64,000 nucleotides of DNA from contig OZ017746.1 in NCBI GenBank assembly GCA_963969365.1, forward strand, positions 1,054,001 through 1,118,000. Direction: 5' to 3'. This document shows positions 1-64,000 of this stretch, piece by piece (positions within the stretch are counted from its first letter, which is position 1; the number at the start of each line of letters is the position of its first letter). Origin of the DNA: Asterochloris sp. CNOR1 (lineage: Eukaryota; Chlorophyta; Trebouxiophyceae; Trebouxiales; Trebouxiaceae). The notes under the pieces were generated by a model. The model saw only the letters and a program-made list of their open reading frames with translations, searched no databases and was not told the DNA's origin. The translations under genes were made by a program, and so were the position numbers.

Positions 1-1059
1 CAGGGCGTGAAAAGCAGCCCCAGCTGGCGTGCTGCTGGCCCCAGGCCCCCAGCTGGAGCCCCTCAATGCTGATCTCCACGAGCGGGAGCAAAGCATCAAG
101 CTGGGCTGATGTAGCTGCTCCATCGCTGCCTGCAGGCATCCCCTCCCTGGAGCAGATTTTGGCGTTCCCCTCCCTGGAGGAGGCTGAGAAAGCACGCCGG
201 CAAGTTCTTGTTGTGGTTTGCTGTCTCACACATGTAATGCTGCCTCTGCCTTGTCCTTCGACCACAAGCCGCTGCCCTGTTGTGCTGCCGGGGCATGCTG
301 GCTCCCCTGACTCGCCATTCAGGGACGATGTATTCACACAAGCATGCTGCCTCCTGCTGCTCAACATCTGCTCTGCACCCTGCTCAGCCCTGACACTGCA
401 CTAGACCTGCAGGCGTGCTGACGAGCAGGCCCAGCAGGAAGCGCAGCGCCACAGTCGTGTGCGCACAGTTGACGCCAGCGGCCGCGCCTATGGCACCGGC
501 AAGCGCAAGTGCAGCGTGGCACGCGTCTGGATCTGGGTAAACTAGTCAACTTCCAGCAGACTGAGTGATCACAGTGCATCACCAGCTGCGAGAAGCCAGC
601 AGAAGCACCAGTTGCCTGGCAGCAGGGTCCCATGCATGATGCATGGTGACCCCAGGAGTAAGGACACTCTGTGGCCAATTGCTGCCATTGCTCCCCTATC
701 CAATGATTACAGAACTGGCTTCCTGTCGACTGCAGACAGGCCCTGGCCGGGTACTTGTCAATCACAAGCCCCTGAGCGAGTACTGCTCCTTCATGCGGCG
801 CGCTGAGGTGCTGTCCCCCTTCGCTGTGCTGGACCAGCTGGGCACTTTCGACATGTACGCCACTGTGAAGGGTGGCGGGGTGACTGGGCAGGCCCAGGCC
901 CTGCGTCATGGCGTCGCTAAGGCGCTGCAGGCCTTTGAGCCTGAGTGGCGCTGGCCGCTGAAGGCTGAGGGGCTCATGACAAGAGACCCACGAGTGGTGG
1001 AACGTAAGAAAGCAGGTAGAGCTAAGGCTCGGAAGGCCTTCCAGTGGGTCAAGCGGTGA
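1..1059 (+). CDS. Ribosomal protein uS9, mitochondrial type (5' end outside window)
   Basis: The C-terminal half is clearly bacterial/organellar S9: AYGTGKRKCSVARVWIW, then GPGRVLVNHKPLSEYC, a GTFDMYATVKGGGVTGQAQA stretch and the hallmark basic tail RKKAGRAKARKAFQWVKR. Exons that join in phase are 136-199, 413-536 and 736-1059. The N-terminal part (SLEQILAFPSLEEAEKARR) is an acidic/helical extension like those of mitochondrial S9 proteins; the first exon is not resolved and may start before the window. The intron 200-412 uses a GC donor (CG|GCAAGT). S9 sits in the small-subunit head, where its tail reaches the P-site tRNA. I infer a mitochondrial rather than plastid copy from the long extension; a plastid copy is possible. 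It converges on the RPAP3-like gene with about 140 bases between stops. Confidence 0.85.
200..412 (+). other. GC-AG intron (uS9m)
   Basis: Donor CCG|GCAAGT, acceptor CTGCAG. Splicing restores AEKARRRADEQAQQ in phase. Confidence 0.7.
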
Positions 1060-1197
1060 CACTGTGCTCCCCTGGAACATGAATTTAATGAATTGGCCGG
1101 CTTCAAGGGCTGGCTGCTGAGACCTTCACTTACACTCAGCAGCGTTTTTCTGACATGAATCAAAACCATAAGCTGGGTCCTGCTTGGTGGGATCCTC

Positions 1198-4100
1198 TCA
1201 GAGCCTGTACTTTGTGCGCAAAGCTCCCAGCTGAGGGGCAACCGCAGCGTCTGAGGCGGTGGCAGCGTCCCACTGTAGCCGGAGGTCTGCCTTCTCCCTC
1301 TTGGGCAGGCACATGGCAGTCATCTCAAAACGGGACACCTTGGTCAAGCCCTCTAGCAGCTGGACAGCAGCAGAAGCCTTGTCTGGCTTAGATGCTATTG
1401 TCTGAAGACACACTGACAGCAGCAAACTGAGAACTGCCGGCGTCAATGACTGCTTGAACAAGGCAGGCAGGCCTGCTGGGTCGAGCAACTGGATATAGGC
1501 TGCCTGCGTCTCAGGCTGGCCCTTGAGGGTCTTCCATACCAGGTCGAACTCAGTACCTGCAAGCAACATGAGGAGGCGTCCAGTGGGCCCCTGCAGGCTG
1601 CACATGCTTGAAAAGAGGGAGTGGGTGCTGTGCAGGTTGCCAGGAGCTATATGCGTGAGACACTGCAGCATTCCGCAGTCGGGGACTCTACATTGCACAC
1701 CACCTGCAATGCTCACCAGTCCTGGGGGGTGCCAGCTTGGCCTGCGACCTGCTGCCTGCCTGCTGGAGCACTGCCGACGCCACATCCAGCGGGCTCCTGC
1801 CATTCTGGGGCAATGGCAGGCCCTGCTGGGGCATTGGAAGGGCAGCGCCAGATCCCGGCAAGGGCTCTGCCTCAGCAGCAGCCACAGGCAGAGGCGGCGC
1901 CTGCTGCTGCGGTGCAGCGCCAGTCCGCATTGCTGCAGGATTGCTGCCACTGGCCACTGGTGCCCTGCTGACCTGGGCTGGCACTGAAGCAGCAGATCCC
2001 GAGGGCTCAGCAGGAAGAGTAGCAGAATCTGGAGCGGTGCCAGGCTGGACGTGAGCACCTGCCAGGCTGCTGGTCACTGCTGTCTGCTTGGAAATTGGCT
2101 GGGCCAGAGGTGCTGCTGCTCGAGGTGCTGCTGCTGGGGCAGCAGCCTTCCCCGAACCAGCCTTGTCACTGCCAGCCGCTCCCTGCGCAGCAGCCAGCCT
2201 GGACAGGAAGTCTGCTGTGCCCTCCTCCTCATCTGCGCCAGCAGTGCTTCTCCGCCGCCGTGCCGCAGGTGGGGCACCATTCGCCTGCCTCTCGCTGTTG
2301 GCAGCAGTGCGCTGTTGCTGAGCAGCAGGGAATGCGTCATCGCCCTGAGAGATGCCCGCTGCAGCAGGTCCTGCCTGCAGGCTGCTGAGTGCCTGGACTG
2401 CAGGCTGGTCTGCCCAGTGGACAGGTACCCGGCACTGCCTGCTGACTGCTGGCAGCTTCTCAGAGGCCATGAGCTCCTTCAACGTGTCTTGCCTGTATGC
2501 ACCCACATCTCTGGTTGGTGCCACATGCTGATGTGGAGAGCCCTTGACAACATAAGCAGGCCTTGCAGCTAGGTCTGCTCTTGTAACAGCCTATGGTGCA
2601 GGGGGAGCCTTCACATGGATCCTGGGGGCTGTTTAGTAGTCTACATGACCCAGCAAGCCCTTGCACTATGCTCCACCATTTATTGCCCAACAATGCTGAA
2701 CCCACAGCAGGCAGCCACCCATATTTTCATATCGCATGGCTGATCTCCTGGCTGATGTGCGTGGCTGATCTCTCGTGTGTGCACCTGCCTCTTAAGGAAC
2801 AAAAGATGGCACAGCGCTGAGATCCCAGCCGCCGCCCCCCCCCCCCCCCCCCGCTTGACTGCAGATTGACAGGTCTTACAGTTCCCCACCTGTCCCTGGC
2901 CAGCGCTGCGCTCCCCGGCTCCAGGCGCAGCGCCGCCTCAAAGTCCTCTGCGGCCTCCAGCAGCTTGCCCTGAGCCCTCCTGGCGGTGCCCCGCCGGTGC
3001 CAGGCCTTGATGAAGGTGGCATCGGCCGCCAGCGCCTCTGTGCAGTCCTGCTCTGCCTGCAAGGGAACCAGACGAACACTGCATGTGCAAGAGGCGCAGT
3101 GCCTCAAGGGAGGCCATGTCTGCCACCAGGGTCATGTTGTGTGGCAGGCACCCCAGTGCAAGCGACAGGCCGACATATAGGCAAGAGTACAGCAGCAGAG
3201 GAACAGTATCTGGCAAAGGACAGGAAGAGAGACGGCAAGCAGATCCAGGCATGCTACACCTTGCGCACTCTTGTTGCTGCCTGCACAAGATTGCGGCTTG
3301 ATGCCATGGCCTCCACCGCCGCTTTTTTTGGCCAGCTCTCGTTCGTGGGGTGGGCCAGCAGTCCTAGACGTCAGGCGGGTCATCCACCACCTTGAGGTAA
3401 ATGCAATCATTGGGTCCACAGCAGTATCAGCGATCTCAGCTGGCCCAGCATCACTCACATATATGCCATGCCTACTGACACCCAGGCCCACCTTCTAGGT
3501 GTGCCACTCCTCATGCAGGCTTACTGCTAAGAGGTCTAGTCACCACAAGTGCCACTCACGGCATGTGCCATGCCAGCCACTCACCTTCTGGTACTCCTCC
3601 AGCTTCAGGTTGGCTAGGGCCCTGTTGGAGAAGGCGGCGGCGGTGGGCTCCTCAGCAATGCTCTGCGTGTACATTCTGCGCGCCTTGACAAAGTCATCCA
3701 CTTTGAAGGCCTCATTGCCTCGCTGGCGCCAGAGGTCTGCATCTGAGAGCTCAGGCTCCTCCTCTATAGTGACGCCCTTGACCACAGCCTTGGGGCTGGG
3801 GGCCTGCCTATGAGTGGATGCAGGCTTGGACGCAGGCATGGGCTTAGGCGCAGCAGTGGGCCTGCAGCAGGGCAGGGGGCAGGGTGAGCACAGACTGAAA
3901 GGTGGACAGCGCATCAGTGTTGGTAGGCTCGGCCTCTTTGGGAGAACCTGCTCACGCATCGTGACTGCCAGCATGGTCTCTGCTGTGCAACAGGCATAGC
4001 AGGCTGCACTATCTAGGCCATTGCGCCATCTGGACCATTGTGTGCAACCGTGGCTCATCATCGAGTTCCACAGCAACAAGACTGCAGACAGGCTGGGCAA

Positions 4101-5129
4101 ACTTCGATGAGCTGCAAGTGCCCTGACGCCCCATTGCTCAGGGCCATTGTGTGAGCGTTCAACGTGGCGCTGACCTGTCCACAGGTGCACGTGCAGCAGG
4201 TCTTGCTGTAGGCCCATGCTGGCTCTGCCTGCCCACAGTTGGGACGGCACCCCCGATGTCATCCCCGGAGTTGTCAGAGTCTTGCAGCGCAGCCTCAAAA
4301 TCAAACTGGTCCCACTTGGTCTTGGCGCGGTCATAGATGTGGCCAGCTGGATGCCTGCTGGTTGTAGACGACGCAGGACCTGCAGCTGCCTGGGGCTTCT
4401 GTGCAGCACGTGGGGCTGCCTCTGCAGGCAACAGTGCGTGTGAGGCGTGTGTTGGAACAGCAGGTGTGAAGCCTGAATGGCTGCAAGGCCAGGCCTCAAC
4501 TCACAGCCCTGTCCAGCGTATGTGGACAGGTCCCATCCAGTGACATCTGGGGGCATGCTGTGATGCAGGAACGTGTTGCGATGGACAGCCTGCAGCAGGC
4601 AGCTTGCAGGCTTGGCCTGCAACAGTGTGGCCTGCCTCACAGGACTGTGTCAGTTCAACTTGAAGGAACAGACCTTACCTGGTGCTGCACGCAATGGCCG
4701 AGCTGCAGCCTGGCCTCCAGGACCCTGCCTGGTGGCCTGTCCCCGCACTGGTGGCATCACTCTGGAGCCAGACGGGCCTCCAGAGACCTCCCCCTTTGCC
4801 TGACCCCGCACTGGTGGCACTGCTCCGCCCATGTTCTCGTCTTTGAGCGCCTGGGATCGCACAGGCTGGCTGCTGGATGCTGCCTGGCTGCTGGACCTGC
4901 AGCGCACCACACTCAAACTTCCTGGGTCAGGACAGCTGCATCTCTCGCCTGTGCCAGCTTCATGGACCTGAGACCTCCCTTGTTCACAGGAACCCTTGCT
5001 TTGCAAGCATTTGCACATCCACCTGAGCTGCCTGTCCTTCTGATCAGCCTCCTTACTCCAATCTGCAATGCTCTTCTGGAAATCCTGCATCTGCTGTATG
5101 TTGTTGCGGATGTTGAATTGAGCCTGCAT
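1198..5129 (-). CDS. RPAP3/SPAG1-like TPR co-chaperone
   Basis: The product resembles RNA polymerase II-associated protein 3, the TPR adaptor of the R2TP co-chaperone complex that links HSP90 to assembly of RNA polymerases, snoRNPs and PIKKs. Read from the start near 5129: an N-terminal segment MQAQFNIRNNIQQMQDFQKS, whose helix and the following DWSKEADQKDRQLR are typical of RPAP3; an acidic KWDQFDFEAALQDSDNSGDD segment (about 4260-4340); two TPR units (DLWRQRGNEAFKVDDFVKA near 3680-3750; FIKAWHRRGTARRAQGKLLEA near 2950-3010); a long Ala/Pro/Gln-rich linker (about 1700-2400); and a C-terminal RPAP3_C-type domain (TEFDLVWKTLKGQPETQAAY to LGALRTKYRL, 1198-1555). Several introns separate these blocks and one holds an 18-base C run. 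The start at 5129 is the first Met before the conserved helix. Exon borders in the low-complexity linker are not fixed. Confidence 0.8.
2835..2852. repeat. Homopolymer C run (18 bases)
   Basis: Eighteen consecutive C residues within an intron of the RPAP3-like gene, between two TPR exons. Runs this long slip in replication and sequencing, so the exact length is unreliable. Confidence 0.9.
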
Positions 5130-5347
5130 CTTTCTGCTTCTGCCTGACCCCCAACACAGGTGTTGCTGCCTTTGGCGGTTTCTGATCTGACAGGATATAC
5201 TCTTCTCCGACAACTCCTTCTGGCCACTGATGGGGTATCCCCACAAGACTAGACACTCCACCAGGAACTCAGTGCAACATCCAAGAAGGCAAATGGCGAC
5301 CCTGCTGCCATGGCTCCATTCACGACTTGTTGACTTGGTCTTGATCC

Positions 5348-5860
5348 ATGGCAAAGCTGCACAGCATGCAAAAGCATGTGTGGCATGCAAGGAGACTGTT
5401 AGCAGGTGAGCTGTCACATGCCATCCAGCAGCGGCGCCTGCACAAGGCAGCTCAGTGTGTAAAGACTGCCCCTCCAAGGAGCCTTGTGCAGCAAGGCTTG
5501 ACACACAGTCACAAGGACCAAGTGACTCCCCCAGAGGGCCCTGCGTTGCCGGTGGCACAGCGCCAGCAACTCATTCAGCAGGCGCAGCAGGCCCTGCTGC
5601 AGGCACAGCATGCCCTCCTGCAGATGCAGCAGCTCCAAGCAAGCATAGAGGCTGTCTCAGAAAGCTGCCCCCCAGAAAGCCAGCAGCAGCCAGAGCAAAG
5701 TCCCCCGCAGGCTGCCAGTGCCGCAGACAATGAGATTCATGCCAACCTGCGAGACAACTTCCTTCAAATGACACGTGAGACTGCTGGGGCCCAGGCACCC
5801 AAGCTTGCGCAGAAGACCCTGGCAGGCAGCCTGCACCGCGCGCAGCAGAAGTTGGGGTGA
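5348..5860 (+). CDS. Gln-rich coiled-coil ORF, function unknown
   Basis: A 170-codon single-exon ORF with an ATG start. Residues about 70-100 are a Gln/Leu/Ala-rich helix (QRQQLIQQAQQALLQAQHAL) likely to form a coiled coil, and the tail is basic. It lies 219 bases from the divergent RPAP3-like start. Its last codons overlap a good splice donor (GTGAGC at 5857), so it could be a first exon rather than a complete gene; I could not link it in phase to the RNase III-domain gene downstream. I do not recognise the family. The Gln content could also be chance translation of CAG-rich sequence, so this is a weak call. Confidence 0.35.
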   Translation: MAKLHSMQKHVWHARRLLAGELSHAIQQRRLHKAAQCVKTAPPRSLVQQGLTHSHKDQVTPPEGPALPVAQRQQLIQQAQQALLQAQHALLQMQQLQASIEAVSESCPPESQQQPEQSPPQAASAADNEIHANLRDNFLQMTRETAGAQAPKLAQKTLAGSLHRAQQKLG

Positions 5861-5938
5861 GCTGGGCAGACCACCACTGTTCAATAATCGAGCACAGAGC
5901 TGACTGCTGAAAGCTGTACAGAATGCCTAGAACACAAC

Positions 5939-7167
5939 TTGTATTGCACGCAGCAGCCAGGGTGCCAGAGGCTCGGCCAGCATCTGCTTGCATGCAGCAG
6001 ACTTGGTGTCGTGGAGATTATGTGTGGTGACAGGGACGCCTGCCTGCCTTGGCGCTCTTCGCAAACATCGCTTCCCTGGAATGCTGCATCCTTCACACAG
6101 TTGACGTGGCCTGTGCCAGGCAGCGCAACTAGTGTGGTTGCTGTGAAGATTCTAAGGAGCAGAGCAGTGCTGGCTGGTTCTCAGGCCAGCATGAGCGCAA
6201 GCAGCCGCTTCAAGTGCCTTGGGTGACCCCTGCAGCTGTGTCGTAGTCCCCTGACATGCTGTCTACCTGTCATGTATGCTGTGCTGCAGGTACAAGTTCA
6301 GGTATCCTGGGCTGCTGCATCTGGCATTCAACCACGCCTCAGTGGATGGCAGGGGCAGCTATGCCCTGGCATGGCTGGGAGATGCTGCCCTCATGATGAT
6401 TGTCACTGAGCAGATGGGCGTGCTGTATCCTGGCCAGGAGAGGGGCGATTTTTCAACACTGCGCTCTCATGCAATCAGCAGGTGCGCTGCGGCCAGTCAA
6501 AGTGGCCAAGGTGTTGGGAGCCATGCAGACTCAGGAGTGGACGTACTGCCTTGTTGCTCCCTGCATGCTGTTCTGCTGACCTCTCAGGTCAAGTTGGCCA
6601 AGACGCTGAGAGCCATGCAGAGTGACGTCCTGCTTTGTTGCTCCCTGCCTGTCTGACCTTGAGGCAGCTCAGCAGTCTGGCTGGACTGCAGGGCCACTTG
6701 TGCAGCAAGAGCTGAGAAGCTTGGTCTGGGAAAGTTCATTGTACTTGGCAACTCCACGCCCAAGGTCACAGCAAACATGCTTGCAGAGTTGTTTGAGGTG
6801 AGCTCTGCAGGAGGGGTAACAGCCAACCTGCAGTAAGGCAATAAGAGCAGTGTGTGTATCTGCACTTTGGTGCTGTGCTGTACAGCTCTGTAATTGCAGC
6901 ACATGGGAGAGTGCATGTGCATGGCTGCAGGCAGTCCTTGGGGCAATCTATGTTGATGGTGGCTGGCAGGAATCGCGCAAGGTCTTCCTGTCGCATTTTG
7001 CCATGTCTCCTGACATCAGGGAAGCCTTGGCAGAGCACGGCTGCAAGTCTGTCCTAGACATGACCCACAGTGAGAAAGTACAAATGGCGATGCCCAAGTC
7101 CGCCATCAGGATGAAGGCTTACCTCATGTCACAGCAGGAAACCAAAGCAAGAAGGTCAAAACATTAG
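5939..7167 (+). CDS. Single RNase III-domain protein
   Basis: Four exons join in phase: 5939-6222 (start uncertain), 6290-6481, 6692-6797 and 6931-7167. The join at 6222/6290 creates LGYKFRYPGLLHLAF, the classic start of an RNase III domain. It is followed by SYALAWLGDAALMMIVTEQ (aligned to the NERLEFLGD signature), EKLGLGKFIVLG and AELFEAVLGAIYVDGGW (aligned to DxFEALIGAIYLDGG). No dsRNA-binding domain follows; the C-terminus is basic. Plant relatives with one RNase III domain act on organellar RNA, and some RNase III-like plant proteins (RNC1) bind RNA without cutting. The first catalytic Glu of the signature is Ala here and the second-motif Asp appears as Glu, so cleavage activity is doubtful. 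The 5' exon could encode a transit peptide but is not strongly supported. Confidence 0.72.
6496..6650. repeat. Two-copy tandem repeat in an RNase III-gene intron
   Basis: Two diverged copies, from 6496 and from 6588 (period 92 bases), share GTCAA.GTGGCCAAG, GAGCCATGCAGA and a TTGTTGCTCCCTGC end. Both lie in the intron between exons 2 and 3. I could not match them to an exon of this gene. Confidence 0.75.
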
Positions 7168-7464
7168 CAGGGTCAGCGTTCGTCATCTTTGACTTTACAT
7201 TGTCCAGCCCCCTTCCCTGGTTCCAATCAGAATTCCATAGTATGTTTGCAAATCCATGCGTGCCTTGGGGGCAGCATGACTGAGTCAGGAGCATGCAAGT
7301 TTGCATTGTGCTGGCTTGATTCGAACTTCAACAGCACAGTGACTGGCACAGCAATGGGCGGCCAGCTTATGGTGGAATGAAGCAGTTTGGAGGCAATGGG
7401 GCCAGCGTGGGAAGGCTTCAGAATCAGGGGCTCTACTGTGGGCACCGTCATTTTGGTAGCAGAT

Positions 7465-8965
7465 TTACAACAGCTTGCGGCGGGAGAGCTCCTCAAGGGC
7501 CATATAGCAGGTCATCACTGACGGCAGAAACATCTCACCTGCAGAGGACAGGGTCTGGTCAGCTCAGCACTGGCAAGAGGCAAGGGTGGTCGTGGCTGTT
7601 GCTTGGGCACTCACCGCTGTGCATGATCGTTTTGAGCTCAGGAATGGTCATACGGTGCACCTACAGAGGCAGCAAGGACCACCTCGGTACGCTTGCCACA
7701 TGCAACCCAGGCAGGCGTCGACAGGGATATATGAAGCAGCTTGGCACATGCAGAAGCTTCTGAAACTCACATCCATGTACTCCTCCTCTGCATCGCGCGC
7801 TCCTGGGTCTGCAGCTGGCACAGGATCAATGCAAAGGAAGGGCGTGAACCGGTTGGCGCACCACTTCACCTCGGCAATGCCTGGGTGGTCGGGGGGCAGC
7901 AGCTCCACCAACTCGCCTCCTTCCAGCAGAGTCTGCAGGAGGGCAGAGGTGTTGCAGTGGAAGAGTCTGCACCCACAGGTGCCAAATACTGCCACTAGCT
8001 GTTTATCCTTGAGCAGAGGCTGCACTAAGGTGCACAACTGTATGCTTGCGGTTCTGCTGGACACCCACAAAGCCTCCCCACAATCAGGCAGTGCTGGAGC
8101 ATTGTACCCCCATGCTGCGGTCCTTCTTGGAGCAGAGGCAGGTACCTTGAGAGACAGGGTGTCTCAGCAACACCCTGCAGAGCAATGTGGCAGCAAAGCA
8201 ATGCAGCTGAGGGTACCCACCTCCTCTCCAAGCTCGGCCCGACAGCATGCCTTGAAATCTGCGTGCTTGGTGGGGTCAAAGCCTCCAGCAGCAACTGCAT
8301 ACATCATCTGATTTGTTCCCTGGGAGTACTCGTACACGATGCTGACCTGCAGCAGAGGTGCCAGGCCTCAGTATACTGTGGTCACAGCGGGAGCTTTGTC
8401 TGCCCCCTGTCTCACCTCTGCAGGCCTGATGCCGTCCGGGGATGGATGGAAGGGGAGGCATGTTGTGAAGTGAAACTTCTGGTGAGGGTGGCCCACGACA
8501 TCAAAATCATGAGCAGCAGCCTGCATAAGCACAGGAAGCAATGAGGCAGCTTTGTTGACTGGCGTGTGTCTCCCGGCCTGGTAGTCTTGGCAACCTAGCA
8601 GATCTTCCTTTCATGCCAGGATTATGACCAAGGCCGAGCCTGCTGCCCCCAGATCCCCACCCACAGTACGCATAGCAGTCACCTGCCAGGTGGCGCACCT
8701 CGCGGTCCTCAGTGGCTGGGAACAGCACCCGACGGTTGAAAACAGTTAGGTAGCGCTTGAACAGCTTCTGCTCCCGCAGTGTGGAGAATTGCGGGTCACC
8801 TGGAACATGCTCTGTGAGGATGCTGCTGTCCTGCGCGTCAGCTGCACGCCACGGGAGCACAGCCTGAGTGGCACTGCTGGATACACGGGGGGATGATGGC
8901 GCCTGGCCAACTGATGTGCCCAGTTCCAGCTCTGATGGCCTCAAGAAGCACAGCCAGGAACGCAC
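7465..8965 (-). CDS. Nudix-hydrolase-like protein
   Basis: Exons join in phase to give DPQFSTLREQKLFKRYLTVF, FDVVGHPHQKFHFTTCLPFH, VSIVYEYSQGTNQMMYAVAA, GGFDPTKHADFKACCRAELG followed by EE, then LLPPDHPGIAEVKWCANRF, TPFLCIDP, EEEYMD and the C-terminal RMTIPELKTIMHSGEMFLPS ending in LSRRKLL. The order (a GG-loop, a helix with AELGEE, a strand rich in E and aromatics, a C-terminal helix ending SGEMFLPS) is that of a Nudix fold, whose enzymes hydrolyse nucleoside diphosphate derivatives. The box is degenerate: the Arg of REUxEE is Ala and the upstream Glu is not obvious, while the metal-binding GEE pair is kept. Substrate cannot be told. The start at 8965 is the first Met in the exon; a peptide MAEETGGGLREQ ending at a GTGAGC donor lies upstream on the same strand (about 9195) and might be the true first exon. 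Ends converge with the RNase III gene, 297 bases apart. Confidence 0.6.
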
Positions 8966-9846
8966 GCTTGACCATGCCTTCTCCTTCCTGCAGAGCTGCC
9001 CGGTCTGGGATCAATCTTTGCCTCGGAGCTACTACAAACCAGCTGCTAGGTTTGGAGATCCACCTGCTTGCTGGGCAGAGAGAGGCACCAGATGGTCCTG
9101 CAAGCATTCGCAAGCCTGGGAGGTCAAATCAATAAAGATTCATTTTTTCGTGGCACAGCTCATACAGCTCACTCTGTTCCCTCAGCCCGCCTCCGGTCTC
9201 TTCAGCCATCCTCAGGTCAGTCCTCATGTGGTGACAGGTGCAATTCGTGTGCCGCTCTTGTGTGCCTGGCCTGCTGTGCCCTTGGCAGGCAGGACTGGCA
9301 CACGTTGCTGCATGTGTAGTCCTGGCAGCACCAAGTGCTGGTCTCCTGCGTTCAACATCTCACCACTGTACAGCTTCACAGCATGGTTGATCTATACAAG
9401 CAGCAGCTTTGCCAGGGACAGCATACAGTGCAGGGCCGCCTGACGCATCTGTGTTGGGGCTACATCCGTGACACGGCCAGGCATTGTGATGCACTGCCTC
9501 CTAAGCTGTCTGTGCACGGTGTCAAGAGCTACAAGACTATGCTGGTCTGGCCAACTGCAGCGCAGCACTGCTGTCAGAGCTTTTGGTGTGCTGGTCAAAG
9601 GATGAGCAGAGTCTCTCTGCTTAGCCCTTGTCTGTCACTTCGCAATGACAAGCGCCCTGCTGTTGATGGCAGTAGACATCGAAGTCAGGCCAGCAGAGAG
9701 CCCGTCAAGCACTCCAAATGACATGATCTGTCCTTTGCTGATGACCTGCGTGCATCATGGCTCCAGTCTAGCATGAAGAAGTCCACACATGAGAGGGAAT
9801 GACATCCTGTGCTCTACGCTGCCTGCAGGGTTGACCAGCAAGCATC
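8966..9846. other. Intergenic stretch between divergent genes
   Basis: It holds the upstream regions of the Nudix-like gene (-) and histone H2B (+). On the minus strand, 9392-9598 encodes a helical segment (TQMRQAALHCMLSLAKLLLV) that I cannot assign. A sequence GCATCATGGCTCC near 9750 resembles the H2B start (AGCATCATGGCTCC, 9841) and might be a decayed copy of it. No convincing gene otherwise. Confidence 0.4.
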
Positions 9847-10922
9847 ATGGCTCCTAAGTCAGGCGAGAAGAAGCCTGCCAAGAAGGTGGTCAAGAAGACC
9901 GGGGCCGGAGGGACTGCTGACAAGAAAAAGAAGGCCTCCAGGAAGGCAGTGGAGAGCTACAAGATCTACATTTACAAGGTGGGCTGCGTTGCACTGTGCA
10001 TGTTGCAGTATGTATGTACCTGCTAGAGGGGGCGAGACAGGAGTGTGACAGCAGGCAAGCCCTTCCCACCAGGACTGCATGGTGGGCTGGCAGTGCTGTG
10101 CAGCACCTGGCCCAGAGCAGGTGCTTCGCACCCTCTGTCAGTGGACATGCAACTGAGATCCTTGTGCAGCAGCAGTGGTGCTTAAAAGGCTGTACGAGCT
10201 TGCAGGTAAAGCTGCCGGAAGGCTTGGGCTGTTGAGCAATTGCAGGACAAGAGGGCTTTAGCTGACTTGCCAGATCCCAAAAAAGGTTGCATTGTTCCAC
10301 GTTCCTATCAACATGGTCGTCTAGAAGTAGACTGGTCGTGCTGTGTCACAGCTAGGCTGCTTGTGCTGCTCAGCAAGCCAGCCATTACCTTGACGAGGGC
10401 GCATCTGGGGGCTTGCCAACTGCGATGCATCCAGTGATGGGCTCATCACGCTGCAGCAGGTGACATGTGCGGCCTTCTGTTGTCAATGAGCATGCGCGCT
10501 GGTTGTGCTGTGCTGGCGGCCAGCATGCTTGCAGATTGCAGCAGGTGGTCAGTGCTAGCCGCAGCTCATTGCTGATGATCACATTGCTGTGCAACAGCTG
10601 GCGCATGGCAGCCTCTTTGATAAAACATGAGATTCCACTCAGCCCTCGAGGTAATGTTCTTTTGCACTGCCTGCAGGTGCTCAAGCAGGTGCACCCTGAT
10701 ACCGGCATCAGCTCCAAGGCCATGAGCATCCTCAACTCATTCATTGCAGACATCTTCGACAAGATCGCCACAGAGACTGCTACCCTGGCCCGGTACAACA
10801 AGAAGCCTACTGTCACTAGCCGTGAAATTCAGACAGCAGTCAGGCTCATTCTGCCTGGCGAGCTGGCAAAGCACGCAGTCTCAGAGGGCACAAAGGCCGT
10901 CACCAAGTTCACCTCAGCATGA
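9847..10922 (+). CDS. Histone H2B (split by one intron)
   Basis: Two exons, 9847-9978 (44 codons) and 10677-10922, join at phase 0 to a 125-residue H2B. Exon 1 encodes the basic tail ([19 protein letters not shown] to SYKIYIYK); exon 2 the histone fold ([40 protein letters not shown]) ending [14 protein letters not shown]2B pairs with H2A on the nucleosome face. The intron is 698 bases, between tail and fold. Replication-dependent histone genes in most eukaryotes are intronless, but introns in histone genes are known in green algae. No H2A, H3 or H4 partner is in the window. I did not find a clear histone 3' stem-loop in the first 100 bases after the stop. Confidence 0.97.
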
Positions 10923-11184
10923 TTTGTGTTGCTGCTGTACTTGTTGTGTGCAACAATGTAGACCTTCATCACTGTATTTAACCTGCTGTCAAGCAGTGGG
11001 AGGAGGTTTTTGCATGCCCAAGAAGCCAGGCACTCGAGTCCCGGACAAGTCTATTGCATAGCTTGGCAAGCAGCTGACCAGCGCACCACAGCTTGCAGCC
11101 TTGTCTCAGTCACCTCTGCTGGGCTGGTCAGCGCAAGTTGACCCGCCATCAGAGGTCGCTGGTGTGGCCTGGCAGCCGAAAGCA

Positions 11185-13468
11185 ATGCTTGTCAAGCTCA
11201 TCAGGGGCGGCCAGCTGCCGGAGGGGCAAAGAGCACACAGGGTAACCGGCTGGTCAGGCAGAAGCAGCTGGTGGATTTCATGCCAAGCTGCACGTTTTGC
11301 TTGCAGGTCATCAGAGGACGCACAATCACTCTGCTGCGCCATCACGGCAGGAGCGCCACTCTCTTGAAGCTGCTGACACCAGTGTTGAGCTTTGAGCTTA
11401 CATTCGAGTAATACCAAAGACTTGTGCAGGCCTCTGCTGCAGGTGCCATGCGCTGGACTCTGCCTGTTTCCATCAGGGAGGTGCGCTGGGCGAGGCTGGG
11501 ACTGTGGAGGACATAGAGGACGGCAGCAGCTGCATTCGATGCCCAGAGCATGGCTATAGGGTACGCGGGGCAGACCGCTGCTCAAGGACATGTAGGGACT
11601 GGAGCATGGCCGGCTGTATTCAACTTGCATGCAACAGCAGCCAGCGGATGTGTTGCTGGGGCATAGACGGTCCTCATATCCATGCTGCTCGAATGCTCAC
11701 CTGCGCCGCAGATCAACCTGCACACTGGCGGCCACATCGCTAGCGACCTCTGCGGGAACAGATGCGAGCATGGCGGCAAGCAACGCATACATACTGTATA
11801 TGAGGACGATGGCTGGATCTGGTGAGCATCAGCCATGCTCTTAGACCGACTGCAGCGGTGACGATCGCTGGCACCCTGAGCAAGGCCGATGCAATATTTT
11901 CACAGCGCCTGCTGCTGACACGCTTGCCATGGCTCTTGTACACCAGGCACGGCTGTACAGGGAGATATGCAGCGTTTCACCAGGGGCGCTTGGAGCCGCT
12001 GCAGTGCTTGCCATTGCCGATCTGGCTGTGCAGGGTACACAGCAGCTGCTGCGGTGTCAGCCCTGGCTGCTCAGGGTGCAAGGCAAGGCCTATTGCTGCA
12101 GTGCCAGCCAGCACTGACCACATTGCACTTGATGGATAGGAGTCGTCGCAGCTGCTGTGCGACACCTTGGCTGGCTGTTCAGTGTGGAAACAGCAGACTT
12201 GTCCCTGGCTCCTCTTGCTAGCAGTGTGTACCAGCTGCCTGGCTTAGGCACTTGTTTAGCTGTAGTCCACTAGCAAGATTCTGGTCTGCCCATGCAACTT
12301 GGGCAGAGGTGTGCCAGGCGCCTGCAACGATTGCTGCATGACCAGCAATGCCTTGCGGGGCAGAATCGATAGGTCCGGCCTGTCAAACCCCTCTTCTCCC
12401 CCACCCTCACCAGCAGTGTGTACCTCCAGCCTGTCTCTGGCACTTGCAGCTTCGCTTTGACTGCCAAACTCATAGACAACCCGAGCAGCTTTGTCAGAGG
12501 GGTACCTGCCGCCTAAAGCACCTGCGGCATCATTGGCACCGACTGTACAAGGTGGACGCGACAGCCACGTTAATGCCACTCCTCGCTAGCATTATGTACC
12601 TCCAGCCTGTCTGCAGCTGGAACTGGACCAGCAAGCTGTTGCATTGACCGTGTAGCTTTGGCAGAGGTGTATGGTGCTTGCAGCCAGTGATGCAGGACCA
12701 GCCACTCCTTAGCCTGGCTGTGCAGGGTGGATGTGGTGGACATACCGCATCCCCCCCGTGCCAGCGATGTCTACAATCAGCCCACCCGTGGTGGCAGGGA
12801 TGGGCAGGGCTATGGTCTAGACGACGGCCCCTCAGGCAGCTCCATCATCACAGTCATGGATGATGTCGGCAATTCCCCAGCTTTGGGAGGTTCCTGGGGC
12901 CTCACCCCTTATGCTGGCGTGGAGAGGCGGCCGCTGCCGCCCTCCCCTGTCAAGATGCAGGTCAGCCAACCGCTCGTATATGCTTGCTATCTTGGAGCTC
13001 CAACGCTGCCTCTTAATGGAGGAAGCTGCTACAATCCCATCCAGCCCTGCAATAACAGCTGGTGAGCAGACCTGCTCATGCTGCCCCCTTCTGAGGAGTC
13101 AGGGACGTCTTCTGCGCACCCAGGGAGAGGCTGCAACCTGACACTAACCAAGGGCAACCTCCTTGTGAGCTGCTGGGGGTCCTATGAAGTGTGTGCTGGC
13201 CGCAACCAAAGTCGATGTGCTGTTGCAGGTGCAAAGGCAGCCTACAGGACAGGACCAGCTGAACTTCAGGGGGCGCAAGCTGGCAGCCGGCATGCGGAGG
13301 CAGCTGGCCACCAAAGCTGTCGCTGCAAACCCAATCATGCCTCCCATGGCAGGCTCTGCCGACAAAATGACCAAACGACCCGCACAGCGCACATTGGACG
13401 AGCTCTTTGGGAGGCAGAAGGCAGCATGTGCTATCCCTGACGGCGGGCCAGTAGACATGGAGTCCTGA
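11185..13468 (+). CDS. Soluble Rieske-type ferredoxin with C-terminal extension
   Basis: Exons in order: about 11185-11241 (KLIRGGQLPEGQRAHR), 11307 onward (VIRGRTITLLRHHG), about 11442-11561, about 11713-11820, about 12726-12960 and 13212-13468. The core reads CHALDSACFHQGGALGEAG, DIEDGSSCIRCPEHGYR, INLHTGGHIASDLCGNRCEH, GGKQRIHTVYEDDGWIWV. The pairs CFH and CPEH are the two Rieske [2Fe-2S] ligand motifs, and the arrangement matches the small soluble Rieske proteins of animals and algae (RFESD type), which are electron carriers of unknown partner. After the domain comes a tail of about 160 residues, rich in Gly/Pro/Ser, then basic, containing QRTLDELF. The junction after RHHG is ambiguous: a GT donor at 11384 adds about a dozen residues, a GC donor near 11346 adds four. 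The start is the first in-frame ATG after a stop at 11059; an upstream exon is possible. Confidence 0.8.
12028..12740. repeat. Diverged repeats in the Rieske-gene intron resembling the next acceptor
   Basis: The intron before the exon starting near 12726 (CTGGCTGTGCAG|GGTGGATGTGG) contains similar segments: CTGGCTGTGCAGGGTACAC near 12028, CTGGCTGCTCAGGGTGC near 12068 and CTGTACAAGGTGGACGCG near 12543. Linked to these, (G/A)TGTACCTCCAGCCTGTCT occurs near 12417 and 12595, giving a period of about 180 bases. In the 12543 copy the acceptor CAG has become CAA. Confidence 0.6.
13385..13408 (+). other. PIP-box-like motif in the Rieske-protein tail
   Basis: Codons for QRTLDELF, close to the PCNA-interacting consensus Q-x-x-[ILM]-x-x-[FL]-F, followed by the basic GRQK. 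It lies about 20 residues from the C-terminus in a predicted disordered basic region, where such motifs usually sit. Binding is inference only. Confidence 0.4.
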
Positions 13469-13496
13469 CAGTACGCCTGCCCGCATCTGTATCATT

Positions 13497-13523
13497 TCAA
13501 ATTTGATGATTTGATGATTTGTG
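13497..13523. repeat. Short AT-rich TTTGATGA tandem
   Basis: TTTGATGATTTGATGATTTG between the convergent stops of the Rieske and RPL3 genes; the only clearly AT-rich spot nearby, perhaps part of shared 3' ends. Confidence 0.5.
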
Positions 13524-13607
13524 GTGGATTACAGAGAAGTGCACAGTTTGGTGGTCCAATGCCAGGCGTGGGCAATGAAATGAGGGGTGTACAGGAGCAC
13601 ATGCACA

Positions 13608-16600
13608 TTACTCTGCATCCACAATCTTCCTCCTGCCCAAGGTCTTGAGCTTCTCCTCGCTGGTCTGGAAGCGACCATGCCCAAACTTGGAGGCTGTGTC
13701 AATGAACTTGAGGGCAATCTCCTCAGTGGCAGTCTTGCTGGTCTGAGCCACCAGCGTCTTGCGCAGAGTGATGACACGCTTACGGGTGCCAGGGCAGGCG
13801 CCCTGCAGGGGCAATGAGGTGCATGAGGCACCTTGTGACAAGTGGGCTATTTCGGCTCACAACACCAAGCATGACAGAGTCCAGATGCAGTAGGCTCTGC
13901 TCACGCATTGCCCTGGCACGAAAGATGCCTAGCGATGCAGGTGGCACCACAGAGACTGCTGAATGCACAGAAGCTGCAGACAGAATGCCATGATCTTCCC
14001 AGCAACTGCACTCAGATCTGCACCATGAGCAGCACACCCACCTTGAGCATCAGGTAGTCCTCCTTAATCACACCGTACTGAGGAAAGCCACCCATTGGAG
14101 TGATGTCCTTCTTGGTGATATCCAGCTCTGTGGTGGCTAGGTGGGAGTCCTGCACAGAGATGCATCGTATAACATCAAAAGACAATGCTTCGGCAGCCCA
14201 GCTTGAGGCTTCCTTATTGAAGCTGCTGTGCTACTCCGGCAGGCAAGCACCAAAAGTGCTGCAGCAGCCAGCAGGACGATGCGGCATAGCAAGCCCCAGG
14301 CATGTCAGCAAGACAGGCAGGCAAGCCACCGTCCAAGCCCAGCGGCCAAAGAAGAAAGCAAAGCAAGCCCAACCCTGAAAGTGCTCTATTGAAACAAGCA
14401 GCCCTTGGGCACAGGCTTGCAGGGCGCAGCTTGCTGTGTTGCTGCTGCAGCACCCCACCTCGCCCTTCTTGCCCACACGGTAAACCTTCTTGTTCATCTC
14501 CGTCCTGTGGTGGAAGCCCATCTGACCAGCACGGGCAACTGTCCAGGAGACACGAGCAGGGTGCCATGCGCCAATGCAGGCGACCTGCAGAATGATTTTG
14601 AGAGCAGTCTCCCTATCCTTGAGCTGTGGCAACTTGCCAGGCTACAGACCAAAATGCAGATGGCACTCTCCTCACCACTTGAGCAGGGCAGCTATGGCAG
14701 AGTTTAGCAGTCAATGCAAGCAAGCCCTACGCATCACCATGAACTGCTGGATGCATATTACCAGACCCATGCTCAGCGACAACATCTGACGCAGCTCCCC
14801 TAGCAAGTCTGACCCACCATTCTGAGATCCGGTGCGTCTTGCGCATCTGCAGCACATGCAGGTTCAGATGCCAACAGTGTGACCCACCTTGCGGAGGCCC
14901 CTGTGAGTCTTGCGCGGCAGGCGGGTGACGCCCCAGCGGGCCACCACACCCTCAGTTCCGCGCCCCCTGGTGATGGCAATGGTGTCCAGCATCTCGTCCT
15001 TGTTGAAGATGCTGTCTACCGTCACCTCCTGCTCAAACAGCTTGGTTGCGAAGTCCACCTTGTCAGCAACCTCGCCACCGTTGACCTACAGGCACGGGCA
15101 GCAGGGTGTCAAGCACAACAGCACTTCATGCAGGAGAGTGCTTGGATGTGCCGGTGGTGGGGCTGTGCCAGCCTGGTGTGCAGCGGGTGCAGGCAGGTGA
15201 CAGGCCGACCATGCACAAGGCTTGCAGGCCACAGAATGCAGCAGGTAAGCCCACCTGGGCAAGCGACAGGCGCAGCTCACACATTGCCGCCTGGGAGGCC
15301 CAGTCGCAAAAGGCACTCCTCAGCAGCCCACCTGGATCTCCATGAGGTGCGCCTTCCTCTGGCGCAGCTCAACCTTTTTGATCTGCGTGTGGGCCAGCAC
15401 GCGAATGACGCTGGCATGCTTCCGCAGCTCGTCCAGGGCCTCCTCAATCTCTGCCTTGCTCTCATACTTCTTGGCGTACTGGGTGAAGGCCCTCTTCTTG
15501 GATTTAGCCCTGCAGTTGATATAGAGAGGGGCTACGCAGTGTGCAGAGGGCAGAAGAGCACTGATTTTTGCTGCAGACATATGGCACAGCCCCGCTGACC
15601 ATTGTCACCACAGCAACATTGCAGGCCTGCCCGAGGAAGAGAGCCACAGGACAGCAAGCAGAGCAGCTGTGCTCCTCAGGCGCCTGTCTCTTGCCTGCTG
15701 CACCTGACGACCCATTCACTACAGGCAAGGATTTGCAGGCCCTCACCGTTTCCTAATCCCACCATGCTGCCACAGGACGCAGCCAGCTGCACTGCAGACC
15801 TGGCCGGTGGTGCTAAGCAGGCACTTACCAGTTCTTGTAGAAGCGCCGCCTGACCTCCTCACTCAGATGCTGCGCCCACACGGTGTTGAGGGTGCGCAAG
15901 CCGCGGGGAGTCATGGTGTAGCCCACAACGCCCACAACGACCATGGGAGGGGTCTCGATCAGGGTCACTGCCTGCAGGGCAGGGGCCGCATCCAGCTGAG
16001 CAGGAATGCCTCTGGGGGGTACCTTGACCTGCGCCCAGCCTGGGCACACTGCAGGTGCCCCAAATGCTGGGTGTCTGATCATGGTGGGCATCCTCCTGCG
16101 GGCGGCGCCAATAGGACAGACTGCTGACAGGGACACGAACACAACCTGCACCCTATGCAATGAGGCCCCAGCTGCTTGCGTCAAAGTGCACTCCCATGCT
16201 GGACAGCAAGCTCATCAGCATCTTTGAACAGTGCCTGTGTCAGCTGCTATCCTCTCTTGGCTGCTGCAACCAGCCAGAGCTGCCCCTGCCAGAAGAGCCA
16301 GCCTTCTGCCAAGATACACCGCCCCAGACTGCCAGATGTAAGCGCGTGGGCTGCTGCATAAGCACCCAAGTTAGCTGCAATATCCACCTCGCAGGTCTCC
16401 TTCTTGTGCAGCTTGCTGCCTGGCTTGTCCACATCGCGGGTGATGTGGGTCATGCCGGCCTTGTAGCCCATGAAGGCTGTCAGGTGGGGCTTCTTGCTGC
16501 GGTCATCCCTGGGGAAGGACTTGACCTTGCCCTTGCCACGCCTGCACCGCTTCTTGGGCAGGAAGCCCAGGGAACCGTGCCGGGGGTCTGCAGGCACAGA

Positions 16601-16869
16601 GATGGGCTGTGCCGGGGACTGCACCGGGCAAGAGCATGCAGCAGACAGTGACAGAAGCACTGCAGACATCATGCTCCTGAACAGTCCTGCTGCAGCAGCA
16701 GTAGCTGCACAACATCATGTGCCATGGTGGCGGTCCCAGGATGCTGTGCAGCCCTGTGCAGCACTCAGAAAGATGTGACACCACAGATCTGGGATGCAGC
16801 TCAACAGCACTGGGGCATGGACTCCCAGCAGCACTGGAAAAACTCACGCTCAAACTTGCAGTGGCTCAT
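13608..16869 (-). CDS. RPL3: Cytosolic 60S ribosomal protein uL3 (RPL3)
   Basis: Eight exons give a standard eukaryotic uL3. Exon 1 (16848-16869) encodes MSHCKFE; exon 2 (16388-16587) [13 protein letters not shown] through [19 protein letters not shown]; exon 3 (15829-15971) [19 protein letters not shown] to RRFYKNW; exon 4 (near 15512-15330) [19 protein letters not shown]; exon 5 (near 15085-14889) [19 protein letters not shown] to [20 protein letters not shown]; exon 6 [20 protein letters not shown] and [10 protein letters not shown]; exon 7 [20 protein letters not shown]; exon 8 [26 protein letters not shown] is the loop whose conserved His is methylated in yeast and human. uL3 sits near the peptidyl-transferase centre. 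It converges on the Rieske gene (139 bases) and diverges from V-ATPase G (279 bases). Confidence 0.97.
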
Positions 16870-17148
16870 CCTGCCTTCAAATCGCCTCAGCTACCCCGGA
16901 TGCGTGACACTGGCTCTCCGCTTGCCAGAAACAGTGGGGCCGCCCTAGGTCAAAGCCTGAACTGACTGAACGATGCAAGATTGAGAAAGAAAGTTTTTGA
17001 ATAGTTTGCATCTCATTGAGGATCTGGGCCTGTCAGTGCTTGCTCACTCGACGCCCATTTGCCCAACGAAGCAGTTTCTTTTGTTGTCCAAGGTTCGCTC
17101 AGGGTCATCAGACCAGGTCGACCTGCTTGAGGCCCAGGCAGGGGCAAC

Positions 17149-18422
17149 ATGCAGGCTGGCCAAGATGGCATCCAGAGATTGCTAGCTGCTGAGCAGGAGG
17201 CTCAGAAAATCATTGCCCAGGCGCGCAAGGGTAAGCGTCCAGGGCAGGCCAGACTTGCCCTTTCGTGCTTGGCTGCATATCTAAGAGCGCTGGAGGGTAG
17301 TTGAGGGACACTGCTGGCCCCTAGAGTGCGTCCGTCGCTGCATCCAGAATTGCCATGCTTGCCCCCTATGTGGGCACAACACAGCATCTGAGCAGTGGGT
17401 AGCATGCTCTGACTTGACAGCTACTGCTGGAGCCATCTCAGGGGCATGATGCAGCGCCTGGCGCCGCCTGGATCTATCATCTGCAGCGCCTGATGCCTAC
17501 CTGCCAAAGCCCCACAAGTCCTTAGTCTGGCACTGCCTGATGCTGCCCTGCTCATCTGGCTTTGCAACTCTTTGCAGAGAAGTCAGAGCGCCTGAAGCAG
17601 GCCAAGAGGGAGGCAGAGAAGGAGATCGCGGCCTACAGGCAGCAACGCGAGGAGGCCTACAAAAAGCAAATCTCTGATGTGAGGCAGCGGAGCCGCGGTC
17701 TGATGAGTTCGGCAATGCCAAAAGGGGTTCATAGTGCTGGGTTTTACAACATCGAGGGACTTACTGTAGAAGCACTCAGCGGGGCTGGCTGGTGTGAGGG
17801 GCCACAGCTCTCTCATACATGTGACAGTGAAGTCAGCTGCAGCTGGTTGCCTGGGCAGGGAGGCTGACTCAGGCACTGCTGCCCTGCAGCTGCTGCCTTA
17901 CACTGCAGTCTTGGGGGACATGCGCTTGCTGGCGCAACAAGTGCTCTGGGGCTGCCTAGGGCCAGTGCTGCATTGCAGCATCCTTCAATGAGGGCTGTCG
18001 CACGCGAGTGCTGTGTGTGCGCACTCGGTGCTGGTGAAATGTAGTCTGAACATCAAGGGTTGATTGTCTCTGCAGGACTCCTCAAACTCTGGGGCGAATG
18101 TCAAGCGTCTGGACAAGGAGTCCTCCGAGGCCATGCATGAAATCCAGCAGAACATATCAAAGAAGAAGAAGGAGGTGAACACCTCCTGTGCACGCCTCCA
18201 GGCACATGTGGCGGTCCAGCTTGTTGGCTGCCTCTCGGCTCATGGATTGCATATTGCCCTGGCAGCTGCTGCACCATCAGGATCATGGTTACGCAGATTA
18301 GCAGCTAACAGACAAGTACTGTATTGCTGTTATCATGACAAATCTGATGCTGCCGCTGCTGCGCCATGCAGGTCCTGGACCAGCTGCTGAGCTATGTGAC
18401 CACTGTGAAGCTTCAGAAATGA
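17149..18422 (+). CDS. V-type H+-ATPase subunit G
   Basis: Four exons, 17149-17230, 17578-17678, 18076-18174 and 18372-18422, join in phase to 110 residues, the usual size. The protein starts MQAGQDGIQRLLAAEQEAQK, the conserved N-terminus of subunit G, continues as one long charged helix (KSERLKQAKREAEKEIAAYR, AMHEIQQNISKKKKE) and ends VLDQLLSYVTTVKLQK. Subunit G pairs with subunit E in the peripheral stalks that hold the V1 head while the rotor turns, acidifying vacuoles and other endomembranes. The start ATG at 17149 has a family-typical N-terminus. All four junctions are canonical GT-AG. Confidence 0.95.
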
Positions 18423-18922
18423 GAGACCAGCATATAAGCTGCCACCCCCTTTCTGACCATCAAATGCCTCATTGTAAGGATTTAAACATGAGAATGTGCT
18501 GGCCGCAATGTTTAGGATTAAGAAGAGAGGGTGCCAAAACTGTTCGTCAAATAAAGTCCATAAAGTGCACCAGCACGTTCCCACATGTCTCCAAAGCCGA
18601 CAGGGAAGGAGGCAACATCTCAGATTCCAGCAGTGGTGACAAACTCTGTTCTTGCACCTCGTCCTGCAGCAGCACATGGGACTTGAGACAAAGCTTGACC
18701 GAGCTGTGCCGTGGGCAATTGCACATGTGAGCAGGGGCATACATGCTGAGCAAGGCTCATCTGCACAGCATAGGCAGGTGAGAGACAGAGAAAGCCAGTG
18801 TCCCCACTCAGGCACAGCCAAAGGCTTTGTCACTAGCAGGCAGGAGGCGCCTCATAGCTAGTGACCATGAGGCAGCAGCTCACTCCATGTTAGCCTTCTC
18901 TGAGAGCACAATGAAACAGTTG
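18423..18922. other. Convergent intergenic region
   Basis: Region between the V-ATPase G stop and the PRPS5 stop, presumably both 3' untranslated ends. The ORFs in it show no recognisable protein and no repeats stand out. Confidence 0.5.
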
Positions 18923-20489
18923 CTACGGTCTCTCAGGGGAGCCAAGCTCACCTGACTTGATGCGCTCGATCATCTCCTCTGCAGACAAATCCCTGGTAGC
19001 GGCTACATCCTTGGGGGTGCGCATGTAGTCCAGGCCCACCAGTGTGGCCCGTGCATTGTTGAGGGGGTTGGCAGACCCCAGTTGCTTCCCAAAGGCATTC
19101 TTGACGCCTGCCAGCTCCAGCACGGTGCGCACAGCACCACCGGCAATGACACCGGTACCATCTGAGGCAGGCCGCAGCATGACCTGCAATACATGAGGAG
19201 GTCATCAAGGCACATCGAGGGGTCATTTGTGGCATCAGCACCGGCATGCACAGCACCCACACACAGGCAGCTAGATGTAAGCTCACGTTTGGAAGCAGCA
19301 GAACTGACACAGGGGTCAGCAATTGAGCTCTGGCAGGTCCAGGTGAGCAGTGCAGGGCAGCATCTGCCTCCAGCTTGAATGCAAGCATTGTTCACTGCTT
19401 CAGTGGGTCACCTTAGCTGCCCCAAAGTAGGCATCTACCCTGTGAGGGAAAGTGGCGCCGGCAGTGAGAGGAACTGTGACTAGGCTGCGCTTGCCGTCTG
19501 CGACCGCCTTGCTGACTGCCTGGATGACCTCCTTGGCGCTGGCGCAACCCACGCCCACATGGCCCTGCTCATCACCCACCACCACAACTGCCCTGCACAG
19601 GCAGGCACTCAATATGCTGAGTTTGGCACAGTTTCAACCACAGCGCCAACCAGAAACCCAGCACCAGCAATGCAGTCTGCAGCCAGAGCTCAGTACATGC
19701 TTACTGGCACAGGTTCTCAAAGGGTCCTAGACGTGAAGCATGCAGAACATGGCTGACAGCTGGTGCACTGGGACAAGGTTTGCACATGCAGAAGCCGCAT
19801 CATGGCACCCATCACGCCGTGCTCCGGCATCAAGGCATGGTTGGAGCCACAGGCTGAGAAGAGCTGAATTCTGCTTGACTCATTCAAGGTGTGCTGACAC
19901 TCCTCCCTGGGGCCAGCCTTGGCCAGCTGCAATTGTCAGCATGAGCACCAGCATGGGTCTGCAGCCTGCAGAACAGTGTCAATAGCTATGAGAGTGCATC
20001 ACCCCAACAGTGTGCATGTATAGGCAACAAGTTGTGCACACAAAGCCCATACAGCAGCCACGGCTGCTGGTGCTGCACGCACCTGAAGCTGAGTTGCTTG
20101 CCACCCTTCACCACCTTGGTGACGCGGCTGACTTGCACCACGCGCTCCTGGAAACCGTCGTCCTCCTGGGCCTGGGCATCATCATTGTCCTCGCCATCCT
20201 GGCCGCGGCCTCTGCCCCGGCCTCCTCGCCCCCCCCTGCCCCCCCTGCCCCCACGGCCACCCCTGCCTTCACCCCTGCCTTCAAAGCCACCACCTCTGGC
20301 CTGTGCGCAGAGCTGGCTTCGGCTGATGCCGGCAGACTGGTGTTGATGCTGCAGGGGAGTGCCAGAGAAGGCCTGTCTGAGCTCTAGGTTTGTGTGGCTG
20401 CTGAACAAGGCCTGTCGCCCATGCCGGAGCCTCTGTGGGCAGTGGTGACTGCACACTGTGGGCAGGCGGCCAGCCAGGGGCGCTGCCAT
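18923..20489 (-). CDS. PRPS5: Plastid 30S ribosomal protein uS5 with RGG tract
   Basis: Start Met at 20489 opens a transit-peptide-like N-terminus ([20 protein letters not shown], rich in S, R, H, Q, no acids). Then comes a Gly/Arg tract, an acidic [20 protein letters not shown] segment, and the uS5 domain: [100 protein letters not shown], ending [12 protein letters not shown]. The wording ([31 protein letters not shown]) is that of chloroplast S5, not cytosolic RPS2. uS5 lines the mRNA entry site and affects decoding fidelity. Upstream in-frame Mets reach 20537; 20489 was chosen for the transit-peptide look. The tract of roughly seven RGG repeats (about 20185-20290) is not a usual plastid S5 feature. 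Its start is 195 bases from the divergent protease gene. Confidence 0.93.
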
Positions 20490-20684
20490 GCTGAGGAGTG
20501 CGATCACGTTGAAACACTGCCCTGAATAGGTAGGCACTCGAGTGACATCTTTCAGCTCTGATCACTGCGTCTGGCTGCCCGCAGGGCTGCCTGTGCCGGA
20601 ACATGAACAGATCCGTCGGCAATCTTGTGCTCAGGCAGCAAGCAGACTGAGTCAGGCAGCAGCTAGTCTGCTGTTCAGCTGACG

Positions 20685-23600
20685 ATGCGCTCTGTGACTG
20701 GCTTGATGCCTTACAGGCTAGCCTGGAAATGTTTGCTGCTGTCTGCAATGGCCAGGAGTGCACTGGCAGCGCCTGAGGACGCCTGCTTCGGGGGTGGGGT
20801 GGTGCTGCAGATGGAGCCGACACAGCAGACCTTCTGGGGTGCAGCAGCATCGTTTGGGAAGCTTCCTGCTGAGCACATGAACCAGACAGTGCCGCTCATT
20901 CTTGCTGTGCCTGCTGAGGCATGCGGCCCTTGGACTGGCCAGTATCTGACAGGCAAGCTGCCAGTGGCTCCAGCACACATTTTCAGGTGCCTGTCCAGCT
21001 GCTGGGACTTGCAAACCGTATCAAAGCCCAGCTGTTTCTCCTCACGCCCCAGCTTTCCTCGATGCTGTTTGCTGCAGGTTATGCGGTTGTGGTCAAGCGC
21101 GGCAACTGCAGCTTTGTAGACAAGGCTCTGCACCTGCAGCAGGCCAATGCAGCCATGATGCTTGTGTATGATGACGAGCCAGGTGCAGGCCTGCGGTGTT
21201 TGTTTGCGCTGATCGCGTGGCGTGAGCTCGTAGTGGTTGCTTGGCCCCACTGCAGATGTCTCCTCACACCTTGCACGGTGCTCCCTGCTTTTGAGGGGTC
21301 CCAAGATGACATGCGCATTCCTGCCTTCCCCTGACAGCCTGTTGGCGTACTACCTACTGTCACCACACTACGCACCTGTGCAGGCTGCATCCCTATGGGC
21401 TCTGATGCTTCCTCAGCAGCAGCCACAGCTGTCATTCACTTGATCGCGGTCAGCGTGTCTCAGACCACAGGGAACCACCTCGTGGTGGCCGCCGCAGCGC
21501 AGGATAGTGTGGCCGTGTGGCTACCCCATTACGAGGTCTTCGACCCCAACACCCTGGCTCTCTGGCTGCTGGCAGTGGTCACTTTTGCCTGTGCCAGCCT
21601 GTGGGCTGGGCAGGACTTCCTGCAGGAGTCGCGGCTGTCTACAGCCATGCAGCAAGACGCGGTGAGGCAGTACAGCCCCCTGCCTGAGCCTGTGCCTGAT
21701 GCACAGCTGTGGCTCCTTTAAAGACTGCGGGGACCAGCAGCAGGGGCTGCACACCAGTCTGCAGCAGGGGCTCCTGCACAGACAGCTGGGGCTGCTCCGC
21801 AGTCAGCAGCCTTTGTACAAGAGCTGGGGTCTCTGCAGCCAGCCCTGCCCAGCCTGCGCGCACCCCATGGTCTTGATGTTCCAGGCGGGTGGGCAACTTT
21901 GCTGTGACCCATCTGTGCCAGCGGTGTGGTGCTCTCTGCAAGTGCCCACCCAGATAGCATGCGCAAAAAAGCAGCAACAGTAGTGGCTGTGCCTTCACCT
22001 GGCCCACTACCCTGCACAGAGCAGCCCTTCTGGGCAGCTGCTGCCCTGCACAATGCATCAGCTGGCATCAGGGTATGCATCTCTTGCACCCTGTGATTCA
22101 GCCGGTGACTACAGGTCTGGATAGGTGACAGCAGTGCTGACCCTTTGTGCAGGCCCAAGCCCCCACAGAGAAATCTGGCCGGCTGGACGTGCTGCAGATC
22201 ACAGGACAGGGGGCTGTGGCATTTGTGGTGCTGGCTTCTGCGATGTTGATGGTCTGCTTCTTTTTCCTCAACCGGGTCTTCTTCACTTTGCTGGTGAGCA
22301 TGCCTGTGGCCGTGGGCCCCTCAATCCACTCTTTCCCAAGCTTGCCAAGCCTGGCAGACTGCGTCTGCAAAAGGGGATGTGAATTTGCTGATGCTGCATC
22401 ACTGCCTGCCTGAAACTGACGAGCAAGTGCTTCAGAGTGCCAGCAAATCTGTCGTCTTTTCATGTGCTGCTGGCAGATGGAAAGCAGCCTCTCCGAGCTT
22501 TGCAAGTGCTGGTATCCATGCAGTGGTCTGCTGCCGGCATCACCCCCTGACACCTGCCCTGCTTGTGCCTGTGCAGATCGTGCTGTTTTGTGTGGGAGCT
22601 GCGCAGGCCATGGCAGTCACCCTGTTGCCAGCCTGCGCTGCCTTGACGCCTTGGTGGCAGGGGCAGTCCTTCAGTCTCCCAGTCATGGGCCTGGTGTCAG
22701 TGCATGCGGGTGGGAGGCCTTTGGCAGCAGCTTGCGTGTGTCCCTGTCAGCACACCAGCAAATTGAGCTGAACCCCCCTCCTGGCCCAACTTGACATTTG
22801 TTTCTGTCATGCAGCTCTGGCAGCAGTATGTGCAGCAGCCGTGACCGGGCTGTGGGTCACTTTCCGCAGCAGCAGCTGGGCCTGGATTTTGCAGGACACA
22901 ATGGGCGTCAGCTTACTGCTGCTCATCCTGAGGCAGTTCAAACTCCCCAACCTCAAGGTTTGGTTCTTGGCTCTGCAGTCCGTCTGTGTGGGCTTCAGGC
23001 CATTGCCATCCATGCAAATGTCCTGCCTGCAGGTCGCTTGTATTCTCCTGTCCCTCTGCCTTGTGTACGATGTCTTCTGGGTCTTTGTCCAGCCCCTCAT
23101 CACCCACAGCAGCAGTGTCATGGTTACGGTGAGCAAGCATTCTTGATGCACCGTCCGTCTACTCTCCATCCAATTAACTGTATTGGCTTCAGCCAAACAG
23201 CAAATCTTCGTCATGCAGTGGAAGTCCATTGCTTCTCTCTGTGCACCTGCAGGTCGCAACTGGAGGCAGTCTGCACGAGCTGATGCCCATGCTTCTAACA
23301 ATCCCGCCCCTCCTCCACATTCCTGGCCACAGCTATAGCCTGCTAGGCTTTGGCGACGTTGTCATTCCAGGCCTGCTTGGGGTGTACACAAGGACATGGG
23401 ACTTGCAACAGCAGCTGTCAGCCTTCCGCAGCTATTTCTGGCCCTGTCTGGGGGCCTACGTGGTTGGCCTGCTGGTCACCAATCTGGCATTATACTTTGA
23501 GTCCCGAGGCCAGCCAGCCCTCCTGTATCTGGTCCCATTCTGCCTGGGCACTGTGCTGGTGCTTGCAGCCTCCCGCGGCAGCCTCAAGGCTATGTGGAGT

Positions 23601-23702
23601 GGTGGTGCCTCCAAGCCTGAGGGCATGCTGGGAGATGAAGAGCTGCCAACAAGTGAGCGCAGCTCCCTCCTGGACAGAGCTGATGAAAGAACGCAAAGCT
23701 AG
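20685..23702 (+). CDS. Signal-peptide-peptidase-like intramembrane aspartyl protease (SPPL)
   Basis: The ATG at 20685 starts a signal peptide (MRSVTGLMPYRLAWKCLLLS, cleavage near ALAA). A PA domain follows (YAVVVKRGNCSFVDKALHLQ, NAAMMLVYDDE), then about nine membrane segments. Catalytic motifs of the presenilin/SPP family are present: the YD Asp in SLCLVYDVFWVF (exon near 23035-23129), the GxGD Asp in YSLLGFGDVVIPGLL (23340-23380) and the PAL motif in GQPALLYLVPF (23512-23545). The last exon (23253-23702) ends in a hydrophilic tail with DEELPTSERSSLLDRADE, whose acidic/LL pattern resembles a dileucine sorting signal. PA-bearing family members (SPPL2/SPPL4 type) cut type II membrane proteins in endosomes and vacuoles. 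The intron 20953-21077 uses a GC donor, joining QYLTG to YAVVVKRG. Exon borders between 21100 and 22800 are partly inferred. Confidence 0.9.
20953..21077 (+). other. GC-AG intron (SPPL)
   Basis: Donor ACAG|GCAAGC, acceptor GCTGCAG. Splicing joins QYLTG to YAVVVKRGNCSF, the PA domain start, in phase. Confidence 0.8.
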
Positions 23703-23949
23703 TTGATTGCTACAGCACCACATAAACACATGGCAGACTTCATTGTAGAGCAGCCACAAGTAGGCAACAACAAAGTTGCAGGCAACAGACATAGTTGCAC
23801 CAGGTCAGGCGTTTGACCTTGCACGAGAGTGTGTACACTGCTCGGTCTTGCTCTGACAGTCTGAGCACCATCTGGACGGATGGAAGCTCACATCATCCCC
23901 AGTCAAAGGAGATTCACCTGAGATAGGTCAAAGCCTCTCCTCTGCGTCC

Positions 23950-26226
23950 ATGGATCTGGTGCAGGGCCAGGCCTGCTCACTATGTCAGCATGTGAAGGCC
24001 CAGCGCCTGCAGCCGCTCCCAGGCAGGTCACAACAGCATGCAAGGCTGCACCCCGTTCAGCAGCCTACCTGCAAAAGTCGCAAGCTGCACAGGCAACTGG
24101 GCAGGAAATGGTGCTGTGCTGTGGAAGGCTCCCCTGCAGCCATTGCAGCTGAGCCCTCAAGCAGCAGTGTGGCGTCCAATGTAAGCTCTTGGCATTGCTG
24201 CAGACGGAGGTGGTGCTGCACCAGCCTGTGGCCTGTACCATGCATCCTATCCTGCATGTCGTGCTGCAGATTTGCCAGACAGGCATCCCCCAGAGTCGAG
24301 TTTGGGAACTTGACTTCTCCTCTCGCCCCATCTTGGATGAAAGAGGCAAAAAGAAATGGGAGCTGCTCATATGTGATGCACAGCGACATTTCCAGTACTC
24401 AGGCTACTTCCCCAACAACAAGATAAACAGTACGCAGGTGGGCCGGCCGCACCTGCCTGTGATAGCCTGTATAGCAGCAGTGCCATCAGCTCTTCCAGCA
24501 TACAAGCAGCCTGCTGCCCCCTCATCCCAGGTTGGGAGCTGCTGGTGTCTTTGCACCAACTGCATCATGCACATCAGCATTCAGCACACAGCTCGCATGC
24601 ACCTCAAACTGCAGGTCTTGACTTGGCTTGTGCAACCTCATGCTGCTATGCAGCCTGCACCAGCTTGTCAGTGCATGATCTGCGTGTGTCCCATGCCCAT
24701 CAGTCCCACATTGTAGAGGCGGTCCACCATTCAGCCTGCCTGCAGTTGAAAAACGCACTGCTTGAAATTCTGGATCAGCCTGGAGCAGAGAAGCCAGCCT
24801 TCTGCCGATTCTTTCGCGGGCAGATGCAAACCATCATCTCACGGGCACTGTCCGAGCTGGACATCAAGCCCCTGCCCAGCAGGCGATGCTTCACCCTCAT
24901 GGGTGAGGGGCCAGAACTGCTGTGCTGGTGCTGCCTGGTGCGCTCTTGTTCAGAGTGCACGTGCTCAGGGCGACTGCAGCTGCACTGCTTCCTCCTGTTG
25001 CTTTGTGGGTGACATGGCAGTGTTGCTTTGTCCCGCACCTGCTGGCGCCACTTCACCTGCAGGGGTCATTGCACAAGATGGCAGCTTCACCAGCTTTGCC
25101 TTGCACAGTCAAGCAAGGGCGCTCTGGGGGTGGGCCATGCCTTGAGAGCGGTGATGCAGGCTGGCTGGAGTAGCAGGAGGCCGCTGCTTCCAGCCCGGCC
25201 TACTGCTCTGCTGCGTTCCTACTGAGGATCACCTGCTCATGCCGTGCATGATGCCTGCAGGCTGGCTGGAGCAGCGCCTGGAGCAGGTGTACAGCCAGGA
25301 CCCGGGGTACAGCAGCAAGGCGCAGACCCTGTTCACACTGGACCTGCAGCCGCCTGCAACGCTGCCCGATAACCTGCGGGGGGAGCAGTGGAACTTTGTG
25401 CAGTTGCCGCTGAGTGCTCTCCAGCAGGAGCTGCAGCAAGTGCAGTCGGTGAGCCCAATTGGCTCTCACAATCTGCAGTCCTCAGTGGCAGTGCCTGCTG
25501 CCTGTCGCAGGAAGCTCAGCAGTGTGCACACACATGCTAAGATCTGCCTAGATAGCATTGGCTCGTCAGCCAGCTGGTTGATCCTGTGCTCGCATGCTGC
25601 AACTCGAATTGAAGATCATGGTGCTGACATCTGTGTGCTGTGCCGCTGCAGCGCGAAATCTTTGGAGACCTGTTTGATCTTGAGGCCTCGGGGTTTTCAG
25701 ATCTGACTGCAATGGCGCCAATCCCAGGTGAAACCACTTGGTGCACTTTATGTGGCACCAGCAGCAGGTTGCCACCCGCAACACAGCTGTTGGTGCTGCC
25801 ACCCCTCAATGACTGCCTGAGTCAAAGTCCCTGCCCTCTCATGTAGGCGTAGCAGTGTACAGTAAGAGAGCAGAGGCTCTGGCTGCCTGGACAAATGGGC
25901 TGGAACTGGCAGCCTTGACGGCTGATGTAGATCGGGCCTGTCTCATCCTTGAAACTGGTGTGAACCAGAGGTGGCGGTATGGAGGCTACCGGCGCAGTCC
26001 TGAGACCACTGGCGAGGCAAAGGAGTGGGAGAATGCCAAGAAAAATAACAGGTGAGGCAGGCTCCATTGGCTGCATGGCTGTTACCATTGCTATCTGCCG
26101 GCAAAGCTGAGCCTGGACTGCATTGCCTACAGAGGCCTGCACTTCCTGGCAATCCAGAGTGACGCAGAAGCAGAGCAGTGTGAGGGGCTCTGGCTTTTAC
26201 AAGACAAAGAGCTCCCAACCATATGA
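23950..26226 (+). CDS. TAB2: TAB2-like plastid RNA-binding translation factor
   Basis: Seven exons (23950-24180, 24270-24437, 24746-24902, 25261-25448, 25652-25727, 25847-26051, 26133-26226) join in phase to 372 residues. The match is to the TAB2/DUF1092 family: ICQTGIPQSRVWELDFSSRP, KKWELLICDAQRHFQYSGYF, FCRFFRGQMQTIISRALSEL, PSRRCFTLM, EQRLEQVYSQDPGYS, PDNLRGEQWNFVQLPLSAL, EIFGDLFDL, AWTNGLELAALTADVDRACL, ILETGVNQRWRYG, GLHFLAIQSDAEAEQCEGLW. In Chlamydomonas TAB2 binds the psaB 5' UTR and activates translation of this photosystem I core subunit; the Arabidopsis homologue acts on photosystem mRNAs. The N-terminal 77 codons are Ser/Gln/His-rich and free of the domain, consistent with a transit peptide. 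The intron before exon 4 holds a decayed copy of that exon's start. Confidence 0.92.
25153..25180 (+). repeat. Decayed copy of the TAB2 exon 4 start
   Basis: GATGCAG|GCTGGCTGGAGTAG here mirrors the true junction GCCTGCAG|GCTGGCTGGAGCAG at 25261, 101 bases downstream. The acceptor AG is intact, but the copy reads Gly-Trp-Leu-Glu-stop (TAG for CAG). Confidence 0.8.
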
Positions 26227-26893
26227 CAGCGCAGTCACTGACGTCAGCGGTGCCTACGGCATGGACTTGTGTTGGAGAGGAGCAGACTTTGTGAAAGAGT
26301 CTTGAGTTTGAATTATTTCTGATTGGTCCAATCGGGTCAACCATCAAAGCAATTCAGCGCCCTCTTGGAAAAGACGGAGCTCGCTTTGCACTGCACATGA
26401 GTGCCAATCTGAAATGTGGTTGAAAGTGCAAGGCACCTCTCATGCAACACAGCAGCATCGGCAACAGGGTGCCAGCCAAGGTCTCTTCACCGTCACAGCA
26501 CTGTTTGCATCGCCCAATCTGCAGAGCAATGCTGAGGGGCTTCATGCGCCACAGCCTGCATGATGCTTGGAGACAACATGTTCATGGGTGTAACGTCTAC
26601 AAGTGAGACTGTCATTTATGTTGACATCCAGCAACCAAACAGCTATGCACTCATCTGGTGCCTTGCAGCTATTCTTGGCCTGGTGTTCTAAGAGCCTCGG
26701 CCCACCAGGCAGGAGCGAGCAATGTTCTGGCACCGCCTGACCTTCACCAGATGAGAAAACTGGTCAGTTGGGGCAGTTGGGGTGTGCCCAGCAGCCCTGC
26801 TCTGTGGACCAGGGCTCGTCCACACCTTGCAAATGCTGAAACACATACACATACCGTTTCTGACCACCACCAGGCAACGACCTTGCCTCATGT
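26227..26893. other. Intergenic region / unresolved 5' part of the nucleotidase gene
   Basis: It follows the TAB2 stop on the same strand. A first exon of the 5'-nucleotidase gene must lie in or upstream of here, because the exon at 26894 opens without an ATG, but no candidate is convincing. Confidence 0.4.
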
Positions 26894-29800
26894 AGGCTGG
26901 CGTAGCTTTCCCCCCTGGGCCTCCCCCTCTGAGTGAGGACCTGCCCAGCTGGACGGACAAGGTGGCAGCTTCCTGTCTAGACGTCAGGCGACGCATCTTC
27001 TGCAATCGGTCTCTCAACATGACCTCCATCCAGGTGCCTGCTGTGCCAGCAGCTGGGCTGTCTGACAGCCTGCATGTGCTCTGCATTCCAGGAGCTCTGA
27101 AAGGAACATCCTGCTGAGTCAGTGGCTGAGCTGGCTTAGAGCCTGCTGTGCCAGTAGATGCCCTTGTGGCTTGCTGGTGCAAGGGATCAATGTTGTGTGA
27201 TAGATGGCTGCTGAAACACTGGGTGAGCTGTGGGCACCAAGTCTGTACCTGCTGCTACTGCCCAGTCAGACTCACATGAAGTGTCCTGCAGGCTGTTGGC
27301 TTTGACATGGACTACACTATGGCCCAGTACAAGCCAGGTGTGCCATTGCTCGGCATCGACAGCATTTCAGCAACGCTGGTCTGACAGTAGCCCCTTCCAC
27401 CTGCAGAGACTTTTGAGAAGCTGGCCTTTGATCTCACCATCAGAAAACTTGTTGAAGCCTTTGGGTACCCAAAGGTGAGCCGTGCCTGAGAGGCTGCTCT
27501 CTTGCCAGGCTCACGTTGCTGCCTGCAGGCACTGAGCTAAATGCTGGGCACTGCTGCATACTAGTTACCCATCAGCCAGAAGTTCCTGCTGCACAGACAC
27601 TACTGACTCCCTCCTGCTGCCTGCTGCAGCAAATTTTGACCTGGGACTTTGACTGGCGCTATATGGTGCGTGGCCTGGTCATTGACAAGAAGAGGGGCAA
27701 CATGCTCAAGATTGACCGGCACAAATATGTCAAGCTGGCTTATCACGGCTTCAAGCGCATGTCGCGTGACCAGCGGCGAGACATCTACAGCAACAACGAG
27801 GTGCCCCATGCCTGGCCTGCCACGAACTGCTGCTGCATCTGAGTGCTATCAGGTTGCCTGCACCTGCAGCCTCCGCAGCGGGTGAAGGCCTGGGCAGCTG
27901 CTGAGCCTCAAGCAGTCCCAGCCGCGTACAGGTTGCTGTGCCATAGTGGCGTGCATGTCCTGCGATCCGGCCCCCTGCAAGATATGGTTTCTGCAGGGTA
28001 GCCTCCTGGATTCTTGCTGGGCAGTGTGCATCTGCAGCTCATGCTTGGCTGCAAGGGCGCTCCTGCATGCAGGCTCCGGCAGGGCAGCATGCCTGTCATG
28101 GCGCGTAGGCCTGCCCATCTGCAGCCCCTGCATGTCAGCAAGGCTGCCCCAGCATGCTGCACCCTGCCTGCAGGTCCGTTTCGAGTTTGATGAGCCCGAC
28201 TTTGCCATGATCGACACCCTGTTCAGCCTGGCGGAGGCCCACCTCTTCATGCAGCTGGTGGAACTGCAGGACTCAGATTCAGGGCAGCTGCCTGCGGGCA
28301 AGAACACGGACGACCTCTACAGGCAAGCGATGGCCTGGCTGGTCGACACACAAGGATGCTGTGCCGGCAAGGAGCTGGAGTTCTGGATGCATTTCACACA
28401 AAGCGGATGCTGGCCTAGATGCAAGATTTCCTCATGCACGCTGCCTGCCGCTGCGGCTGCCTGGGTCTCAGAGGAGCGCCGCCATGTGGTGCAGGCTGGG
28501 GCTGCCCTAGCCTGGCTGCCCGTGGGCTGCCTGCAGGACCCCGCGCGCTGCAGCCACTGCGCAGCACCATCAGACTGTGCAGCAGACAAGCAGTCACCCT
28601 GTTCCAGAGCTGTCTCTGAGGGCATGGGGTGGCTTCCACATCAGCAAGACCAGATCCTGAGTGGAGACAGGGCCCCTGCTGCCTGTAGGGCGCGGACCAG
28701 TGGGCAGATCATTGTACAGGTCAGGCAACAAGTTGAACACAGGACCCCTGACTGCTGCAGGGACGTGCGTGCCGCCGTGGACCTGTGCCACCGCGACGGT
28801 TCCCTGAAGACGGCAGTGGCCAAGGACCCCAGCAAGTACATCCACGAGGACCACCGCCTGGTCATGCTGTGCCAGACATACAAGCGCTCGGGGCGCAAGC
28901 TCTTCCTGGCCACCAACAGCCTGTGGGACTACACGCATGTGGTGATGAACTATCTGCTGGGTGGACGCGTGGGGCCAGACAAGAATGAGGACTGGCTGGA
29001 GTTCTTTGATGTCGTCATCACAGGTGTGCGGGGTTGGCTGGGGAAACGCAGCTGTGGGCCGCACGAGAGCACATAAGCAAAGCGCCAATTTGTTTGAAGT
29101 GAACATGTGCTGGGCTGAAGCGATGCGGCTGTTGCACCACGCGCAGATCCTGGAGCACTACAGTACCACAGAGCTCAGGTGCTGCGCACATGCTTCACTG
29201 TGATCATTGTGAGTACACTGGGGCCATGCACAGGGTGCTTTGCTTTGGGAGCACGCTTCAGGAAGAGTCCAGGGGCTGAAATGTGCTGCTTGCAGGAGGG
29301 CTGACTGGGTTGGAGTTTGGTAGGTCAGTCACATAAGGCTAGGGGTCTGATGTGCAGGAAAGTGCATGGGCGGCACTGGAGTGAGCTTCAGCTGAATGTG
29401 TGAGCGCCTGCCGTTGTGGCCTGGCAGCTTATACTTGCAACAGGCAGTGCAAGCATGAGGAAGTCCCACCCCCTGCCCCACAGGCTGTGGCAAGCCGGCA
29501 TTCTTCGAGTCCAGGAAGCCACTTTTTGAGGTCCACACATCCACGGGCATGTTGCGCAACACCGACAGCGGCAACCCGATGGTTCCCATAGGTGAGCTGC
29601 ACAGTGCTGCTTCACTGTGCACCTTGCTGAGCCTGCAGCCATCCTTGCCTGCACACTGAAGCCCTGGCCAGCGCTCTACTTTGTTCAGCACGCCACATGT
29701 GTTGCCTTGCTGCCCTGGATAGTGCTGGGGTGGCATCTTGCCACCCAGCAACCTCTGCCGGCCCTGTCTTGGCACAATCTGAAAGGTGGCAGCCAGCAGC

Positions 29801-32645
29801 CAAGAGGCAGTTCAGCCACAGCGCCCACCTTTGGCGCCCACGAGGCAGGCACAGCACCCAGCATGACATGTCTGGCTGCCTGCCGAAGACGTATGCCCTG
29901 CCCTGTAGGGGAGGAGGATGTCCCTGACCTGGTCTTCAACAGCAGCGCGCCCGACGTGAGCTGTGACGAGCTGGACGGCTTGGGGGAGGCCCGCAAGGCT
30001 CGAGTATTTCAGGGCGGGACCTATGCCGACCTCCACAAAATGCTGGGGGTGAAGGCTGGCTCGCAAGTGAGCCTGGCTGCACTTACACATGCCTCCCTGC
30101 ACAAGGAACTGGCACTGACGGCGGGGTCAGGGGTCTGCCTGCTGGCACGCATGCAGCAGCCTGCTGCATGCAGACCTGTGCAAGGTAAAGGGTGCAAGGG
30201 GCTTGGGAACAGGCCAGCTTGCCAGTGTGCCTGGCTGCACAGGCAATGCCTGTCCTGCACATGGGCCATGGGTGAAGCTGGGTCACAGGCCTACCCATTT
30301 GTACCTGCAGCAGCCTGCTGCATGAGACCAGTGAAAGGGACTGGGAAGAAGGCCAGCATGTCTGGCTGCACAACTTACAAGTGCAGATGCACAACTCTAT
30401 GTCTACCATGTGCTGCACACGCAGTGGCTTGCACTGTTCACCTGCCATCCCGCACCCCTGCAGCATCCGCGCCGTGCATGAGCACACCTTCTCTACTGGT
30501 CACACGCATGCATGCTGTCAGAGGCTGCCGTCACATGGTCGGCAGGTGGGCTGGCAACATGCTGCTGAGCTGCGGCCCTCCTGCTTGCTGAACTTGTCTG
30601 GCAGGAGGCGGCCGGCCTCCTGCTTGCTTGACTCGTCTAGCAGGAGCTGACCAGACGCTTGTCTGTGCAGGTGCTGTACATTGGAGACCACATCTACGGC
30701 GACGTGCTGAGCTCCAAGAAGAAGCTGGGGTGGCGCACTATGCTGGTGGTCCCTGAGCTGGAGGCGGAGCTGGAAATCTTAAGCAGCAACCAGGTAGCAG
30801 GGCCTGCTGTGTGCATAGGCTGCGGGAGGCCCTGTGCGTCTGCGTGGCAAACAGACGCTGGGGCCAGCTGTTGAGGGCCAGATGTGCCTCTGGCCTGCCC
30901 ATCTGCTGCTGCCTTGATGCAAAGCAGATTTCAAGGTGGCGGTGTCTGACCTGTCGTGCGTGAACACTGGAACACCCAAATGTGCGCTCCTGTGTGCGGG
31001 GCGTTATGGGTGTCCAGCAGCGACCTTGGCAGCCTCCAGGGCACTCACCAGGCACGAGGCAGCAGCAAGTCTGTCTGGCCCCATCAGAAAGCAGCAAGTC
31101 AGGGCGCCACACATGCTCAACTACCATCCTCAGCATGCTAGGGTCTATGTTGCCTAGCTGTTCAGGGCAGTATGCAGGAGCTGATCTGTACAATTGATTC
31201 CTGACCCGATCATGCAGCATGGCCGGTGGCGTGGCGAGTGCCTTGCTGTTTAAGGTGTGACCGACGAATGGCATGAACTCTGTATTGCTCCATGCTCATT
31301 GCTGGCAGGCAGGGTGCAGCTTCACAGTGCTTTGCCAGGCAGACATGCATGAGCTGGGATTTTCTCCTTGTGTTCAACAAGCAGCAAGTGAGCATGATGC
31401 GGTCTCAAGCATACTGCTGCCCCTGCCTTTGGGGCGTGACAGAGGAGCCGGATGAACTCTGTACTGCGCATGTATCTTGCCATCATCAAGCAGAGTACAG
31501 CTGTACAGGCATGTGTGGTGGAGCCGGGAAAGCGTCCTGCGAGACCATGCAGTGAGCCTGGTGCTGCCTCTGCCTGCAGGGCGTGACAGAGGAGCTGGAC
31601 GTGCTGCGCCTGCAGCGCGACTCCCTGGACGATCAGGTGCAGCGCATAGAGTGGGTCCTGCGGGAGGAGGCAGCCCAGGGGGACTCAGGTGCTGCAGGCA
31701 CCGCCCAGCAGTGGGAGGTGGTCACACGCCTCAATCAGGAACGCAGTGCGGTGAGCCCGGTAGCCTTGCGTGTGCCAGTCAGAGGGCCTCAAGTGAGTGG
31801 CAGAAGCGGGTGCGTGGGCACTGCCCAGCAGCGCGGGCAATCGCATGTTTCTGTAAGGCCTGCATCAAAGTGGGCCCAGCAGCCTTGTGCAGGCCGTTTA
31901 GAGGGGCCTGCAATTTGTGGCTGAGGTGGCTGTGGCAGCATGGAAGGTGACCTGCAGCCTGGCTCAGCTTGTCAGGGAGCCTTGATGCAAAGAGTGAATG
32001 ACGTGGGTGTGGCTGGTGTCTTGTGCGGTTGCTAAAGCAAGACGAATGACCTCCAGACTCATGCTGTTTGAGGGCCAAAGGATGACACGTGTAACACCTC
32101 GTGGACAAGGCCGGGCTGTTGTGAAGCTGAGGGCGCAGAGAATGCACTGCACTCATTGAGCCAAGCACCGTTGACTGTGGCTGGAGGGAGGCCGCCCTGC
32201 ACTTGACATCTGGAAGTGTTTCAGGGATGCCGTGCTGCTCACGCAATGGCACTCAGCAGCACTCACTTCGCCTCAGGAGAAAACAACTGCTGCGTGCAGG
32301 TGAAGGAGCAGCACAAGGTTGTGCTGGAGAAGCATCACCGGCGCTTCCACCCCATCTGGGGGCAGCTGCTGAAGACAGGCTACCAGAACAGCAGATTTGC
32401 GCACCAAGTGGAGCGCTTTGCCTGCTTGTACACTTCCCATGTGTCCAACCTCACTTTTTACAGCCCTGAGAAGTCTTTCAGGTCAGGGCACACTGCCTGG
32501 AGTGTCTTTCTGCTTTGGCACTCATTGGCCACAAAGTGGCAATTGGTCTTCAGTCATGATTCAAATTGAGCAGCACTGCTGCAGAGGGCGAATGGACACA
32601 ATGGCCCATGAGGAGGAGCCAAGCATGGAAACAATTGTCAATTGA
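26894..32645 (+). CDS. Cytosolic purine 5'-nucleotidase-like HAD hydrolase (NT5C2 family)
   Basis: Exons: 26894-27033, 27292-27337, 27407-27474, 27630-27800, 28174-28322, 28761-29023, 29484-29591, 29909-30066, 30671-30793, 31580-31750, 32300-32481, 32585-32645. From exon 2 on they total exactly 500 codons. Key motifs: [15 protein letters not shown], the HAD nucleophile [13 protein letters not shown] (DMDYT), [40 protein letters not shown] (HAD motif II with TNS), [20 protein letters not shown] followed by WRT (motifs III/IV), [12 protein letters not shown] and a TMAHEEEP end. Family enzymes dephosphorylate IMP/GMP-type nucleotides, balancing purine pools; plant relatives are little studied. 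The intron 28323-28760 has a GC donor (AG|GCAAGC). Several introns carry duplications. The first exon with ATG is missing from the model. Confidence 0.88.
28323..28760 (+). other. GC-AG intron (5'-nucleotidase)
   Basis: Donor TACAG|GCAAGC, acceptor CTGCAG. Splicing gives [20 protein letters not shown], matching plant relatives with no gap. Confidence 0.88.
30155..30375. repeat. Two-copy repeat in a nucleotidase intron
   Basis: GCAGCCTGCTGCATG, AGACC.GTG and a GGCCAGC / CTGGCTGCAC series occur from about 30155 and again from about 30308 (period about 153 bases), inside the intron 30067-30670. Confidence 0.6.
30570..30646. repeat. Tandem pair of hairpin-forming units
   Basis: Two copies, period about 39 bases, just before the acceptor at 30670. 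Each has arms CTCCTGC and GCAGGAG around a 16-base loop (TTGCTGAACTTGTCTG; TTGCTTGACTCGTCTA). The arms are unchanged between copies while the loops differ at several bases. Confidence 0.75.
31245..31468 (+). repeat. Two decayed copies of the nucleotidase exon start at 31580
   Basis: The true junction is CTGCCTGCAG|GGCGTGACAGAGGAGCTGG at 31580 (GVTEELDVL). Upstream copies read CCCCTGCCTTTGGGGCGTGA, CAGAGGAGCCGGATGAACTC (31423-31462) and GCTGTTTAAGGTGTGACCGA, CGAATGGCATGAACTC (31245-31280), that is GVTEEPDEL and GVTDEWHEL. The acceptor CAG has become TTG and AAG respectively. The two copies share CGGATGAACTCTGTA-like text more with each other than with the exon, suggesting serial duplication. 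Confidence 0.8.
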
Positions 32646-33001
32646 GGCACTTTTACTCTGAGTGTTGCAGCACTGTGCTGGCCGTCAGCATTGAACTGCC
32701 CATTGAACCCCTCTCATGTGAAACTCATGCATCAGGCTGGTTTTGTCAAGATTTGAGAAGCAAAAGCTTTTCTCATGTGCATATTAAACGATCTCAGAGG
32801 AGTATTGCTTCAAGACCTGGGCACCATGCTTCTAGCTGTGTGGGGCTGTAACCCTGCAAGCTTGATGAGCATCTGCTGGTTGCTAGCAAATTGCATTTGA
32901 TTGCACTTGCTCCTCATTATGCAGCTGCATTGCCAGGGTGTACGGCTGTGATGCATTGGAGTTACAGTCATTGTCTAGAGTCCCACCAGCTTTGCTGGGC
33001 T
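32646..33001. other. Convergent intergenic region
   Basis: Between the nucleotidase stop and the stop of the minus-strand gene at 33002. It is slightly AT-richer than its surroundings; no ORF of note. Confidence 0.5.
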
Positions 33002-34240
33002 CTACATAGCATCACTGTCACTAGATTCACTGTCAATGACAATGGGCACCGGCTGTAAGTCCACAATTTGACAGCTGGTGGGCACAGCCCACTGTGCCGC
33101 AGATGTACCACTGATGGTCAGCTTCCTGAGACTGACTGCTGCAGAAACGTCGAACCAGGCAGCTGGAAAGCTATCAGATGCTGCCAAACGCATATCTTCA
33201 TAATCACCCATAGCCTGCAGCTCTTCTATGCCAGGCCAAGCCTCTACTATCTGTGCAAAAGATACACTGGTGAACTGCACCCAGGCAGTGACAACACCTT
33301 TGATGCACTCAAGCACGGGCTGACATAAGTCAACAGCCAACAAGTCCTTCACAAAGAAGTTGGCCTGATTATTCCTGGCCTGACTCCAGCCACTGAACGT
33401 GGGACATGTACACACCAAGTAAAGTTTGTCAAGCATGACATCTGAGATTGGTAGGTGAATGTTGGTGCTGCCCGCGTCAGCTCCTTCCACGATCAGCCTT
33501 TTCCAGTTGCTGCTCCAGTCTCCAAACACTACATCAAGCTGGCCATCATCTTCATCGGTCTCAGCAGCAAGAGTGAGCTCTTGCAAGGTAGGAGGCAACC
33601 AGAAGCAGAGCCCATCAGGCAGCTGCCAGTGCCCCAGTCTAAGCACCAGCTTTGTCAGCCGGGGGTAGTGCAGCCTCAACAGGTCGACTAGTAAGGCCAC
33701 TACCATGTCTGTTGGACAAAAGGTGTTGACCTCTGTGACCTGCTGTAGCATGAGTGCACGCTGCTTCAGCAGGTCCAGCTGTTGCCGAACAACATCCAAC
33801 CGCATGACAAAGTTCAGACGGAGCTTGCTGACGCTGCCAAGCTTGGCCTTGAACACTGGGCGCAGCTCTGTGCAGCTCTGAGATAGCTCAGAAGCAGCTT
33901 GGATTTCAGGAATCGCAAGCAGTGCCTGCTGCACTGCTCCGGGGGCCCCAAAGATGTCTGTAAAGCCCAAGTCCTGAAGGCACAGCACATGGAGTAAGTG
34001 AGCGAGTGCATGTGTGAATCGGATGGCAGGCACACATGTGCAGCACAGCACAGCAAAGTGAGGGAGCGACTGTGTGTGCAAGGCACACAGGTGCAGCAGG
34101 GCAGGTATATTCACCAGGTGCGCCACCTTCTGGCGTTTGGCCTGCTCTTGTCCTGGCTGCGCCATCTGGGGTTGTACCTGCAGCGAACTATGCTGTGCAC
34201 AGCGGTGGCGGGTTGGGGTTGAGCTCGAATCCTGTGGCAT
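33002..34240 (-). CDS. Unrecognised Leu-rich protein with SUMO-interaction-like tail
   Basis: An ORF open for 412 codons, ATG at 34240. Residues after about 95 look like a folded helical/Leu-rich protein: DLGFTDIFGAPGAVQQALLA, ELRPVFKAKLGSVSKLRLNF, then repeats of the LTKLVLRLGHWQLPDGL, LQELTLAAETDEDDGQLD, WKRLIVEGADAGS and LRKLTISGTSAAQW kind, which resemble irregular leucine-rich repeats as in F-box/LRR proteins. I see no F-box. The C-terminus is VPIVIDSESSDSDAM, a hydrophobic core followed by acidic/phosphorylatable residues, as in SUMO-interacting motifs. The section between KRQKVAHL and DLGFTD starts with GTGAAT, ends in CTGCAG and is 144 bases, so it is probably a stop-free in-frame intron. 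An ORF at 34274-34552 on the same strand may be a further 5' exon but ends in a stop. Function unknown. Confidence 0.6.
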   Translation of the reverse strand: MPQDSSSTPTRHRCAQHSSLQVQPQMAQPGQEQAKRQKVAHLVNIPALLHLCALHTQSLPHFAVLCCTCVPAIRFTHALAHLLHVLCLQDLGFTDIFGAPGAVQQALLAIPEIQAASELSQSCTELRPVFKAKLGSVSKLRLNFVMRLDVVRQQLDLLKQRALMLQQVTEVNTFCPTDMVVALLVDLLRLHYPRLTKLVLRLGHWQLPDGLCFWLPPTLQELTLAAETDEDDGQLDVVFGDWSSNWKRLIVEGADAGSTNIHLPISDVMLDKLYLVCTCPTFSGWSQARNNQANFFVKDLLAVDLCQPVLECIKGVVTAWVQFTSVSFAQIVEAWPGIEELQAMGDYEDMRLAASDSFPAAWFDVSAAVSLRKLTISGTSAAQWAVPTSCQIVDLQPVPIVIDSESSDSDAM

Positions 34241-34540
34241 AGAGTGGTGTCAGGTACCTGATAGACGGCCTACCTAGGTTCGTGGGTTCGCAAGCCTTGG
34301 CGCGTCTGTGGTTCTGGTGATGCTCTGTAGGCTTTGCTCTGCACCCTGCAGTAGGTCCTGCGTAGCTCGTTTGGCCCTGAGACATTTGTCTATGTCAACC
34401 AGGTTCAGATAGAGACTGCTAGGGTCTGATCTGAGCTGCAACGGCAATTTTACCAGTTCCCGGTGCTGCCCCACTCCTAAGAAGTTGAACTTCATCAGAG
34501 AAGCTGCTGCAACCGCCCGCACTCCTGTTGCCGCTGCAGC

Positions 34541-36451
34541 ATGAGCTTGCATGCCTTCCTAGATGGCACAGCCAGGCTCAGACCGTGCTCCTCCTGTCAC
34601 ATGATGCGTCCCCTGAGGATCCAGGGCAGGCGCTTCAGCAGGCGCTGCACACGGCAAACACAGTGCAAGGCAGGCGATGTTATCCTGGAGGTGAAGGACC
34701 TGCAGGCTAGAGTGGCAGGTGAGCAGCACAATACAGCTGGAAAGGCAGTCACAGCTTGCAAGCACCACCCAAGCCAGTCTTTGGCCTGGATATCTGACAT
34801 GTTGCTGCAGGGGATGAGGACGGCTTTCCAATCCTGCAAGGGGTGAATCTGACAATACGAGCGGGCGAGGTGCATGCGATCATGGGCACCAATGGGTCCG
34901 GGAAGTCAACGCTGAGCAAAGTCCTCGTAGGACACCCAGACTATGAGGTCATTGGTGGCTCAGGTATGCAGCATTCAACCTCGCTCAGCATAGCAGGCCA
35001 ACCCTTGAGCTTCTGCTAGCACCAAAGTTAGTTCTCTTCCCGCTCTTCAGGGCATGGCATGCTTGCTCACCAGGCCCAGTTTGGCGGCTGTAGACTGTGC
35101 AGGAGGGAGCTTTTTTGCCTGGCCTGTGCCCTGCAGCAAAGCGCCTTACAAGAGGCTTGTCCGCCCTGCTGCAATCCTGTGGGATAGCGCCCTCTGTGCA
35201 GTTTCCGTGTTTTCTGCAGCAGCCTTCTAGGATCAGCATCCCTGTTCATCTGTCCTGCTGTGCCCTGCAGCAACCTTTAAGGGCCAGGACCTCCTTTCCC
35301 AGGAACCCGAGGACCGAGCACGTGCAGGGCTGTTCATGTCCTTCCAGACGCCTGTGGAGATCCCAGGCGTTTCAAACGCCGAGTTTCTGCGCCTCAGCTG
35401 TAATGCCCGCAGGAAGGCACAGGGCCACCCTGAGCTGGAGCCCTTGGAGTTCTATGGGTACATCCAGGAAAAGGTGAGCAGCAGGGCAGCTGATGGACTG
35501 CAGGTTGCCCTGCCACAGAGGGGAGGTTTCAGTCACCTTGTAAAAATGGGAAAGGACGGCGGGCTGAGGAACTTAGCAGCATCCAATTCAACCGGCCAAC
35601 AGTCTTGCTGGCGCACACAAGCATGCGCTGCAAGCAGGCTGGCTCTCACCTGTGATGCTGCCCGGCTGCAGCTGGAAAACCTGAAGATGCAGCCCACCTT
35701 CCTGGACAGAAATGTAAATGAGGGCTTCTCAGGTGGGTAGTGCTGTTCCATCTGCATAGCTGCACACCTTTAGGTGCAGACCTGACGCTTCATAACCTCC
35801 CTGTGAGGTTCCTGGGAAGACAGCCTGGCCTCTTGTGGCTTTGCCGGCAATGTTGCAGAGACACAATTGGTTGTCTCAAGAACCCCAGGTCAGAGGCAGG
35901 CTGCGCACGCTGGGTGCATGCTTCTGCAGGTGGCGAGAAGAAGCGCAATGAGATCCTGCAGATGTCTGTGTTAGATGCAGAGTTGGCCATCCTGGACGAA
36001 ATCGACTCTGGGCTGGACATCGATGCCCTACGGGATGTGGCCAATGCTGTGAACGGCCTCAAGCGGGCGGAGACTGCCACCCTCATGGTCACGCATTACA
36101 AGGTCTGCTTGGTGTCCTTGAAATCTACTGTGTTCTGCCACTGCAGCCACTGATGTGCATTCTGTCACATCTTCGGGCATGCCCATCAGGTTGGCAGGCT
36201 GCCAGCAGACATCAAGGCTGTGATTGACATGGACCTAAATTTCAGCCTGCTGCTGGTGTCTGCAGAGGCTTTTGAATTACATCAAGCCAGACAAGGTGCA
36301 CGTGATGGAGGCAGGGCAGATCATTCACTCTGGTGACATCAGAATCGCAGACATCTTGGAGGCAGAGGGTTACGAGGGTATCAGGAAAGCCATTCAGCAG
36401 AGCAATGGGGCCACTGCTCTTCAGCCTGCCATGAGTGGCAACCCAGACTAA
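34541..36451 (+). CDS. SUFC: SufC, plastid Fe-S cluster assembly ABC-type ATPase
   Basis: Exons 34541-34718, 34811-34963, 35271-35473, 35672-35732, 35930-36102 and 36266-36451 join to 317 residues, close to plant SufC. Motifs: Walker [10 protein letters not shown] in [21 protein letters not shown]-loop [20 protein letters not shown], signature [15 protein letters not shown], Walker [22 protein letters not shown]-loop TLMVTHYK, and the ending [20 protein letters not shown]. SufC powers the SufBCD scaffold that builds Fe-S clusters in plastids. The first about 45 residues ([20 protein letters not shown]...) are Arg/Ser-rich without acids and look like a transit peptide, so a nucleus-encoded plastid protein is likely. 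All introns are GT-AG. The start is about 300 bases from the divergent minus-strand gene. Confidence 0.96.
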
Positions 36452-36951
36452 TGATAACCATCTGAACTCGCCTCTTCACATTTGAAAGCTTTGCTCCTGT
36501 ATGACTTACATGGACTGGATATCAAACATGAGTGCATTGCTTCATCAACACACCGATGAGCGAGTCGCACAGCCCAAAATAGGTCAAGCATCCACCTTCA
36601 TGTTTGCCCGTTTCCCAGCTTGATGCACACAGTCAGGAGGGATCTATGCGACAGGATTGCCAGCGTTGACATCAGGATCGGCCTCCAGCTCATCATGCAC
36701 AGAGCACTGGGCAGTCAGACACCCAACAAGCTGCAGACGCCATTTGCAGCAGCGAATAGCAGCTCACTACTGCTGAGGCCCCTAGAGAGACAGCCGCGCC
36801 ACCAGAACACTCTCCATCATGCACCGTGTAGCACCTCTGGCAGAGGTCACTCCTATTCAGCGCTGGAAGGCACAGGCTGGTCAGCCAGGTATCTCTTCAA
36901 GAGCTGATTGGCCAACCCGGGGTAGCCAAGCGACTGCAGCCTGCCGTTTGA
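36452..36951. other. Intergenic region / unresolved first exon of the RNR1-like gene
   Basis: After the SufC stop. The next gene's reading frame opens at 36952 without an ATG, so its first exon should be here; MHRVAPLAEVTPIQRWKAQA at 36819 is one candidate but lies in a different frame and no clean splice joins it. Confidence 0.4.
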
Positions 36952-39900
36952 AAGCTGCTCAGCATTGGCTGTGTCCTCTGCAGACATTTCCTGCAGCAGG
37001 CGCTTACTGCTCGCCGTCATGCGGCCCGTCTGACAGGGCAGGCGGTGAGCAGCGGTGCTGCGGGCGTCAGCTCAGACTTTACTCTTAAAGTGGGCGCCCT
37101 TGTTGAGATCTGCAAGGACACCCGCGCTTTGCTGGCCCTCCTGGAGAGGCCAGATGGCAAGCGGAATTGGTTTGCGAAGGACGTCAGGTATGTGAACATC
37201 CCTGCGCAGCTTCCCATGGCCCCGCATGATCTGTTCCCCAAAGTGCATGGACCCTGGCTGCATGGCTGGCAATGTAGCAGCTGCTGCCGAGAGAGCAAAA
37301 CTGCTAGGGCTGTGCTGCAGGGTGTGGCTTCCAAGTTGTGCGACCCTTGCTGCAGGGGACACAGTCATAGCGTGACGCCCAAGCAGATCAGCTATGTCCT
37401 GCCAGGGGCCCCATACGAGGAGGCCGACCTGCTATCCATCCATGAGCAAACCCAGGCAGAAGCAGACTCCGCTCTCATGGCGCTCGCCTGGGAGGTGCGG
37501 CATGCCCCTTCACAGCCCCGCTCTGCAGCGCATGATGTCACACACATTGCCTGCTGCAGCAAGCTGCACAATGAGCTCAAGCGGCCCCACAGCAGCCCCA
37601 TCAGGTCCTCTCGCCAGACGCCAGCCATGATACACCGCACTGATGAATGCACCACTCCTGTGCCACTCTTCATGATGTACAAAAGTTCAACTGAGTTCCA
37701 ACCCGTGCCAAGGACAGCACCTGAGCATGTTGGCCTGACCCTTCTTCCTGCGCTGCAGATGTCTGCAGACGAGCCAGACGCCCTGCTGAGCGTCCCTCAG
37801 ATGGCTCAGCTGCTGTATGCGCGCAGCGACCCTGTGGCCTGCTATGCCTCCCACCGCCTGCTCAATGAGGACCGAGTGTATTTCAGGCAGGTCGGGCGCG
37901 CGCCGCCCACCTTCCAGCCTCGAGCGCAGAGGGATGTGGACTCCCTCCTGGCCAAGCAGCAGGCCGAGCAGCGGGTGAGGGGGCCGTGCACATGGGCACT
38001 CATAGTCGGCAGGCAGCATCCTGGAGATGATGGTGGTCCAGCATAGACTGTGTTGTGGACTCACTGCAGACCAAACAATGGGCTGAGCAGGGGTCGGGGC
38101 AGCAAGCATGGCTGAGGCACTGAGGTGCTTCCCTCTGCTGCCAGGGGAGAGTGGCTGCCTGACAGCAGTCACAGCCTGCAAGGCTGCAATGTGACTGAGT
38201 TGGTGCGCAGAGCTCCCAGCATTTGCAAACAAACTGACAACACAGCGATGTTGCCAGGTTTGTTGGCATCACTCCCGTGTGGCAGGCACAGCCCCCCTGT
38301 GATGCAGACCAGTCAGGATCCCCAGCTGGCAGCGCCCACCTGCTTAGCAGTGAGGCTAGCCTCTCCAAAGCACATTCTGCTCCCCTTGCAGTATGTTGAC
38401 ATGTGCCAAGGTGCTCATGCCTTCTCAGCCCTGGCATCCGGTTGCCCTGCCTCCTGCTGCAGGCAGCTTCTGCTGTCAGGCGGTGTAGCATCCTATACTT
38501 GCTCCTGCCCATGCTGCAGGCAGCAGAGGAACTGCAGGACTTCCTCCAGCAGGTACAAGCTGCCAGGCAGAAGCCCCTGGGCTCCAAGCCCTCCCCCGCG
38601 AGCTGGCTGGCGGGCAATGCCCACTCCCAGCGTGTGCTGGCAGTACTGGCGTATGGTCTGGACGAAGCTGACACTGCGCAAACCAAGCTCGCCATCGACA
38701 CCATGCATGTGAGACCAGAGATGGACTCTTGCAGCGCAAGCTGCTGGGGCTCTCCAGACTGCCTTTTTATGTCAGGGCGTTGCTCACAAAGACTGCTTGG
38801 AGATGTTCACGGCCAACTCCTAGACACATGTGTGGGGCAGAAGAGGGCCTTCAGCAGAGTGCACTCAGTCAGGCGCTGGTCAGCCAGTAGATTGCTGCTG
38901 TAGTGCTTGTGGTGCAGGGTGGAGTCGGATGCTCCCTGCCAGAAAGGGGGTTGTCAGAACGCATGCACTGCAGCCTGCCACGGTGCCCTGCAGGCGGTGG
39001 GCAGGTCAGCCAGCGTGGGGCAGGCACTGGATCTGCTGCAGGACCTGGGTGTGTGGCGCCTCCACGAGCAGCGCAGCCTCATCAAGGCTGGCGTGGTCGA
39101 GCACTTCCCCCCTGACGTCATGGTGAGGGCAGCAACGAAGCCATGCAGCTGCGCTTGGCTTGATGCAGCCCTGGCTGTCCCCAGCTCACAAGGTGCCACA
39201 ATAGTGCAGACATTGTGCATGTCCCAGCTTGCAGCACAGGCTTCAAGCGCACACGTTGCAAGCGGCTGAGTGCTGCCAGCAAAGGCCCTGTTGGCAGTCA
39301 CGGTTGTGCCTCTCGCGGCAGCTACCCCACCATTGCTGGCGCACAGACAAGCCCAGCAGAGCAAGGAAGTCCCAGCTCACAGCTGCACCGCCCTGCAGGA
39401 GCAAGCTCGTACACTGGAGCTTGGTGCGGCACCCTCTGATCCCGATGCTGCCGGGAGGGCGGACCTGACAGGCCAGGTGGTCTTCACCATTGACGATGCC
39501 AGCACGCGCGACATTGATGACGGCCTCTCTGCCGAGTTCCTGCCGGACGGGCGGGTGCGCCTGTGGGTGCACATCGCAGACCCCACTCGTTTCATTGCCC
39601 TGGGCAGCCCCCTGGAGCTGGAGGCCCGGCACCGCACAAGAACGCTGTACATGCCCCATGGTGAGCATGCCTGAGTGTCGTGGTCTCCTTGCTGTGAGGT
39701 GTCCCTCGAGGCTGAGCTGCACATCAGCATAGCACGCTCTATGCTGGCTGCACATGCTCAAGGACAGTGTGCACTCCTGCAGGTCTGCATGCCTGCATGT
39801 GGCTCTGCAGAGTCTAGCCTTGATCTGGACATCCGTCCAGGAGTGCGCTTCTGGCACTGGTGCAGCCACCACATTGGCACATGCCCCTTCTCTAGAGGAT

Positions 39901-42900
39901 GACCACTCTGCCCATGCAGTCAATGTCCCCATGTTCCCCCGCGAGCTCTCTGAGGGCCTCTTCAGCCTCCAGCAGGGCAGGCAGTGCTGCACCCTCAGCG
40001 TGTCAGTGGTACTGGGGCCTGACGGCAACGTCCAGGAGCAGCATCTGATGGCTGCAACCATCGTTCCCAGCAGGAGGGTCCCCTACGACCAGGCTGATGA
40101 GCTGCTCCAGACGACGCAGGAGCATGAGGAGCCAGAGCTGCATGCTCTGCGGCAGGCAAGCAGGGCGACCAAGCTGGGGTCCATGTCTGCTGCCAGCCTG
40201 CCCAGAACTGTTGATGCGGGGTGCCAGTGTGGTTTCATCTCAGCAAGTGGGTGTGACCCTGTAGGATCTGCTGAGTAATGGCCTAGGAGTCTGGGCAGGC
40301 AAGCCACACGCTCTGCAGCAGGCAAGTAACACTTCAACATGTGCGGCCTGATGCAGGCTGCCTGGCCTCACTGCATCTGCTGCCAGCCTAGGGAAGTCTG
40401 CTGCATATTTGTGGGTTGAAACATCAGGGGAGCTGGTGAAGGCGGTTCAGAGGATGAGGAGCTAGAGCTGCATGCCCTGAAGGCAGGGACGTGGCAGAGC
40501 ACTGTCTGGGCTTGCAATGTAGCAGCATGGGCCCACCTTGCCTCATTCAGGCTGCAGAGATGTCTGCCTGCCGCTCACGGCTGTTTGTTGCTTCCATCAT
40601 GTAACTCTGCTCTTGTGACACTGGATACAACCCCTTCTGCATGCCCCTTCTGTGTATGGATCCGCATCCCTGACCATCACAAGGCAGCTATGCCTGCATG
40701 CTGCTGGAAGCACTGTGGGCGTACCGAGCACAGCTCTGCACCTAAGACCTCCTCAGCCTTGCCTGATAGCCGCAGACTTGCATTTTCAGGTTGTGGAGGC
40801 TATGCACAGCTCCCTGAAGCACTTGATACTGTCTAAAGGTTCAGCATGTTGCTTGCGGGCCGACTTTGTCTTCCGGCAGGTCGCAGAGGGACCATGACAC
40901 TGGGGCAGCGAGCACCAGGGAGCACCAGCCTGTCCTTCATGCAGTCCATGAGCACCAGTCTGAGGCAGTTCTCTGCCTGCAGGCTGCGGAAGCGCGGTGG
41001 CGTTGGCGCAGGGAGAATGGCGCGGCAGATGTGGACCTGCCGGAGGCCAACCTCAGGGTGCGGGACGCCCACGCCCCCGGCGCGGCTGTGACCTGCGTCA
41101 TCAGCCAGAGGAACTTCAGTCCTGCACGCCAGCTGGTGCAGGAGATGATGATCCTGGCGGGGCAGGTTGTGGGAGACCTAGGTGTGTCAGGCTGGCGCCA
41201 AGCATGCTGTCTCATGTGCGCCCTGCACAAATGGTCGGACTGCCCTGTGAGAGCAGGTGACAGGGTGCCTGAGTGGGCCGCTGCGACGGCAAGATGCTGA
41301 CACAGGCTGCCGCATATGCTTGTCAGTATGACTGTCAAGGCCCGGGTCAGACAGATGGTGAGCAAGCATGCTGGCAGTGTTGCCTGCTGCTGTAAAAGGT
41401 GTGGATACCCTCTGGCACATCTGATGGCTGCAGCAGGGGGGCGCAGTTGCTGCTGCTGCAAGCGGAGGCTGCCTCCAAGGCTGCGTGCAGGGCGCAGCAC
41501 CCACGTCAACCTGTCTGCAGCAAGTGCTGGCAGCCTCTAGGAGGCAGCCCCGGGCACTGCCCGTCATCTGCAGCCAAGCACACACGAGGAGGCCGGTGCG
41601 CCCATGCCTGCCAAGCCACCTGCCGTCTTCCAGCTCTCGCTCATGAGGGGCTCTGTCTGCAGGCGGCAAGGCGGGGCTTGCCCTACCCTACCGCAGCCAG
41701 GAGAGCTCTCAGCCCCTGCCAGAGGCGGAGCTGGAGGCTGTGCCCCCGGGGCCCTGCCGCGCCATCCTGCAGCGCCACCGCATGATGCGCAGCATCACCT
41801 CTTGTGCTGGGCCCCAGCCCCACGCGTCGCTGGCCCTTCCAGCCTATGTCCAGATGAGCTCCCCCATCCGGCGACATGGGGACCTTCTCACGCACTACCA
41901 GCTCAAGGTGAGGGAAGCTGGTGCCCTGATGTTGGGCGGCCTTGTCCTGCCTGCCTCTTCCAGACTGAGCTCACCTGCTCATGCACTACCAGCTCAAGGT
42001 GAGGGGGATAAATGGGGAGTCTGCTACTAAGTCTGGGGCAGCCTGCCCTGCTCACCTATGCACTGATGAGCACGTCGCTCATTCGGGATGGCAACATGCT
42101 CTCGCACTACCTTGCTCAAAGCAGCGAAAGGCTTCATGGCACTTGCAGCATTTGGGTGTGGGCAGCCAGTGAGCATGTCATACTGCTCATGCACCGCCAG
42201 CCCAGGGCAACCGTCAGCTGGCTTCACGGGGACGACCTACTGAGCGCCGCAAAGCTGCTGGGCTGCGCTGTCCCACCCTCCTGTCCCCAACACACGCATG
42301 GAAGCATCTGCATGAGCTTGTCTGGACAGAGGCCTCTGCCAAAGAAGTCCCTGCATTTCACACCAATGCAGCTGGGTTCGCAAGGCGGAGTTACTGGCCA
42401 TGCCCTGGCTAAAGCCCTGAGTGCGCTGCACGCCCGACTGCGCGGGCACTCCTTCCCATAAGCATGCTGAAGCTGGACAGTGTGGTCAAGTCCCAGCAGA
42501 TGCTCTGCAGGCCCAGCTGCAACATGCATGACAGGGCTGCTTGAGGGCAGCCACAGCCTCAGGCATGCGATCTCTGCCGGCAGCCCCTGCAGGTTCTCTG
42601 TGCCCTGCAGGCGGTGAGCTCCTGCCATTCTGCTTGGACGAGCGCATCATCATGGCAGTGTCTGTTTGTGATTTCGGCTAACCTCTGTGCCTGCACCTGC
42701 TGCGTTGTATGCCCTGCAGTCCCACATGCGTAGGGAGCCCCTGGCGTGCATCGTAGCAGACCAGGATGAGTTGGCCACAGCCCATGCACTGCAAATCCTG
42801 CTTGCTCCCCCTCTGCCTGCATCAAGTCAGGCTGTGGCTGCACCCTGGAGCTGCCATGGCCCAGCTTCGCTGTCCCCAGGCGATGCAGCCTCTGCCACAT

Positions 42901-44071
42901 GCACCCATGCACGACCTCAGTCCTCTGCACGCTGCAGGCCCACCTGCGCGGCGAGCACCTGCCCTTCAGCGCGGTTGAACTGGATGAGGTGGTGGGCCGG
43001 ACAGCAGGGGCCAGCCGGGAGCTGGGGCTGGTGGAGCGGGAGGTGTCTGCCTACTGGACAGCCGAGTTCTTCCGCCAGCAGCGCGAGCGTGATGCTGACC
43101 AGACCTGGAGTGCCCTGCTGCTGCAATGGATCCGCGTGGTGAGGCAACAGAAGCAGCAGCAGGGCTCTGGTCAGCCACATGGGGCATGCTGCTCGTGGCT
43201 GTCTTTGGCGCCTGGTAACTGTGACTATCAGGGTCAGCAGCCAGCTGGCGTCCCACCCACGGGACCAGCAGCCTGGCATGGCATCACCAGCAGGCTTTGC
43301 TCCATTCTTTCAATGCCAAGCAATTGCCACATGCGTCCCTGCCAACTTCCATGATGCGCCCTTTGTACGGCATGGCATGCACCTGACTGATAGATATTCA
43401 CCGGTAAAGCAGAGCAGCCTACGCCCTGTGATGCACATGCAGGCCAGACTCTCCCACTGTGCCTGCAGGAGTCTGGCCTTGCCAGAGTGCTGCTGCAGGA
43501 CCTGGGACTGGAGACTGTCATGCGCATTGATCGTCCTGCCAGCCCAGGCGACGTGCTGGACGTGCGCTGCAAATTTGTGGACGTCCCCACCGGCAGGTGA
43601 GCAGGCTGGGGCCTGTCGTGTGTGCTGTACCATTTTGAGGACAATGGCAGGGAGGCTGGCCTTGTTTGCTGCATGTGTATGGACGTGCATGTGTGCGCAT
43701 CATAGTCTGTCTCTTGAGGGCTGCAGGTGTGCTGCTTTGGGCCACGTCACTTGCAGCTGCAAGCACGCTGCTATCGCTTGCAAAGCTGTGTGTCCGTATT
43801 GCATGCAATCGAAGGCTCTGTCTCTGAGCATTTGGTCGCCTGTCATTCTCTGGCTGGCCAGTCCAGGCCAAAGACAGTATTCACATCCTGCCGGTGTGGA
43901 AGAGCAGCACATGGCCTGCCACATCACAGGTACACACTCACAGAGGCTGAACCTATATGGGAGGAGACTGCCGCGATTGAGGTGGCGCAGACTGGCGAAA
44001 GCTACAGCTCTGGGGAGGACGAGGAGGACCTCAGTGATGCCACTGACTTCCCTGAGCAGGAGCTGCCGTAA
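36952..44071 (+). CDS. RNR1: Organellar RNase II/R-type exoribonuclease (RNR1-like)
   Basis: Many exons spell out a plant RNR1-like enzyme, a 3'-5' exoribonuclease that matures and degrades chloroplast and mitochondrial RNA. In order: LKVGALVEICKDTRALLALL, ERPDGKRNWFAKDVR, PKQISYVLPGAPYEEADLLS, MAQLLYARSDPVACYASHRL, EELQDFLQQVQAARQKPLGS, the RNB core GQVVFTIDDASTRDIDDGLS and VRLWVHIADPTRF, VPMFPRELSEGLFSLQQGRQ, WRWRRENGAADVD, QLVQEMMILAGQVVGDLG, YVQMSSPIRRHGDLLTHYQL, the exon at 42938-43138 (AHLRGEHLPFSAVELDEVVG), a C-terminal S1-like part LVMRIDRPASPGDVLDVRC-type, and an acidic tail GEDEEDLSDATDFPEQELP. The core keeps the Asp cluster (TIDDASTRDIDD) that holds catalytic Mg2+. An Arg/His/Ala-rich stretch before LKVGALVE looks like a transit peptide. 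The intron 40156-40982 has a GC donor. The gene has the most decayed exon copies in the window. Confidence 0.9.
40156..40982 (+). other. GC-AG intron (RNR1-like)
   Basis: Donor GGCAG|GCAAGC, acceptor CTGCAG. Splicing gives LHALRQAAEARWRWRRENGA, matching RNR1 with no gap. Confidence 0.88.
40440..40492 (+). repeat. Decayed copy of an RNR1-like exon end plus donor
   Basis: GAGGATGAGGAGCTAGAGCT then GCATGCCCTGAAGGCAGGGA mirrors the true exon end GAGCATGAGGAGCCAGAGCT, GCATGCTCTGCGGCAG|GCAAGCAGGG at 40119-40165. The copy lies in the intron that follows and carries an in-frame TAG. Confidence 0.75.
41961..42121 (+). repeat. Two decayed copies of an RNR1-like exon end
   Basis: The true exon ends MSSPIRRHGDLLTHYQLK|GTGAGG at 41909. 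Copy B (41961-42005) keeps TGAGCTCACCTGCTCATGCA, then CTACCAGCTCAAGGTGAGGG with an intact donor but a shortened body. Copy C (42053-42121) reads MSTSLIRDGNMLSHYLAQS, keeps the frame, but has lost the donor. Confidence 0.8.
42604..42790 (+). repeat. Two decayed copies of the RNR1-like exon start at 42938
   Basis: True junction: GCTGCAG|GCCCACCTGCGCGGCGAGCAC (AHLRGEHLPFSAVELDEV). Copy at 42720: CCCTGCAG|TCCCACATGCGTAGG, reading SHMRREPLACIVADQDELAT, frame and acceptor intact. Copy at 42610: GCGGTGAGCTCCTGCCATTC then TGCTTGGACGAGCG, partial. Spacing about 110 and 218 bases. Confidence 0.75.
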
Positions 44072-44672
44072 TGCAGGCATGCAAGGTGCAGCCATATGCA
44101 GCGCCCGCTCCTCAAGTGAAGTTGATCTGCCCAATCCATCTTTATTATCAGAGCCAGAACCCCTCCCTGCCCCAACCCTGAACTGTAGTGGATGTAACTT
44201 CCCAACTAATGCATGGAGGGTTAGCAATCAGAATTCCTCCTTTCGAACTGATGGAAAGCTAGCTTTTTCACACTGCATTGAATTGACATGGTATTTTCCT
44301 GCAGCTGAAATTTGTATGTCATGACATATAAACTGTCAAATGGTGCTGCAGAGCAGAGGCAGACGCCGCTCTGCCACAGTCCTCAAGCAGTCACTGACAA
44401 ACTCTCTTCAGCAGGTTGAGGGGTTGCCCTGCAGTAGTGAGACAGCACAGATGCAGTCTGCACTGAGCACTTGCGGCTCAGCCTCCTGCTTGAGTGACAT
44501 GCCTCGGCAAGCACTTTTAGAGGACTGTAAGTGACTTCAGCTTACTTCAACACCGTCGGCATTGGTGAGGTACACAATTATGATGGGGTGATCAGCAGAA
44601 CTGCTAGCCCTCAATTTGAGTTGATGCGTTGACTAAGGTCTTGACAGGCTGCTGCTGCTCAAGCACCACATA
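44072..44672. other. Convergent intergenic region
   Basis: Presumed 3' ends of the RNR1-like and FAS1 genes. Nothing recognisable. Confidence 0.5.
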
Positions 44673-47312
44673 TCAGCGCCCGGCTGATGCGGGCTCCTCC
44701 TCTGCGGACCCTTCTGACTCTGGGGTCATGCTGGCAAGGGCAGCGCTGCCAGGTGCAGCGGTGCCTGGTGGCGCACCAGCGACTGCATCAAAGCTGAGCT
44801 GGGCTGGCGCCATAGCCCCTGAGTTGTGTTCTGGCAGAGTCACAGGCGTGGCGCCAGAGGGCGGGGTCAGGACGGTGTCAATAACGTCGATGAAGGACTG
44901 CAGGCAGCATGAGATGGCCAGTGTCAGCCGTCTGCTCTCTTTGGGTGAGGGCAGCATGACCAGGCCATGTAAGTAGCATGCCCTCCAGATTGCATCGCTG
45001 TCAGCCGAAATAGAACCAAGTATTATGTGGCAATGTCGCTGTGCTGACAGGAAGACGTATGAGCAGGTGCTCTCAGATGGAACCTTCGAAGCAGGACAGT
45101 ACCTTGCACGCCTCGATGTCTTGGGTCACAATGCTGGCCGTCGCCCCGCCGCTGCTTAGTGAGAAGCTCCCATTGCTCCTACACAGCAGAGTCACAGCAG
45201 GGTCACAAGCATTAGGGCAAGGCAGAACCAGCTGCAGGAAGGGCATCTGGATGGTGAAGCACTTCGACAGCTGACACCTTGCGGCCAGTTGTCCCCTGCA
45301 GAGTGCTGCCTGTTGGTGCCCTCCCTAATGTTGGGCAAGTCCCATCGGTGCTTTTGCTTTTAAGATGCATTCCAGGGCGCCAGCAGATACAAAACCCACC
45401 CGTCAGAAGCTGGCACTGCGCGAATGGTGGCTGCCGGGGTGCTGCCTGGCGAGGTTCCCCACCCTGAGCTGAGCAGAGTGTCCAGGGTGACACCGCTCCC
45501 AAAGAAGGGGGTCGTCCAGATGGCATCAATGACGGGGACTGGGACCACAATGTGCAGCTCCAGGAGAGCCAGCAGCTGATCCGTAGGGATGGAGCTGAGG
45601 GGCGCCCCTGCACAGCCGAGGCAAGCACACAGTACGTGGGCCCCTGGGCAGCAGAAGTAAGCATGCAGTGAAGGGCAGCACCTGCCAGAGCGAACAGTGC
45701 TGAAAGCGACGGCAAGCACACAGTGAGCGCAGCCTAGGCCATCGAGGTTGGCAGAGCAGCCCCTGCCAGGCAAGCACACACATGTCCCTGAGCACATTCT
45801 CAGGCCCTAAACATGGGGTTCAGCATACGCTGAGCTGCGCCGCTGCTCTGGTGGCCAGCCAGTCTGCTGCACTCGCCTGTGCTCTGATAGATGGCAACTC
45901 ACATGCCAGAAGGTGCCGGCTGTGAACTGCAAAGGTACACCCATGGCCAGGTACCTGCCAAATATGTGGAAGGCTGCACAGCAGGTCTCTCCATGCAGAG
46001 CAGGGCTTGGATGCCCCAAGCATGTCACCAGTCTCAACACATTGCTGCTCCTCCGAGGAGGAGAGGCTCTGCACAGAAAGTCAGGCAGACAGACCCCTTT
46101 GACTTGTAAGGCCAGAGCCTGCATGCCCCAGGGGCCGCAGTGTGCTCCCCAGAACTCAGCCTCACCCTTGAGGAAGGTGGTGAAGGCGGCGTTGCTGGGG
46201 GCCAGCACGGTGGCCATGAAGCCTGGCTGGGCCAGCTGGAAGCCCAGAGGCGTTGCCTGAAGTGCGGCCAGGAAGCTGGTGAGGCCGCGGGCAGCCAGCA
46301 CCTGGCTGACGGTCTGGCAGCAGGGACAGCGGCCGCAGGTGGTCTGGCAGTACCCTGCATGCCAGCACGAGGTGTGACTGCTCTGCTGTCCACTGCAGGA
46401 GAGCTTCTCAGCAGGGGAGGGTGTCTGCAGGATGTTCTGCTGCCTGTGTACAGATCTTGCAGCCGGCGCAGGGGCTTGTGTGTACCCAATGAGGGAGCTT
46501 GCTAATGTGCACGGCTGGAAACTGGGCTGCATGCGATGTGTGCGTGGGGTGCTTGCTGGCTGCTGCAGGCTGCCATCCATCTTGCACCCTGTGTGTGGCT
46601 TGTCTGGCTTGCCCGGTGGCATGGGGCAGGATGTGCGTAGATGGCTTCAAGTCACTTCAGCTGCACGAGTTGGAAGCTGGGCCAGCCTCATACGCAGTGC
46701 AGTGCTGGCAATTACCCTCAGGCAGCTCCTTGACGCTGTTGAGCATGAACTTCTGGCCGCAGTTGCCAAAGTCGTGCATCTGGGCACAGGTGAACTGGGC
46801 GCTGGTGTTGCCCACGCCTGCAGTCCATGTGTAAGGGTGTCCCGCAAACACATGAAGCACAAACGCAGCACCCAGCTGGCGACCCTACTTGCCACACACA
46901 GGATGCATGGCAGCATTCCTCAGCTCTGCAGGGCAGGTCAAGGCTCCCAAGCAGCAGCTGCAGCGCCTCTTACCTGCAGCGCGGACATACACATCGCTGC
47001 ACTGACAGCTGGTGCCTTGAGTCACGTTCCCTGTGGAGTCTGGTGCATTGTTCCACTGTGCTGCTGCGGGGATGACCAGGCCTGCGTGGATCAGAATGCC
47101 TGTCACTTCAGAGGGTTTACTCAGCAAGGGACACTCTGTTTCAGCTCATCATTGAGGCCAGATCGAATGTTTGACTGACATGCCTCGCCTCAGATCTGAT
47201 GACTTGCAGCAGCTGTAAAGCACAGGCAGCCTCGAGATGCCTCGAGGCAAACCGGAATCACAGCCTCACCGAGAGCAACACAAGCTGTTGCCCCAGCTGT
47301 GGTGACCCTCAT
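44673..47312 (-). CDS. Secreted fasciclin (FAS1) protein with N-terminal Cys-rich module
   Basis: Start at 47312: MRVTTAGATACVAL joins GILIHAGLVIPAAAQ to make a clear signal peptide. Next is a Cys-rich region, CQCSDVYVRAA, FTCAQMHDFGNCGQKFMLNS and YCQTTCGRCPCC, with the spacing of ShK-like modules (C-x-D ... TCAQ ... C ... YC-x-x-TCGRC). Then one FAS1 domain: VSQVLAARGLTSFLAALQAT, FMATVLAPSNAAFTTFLK (H1 motif TVLAPSNAAF), LLALLELHIVVPVPVIDAIW, SNGSFSLSSGGATASIVTQD and SFIDVIDTVLTPPSG (H2). The tail is Ala/Pro/Ser/Glu-rich with no GPI-type hydrophobic end. FAS1 proteins mediate adhesion and wall/matrix contacts. Some exon borders between 45850 and 46150 are uncertain, because stop-free intronic sequence surrounds them. 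Confidence 0.85.
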
Positions 47313-47616
47313 GTTCAGCGCTGCTTTTCCAGCTCCTGTTGCCCACAGCAAGATGAGTAAGTGAAGCGCTGCTCACCACTATCTGAGATGCCCCTGACAT
47401 TGGACGCGCCAATAGGGTTTCATATATCATGTCAGCCTCACCGCCGGAGACAGCAAACTGAGAAGTTACATGGGTTCGTGTTCTCTAAACGAACAGGTGG
47501 GGGCCAGTGAGCAGCGTTCAAGAGGCATGCATTGGTGGGGTGTGGCGTTATGCAAAGGCATAGCTTTGCTCAAGTTGAGGAAGGTTTGACTGTAAGCCTG
47601 CAGGGCCAGGCCCTGC

Positions 47617-47814
47617 TCAAGGTTTGCACCAGAAGGCAGACCTGAAAAGCAGGAGGCACAGCAGCCACGGCGCATGCTCATCCCCCTGCATTGCCCGGAT
47701 CTCAATGCAGGGCCCTTGCCGCCCTGTGCAGAGGCAGAGACCCAGCAAATGCTCTCTAAGTATTCTCAGCTCGGCGTCGCTCAGCTGAGGAACCCTGATC
47801 CCAGCTGCCAGCAA
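47617..47814 (-). CDS. Short unassigned ORF
   Basis: Between the FAS1 start and the kinase stop. It encodes IRVPQLSDAELRILREHLLG, a convincing amphipathic helix, then a Cys-rich and hydrophobic stretch. A possible acceptor (CAGTAG) precedes it. It might be an exon of an unknown gene or an alternative 3' exon of the kinase. No family recognised. Confidence 0.25.
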   Translation of the reverse strand: MLAAGIRVPQLSDAELRILREHLLGLCLCTGRQGPCIEIRAMQGDEHAPWLLCLLLFRSAFWCKP

Positions 47815-47995
47815 CGGGGTTGCGCAGGCTAGGATGCCTCGCTACTGCTTGTTCGCGCCGGCCACTGCAGGGGGACCAGGGGGCTTATGCATTCTTTGCC
47901 TGAAGCCATGCTGCTGTGCAGCACTCCAACTCCCACGCAGTCAATCAGAGCTGCAAGTTGCAGCCAAGGGACCAGTGCCTGAACCCTTCAGGACC

Positions 47996-50900
47996 TCAAT
48001 TTGCAGATTGCACAGGATCTGCAGGGCCTTGCCAGCATGCAGCAGGCAGCTGCTTGCCTGACCACACCCAACCAACAACAACAACACAGCCTCACCTGCT
48101 GCGGCGCTCTGCTGCCGCTTGTCCGCGTGTATTGCGTCATCGATGAAGTCATCACTGTCCAGGGCAATGCGCTGAGAGCTGAGCGACTGCATTGCCTCCC
48201 GCACAATACGCTCCGTCTCCGCCATGCTCTGCAGCAGGAAACACAGGGACTGTCAGACAACTTGCCTGGGTTGTAGTCAAGTGGCTGTACGCTCTGAAGT
48301 GGGTCCAGCTTGGAGAAGCAAGTGTGCAGGTAGACAGCACATGCAAAATGAATGCAGCGGCCCGGTGATGGTGCAGCACGGGAGTGCAGGGACAACAACT
48401 CGACATGTTTCACAGCAGGCTGGCAGCCATGCTGTGCGTACAAGTGGCAGCCATGCTTGTGCATACAGGACGGTCTGGCTCGCAGCCATGCTGTGCAAGC
48501 AAGACGGCCTGGCCAGCACCAGTTCCCCTCAAGAAGCCTGCAAGTTAGGCCCTGGCAGCCAGGGACTGAGCAGACACCAAATAGCCTCGGCCGCCAGCAG
48601 ACCACCACCAGCCTGTCTGCCTGCCTCTTGACTGTGCAAAATTCCCAGTGGCAGCACTGCGGCCCGCTGCCATGCTCGGCCTGGCCTCTCACCTGCACGC
48701 CTGGGGGATACTCCCCAGCCTCAGCCTCTGCCACCAGGCGGTCATTCATCTCGCCCACCCCGTCTGGCAAGTCCGTTTGGTACCTGCTCATGGTGGAGCA
48801 GCAGCCATGAGCAACTGCTGACGGGGCACAGAGCCCACTGTTCTTACAGCTCACTGTGAAGCAGCACAACCCGCCTGCCGATTGATGCAGCAGCGCAGCA
48901 AGCTCTGCAGCAACGCTTGGCATTCACTAGAGGCAGCAAGTCTCAACTGAGCCCAATATTTGGAGCTAAGCGGGATGCTGTGAAAGTCCACTGACTGCAC
49001 ATGCAGCGCGAACCCCAGGTAGCAAGCATTTGACAACACAGCTCAAATCAGCCTGCAGCTCTCTTACCAGGGGTGTTCCAGTATTTCAGGAATGCTGATA
49101 CGTTTGTTGGGGTCTGCCACAAGGATGCGGGCCAGCAGGTCCTTGCAGGCGTCCGACACTCTTATGTGGTTGGGGAAGCTGTACTCCACATTCAAGATGC
49201 GCTGCAGCACAGGGCAGGACCCAGTCAGGCAGCAGCACCACAGATGCCGTCAGGGTGTGGCCGCAGAGTCTGAGTACCCCTACCATCCAGGTCACCACAA
49301 CAGGCCTAATGGCCTTCTCATGCAGGGATGGGTGACGTGGTGAGGCGTGGCTGGCACATTCATGATGCTGGGGTGAGTCAGGCGACCTCAGGGCAATAGA
49401 CCGTCCAATCTGGCAGCTTGAGACTGCTCACAGGCTGCAGTGAGGTTGACTGCTGTGTCATGCAAACAGGCAGGTCAAGCTGAAACGCTCAACCTGGGCA
49501 GAATCTGTGTGAAGGCTGTGTGCTGGCAGCGCTTGAGCAAGCAGAAGAAGTGCAAACGGAGTGTGGACAGGATATGTGCAGGACAGCTGCAACCCAAACG
49601 CAGTCTCACCTGCAACATGACATGCATTTTCCGCGAGGGCTTCAGCCGCTCATCCTCCGGCCGCCCAAAGGGGTATGCAGCTGCTAACATAATGTATAGC
49701 ATCACCCCACAGGACCAGACGTCTGCAATCTGCAGGTCACAGACGAGCAGCTTTGGACCAGCGCATGTACAGCATCATGCTAGTGGGTGCGCGTCTGAGG
49801 ACGCATTGGCTGCGTTTCGGCAGTGCAGGCACTCTGCGCAACATGGTTTACTTGTGAAGAGCCCTTGCAGCCTGCTAGTGCAGCTTCCACTTCAGTTTGC
49901 TGGTTTCAGCTTCCACTGCAGCTGCATCTGCTGCTGCATGGCCGTCTGCACTCGGCCTGGCAGCACCCACCTTGCCATCATACGTCTTGCCCTTGGTCGT
50001 GAGGATGACTTCAGGGGCAAGGTATGCCGGGGTGCCCACCCTTGACCCAGGAGCTGACTGAAATTTCTCATGCTGCAGCACAGACAGGACTGTCAACTCC
50101 ATGCGCCTGATTACCACGCTGCCTGCTTCATGCTAAGGCCAGCGCACTTGCGGGCTCTATATGTTTGCAGGTGGCGCACACTGAGGTGCCCACCTTTGAG
50201 TACCCAAAGTCACAGATTTTGATCAGCGGCCTGGTAGTCCCATCAAGGAGGGTGTTCTCCAGCTTGATGTCCCTGTTGGCAACACCCTGCAGACACAGCA
50301 GCAGGGTTGGCAGACTGAACAGGGACACACACCTGGACGGTTGCAGCAACCCTGCACAGCTGTCCCACATTGCTTTCACATGCCTTGTGAGCCCTGCTCA
50401 CTACTACAAGAGGCCTGGCAGCAGGCTGCATGCCCCTGCCAGCACCCCAGCCTGCCCAGACCTAGCTCTGTTGCCTGGGACAGTGGCCAGCGTCCCTGCA
50501 GCTGGCACACTGCCTGCAGGCTCACCATGCGGTGGCAGTAATCGATGGCAATGATCAGCTGCTGGAAGTACCAGCGCGCATCTGCCTCCGGCAAGCCCCT
50601 CTGGCGCACTACCAGCTGGAACATGTCGCCCCCTGCTGCATATTCCATGGCGATGGCCAGAAACTCCGGCGTCAAAAACACCTAGAGGCAGGGAGGTGGG
50701 CAGGCTCAGGGACCCAGGTAAGCACCTCTGCAGGCAGGGTTCTGCATGGCTGGTGGGCAGCAGCTGGACAGGCATGCGCGTCCTGTCGTACCCCACGATT
50801 TGCTATTTGGTCCTGAAGTGCTGCTGCAATCCAGGCAGCAGCAGAGACAGCATGGGAGTGCGCCAGGGGTGCAGCAGTCTGTGCAGGCAACTTTTGCTAG

Positions 50901-51320
50901 CAGCAGTGCTGACCTCCTTGAGCTCCACAATGTGAGGGTGATTCAGACGCTTGTGATTCAGTATTTCCCGTTCCACATACTTGGAAATCTGCAGCGCAGC
51001 AGATTGCAGTTAGGCACCCTGCCAGACAGCAGCACATCCGGCTGTACTTCAGGGCAGACTGCAAGGCATTGCAGCCCACCTTGTCGCCTCTTTCAATGAA
51101 TTTGATTGCGACCTGTGTGTTGGACTCCGTGTCCAGTGCCAATTGCACAAAGCCAAACGTCCCCTTATTCAAATCTCTCAGCTGCATGGTAGCATGTGAG
51201 CGGGTGAGGAAGCAAGCCAAGGAGCCTGGAGCATGTGGGAGGCTCTGCTCCCAGTCCCACCTTCTGATACCGAGTGTTGCCTGCCAGGGGCTCCACAGCC
51301 CTCGAGTTCCTTGGCTGCAT
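47996..51320 (-). CDS. SnRK2-type Ser/Thr kinase, copy A
   Basis: Exon 1 (51261-51320) encodes [20 protein letters not shown] and splices to [17 protein letters not shown] (Gly loop). Then [11 protein letters not shown] (ATP Lys), [55 protein letters not shown] (catalytic loop), [10 protein letters not shown] (DFG), [20 protein letters not shown] (activation and P+1 loops), [60 protein letters not shown] and an acidic tail [26 protein letters not shown] and the acidic tail are SnRK2 features; in Chlamydomonas relatives act in sulphur limitation and stress. The catalytic His of HRD is Asn. I end it at a TGA at 47996 after a last splice at a GTGAGG donor; without that splice the frame stays open to 47941. 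Tandem paralogue of the gene at 52037-55287. Confidence 0.9.
48417..48512. repeat. Minisatellite, three units, in a kinase A intron
   Basis: Three units of GGCAGCCATGCTGTGCGTAC type (GCAGCCATGC(T)TGTGC repeated at about 48424, 48448 and 48482), slightly diverged. Intronic. Confidence 0.7.
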
Positions 51321-52036
51321 TGCTGCAGCCCGCAGCAGGCTCCACCTAGCGTTCTGGGCTGCTGATTGGCAATTGAGCTGTCAGCTTTCAGGGGATGGGT
51401 GATTGACAAGCGCACTTGGAAGAGCCCTCGTTTATGCCCAGTTGGCTTTGTCGGCCTGACCCCTGGATGAGTACCCTCAACACGCTTTACGAAGGACAAT
51501 AGAGCTTGAGCTACCTGAGGTGACGAGTGCTTTGTTGCCTGTCCTTGAGCAGCAGGCCCCCTAGGGTTCCCCTCATACCCTTCAGCTGGTGAGCAGACAT
51601 CTTTTCCTTAAACAGTGCTGCTGCGTCAGCAACAGGCAAGGTTGGCCTGTGTGCTGCTCATTACAGCAGCTTGAAACAATGCTGAGCTGCACACAGAGCA
51701 ACTTCAGTTGAATCAAGACAAAAGAGTCGACACCGGCAGCAAGGAGAGTGCATCTGGTGCAGCAGATGGGCCCAAGCACCTCTTGCCTGACCAGCATGGT
51801 GCGGCTCAAGTGGAGATGCACAAGACAGGACCTTCGGTCTTCACGTGCGCAGCCACAGGACGTGGGCCTGCTGGTGGTCTGACACTGAAAGTCATATGGA
51901 GAGGTCTGAATTTAGGCTACAGAGGCAGGCCATCATGGGTGTGCACAGGGACAGTGCTGTGTGCTCCAAGCATGGGGGGGTCACTGACCCCGAGAACGGG
52001 GGAGCGGATGGCTGGGCAGGCTGACTGACGGGGGCC
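51321..52036. other. Region between tandem kinase genes
   Basis: Promoter side of kinase A and 3' side of kinase B. The stop-free stretches show no recognisable protein and no long repeat. Confidence 0.5.
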
Positions 52037-55000
52037 TCATATGCTGGCGCCCATGCCCCACTCGTCAAAGCCTGAGTTTTCATAGTTCTCTGCGTCCATG
52101 GTGTCGTCAATGTACTCATCATTGTCCCACCCCTGGGGGCCCGCTGGCGGCGTCTGCGCTTCCCGCACAATGCGGGAGATCTCCTCCAGTGTCTGCACAG
52201 GCAGCCAGACAATGAGCAGGCTGCTTGCAGACCCAGGCGAGCAAGCCTGGAAAGCCCGATCAAGCCTGACCACAAGCCTCAGTTGTTCCCCGAAGAACGC
52301 TGGGAACTGCCGGACATGTCTAGCAGCCAGGAAGAGGTGCCTCAACAGGTACAGAGAGTTGCTGACTTGCTGTTCAGGTAGGCCTAGGCCAGCAAAATTG
52401 TCTGCCATGCTGCAACTTAGATTAGCGCCCCTGCTACTTGCACCCAGAGTGCAGCCAACCAGAGGGGCCTTAGCAGTCCTCCCACGATGCCATAGCATTT
52501 TGATGCCCGTGGTCATGAGGTTCAGAAGCTCCTTCAAGGACCCCCAGCACGCAGCAGGCCAGGCGCTAGTGCCTCAGGACCAGGCAGACCTCTCAGCTGA
52601 CCTGAAGCCCGCTGCCAGGCATGGGCAGGTTGTCATTCATCTCCGCAACGCCAGGCGGCAAGTCCTTGCGGTACCACACGTGATCCTGGATCTGGGGGAC
52701 TGTCATGCGCTTGGCCGGGTCTGGCACCAGGATCTTGGCCAGCATATCCCGGCACTCCTTGCTGGCCTTCACGTGGGGTGGGAACTCATACTCCACCTTC
52801 AGTATTCTCTGCAGCAATGAAGAGGCGGCGCAGTGTGAGCAGCTGCAGAGCCAGCCTGCTCAAGTCAAGCAGGCTGATTCGCTGGGACGTGTCAAACTGG
52901 GGTTCTGAGACATGGATATCGGGACACAGCGGAGATGTGGCAATCAGAGACGGACCACATGGCAGCTGACCCAAGCTATTGTGTGCATGTGACTTGGCAA
53001 CAGAGAGCTGAACCAGCATGAACCCCACCCCTGCCCTGAGCGTCAGGTCAAGCTGCTGGCAGCCACAGCAGGCCCCCACCTGAATCATTTTCTGCAATTT
53101 CTGGTTGTCATGCTTGTCCTCTGGCCGCTCGAATGGGTAAGCGCCCACCAGCATGACGTACAGCATCACCCCACAAGACCAGATATCTGCAATCTGCAGC
53201 AGGCCACGCAAAGAGGGGGTCAACATTTGTGTCCCAGAGAAGGTGGGCGTGCAGATGCCCGGACCTCATTCAGAGCCCAGGCCTGACGGCTTGCTGAGGC
53301 CACACCCACCATGTTGGCCGTCTGAGAACTGCTGCAAGCTCATTCAGGCTTGCGCCTAGCCTGGAGAGTGGCAGGCATCGACCAGCAAGCCTGGCAGGTG
53401 GCCACTTGAGACTGCTGCAAACAGGCACCAGCGGCACACCTTGCCATCGTACGTCTGCCCCTTGGTGGTCATGATGACCTCTGGAGCAAGATATGCTGGC
53501 GTCCCCACCCTGCTGCCTGGCGCGGACTGGAACTTCTCGTGCTGCAGCGCAGCAGCCAGACGGCGTGAGTGCTTGCCATGGCATGTACACAGATGCTGGG
53601 CAGGGAGCGCAACACGCCATGGCAGCAACAGTGTGCCATGCCGGGGTACCTTGGAGTAGCCAAAATCACAGATCTTCAAGAGCGGCCGCGGGCTGCCATC
53701 TAGCAACGTGTTTTCGAGCTTGATGTCACGGTTTGCAACACCCTGCGGCAGCAGCACAGCTGTGAACTCTGCTGGTCCCATCGTGACAGATTAATGCTGA
53801 TGAGCCATCTGCCTTCCCGGCTTGCTTTACATGCAGCTGGCAGGCAGCGCTGCCCAGCAGACACGGCTTGACCCCCACACAGCTGGCGGCGCTAGCCATC
53901 GTGTGAACAACATGGGTGCTGCCCTATGCACAGAGAAGCTGCACTGCCCAGTAGCCAGAGCTTCCCCTTCATGCTGGAGAGGTGGCACACAGTGAGGCTA
54001 CAAGTCAGAGACGGCCGTCCAAGCACAATAGCACAGTACTGCCCAGAAGCCATGCTGGAAGTGATGCGCTGTCTTCCACCGCCATTTTCAGATTGCAGCT
54101 GGCTGAGCAATCCTCATGCAGGAAATCCAGCAAAGTGCACATCTTATTTCTCAAGCTGGCAGGCAAAAGACAGCTCTTATGCTGCACTGCCCACTATTCT
54201 GCGGGCCCCCATGGAGAACGCAGTGCGGCAGGCAGGTCACCATCGCATGTGCCACATGTGCCCATGCACATGGAGCTAAGCCGACTGCCCTGGGAACCAG
54301 AGCTCACCATTCTGTGCACATAGTCCACACCCACAATGAGCTGCTGGAAGAACCAGCGTGCCTCGCTCTCTTTCAGCCCGCCTTTCCGCACAACGTGCTC
54401 AAACATATCCCCCCCTGCTGCATACTCCATGGCGATCGCCAGGTACTGCTGCGTCAGAAACACCTGCATGGCAGGCAGCGGCAGTTGCAGCAGGCGAGCT
54501 GCGCCTTATGAGAGCACAAACAGGCAGGCCACTATGCCCATGCTGACAGGGCCAGCAGCAGCTGTATTGGGCAGGCACTGGCTGCACGGCCCAAAAGACA
54601 GAGCAGACTGCACTCAGCTTGTGCAGGCAATCCGCGCAGCAGCAGGCAGGTAAGCACTGAGCAGCTGCACGCCACCCAGTGAGCACCAGAGTGTGCACAA
54701 GCCGGCTGCTGACTGTGTCACAGACTTGCATCAGCTGCAGCACTGCTGGCAGGAGCAGGCTGGCAGCGCACCTCCTTGAACTGCACGATGTGCGGGTGCA
54801 TCAAGGACCTGTGGTTCATGATTTCCCGCTCCACATACTTGGTGACCTGCAGGCACCAGGCCGGAAGTAAGAAGGGCCGGTACATGACGGGCCTGCTGGT
54901 GCAGCTTTGGGTGCAGCAGCCACTGCCTGGCTGACTGAGTAGGGAAGCATGTCGTCAGACCCCAGGCCTGGCTGATTGCAGCTGTTCCCTTTGCAGGGGA

Positions 55001-55287
55001 GCATGACAGGGCGTGAGCACCTTGTCTCCCCGCTCAATGAACTTGATGGCCACTTGCTGGCCGGTGCTCTTGTCTAGCGCAAGCTCAACAAAGCCAAATG
55101 TGCCGCTGTTCAAGTCCTTGATCTGCAGGCGAGCACACATGGAGCTCAGCACTGTGACAACGCCCTACAACATGCATCCAGTAATGATGACAGCAATGGG
55201 GCTGCAGGCAGCTGCAGAGGGGTGTAGGCATCCTACCTTTTGGTATTTGGGATGTGACTGCAGCGGGTGGGTCTTGGTCTCTGACAT
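52037..55287 (-). CDS. SnRK2-type Ser/Thr kinase, copy B
   Basis: Exon 1 near 55287 encodes [17 protein letters not shown] and splices to [17 protein letters not shown]. Then [154 protein letters not shown] and a highly acidic C-terminus ([20 protein letters not shown] to EWGMGASI). Exon borders match copy A one for one, so the pair arose by tandem duplication of a whole gene. The N-terminal tail, the acidic tail and the intron sequences have diverged fully. Like copy A it has NRD for HRD and Asn for the first Gly of the Gly loop, so both are ancestral traits of the pair. Confidence 0.93.
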
Positions 55288-55479
55288 GCTGCCTTCCCCT
55301 ATTCACAGTTCACTGCTGGCAAGCGGCAGGCCGCGCAGGGCACTGTCAGCAGGCACCCTGCAGGAGTGAGGAGGCTGCAGCGGGGCCCAGGTGTGCCAGA
55401 AGTCTGCAGGCTCTTGACCCCCCTGCTGCAGGGCAATCCTGTATGACAGACAACCTCACCTGATGCCCTGCTCCTAGCA

Positions 55480-56286
55480 GAGGTTCCGGCAGATAAGCTG
55501 TACGCCGTAGAAATCACTGGCAAGCACGTCGCCGCTGTCGCGGGTGTGACCAATCTTAAGGCTGATGTGACAAACTGCTGCTGCTCAGCCTCAAACTGAC
55601 CAGATGCTGATTGCTGGCAGGTGGAACCTGGGCTCCAAACTTTGCAGGCAATACACTATTTCCTTTCTTCTTTGCACCCAATCTTTTAAGAGGCCCTGGT
55701 GTGCCCGCTCCCCTGCTCGAGCAGATCATGAGGTGCTTCTAGACCTGCTGGCCGCGATCTCCAAAGCCAGTGGGCAGGCTTTCAGACCTGACGGTACTCG
55801 CAAAACCAGCAGCTACTGTGCTGCATGAGTTGGCGTACTAGTTTGCGATCCTTAGATGGCAGGCTTTGAGGTAGATCATTGCTGCCTGTCCCTATGTATT
55901 TTGCAGATGTTGCAAGGTCTGCCGAATGCCTGGTGGACCTCAAGCAGCCCTGCAGCTCTGAGCTGCTTCAGCTATCTGTAAGCCGAGCCTAGACTCACCA
56001 GGCAGTGCCTGGGCTACTTTAGCCTGACTTGTTGCAAGCAACCTCAGGGTCAAGGTACTGTGTCGCAGTGGAGCAGGTATGCGACACAGCATACACAGGC
56101 TGACTTGACTTGATGAGACCAGTGCGGACCGTGCCAAAGCCTTTGCAGACTTTTGTGCTCGGCTCAGTGGGCAACTTCAAGGAGGCATTGGTTTCCTGTC
56201 TGCTGCAGATATTGCTCCCAAGGTGCCTAGATGCACTTGAGTACTCACTCACACCCCAGCACCAAAGCTTTTCAGCCTGTTCTTGA
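55480..56286 (+). CDS. Unrecognised small multi-exon gene
   Basis: Splice sites and phase support a chain on the plus strand: DKLYAVEITGKHVAAVA (55490-55555), HEVLLDLLAAISKASGQAFR (about 55725-55793), DVARSAECLVDLKQPCSSEL ending at TCT|GTAAGC (55908-55979), and TFVLGSVGNFKEALVSCLLQ after TTTGCAG (56150-56286, stop TGA). The middle join gives FRPDDVARSAECLVDLKQ across a phase-1 GT-AG intron and is the best supported; the first join is weak. The product would be helical, about 130-150 residues. No family recognised and no start codon is certain. Confidence 0.4.
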
Positions 56287-56551
56287 GCTGTGGCACACTA
56301 CATCAAGTTCAGCAAGGATTTTAGGGCTCAAATGTGTTATAGCATACTCCACGAATGCTTATCAGCTGCAGAGCACGTCACCGCATTCAGAGTAGGCCTG
56401 CTTGTACATGCTACTCACATGCTTTAATGCGGGACCTGCCTCGACCAGCCAGCTCTTGGCAGTGGCTCCTCCTGCACTAGGTACGCTGCACTGACAGCAT
56501 GCCCCAGGCTTCATCACCACATGGGGGAAGCGCCCAGTCTAAGGTTTCAGA

Positions 56552-59446
56552 TCACAGTTCACTTTTGAAGCTGCCTGCACCAGCTCGCTGGTTGAGATAT
56601 TCAAAGGCTAGGGCTGTGTGCATGGCAACACCTGCAGAATCGTGTGTTTGAAGATCACTGCCAATGTGCATGAGGCATGCAGCTGGCAGGTGGGCAAGCC
56701 AACCTACCTAGGGGCAGCGCATCGTCATCAATCTTCAACTTTGGAGTGTGCAGACCACTTGTGGTGCCCTTCTTAGAGCTGCCCATGCCTATCCACGAAA
56801 ACACTGATGGTACTTTGCCATCTGCAATACCAGCACTCAAGAGCTCAGCAGCACAGCTCTCACTGCTGCAATAGGCATTTGCCAGCACAAGCAGCTGGCG
56901 AGATGCGCCAGGCAGCTGCCGACCGTTTGCAAAAAATCCGAAGTCTTCTCCTGTGAGCAGGAAGGGACTCATAAGCCAGGCTCACCATATCAGCGCACTC
57001 ACAACAGTGAGTGTGCTCGACTCACCAGCCATGCTGGGCTCTGCCTCCTGGACTGCTGCCCCTGTCACCCTGCATCCGAACGGCAGACGATCAAGCTTGC
57101 TCAGGCTCTCTGCTTTTGCGTCGAGCACATAAGCAACATCAGGCTTGCCTGAGGCCAACGTCCTCAACAAACTGTGTCAGCTTAGCATCATTTACCACTG
57201 GAGGGTAGTAAGGCCTGCAAGCATCAGTAGCTAAGTGCTGGTGTTGCGCTACATCTGACGGCAACCTTCATAGCAGATGGCAGACGTGTCACTGGTGCAC
57301 CATGCAGCACGTACTGCGAGTTCTGCATCCAGTCCAGCTCTGTCAGACAGCCCAGCGCAGCCGCAGTGTTCTTGATCACCTACATGCAAGAAGGGCGACC
57401 GTTGACGCGGCCTGCTTCAGAAAGCCAGGAGCGTCAAGCACGAACAGCAGGTGCACAAGGAGCATCTTTCGTTGTGTCCTGCTTCAGCTGGCTGCGTGAA
57501 GACCAGGCACAAAATCGCTCACTGGCAGGTGCAGGTGCAGGGAGCAGTTTGTCTTGCAGCCAGCTTCAGTATGCTGCATGAAGCATCAAGCATGAAAGCT
57601 GGGCTCCCCTAACGTGCATTTCACCTCCTCCATCCGTTTTCTCAGGCGCACAGAGGCTTCATGGGTCAAAGTTCTGAGTGTGCCTCCCTGCAGGGCAGTG
57701 TACACGCTTGGGGTCAAGCCAGCAGTTGCGCTGCTCAACGTCTGGGAGCTGCAGGCTCAAGGCCTCACCAAGGACACCGTGTCAGGAATGACATTGTAGG
57801 CTTCGCCAGCATTGAATCGCGGGATGCTGATGACAGCAGAGTCAAGTGGCGAAGTTTCTCGGCTCACCAGAGTCTGCAGCAAGTCATGGCAGCTGTCAGG
57901 CAGGTCAGACAAGCCCAGATGTCAAACAAACCAGCAGCAGGGTAAGGTCACAGCCCACCTGTAGGGCTGTGACAATGGCTGCACCAGCAACAACTGGGTC
58001 AATATTGTTGTGAGGCATGGCTGCATGCCCACCGCGTCCCTGCAACCGTTGCAGGCAGGGTGTTTCTCATGCTACCTCTGCAATAGACACAGCAGGATGC
58101 ACATGCAAATGGAGGCTTGCTGGGCCACACCTTGATCGTCAGGTCAAACTGGCAAGCAGATGCCATGATGGTCCCCTTCTTTGTGTGGATGGTGCCAGTG
58201 GGAAGCGTGGGCCACAGGTGAAAGCCAAAGACGCCCTTGACGCCCTTGAGATGGCCTGCATCAAGGCCAGGGAAGTGTGTCGCAGCCATTCTTGTTCAGG
58301 CAGCTGGGTCACCTACTGTGGGAACAAGATCTGGGGGCTGTACACGTGCAGAGCGGCACACCACCATGAAAAGAAGGGCAGGCAGACTAGGGATGAGCCT
58401 GTGTGGGCAGCAGGCTGCCGAGAGTCGCGAAATCTCCCTGTATGCAGCTCTTGCAGATGCTGATGAGCCTGAAGGGGTGTGGATGCTTGCTCACCCTCCT
58501 TGACCAGGCGCTTGCCGCCTGCACCGCCTTCTTCAGCAGGCTGGAAAAGGAGCTTGACACTGCCTTGCAGCTCCTGCTCATGCTGTTTGAGCAGCTTGGC
58601 TGCACCCAACAGCATGGCTGTGTGCCTGCAGGCAGCATGCGCCCTGCAGCTCCTGCTCATGCTGTTTGAGCAGCTTGGCTGCATGCAACAACATGGCTGT
58701 GTGCCTGCAGACAGCATGCGCCATGCAGCCGTCATGCCAATGCCAGGTGCTGCCCAGCACAGCCACCACTGCGTAGGGTGCTCTCACCCATCATGGCCAC
58801 ATGCATGCATTTTGCCAGGGACTTTGCTCCTGCACAGAGGCATCATGGAATGAGAAATGTTGACCTGCAGCTCAGCGACAACAGACCTCAAGAAAAGGCT
58901 GTGGCTCACGAGTGTGGCAAGTCTGTTTCCTCAGTAATTGGCAGAGCATCTATGTCTGCTCTGAGAGCAACGACAGGGTTGCCTTTGCCGATGGTGGCAA
59001 CCACCCCCGTCTTGGCTGCTGGGAACCTGAAGCACCAGAGCAGCCATACCATTGATTGCAGCAGATGAAGCAGCAAAACAAGTCAGAGAAGCAGCCCCAT
59101 CTCCGCACTTGTAGTTGATGCCAAGCTCGTCCAAATGCTTTCGTATGGTGGCACTTGTGTTGTGCACTTCATACCTGGAAACAGCCACATGAAATTGCAT
59201 CACCTAAGAGACACAGTGCAGCAGCAGAGACAGTACTGGGTTCTTGCACCAGCTATCCAGTCCCTACATGAGCTCTGGCCATTGGTGCAGCTGCCTCTGG
59301 ATTGACAGGACCCAGTCCTTCTGTGCCCGAGCTTCAATAAGCAGCTTCCCTAAAGCGTCTGGCGTCGAGGCTGCTTGAGCTGCCTGGAATGCAGGCCAGC
59401 CCATCAGCATGCTTATGCATACAACCATGCATGTGGCAGGCATCAT
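56552..59446 (-). CDS. ILR1-like M20 amidohydrolase (IAA-amino-acid hydrolase family)
   Basis: Start at 59446 gives a signal peptide ([20 protein letters not shown], cleavage near QAAQA). Then [237 protein letters not shown] and a [20 protein letters not shown] end. All metal ligands of the M20D family are present: C and H of ACGHDGH, the EE of QPAEE, H of GFHLWP and H of GLHTP. Plant members release free auxin from amide conjugates in the ER; algal substrates are unknown. Intron 57070-57148 has a GC donor. The exon at about 58640 carries a 79-base partial duplication. The last exon ends in SEL, not a KDEL signal. Confidence 0.92.
57070..57148 (-). other. GC-AG intron (ILR1-like)
   Basis: Minus strand donor CTCAG|GCAAGC, acceptor ATGCAG; 79 bases. 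Splicing gives [20 protein letters not shown] and removes an apparent frame break. Confidence 0.85.
58551..58718 (-). repeat. Duplicated exon start (79-base period) in the ILR1-like gene
   Basis: Reading the minus strand, TGCAG|GCACACAGCCATGTTGTTG (upstream copy) is followed 79 bases later by TGCAG|GCACACAGCCATGCTGTTG, both continuing into AAGCTGCTCAAACAGCATGA and AGGAGCTGCA. Only the downstream copy continues into [11 protein letters not shown]. Both acceptors are intact. Confidence 0.85.
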
Positions 59447-59782
59447 GATGAGGGTCAGTGACAGGGTGTCTCCCCTGTCAACACCAGACAGAATTCTGGT
59501 TATGTGGAGCAGATGCAACTCACATTACACATTTGGTCAAACACTTAAGCCAGTCACAACCACCTAGCTGATCCAATCTGAAAGCTCCTCTGCACGGTAT
59601 GTAGCAGCACAGGAGATCATGCTGTGATAAGGAGCAATGGGGACTCCCCTGCCCGACCTCAATGCCGGGCCTCTCCCCCTTGGCCAGATCAGGTCAGCCA
59701 AGCAACCAGTGCGAGCTGACCTGACCTGCGGGATATACAGCCTTGTGCAACTTGTCAGCACCAGTTGACAAAGTCAAGTCTG

Positions 59783-62700
59783 ATGGCCACGCTGCTGCAG
59801 AGAGGAGGCCCGGAGTCAGCTTATGGATGCGCTGGATTCTGTGAGCTGCTGCTGTGCAAGCAGCTGCACATTAGAGATGTTTGGAAAGCATCAGCGGCAC
59901 TTGAGCTTGGATGTCGCTGTGACATGCAGATGCGGGGCAAGAAGATCCTGGTGCTGGATCCCAAGATCACTGGCTTCCTGGGGTTGTTGGCTGAGGTGCC
60001 CCTCCTCAAAGAGCATGGCGTCGAGCAGTGAGTGCTTGACATTTAGCAGGCTGATCTGCTTAACCTCATGCACAGGCCTTTGAGACGTCTCTCCTGAACG
60101 ATTTGCTGCTCACAGTAATAGCTTGTGCGGTGCCCACGTCTACTGTCAGCCTGTCCACGCATTGCTACAGTCTTGTGTGCTGCCGGTGGGGCTTGCAGGT
60201 GCCAGCCTGCTTCCCGGTACACTGCCTGGTGCCCTGTTTGTGGCACAAGCCTGCTAGTCTGCTGCTGCCAATAATGACACTGCCTTGCATCCTGCAGGCT
60301 GCTCTACCTGCAGGGGGAGGCCCTGGAGGGCATCGATGTGCGGAGCATCATCTACCTTGTGCGCTCCACCATGCAGAATGCGCAGCTAATTGCCCAGCAG
60401 GTCAAGGCCACCAACAGGTGGGTGGGTGTCCCGCAGAAGCCGTAGGTCAGGTTGCAGTTAGGAGCAATCCGTCGTCCGCCAGCTGAGCGCTGTTCGCACT
60501 GCGGTTGACGTCGGAAGGCACTGGCGGATGTGCAAGCTCCCCCAAGATCTCCTCCACACTGCACATGCTGCGTGCATGCCTTATGCCCCAAGGCCTTTGC
60601 AGCGTGTATGCTGCCTGCAGTCTTGGTACGGCACAAAATTTGCCACGCAGTAGCCATCTCCAGCTGGCAGCTAACCCCCCTCCCTCTGCCCTGCTGGGCA
60701 CGGCTGATCGTCGAGTAAATTAGGCTCTGCTGCAGCCTGGCAACCCTGTAATGCTTACCCTGACTTGGAAGATACTGCCGTCTTTGCTCTTACAGGGGCA
60801 AAGGAGGCCCTTGAGTGCTTAGTGCACCTCTCTGTCGATTGCTAGCTCTGCACTTCTTGCCCTCCACGCCATTGCAGGTGCTTGCTGCCCTGCAGGGCAG
60901 GGATGGCTCTCGAGTACGCAGCCTACTTCATGCCCCGCCGCAGCCTGGTGTGTGAGGAGGTGCTTGAGCGTGAGGGCGTCAAAGGGGACATCCAGGTGGC
61001 CGAGTACCCCCTCAACTTCATCCCCTTTGACAGCGATGTGCTCTCCCTGGAGATGGAAGCTGCCTTCAAGGTAGGCTGGGTGTGCATGCCGTGGTCAGCA
61101 CTCTGATCAGTGCTCACTGCAAAGCAACAACAGCAGGCGCTGGCAGTCAGACGGCAGGTGTCCCCACAGCCTGCTGTGGCTCCCCCGCCCCCTGGGAGAG
61201 GCTGCTGCAGCTCAATGTGTCAAGACACGACTCCAGGGCCACCATTTTGGGGGGGGGGGGGGGAGCATTGCACTCTGGCCAGCATGGAGACCATGTGGAG
61301 TTTCCATCAGGTGTTGCTGCTACGCAGGAGGGGCATGGTGGCTTGGAGGGGCTTTGTAAGTGACACTTCCCCTGCCAGCAGAGCTCTTTCTGTAGTCTAA
61401 CCCCTGACCCTAGTCTCAAAGCCCCTGGCAGTTGGTAACAACCCAGGCTGATCCAGCCTGCGAGCACTGCCCACAATTTGTCTTTGATTTTGACAGAGGA
61501 ACATCTGTGTCGTCTCCTGGTCATGGGTGGCGACTCGCTGAGCCTGTACTGCACTGTGAGAAGCAGCACAGATCCTGAAGACTGTTCTTTGCTTGATGGT
61601 GCAGGACCTGGTGGTGGATGGCGATCCCTCCAGCCTCTACTACACTGCACGGGGGCTGATGCGTTTGCAGCAGCTGTACGGCACCATAGGGCGGGTCACC
61701 GGCAAAGGCCCCAGCGCTGTGGGCGTCAGGGACTTGGTCTTGCGCATGCGCCGGGAGATGGGCAGCAAGGCCCCCCCAGTGGGTGGGTGCAGTCCTTACC
61801 TTCACCTGCTGCTCATGCCCAGGCCCCTACAGACTACAACCAGGGGTCGGCACGTGATGCTCGCCTAAATGCTCTGCTGCAGGATGGCCAACATCCACGA
61901 CAGCGCATCAAGGGCTGTCTCATCGCCGACGGCATGGTGTTGAGCATCAGTGTTAGTGCTCCAGGGTCACAGCCTGGATTGGTCAATGTCTCCAGCCAGC
62001 CACTCAGCTAGCGCTGTCTTGTGCTAATGCTGCTGGGGTAGCTGCATTGACCAACTGGTGGTGGTGCTGCTGCTGCAGGTGATGGCCTCGCCAATCACCT
62101 AATGCACCTCTTAGCTGCCTTGCTCATCAGCTGCACCATTCACTGCAGGGGCCAGCTGCATAGACAAGGCCTTGCTGCTGTTGCTGCAGGTCAAACATCG
62201 TATCAGCTTTGTGGACTGGCTTACGCTGGGGTCATGCAGGGTGCAGTTGTACTCACCAGCTGGTGCTAGCTCACAAACATCGGGGTCTGACAGATGTGTA
62301 GATATGAGCTGAGGTGGTCAGCTTGTCTTGGCCAGGCAGCACAGACCAGATGTGTGGCGCTGCTGCAGGAGGCAGCCGCATCGACCAGCTGGTGCTGGTG
62401 GACCGCGTGGTGGACCTGATCTCGCCCATGTGCACCCAGCTGACCTACGAGGGCCTCATCGACGAGACTCTGCATATCAAAAACGGCACTGTCACCACTG
62501 AGACAGCAGGTGGGGGCTGCAGCGGCTCTGCCAGGCAGTCTGGCCTGCCTCTTCTGATGCTGCCTTGCTGTGCTGCCAGGCAGGCTGAGCTGTCTCCCAA
62601 GCTGCTGCTGCGATGTGCTAGGGCCAGCGCCTGCACTTGCTCTAGATCACACCTGCTTGAGCAGCTTGCCCGGGTGTTGCCTGTGGTCGCTCAATGTTGA

Positions 62701-64000
62701 TGTGCTTGTCTGGAAAGCTTCCTGTGTGCCAGCCCAGCTGCTTCTGGCAGTGGCCCCAGCACCACCCACACCCACCCCCCCAGGCCCACGCTTGTCCAAT
62801 GCTCTGAAACCCCTTGAATTGATGTCGCAGCTGCTCCAGGGCAGCGGCCCCAGCGCATGCCCCTGAACAGCGCAGACCGCACCTTCAGGCAACTGCGGGA
62901 CCTCAGCTTCCGGGGGGCCACCATCAAGCTCGGGGAGTGGGCCCGCGCTGCACAGCAGGGACGCAAGGAGAGCCAACGAGCTGAGGTGAGTCCAGACCAC
63001 GCGCCCTGGGTCCCAGTCACCTAAGCTTGCTGGTGAAGATCAAGCAACTTGGGTCAGGGCTCAGGATCAAGGGGAGCCAGGGTGAGGCACCTGAATGCTT
63101 TCATGAGGGAAATGCTGTGGGCAAGAACTTGCTTGGACCTTGGTGGTCAATTGGGGGCCTTTGCAGACAGCGCACCAGGGTCATCTGCCATGCCGCCCTT
63201 ACAGCCAACTGCTTTGGCTCATACAAGCTGTGGCATGGCAACTCACACCACACCAGCAGGGCACCCCAGCAAGGTCTGGCTGCTGCACCAGGAGCCTGCC
63301 ACATGCTGGGCGCTGCCTCCAAAGCAATGTGCTGGAAGGCGAGTGCATTGCAGAGCGAGCTTTCTGCAGAGAATCCGGCTGGAGCTGAAGGAGCACATTG
63401 TGCGGGCAGCTTCCAGCTGCTGCTGTTTCTGAGGTGCAGGGCTACTGTGAGGCTGCTGCAGCACTGGCCCAGCACGTCTTGCACAGCCTGCAGGCCTGAC
63501 GCCTGTGCATGACCCTGCCCAGGTGACCCTGTCGGAGCTGAAGGACTACATGGTGCACCTGCGCAGCATGCCCAACATCAGCCGCCATGCCAGCCTGGCC
63601 GAGATGGTCAAGCGCTTCATGGTGCAGCCGACCTTTGTGGCGCGTGTGCACGCCGAGCAGGACCTGCTCTCTGGCGCGGGGCCGGAGGCCTGCTGCGACT
63701 TTATTGAGGTGGGAAGTGTAGGCAGCTGCGCCATGCTTCCCAGCAGGGCGGCGTGCCAAGCTGGGCCTGCTGTTGTGTGCGGGAGCGCAGGTCAGCTGCG
63801 ACTTGGGTGAGGTTGGGCCCTGTCGGTGTGCCACCAGGTGCATCTGTGCTCTTCCTCTCTGTGGCGAAACACCCCAAGCAGCTTCTGCTCCCAGAAGCGC
63901 AGTCGTTGCCGCCCGCTATGATGTCTTTGAGGTGGGTGTGTCGGCAGTCAGTACATCACATCTGCTCTCCTTGCAGAAAGTGTGTCAAGGGCTGTAGGCT
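59783..64000 (+). CDS. VPS33: VPS33, SM-family subunit of HOPS/CORVET (3' end outside window)
   Basis: Exons read as a Sec1/Munc18 protein of the VPS33 branch: MRGKKILVLDPKITGFLGLL, VPLLKEHGVEQ, DVRSIIYLVRSTMQNAQLIA, AAYFMPRRSLVCEEVLEREG, IQVAEYPLNFIPFDSDVLSL, DLVVDGDPSSLYYTARGLMR, GRVTGKGPSAVGVRDLVLRM, IDQLVLVDRVVDLISPMCTQ, LTYEGLIDETLHIKNG, TFRQLRDLSFRGATIKLGEW, LSELKDYMVHLRSMPNISRH. VPS33 binds SNARE bundles and drives fusion at endosomes and vacuoles. The conserved blocks (DREVDMVTPMCSQLTYEGLIDE in plants; DRVVDLISPMCTQLTYEGLI here) leave little doubt. The first exon is open from an ATG at 59783 but the first about 50 residues are not conserved; a start at the MRGKK Met (59931) after a TGCAG acceptor is an alternative. 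It diverges from the ILR1-like gene (336 bases). The last conserved exon ends near 63708. Confidence 0.9.
61249..61263. repeat. Homopolymer G run (15 bases)
   Basis: Fifteen consecutive G residues in a VPS33 intron. Together with the C run at 2835 it is the only long homopolymer here. Confidence 0.9.
61515..61560 (+). repeat. Decayed copy of a VPS33 exon start
   Basis: CTCCTGGTCATGGGTGGCGA, CTCGCTGAGCCTGTACTGCA (LLVMGGDSLSLYCTVRS) mirrors the true GACCTGGTGGTGGATGGCGA, TCCCTCCAGCCTCTACTACA (DLVVDGDPSSLYYTARG, 61606-61655), 91 bases downstream. Confidence 0.75.
62036..62190 (+). repeat. Two decayed copies of the VPS33 exon start at 62369
   Basis: True junction: GCTGCAG|GAGGCAGCCGCATCGACCAG (GSRIDQLVLVDRV). 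Copies: GGGGTAGCTGCATTGACCAA then CTGGTGGTGGTGCTGC (62036-62071, SCIDQLVVVL) and CACTGCAG|GGGCCAGCTGCATAGACAAG (62141-62170, SCIDKALL). The second keeps its acceptor; the first has lost it. Confidence 0.8.

Follow-up and report, generated by a model that had tools for sequence, protein, structure and literature searches.

Gene Content and Gene Models

The window, the whole 64-kb stretch analyzed here (C1:1054001-1118000), belongs to a genome of 56.4 Mb in 21 contigs. All seven predicted-protein fragments compared with Pfam matched the families named in the first-pass annotation: RNase III, soluble Rieske, Tab2, 5'-nucleotidase, RNB (the RNR1-like gene), Sec1 (VPS33), and M20 peptidase (ILR1-like). 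The GC content of the window, measured in 4-kb steps, is 55-61%, and complete predicted genes have about 10 exons; a genome of 56 Mb with 56-62% GC and 9 introns per gene was reported for Asterochloris glomerata (PMC6652019).

The full sample comprised 324 kb, namely the window and 26 loci, of which the first 18 came from 18 contigs and eight were fetched later. Gene models were produced on both strands with our own gene finder (minimum exon 20 bp), self-trained on these sequences without annotation or transcripts; some neighboring genes are still fused, and genes of the last eight loci were predicted without retraining. Repeats were identified by BLAST self-comparison, which returned no pairs at a spacing below about 50 bp; these are absent from all counts except those of the tandem-array search. 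Predicted acceptors of the window and loci L002-L019 carry a strong TGCAG/G word (slash, splice site), with T in 91%, G in 95%, and C in 94% of sites at positions -5 to -3. The density of CTGCAG, acceptors included, is about twofold higher in introns than in exons (4.76 vs. 2.31 per kb). Two similar genes, given a protein-kinase label by eye, are located in tandem on the minus strand (44673-55122); their exon sizes mostly match, and their introns could serve to date copies.

Exon-Edge Copies in the Genes of the Window

Diverged intronic copies of an adjacent exon edge and its splice site had been noted from the sequence alone, and self-comparison recovered exon-edge copies in TAB2 and in the 5'-nucleotidase, RNR1-like, VPS33, and ILR1-like genes. 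In TAB2 (plus strand), the acceptor edge of exon 25261-25448 is copied at 25155-25174 (20 bp, 95% identity, 101 bp away), with AG kept. The 5'-nucleotidase gene (plus strand) contains a copy of a donor edge and the start of the intron at 30211-30338 (source 30053-30185, 73%, spacing 158 bp), with GT kept; the source donor follows position 30066. Another copy in this gene, at 31415-31452, derives from the acceptor edge of exon 31580-31750 (38 bp, 87%, spacing 147 bp), and its AG is changed.

In the RNR1-like gene (plus strand), the donor edge of exon 41663-41907 is copied at 41973-42005 (33 bp, 94%, spacing 91 bp, GT kept). The exon end at 41907 coincides with the ends of the alignments to Pfam RNB and, in a PDB search, to RNase II. 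This exon end has a second copy, a weak one, at 42055-42119 (source 41843-41906, 71%, score 28), and the exon called by the finder at 42042-42168 is probably a decayed copy wrongly taken for an exon. The acceptor edge of exon 42938-43138 is copied at 42714-42774 (61 bp, 72%, spacing 218 bp, AG kept). Two other intronic copies in this gene represent deeper exon segments: 40450-40487 (38 bp, 87%), whose source 40120-40156 lies 90 bp inside the exon end, and 40682-40718 (39 bp, 82%), whose source is 40963-41000.

The ILR1-like gene (minus strand) contains at 58641-58729 a back-to-back tandem copy of the acceptor together with 64 bp of exon 58495-58625 (93%, spacing 79 bp, AG kept). The exon at 58625 aligns with the solved ILR1-like hydrolase 1xmb, and a gap in this alignment suggests that a small exon immediately upstream of 58625 is lacking from the model. 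In the VPS33-like gene (plus strand), the donor edge of exon 63494-63708 is copied at 63755-63816 (62 bp, 73%, spacing 103 bp, GT kept).

For two genes only part of the first description was upheld. The Rieske intron 11822-12725 indeed contains repeats (12209-12731, plus strand; pairs 12220/12412, 12401/12576, and 12269/12627), but its matches to acceptor edge 12726 itself are only weak (12022-12036 and 12159-12188). The tandem repeat of the RNase III gene exists (6496-6567/6588-6651, plus strand; 72 bp, 75%, spacing 92 bp), but it pairs intron with intron within intron 6482-6691.

Abundance of Local Direct Duplications

At a permissive cut-off, self-comparison of the window yielded 121 near-diagonal pairs less than 1,500 bp apart. 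With a score of at least 36 and a spacing below 400 bp, 16 direct pairs were found in the window, as compared to 0.0 in three order-2 Markov randomizations, and 82 in the 18 other loci, again vs. 0.0 in randomized sequences. In the 324 kb, 134 pairs are direct and 2 inverted. The pairs in excess of the randomized sequences and the predominance of direct orientation indicate short-range direct duplications rather than an effect of composition, and a composition artefact was rejected on these grounds.

Probes of 55 bp from exon edges matched the adjacent intron with a score of at least 30 for 26/447 acceptors and 21/441 donors in the window and the 18 loci, while length-matched introns of other genes gave 0.00 and 0.05%. 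Exon-interior probes matched the adjacent intron in 1/309 cases in the same sequences, so that edge copies are commoner than interior copies; a finding that they are no commoner had been proposed as the refutation of the idea. The effect is local, since other introns of the same gene were matched at 0.27, 0.08, and 0% for offsets of 1, 2, and 3, compared to about 5% for the adjacent one. Among the 588 introns with a length of 80 bp or more, long probes detected copies of neighboring exon edges in 63 (about 11%, in 324 kb of this one genome). The 65 junction matches, 13 of them from the window and 52 from the loci, comprise 35 acceptors and 30 donors, in line with the claim that both kinds of edges occur; with introns of other genes matched in length, 0 and 2 matches resulted from 1,679 trials. 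The proposal of a frequent local duplication process leaving exon-edge copies of differing ages is therefore supported beyond the window too, by loci from 18 contigs.

The median spacing of 48 copies is 112 bp, with a 10-90% range of 79-237 bp, close to the 80-220 bp given initially. Introns with a copy are longer than those without (median 378 vs. 255 bp), which agrees with the suggestion that copies lengthen introns, but long introns are also larger targets. An unevenness of spacing modulo 3 (21/11/6 in 38 copies) became weaker in 48 copies (21/14/13) and was dropped.

Position of Copies Relative to Splice Junctions

At threshold 26, acceptor-side exon 40-mers matched the adjacent intron in 22/427 cases at the edge, 2/315 at 60 bp inside the exon and 0/173 at 120 bp; the donor-side values are 20/414, 2/306, and 0/154. 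Background level is reached 60-80 bp from the edge, a distance that fits units close to 100 bp in length. Intron interiors are copied as well, with local copies of 54/1875 upstream and 56/2067 downstream 40-mers (about 2.8%). Exon-edge 40-mers exceed intron-interior ones 1.8-fold (threshold 26) or 2.5-fold (threshold 30), close to the increase, at most about 2-fold, that is expected if selection holds the exon half of a pair. Junction 40-mers matched for 35/433 acceptors vs. 19/430 donors, and a second probe set gave 21/205 acceptors and 11/208 donors vs. 21 and 20 of 602 for intron interiors (41/1204).

The geometry of genes contributes to this pattern, because a protein-sparing duplication with exon sequence must include an exon edge. 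Of 90 clusters of pairs, 22 exon-exon or intergenic ones were set apart, and exon-intron clusters made up 50 of the remaining 68 (0.74) in the 324 kb, with 42/55 in the 26 loci, 8/13 in the window and 10/15 in the eight later loci. Random tandem duplications were simulated on the predicted gene maps, with rejection of events having both ends in exons, neutral decay of introns and extra copies, and slow decay of exons. The first simulation, in which units measured about 60-300 bp, returned an exon-involving share of 0.49-0.53. Runs based on one spacing distribution returned 0.48-0.58, and those that used the observed spacings 0.58-0.69. The observed 50/68 thus reaches or exceeds the upper limit of the simulations, with p = 0.0001 against 0.50 and p = 0.25 against 0.69.

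In the strictest young subset, 8/8 near-complete pairs were exon-intron, compared to 3.1 expected by placement (p = 0.0004; two exon-exon pairs set aside), although several of these alignments lie almost wholly in exons, so that decay bias remains. Broader young subsets gave 12/17 and 16/23 vs. about 0.49-0.56 expected after decay. Tandem arrays with a period of at least 40 bp were located at junctions in five cases and in introns only in one (244 kb). Arrays with a period of 18-40 bp (11 in introns, 6 in exons, 4 intergenic, and 4 at junctions) show no junction preference, and simple short-period slippage was rejected as the whole explanation. A process centered on splice junctions, as envisaged in the first-pass annotation, is accordingly not required, since intron interiors are copied too and simulated random duplication yields shares of 0.48-0.69, as compared to the observed 0.74. 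In our reading, survival and visibility explain most of the edge bias, and a modest genuine preference, possibly for acceptors, may exist in addition.

Shape of Copies and Their Flanks

The clearest young units are arranged back-to-back or nearly so. They include the ILR1-like unit (58562-58729; 79 bp, 93%), L008 (119 bp, 88%), L013 (68 bp, three copies, 93-96%), and L003 (65 bp, 87%). Homology at the ends of these units, judged by eye, ranges from 0 to about 10 bp.

Most pairs have a different shape. Among 90 pairs with a score of at least 40, the aligned length (L) is at most 0.7 of the spacing (d) in 68 and at least 0.9d in 15. L is likewise at most 0.7d in 35/40 single exon-intron and 11/13 single intron-intron pairs, while simulated decay of tandem units gave 13-15% (small indels) or 33-43% (heavy-tailed indels) of such pairs. 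For pairs with at least 85% identity the values are 19/25 vs. 5-9% in the simple and 25-41% in the heavy-tailed simulation. In a strict test of the immediate flanks of 67 pairs, 2.9 and 3.1 were obtained vs. 3.0 and 2.9 in controls, with no excess, whereas simulated decayed tandem units gave 3.2-3.6 vs. 2.6-2.7. A looser flank test of 60 pairs gave 15.27 vs. 14.28 in controls (p = 0.005), with 15.8-16.1 for simulated decayed tandem units. The pairs used in the shape and flank tests are partly non-independent, several coming from one array. Copies shorter than their spacing, together with the lack of a strict flank excess, indicate that tandem duplication plus decay alone fails to explain the shapes; either intron turnover is heavier than modeled, or part of the copies arose by templated insertion of short patches some way off.

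Three near-identical 68-bp units extend across a predicted donor in L013 (545-748); their two weaker relatives on other contigs perhaps point to a gene family. A tandem duplication of an intron and a whole exon (404 bp, 81%), with GTGAGG words at the start and end, occupies L012:6184-6987. An array in L020 (9283-10000; C1:2519283-2520000) runs off the end of the locus; its units, about five in number and 137-151 bp long, carry predicted introns and 48-bp exons. Arrays of a 141-bp repeat beside a viral insertion were reported in Asterochloris (PMC6652019).

Fate of the Copied Splice Sites

Among 27 sequences searched with junction-containing probes, AG is kept in 25/31 acceptor copies and GT in 14/18 donor copies, with 21.3 and 11.6 expected from control positions (p = 0.10 and 0.15). 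These counts are biased, since such probes favor copies that keep the site; a scan with exon-only probes, which is less affected, found AG kept in 7/16 and GT in 8/17. In the window, the dinucleotide is kept in 11 of 12 scorable junction copies, several of which are short or weak. With exon-only probes, the A of AG matches in 0.50 of copies and its two neighbors in 0.88, which hints at selection against an extra acceptor; some of these copies perhaps never reached the junction. Of the copied sites, 23/31 acceptors and 12/18 donors score no lower than the 10th percentile of real sites. An in-frame stop is present in the would-be extension of 26/48 copies, and use of the copied site would cause a frameshift or in-frame stop in 41/48, the frame being uncertain in genes cut by the locus end. 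The decay series proposed from the sequence is thus plausible, but the accompanying statement that most copies have a mutated AG is not established, the two scans being in disagreement (25/31 vs. 7/16 kept).

Origin of the Copies

Direct local repeats are present in loci from 18 contigs, they fall off from the exon edge to the interior, and copies of intron interiors also occur. On balance, the junction-like pattern is probably made by short local direct duplication, combined with survival where the protein is undisturbed and with slower visible decay. Under this explanation, genic stretches of roughly 30-130 bp would be copied in direct orientation, mostly 60-400 bp away and in some cases clearly in tandem, presumably by replication slippage or template switching. 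Copies enlarging an exon would be lost by selection, while those placing the extra unit inside an intron would survive, and a surviving copy with exon sequence would then carry an exon edge. Because selection would hold its exon half, an exon-intron copy should remain recognizable for longer than an intron-intron copy, by a factor of up to about two. The outcome would resemble duplication of junctions.

The main competitor concerns the copying step: a single event, of the kind known as template switching, could copy a patch of 30-60 bp and insert it at a distance of 60-240 bp. Such spaced templated insertion is a serious possibility, though we place it below even chances; it is compatible with the survival-based explanation, and the likelihoods assigned to the two overlap. 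The short aligned lengths fit it, both in single pairs (35/40 exon-intron and 11/13 intron-intron) and in those of at least 85% identity (19/25 vs. a simulated 5-9 or 25-41%), as do the immediate flanks of 67 pairs, which equal controls where simulated tandem units show an excess. The looser flank test (15.27 vs. 14.28, p = 0.005, near the simulated 15.8-16.1) and the back-to-back young units point instead to tandem events. Copying might also be drawn to the junctions themselves, for example through microhomology of the TGCAG/G acceptor and CAG/GTGAG donor words or through transcription or splicing. The 8/8 young pairs (3.1 expected, p = 0.0004), the arrays of longer period (5 vs. 1), and the overall 50/68 clusters speak for this, as does the 404-bp unit of L012 with GTGAGG at both ends, the inner one a predicted donor. 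Acceptor junction 40-mers (35/433) likewise exceed exon-only acceptor (22/427) and intron (about 2.8%) 40-mers, and the second probe set exceeds its intron interiors (21/205 and 11/208 vs. 21 and 20 of 602). Yet the later loci (10/15) show no excess, the broader young subsets (12/17 and 16/23 vs. about 0.49-0.56) are less telling, long-probe acceptor and donor totals are near equal (35 vs. 30 of 588), and many copies straddle the junction instead of ending at it, so that we regard a junction-biased duplication as unlikely. We are similarly doubtful of an active, short-range templated-copy process that is junction-biased and seeds introns with splice-competent exon edges at a spacing of about 60-240 bp; if true, it would lengthen introns and supply material for alternative exons and new introns.

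Two further readings carry less weight. Copies could be retained because they act as decoy or alternative splice sites or as poison extensions that tune expression, and both the kept dinucleotides (AG 25/31 and GT 14/18 vs. 21.3 and 11.6, p = 0.10 and 0.15) and the strength of the copied sites (23/31 and 12/18) are consistent with such a role. Exon-only probes (AG 7/16, GT 8/17; A of AG 0.50 vs. 0.88 for its neighbors) argue against it, as does the raw count of predicted frameshifts or stops (41/48 copies), and functional retention appears improbable. An artefact of gene models or composition is very improbable: the models are self-made and trained without transcripts, exon 42042-42168 is probably a decayed copy, and the ILR1-like model seemingly lacks a small exon, but the repeats are visible without any annotation, and searches of Pfam and PDB uphold the identities of the genes. 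The survival-based explanation remains the preferred one.

Comparison with Known Systems

Introner elements are repeated sequences inside introns. The copies described here share with them the intronic repeats, but are local to each gene for the four units searched. In the whole genome, three of these units matched nowhere but at their own locus, and the fourth (L013) has two weaker relatives, on C6 and C7; these results are lower bounds, since short copies are missed (a known 33-bp copy was not recovered). A dispersed mobile or introner element was accordingly rejected for these four units. Tandem duplication of whole exons, as in mutually exclusive exons, does not describe the exon-intron pairs either, since a whole-exon copy with both splice sites was found in 0/56 exon-intron pairs with a score of at least 34 in the window and 18 loci; 26 of these contain the acceptor edge, 21 the donor edge, and 9 none. 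The 16 exon-exon pairs, which include the real whole-exon case of L012, are outside the 56.

Tandem duplication is well described as a source of introns (PMC3443670). In the model of Rogers, as presented in PMC3443670 and PMC4974935, a short tandem duplication of an AGGT-containing exon segment likewise adds splice-site sequence, but the new intron arises between the two copies, whereas here an existing intron holds the copy. The RdRp gene of potato (PMC4974935) contains a similar direct local duplicate, of an intron 3' end and the 5' part of the next exon. It is, however, a single case that became a new intron and exon, while here about one in nine sampled introns has a predicted exon-edge copy, many of them decayed-looking. 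Frequent duplication of segments within genes, introns included, is known as internal gene duplication (Gao and Lynch, 2009, as cited in PMC4974935 and PMC3443670). The present copies are likewise direct and confined to one gene (134 direct vs. 2 inverted pairs; in the adjacent intron and rarely in others), but the citations of that work concern duplicated segments and the creation of introns, and here an exon edge lies inside an existing intron. The open-access literature searched, as far as its accessible text extends, contained no description of exon-edge copies as common intron content, and the word "tandem" is absent from the main text of the Asterochloris glomerata paper (PMC6652019).

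The origins of intron length, cryptic splice sites and new exons are open questions. In this compact genome, about 11% of the sampled introns carry copies of their own exon edges that could be dated. Such a genome would make it possible to follow duplication, decay and what mis-splicing costs across many natural cases, and to tell mutational bias apart from survival.
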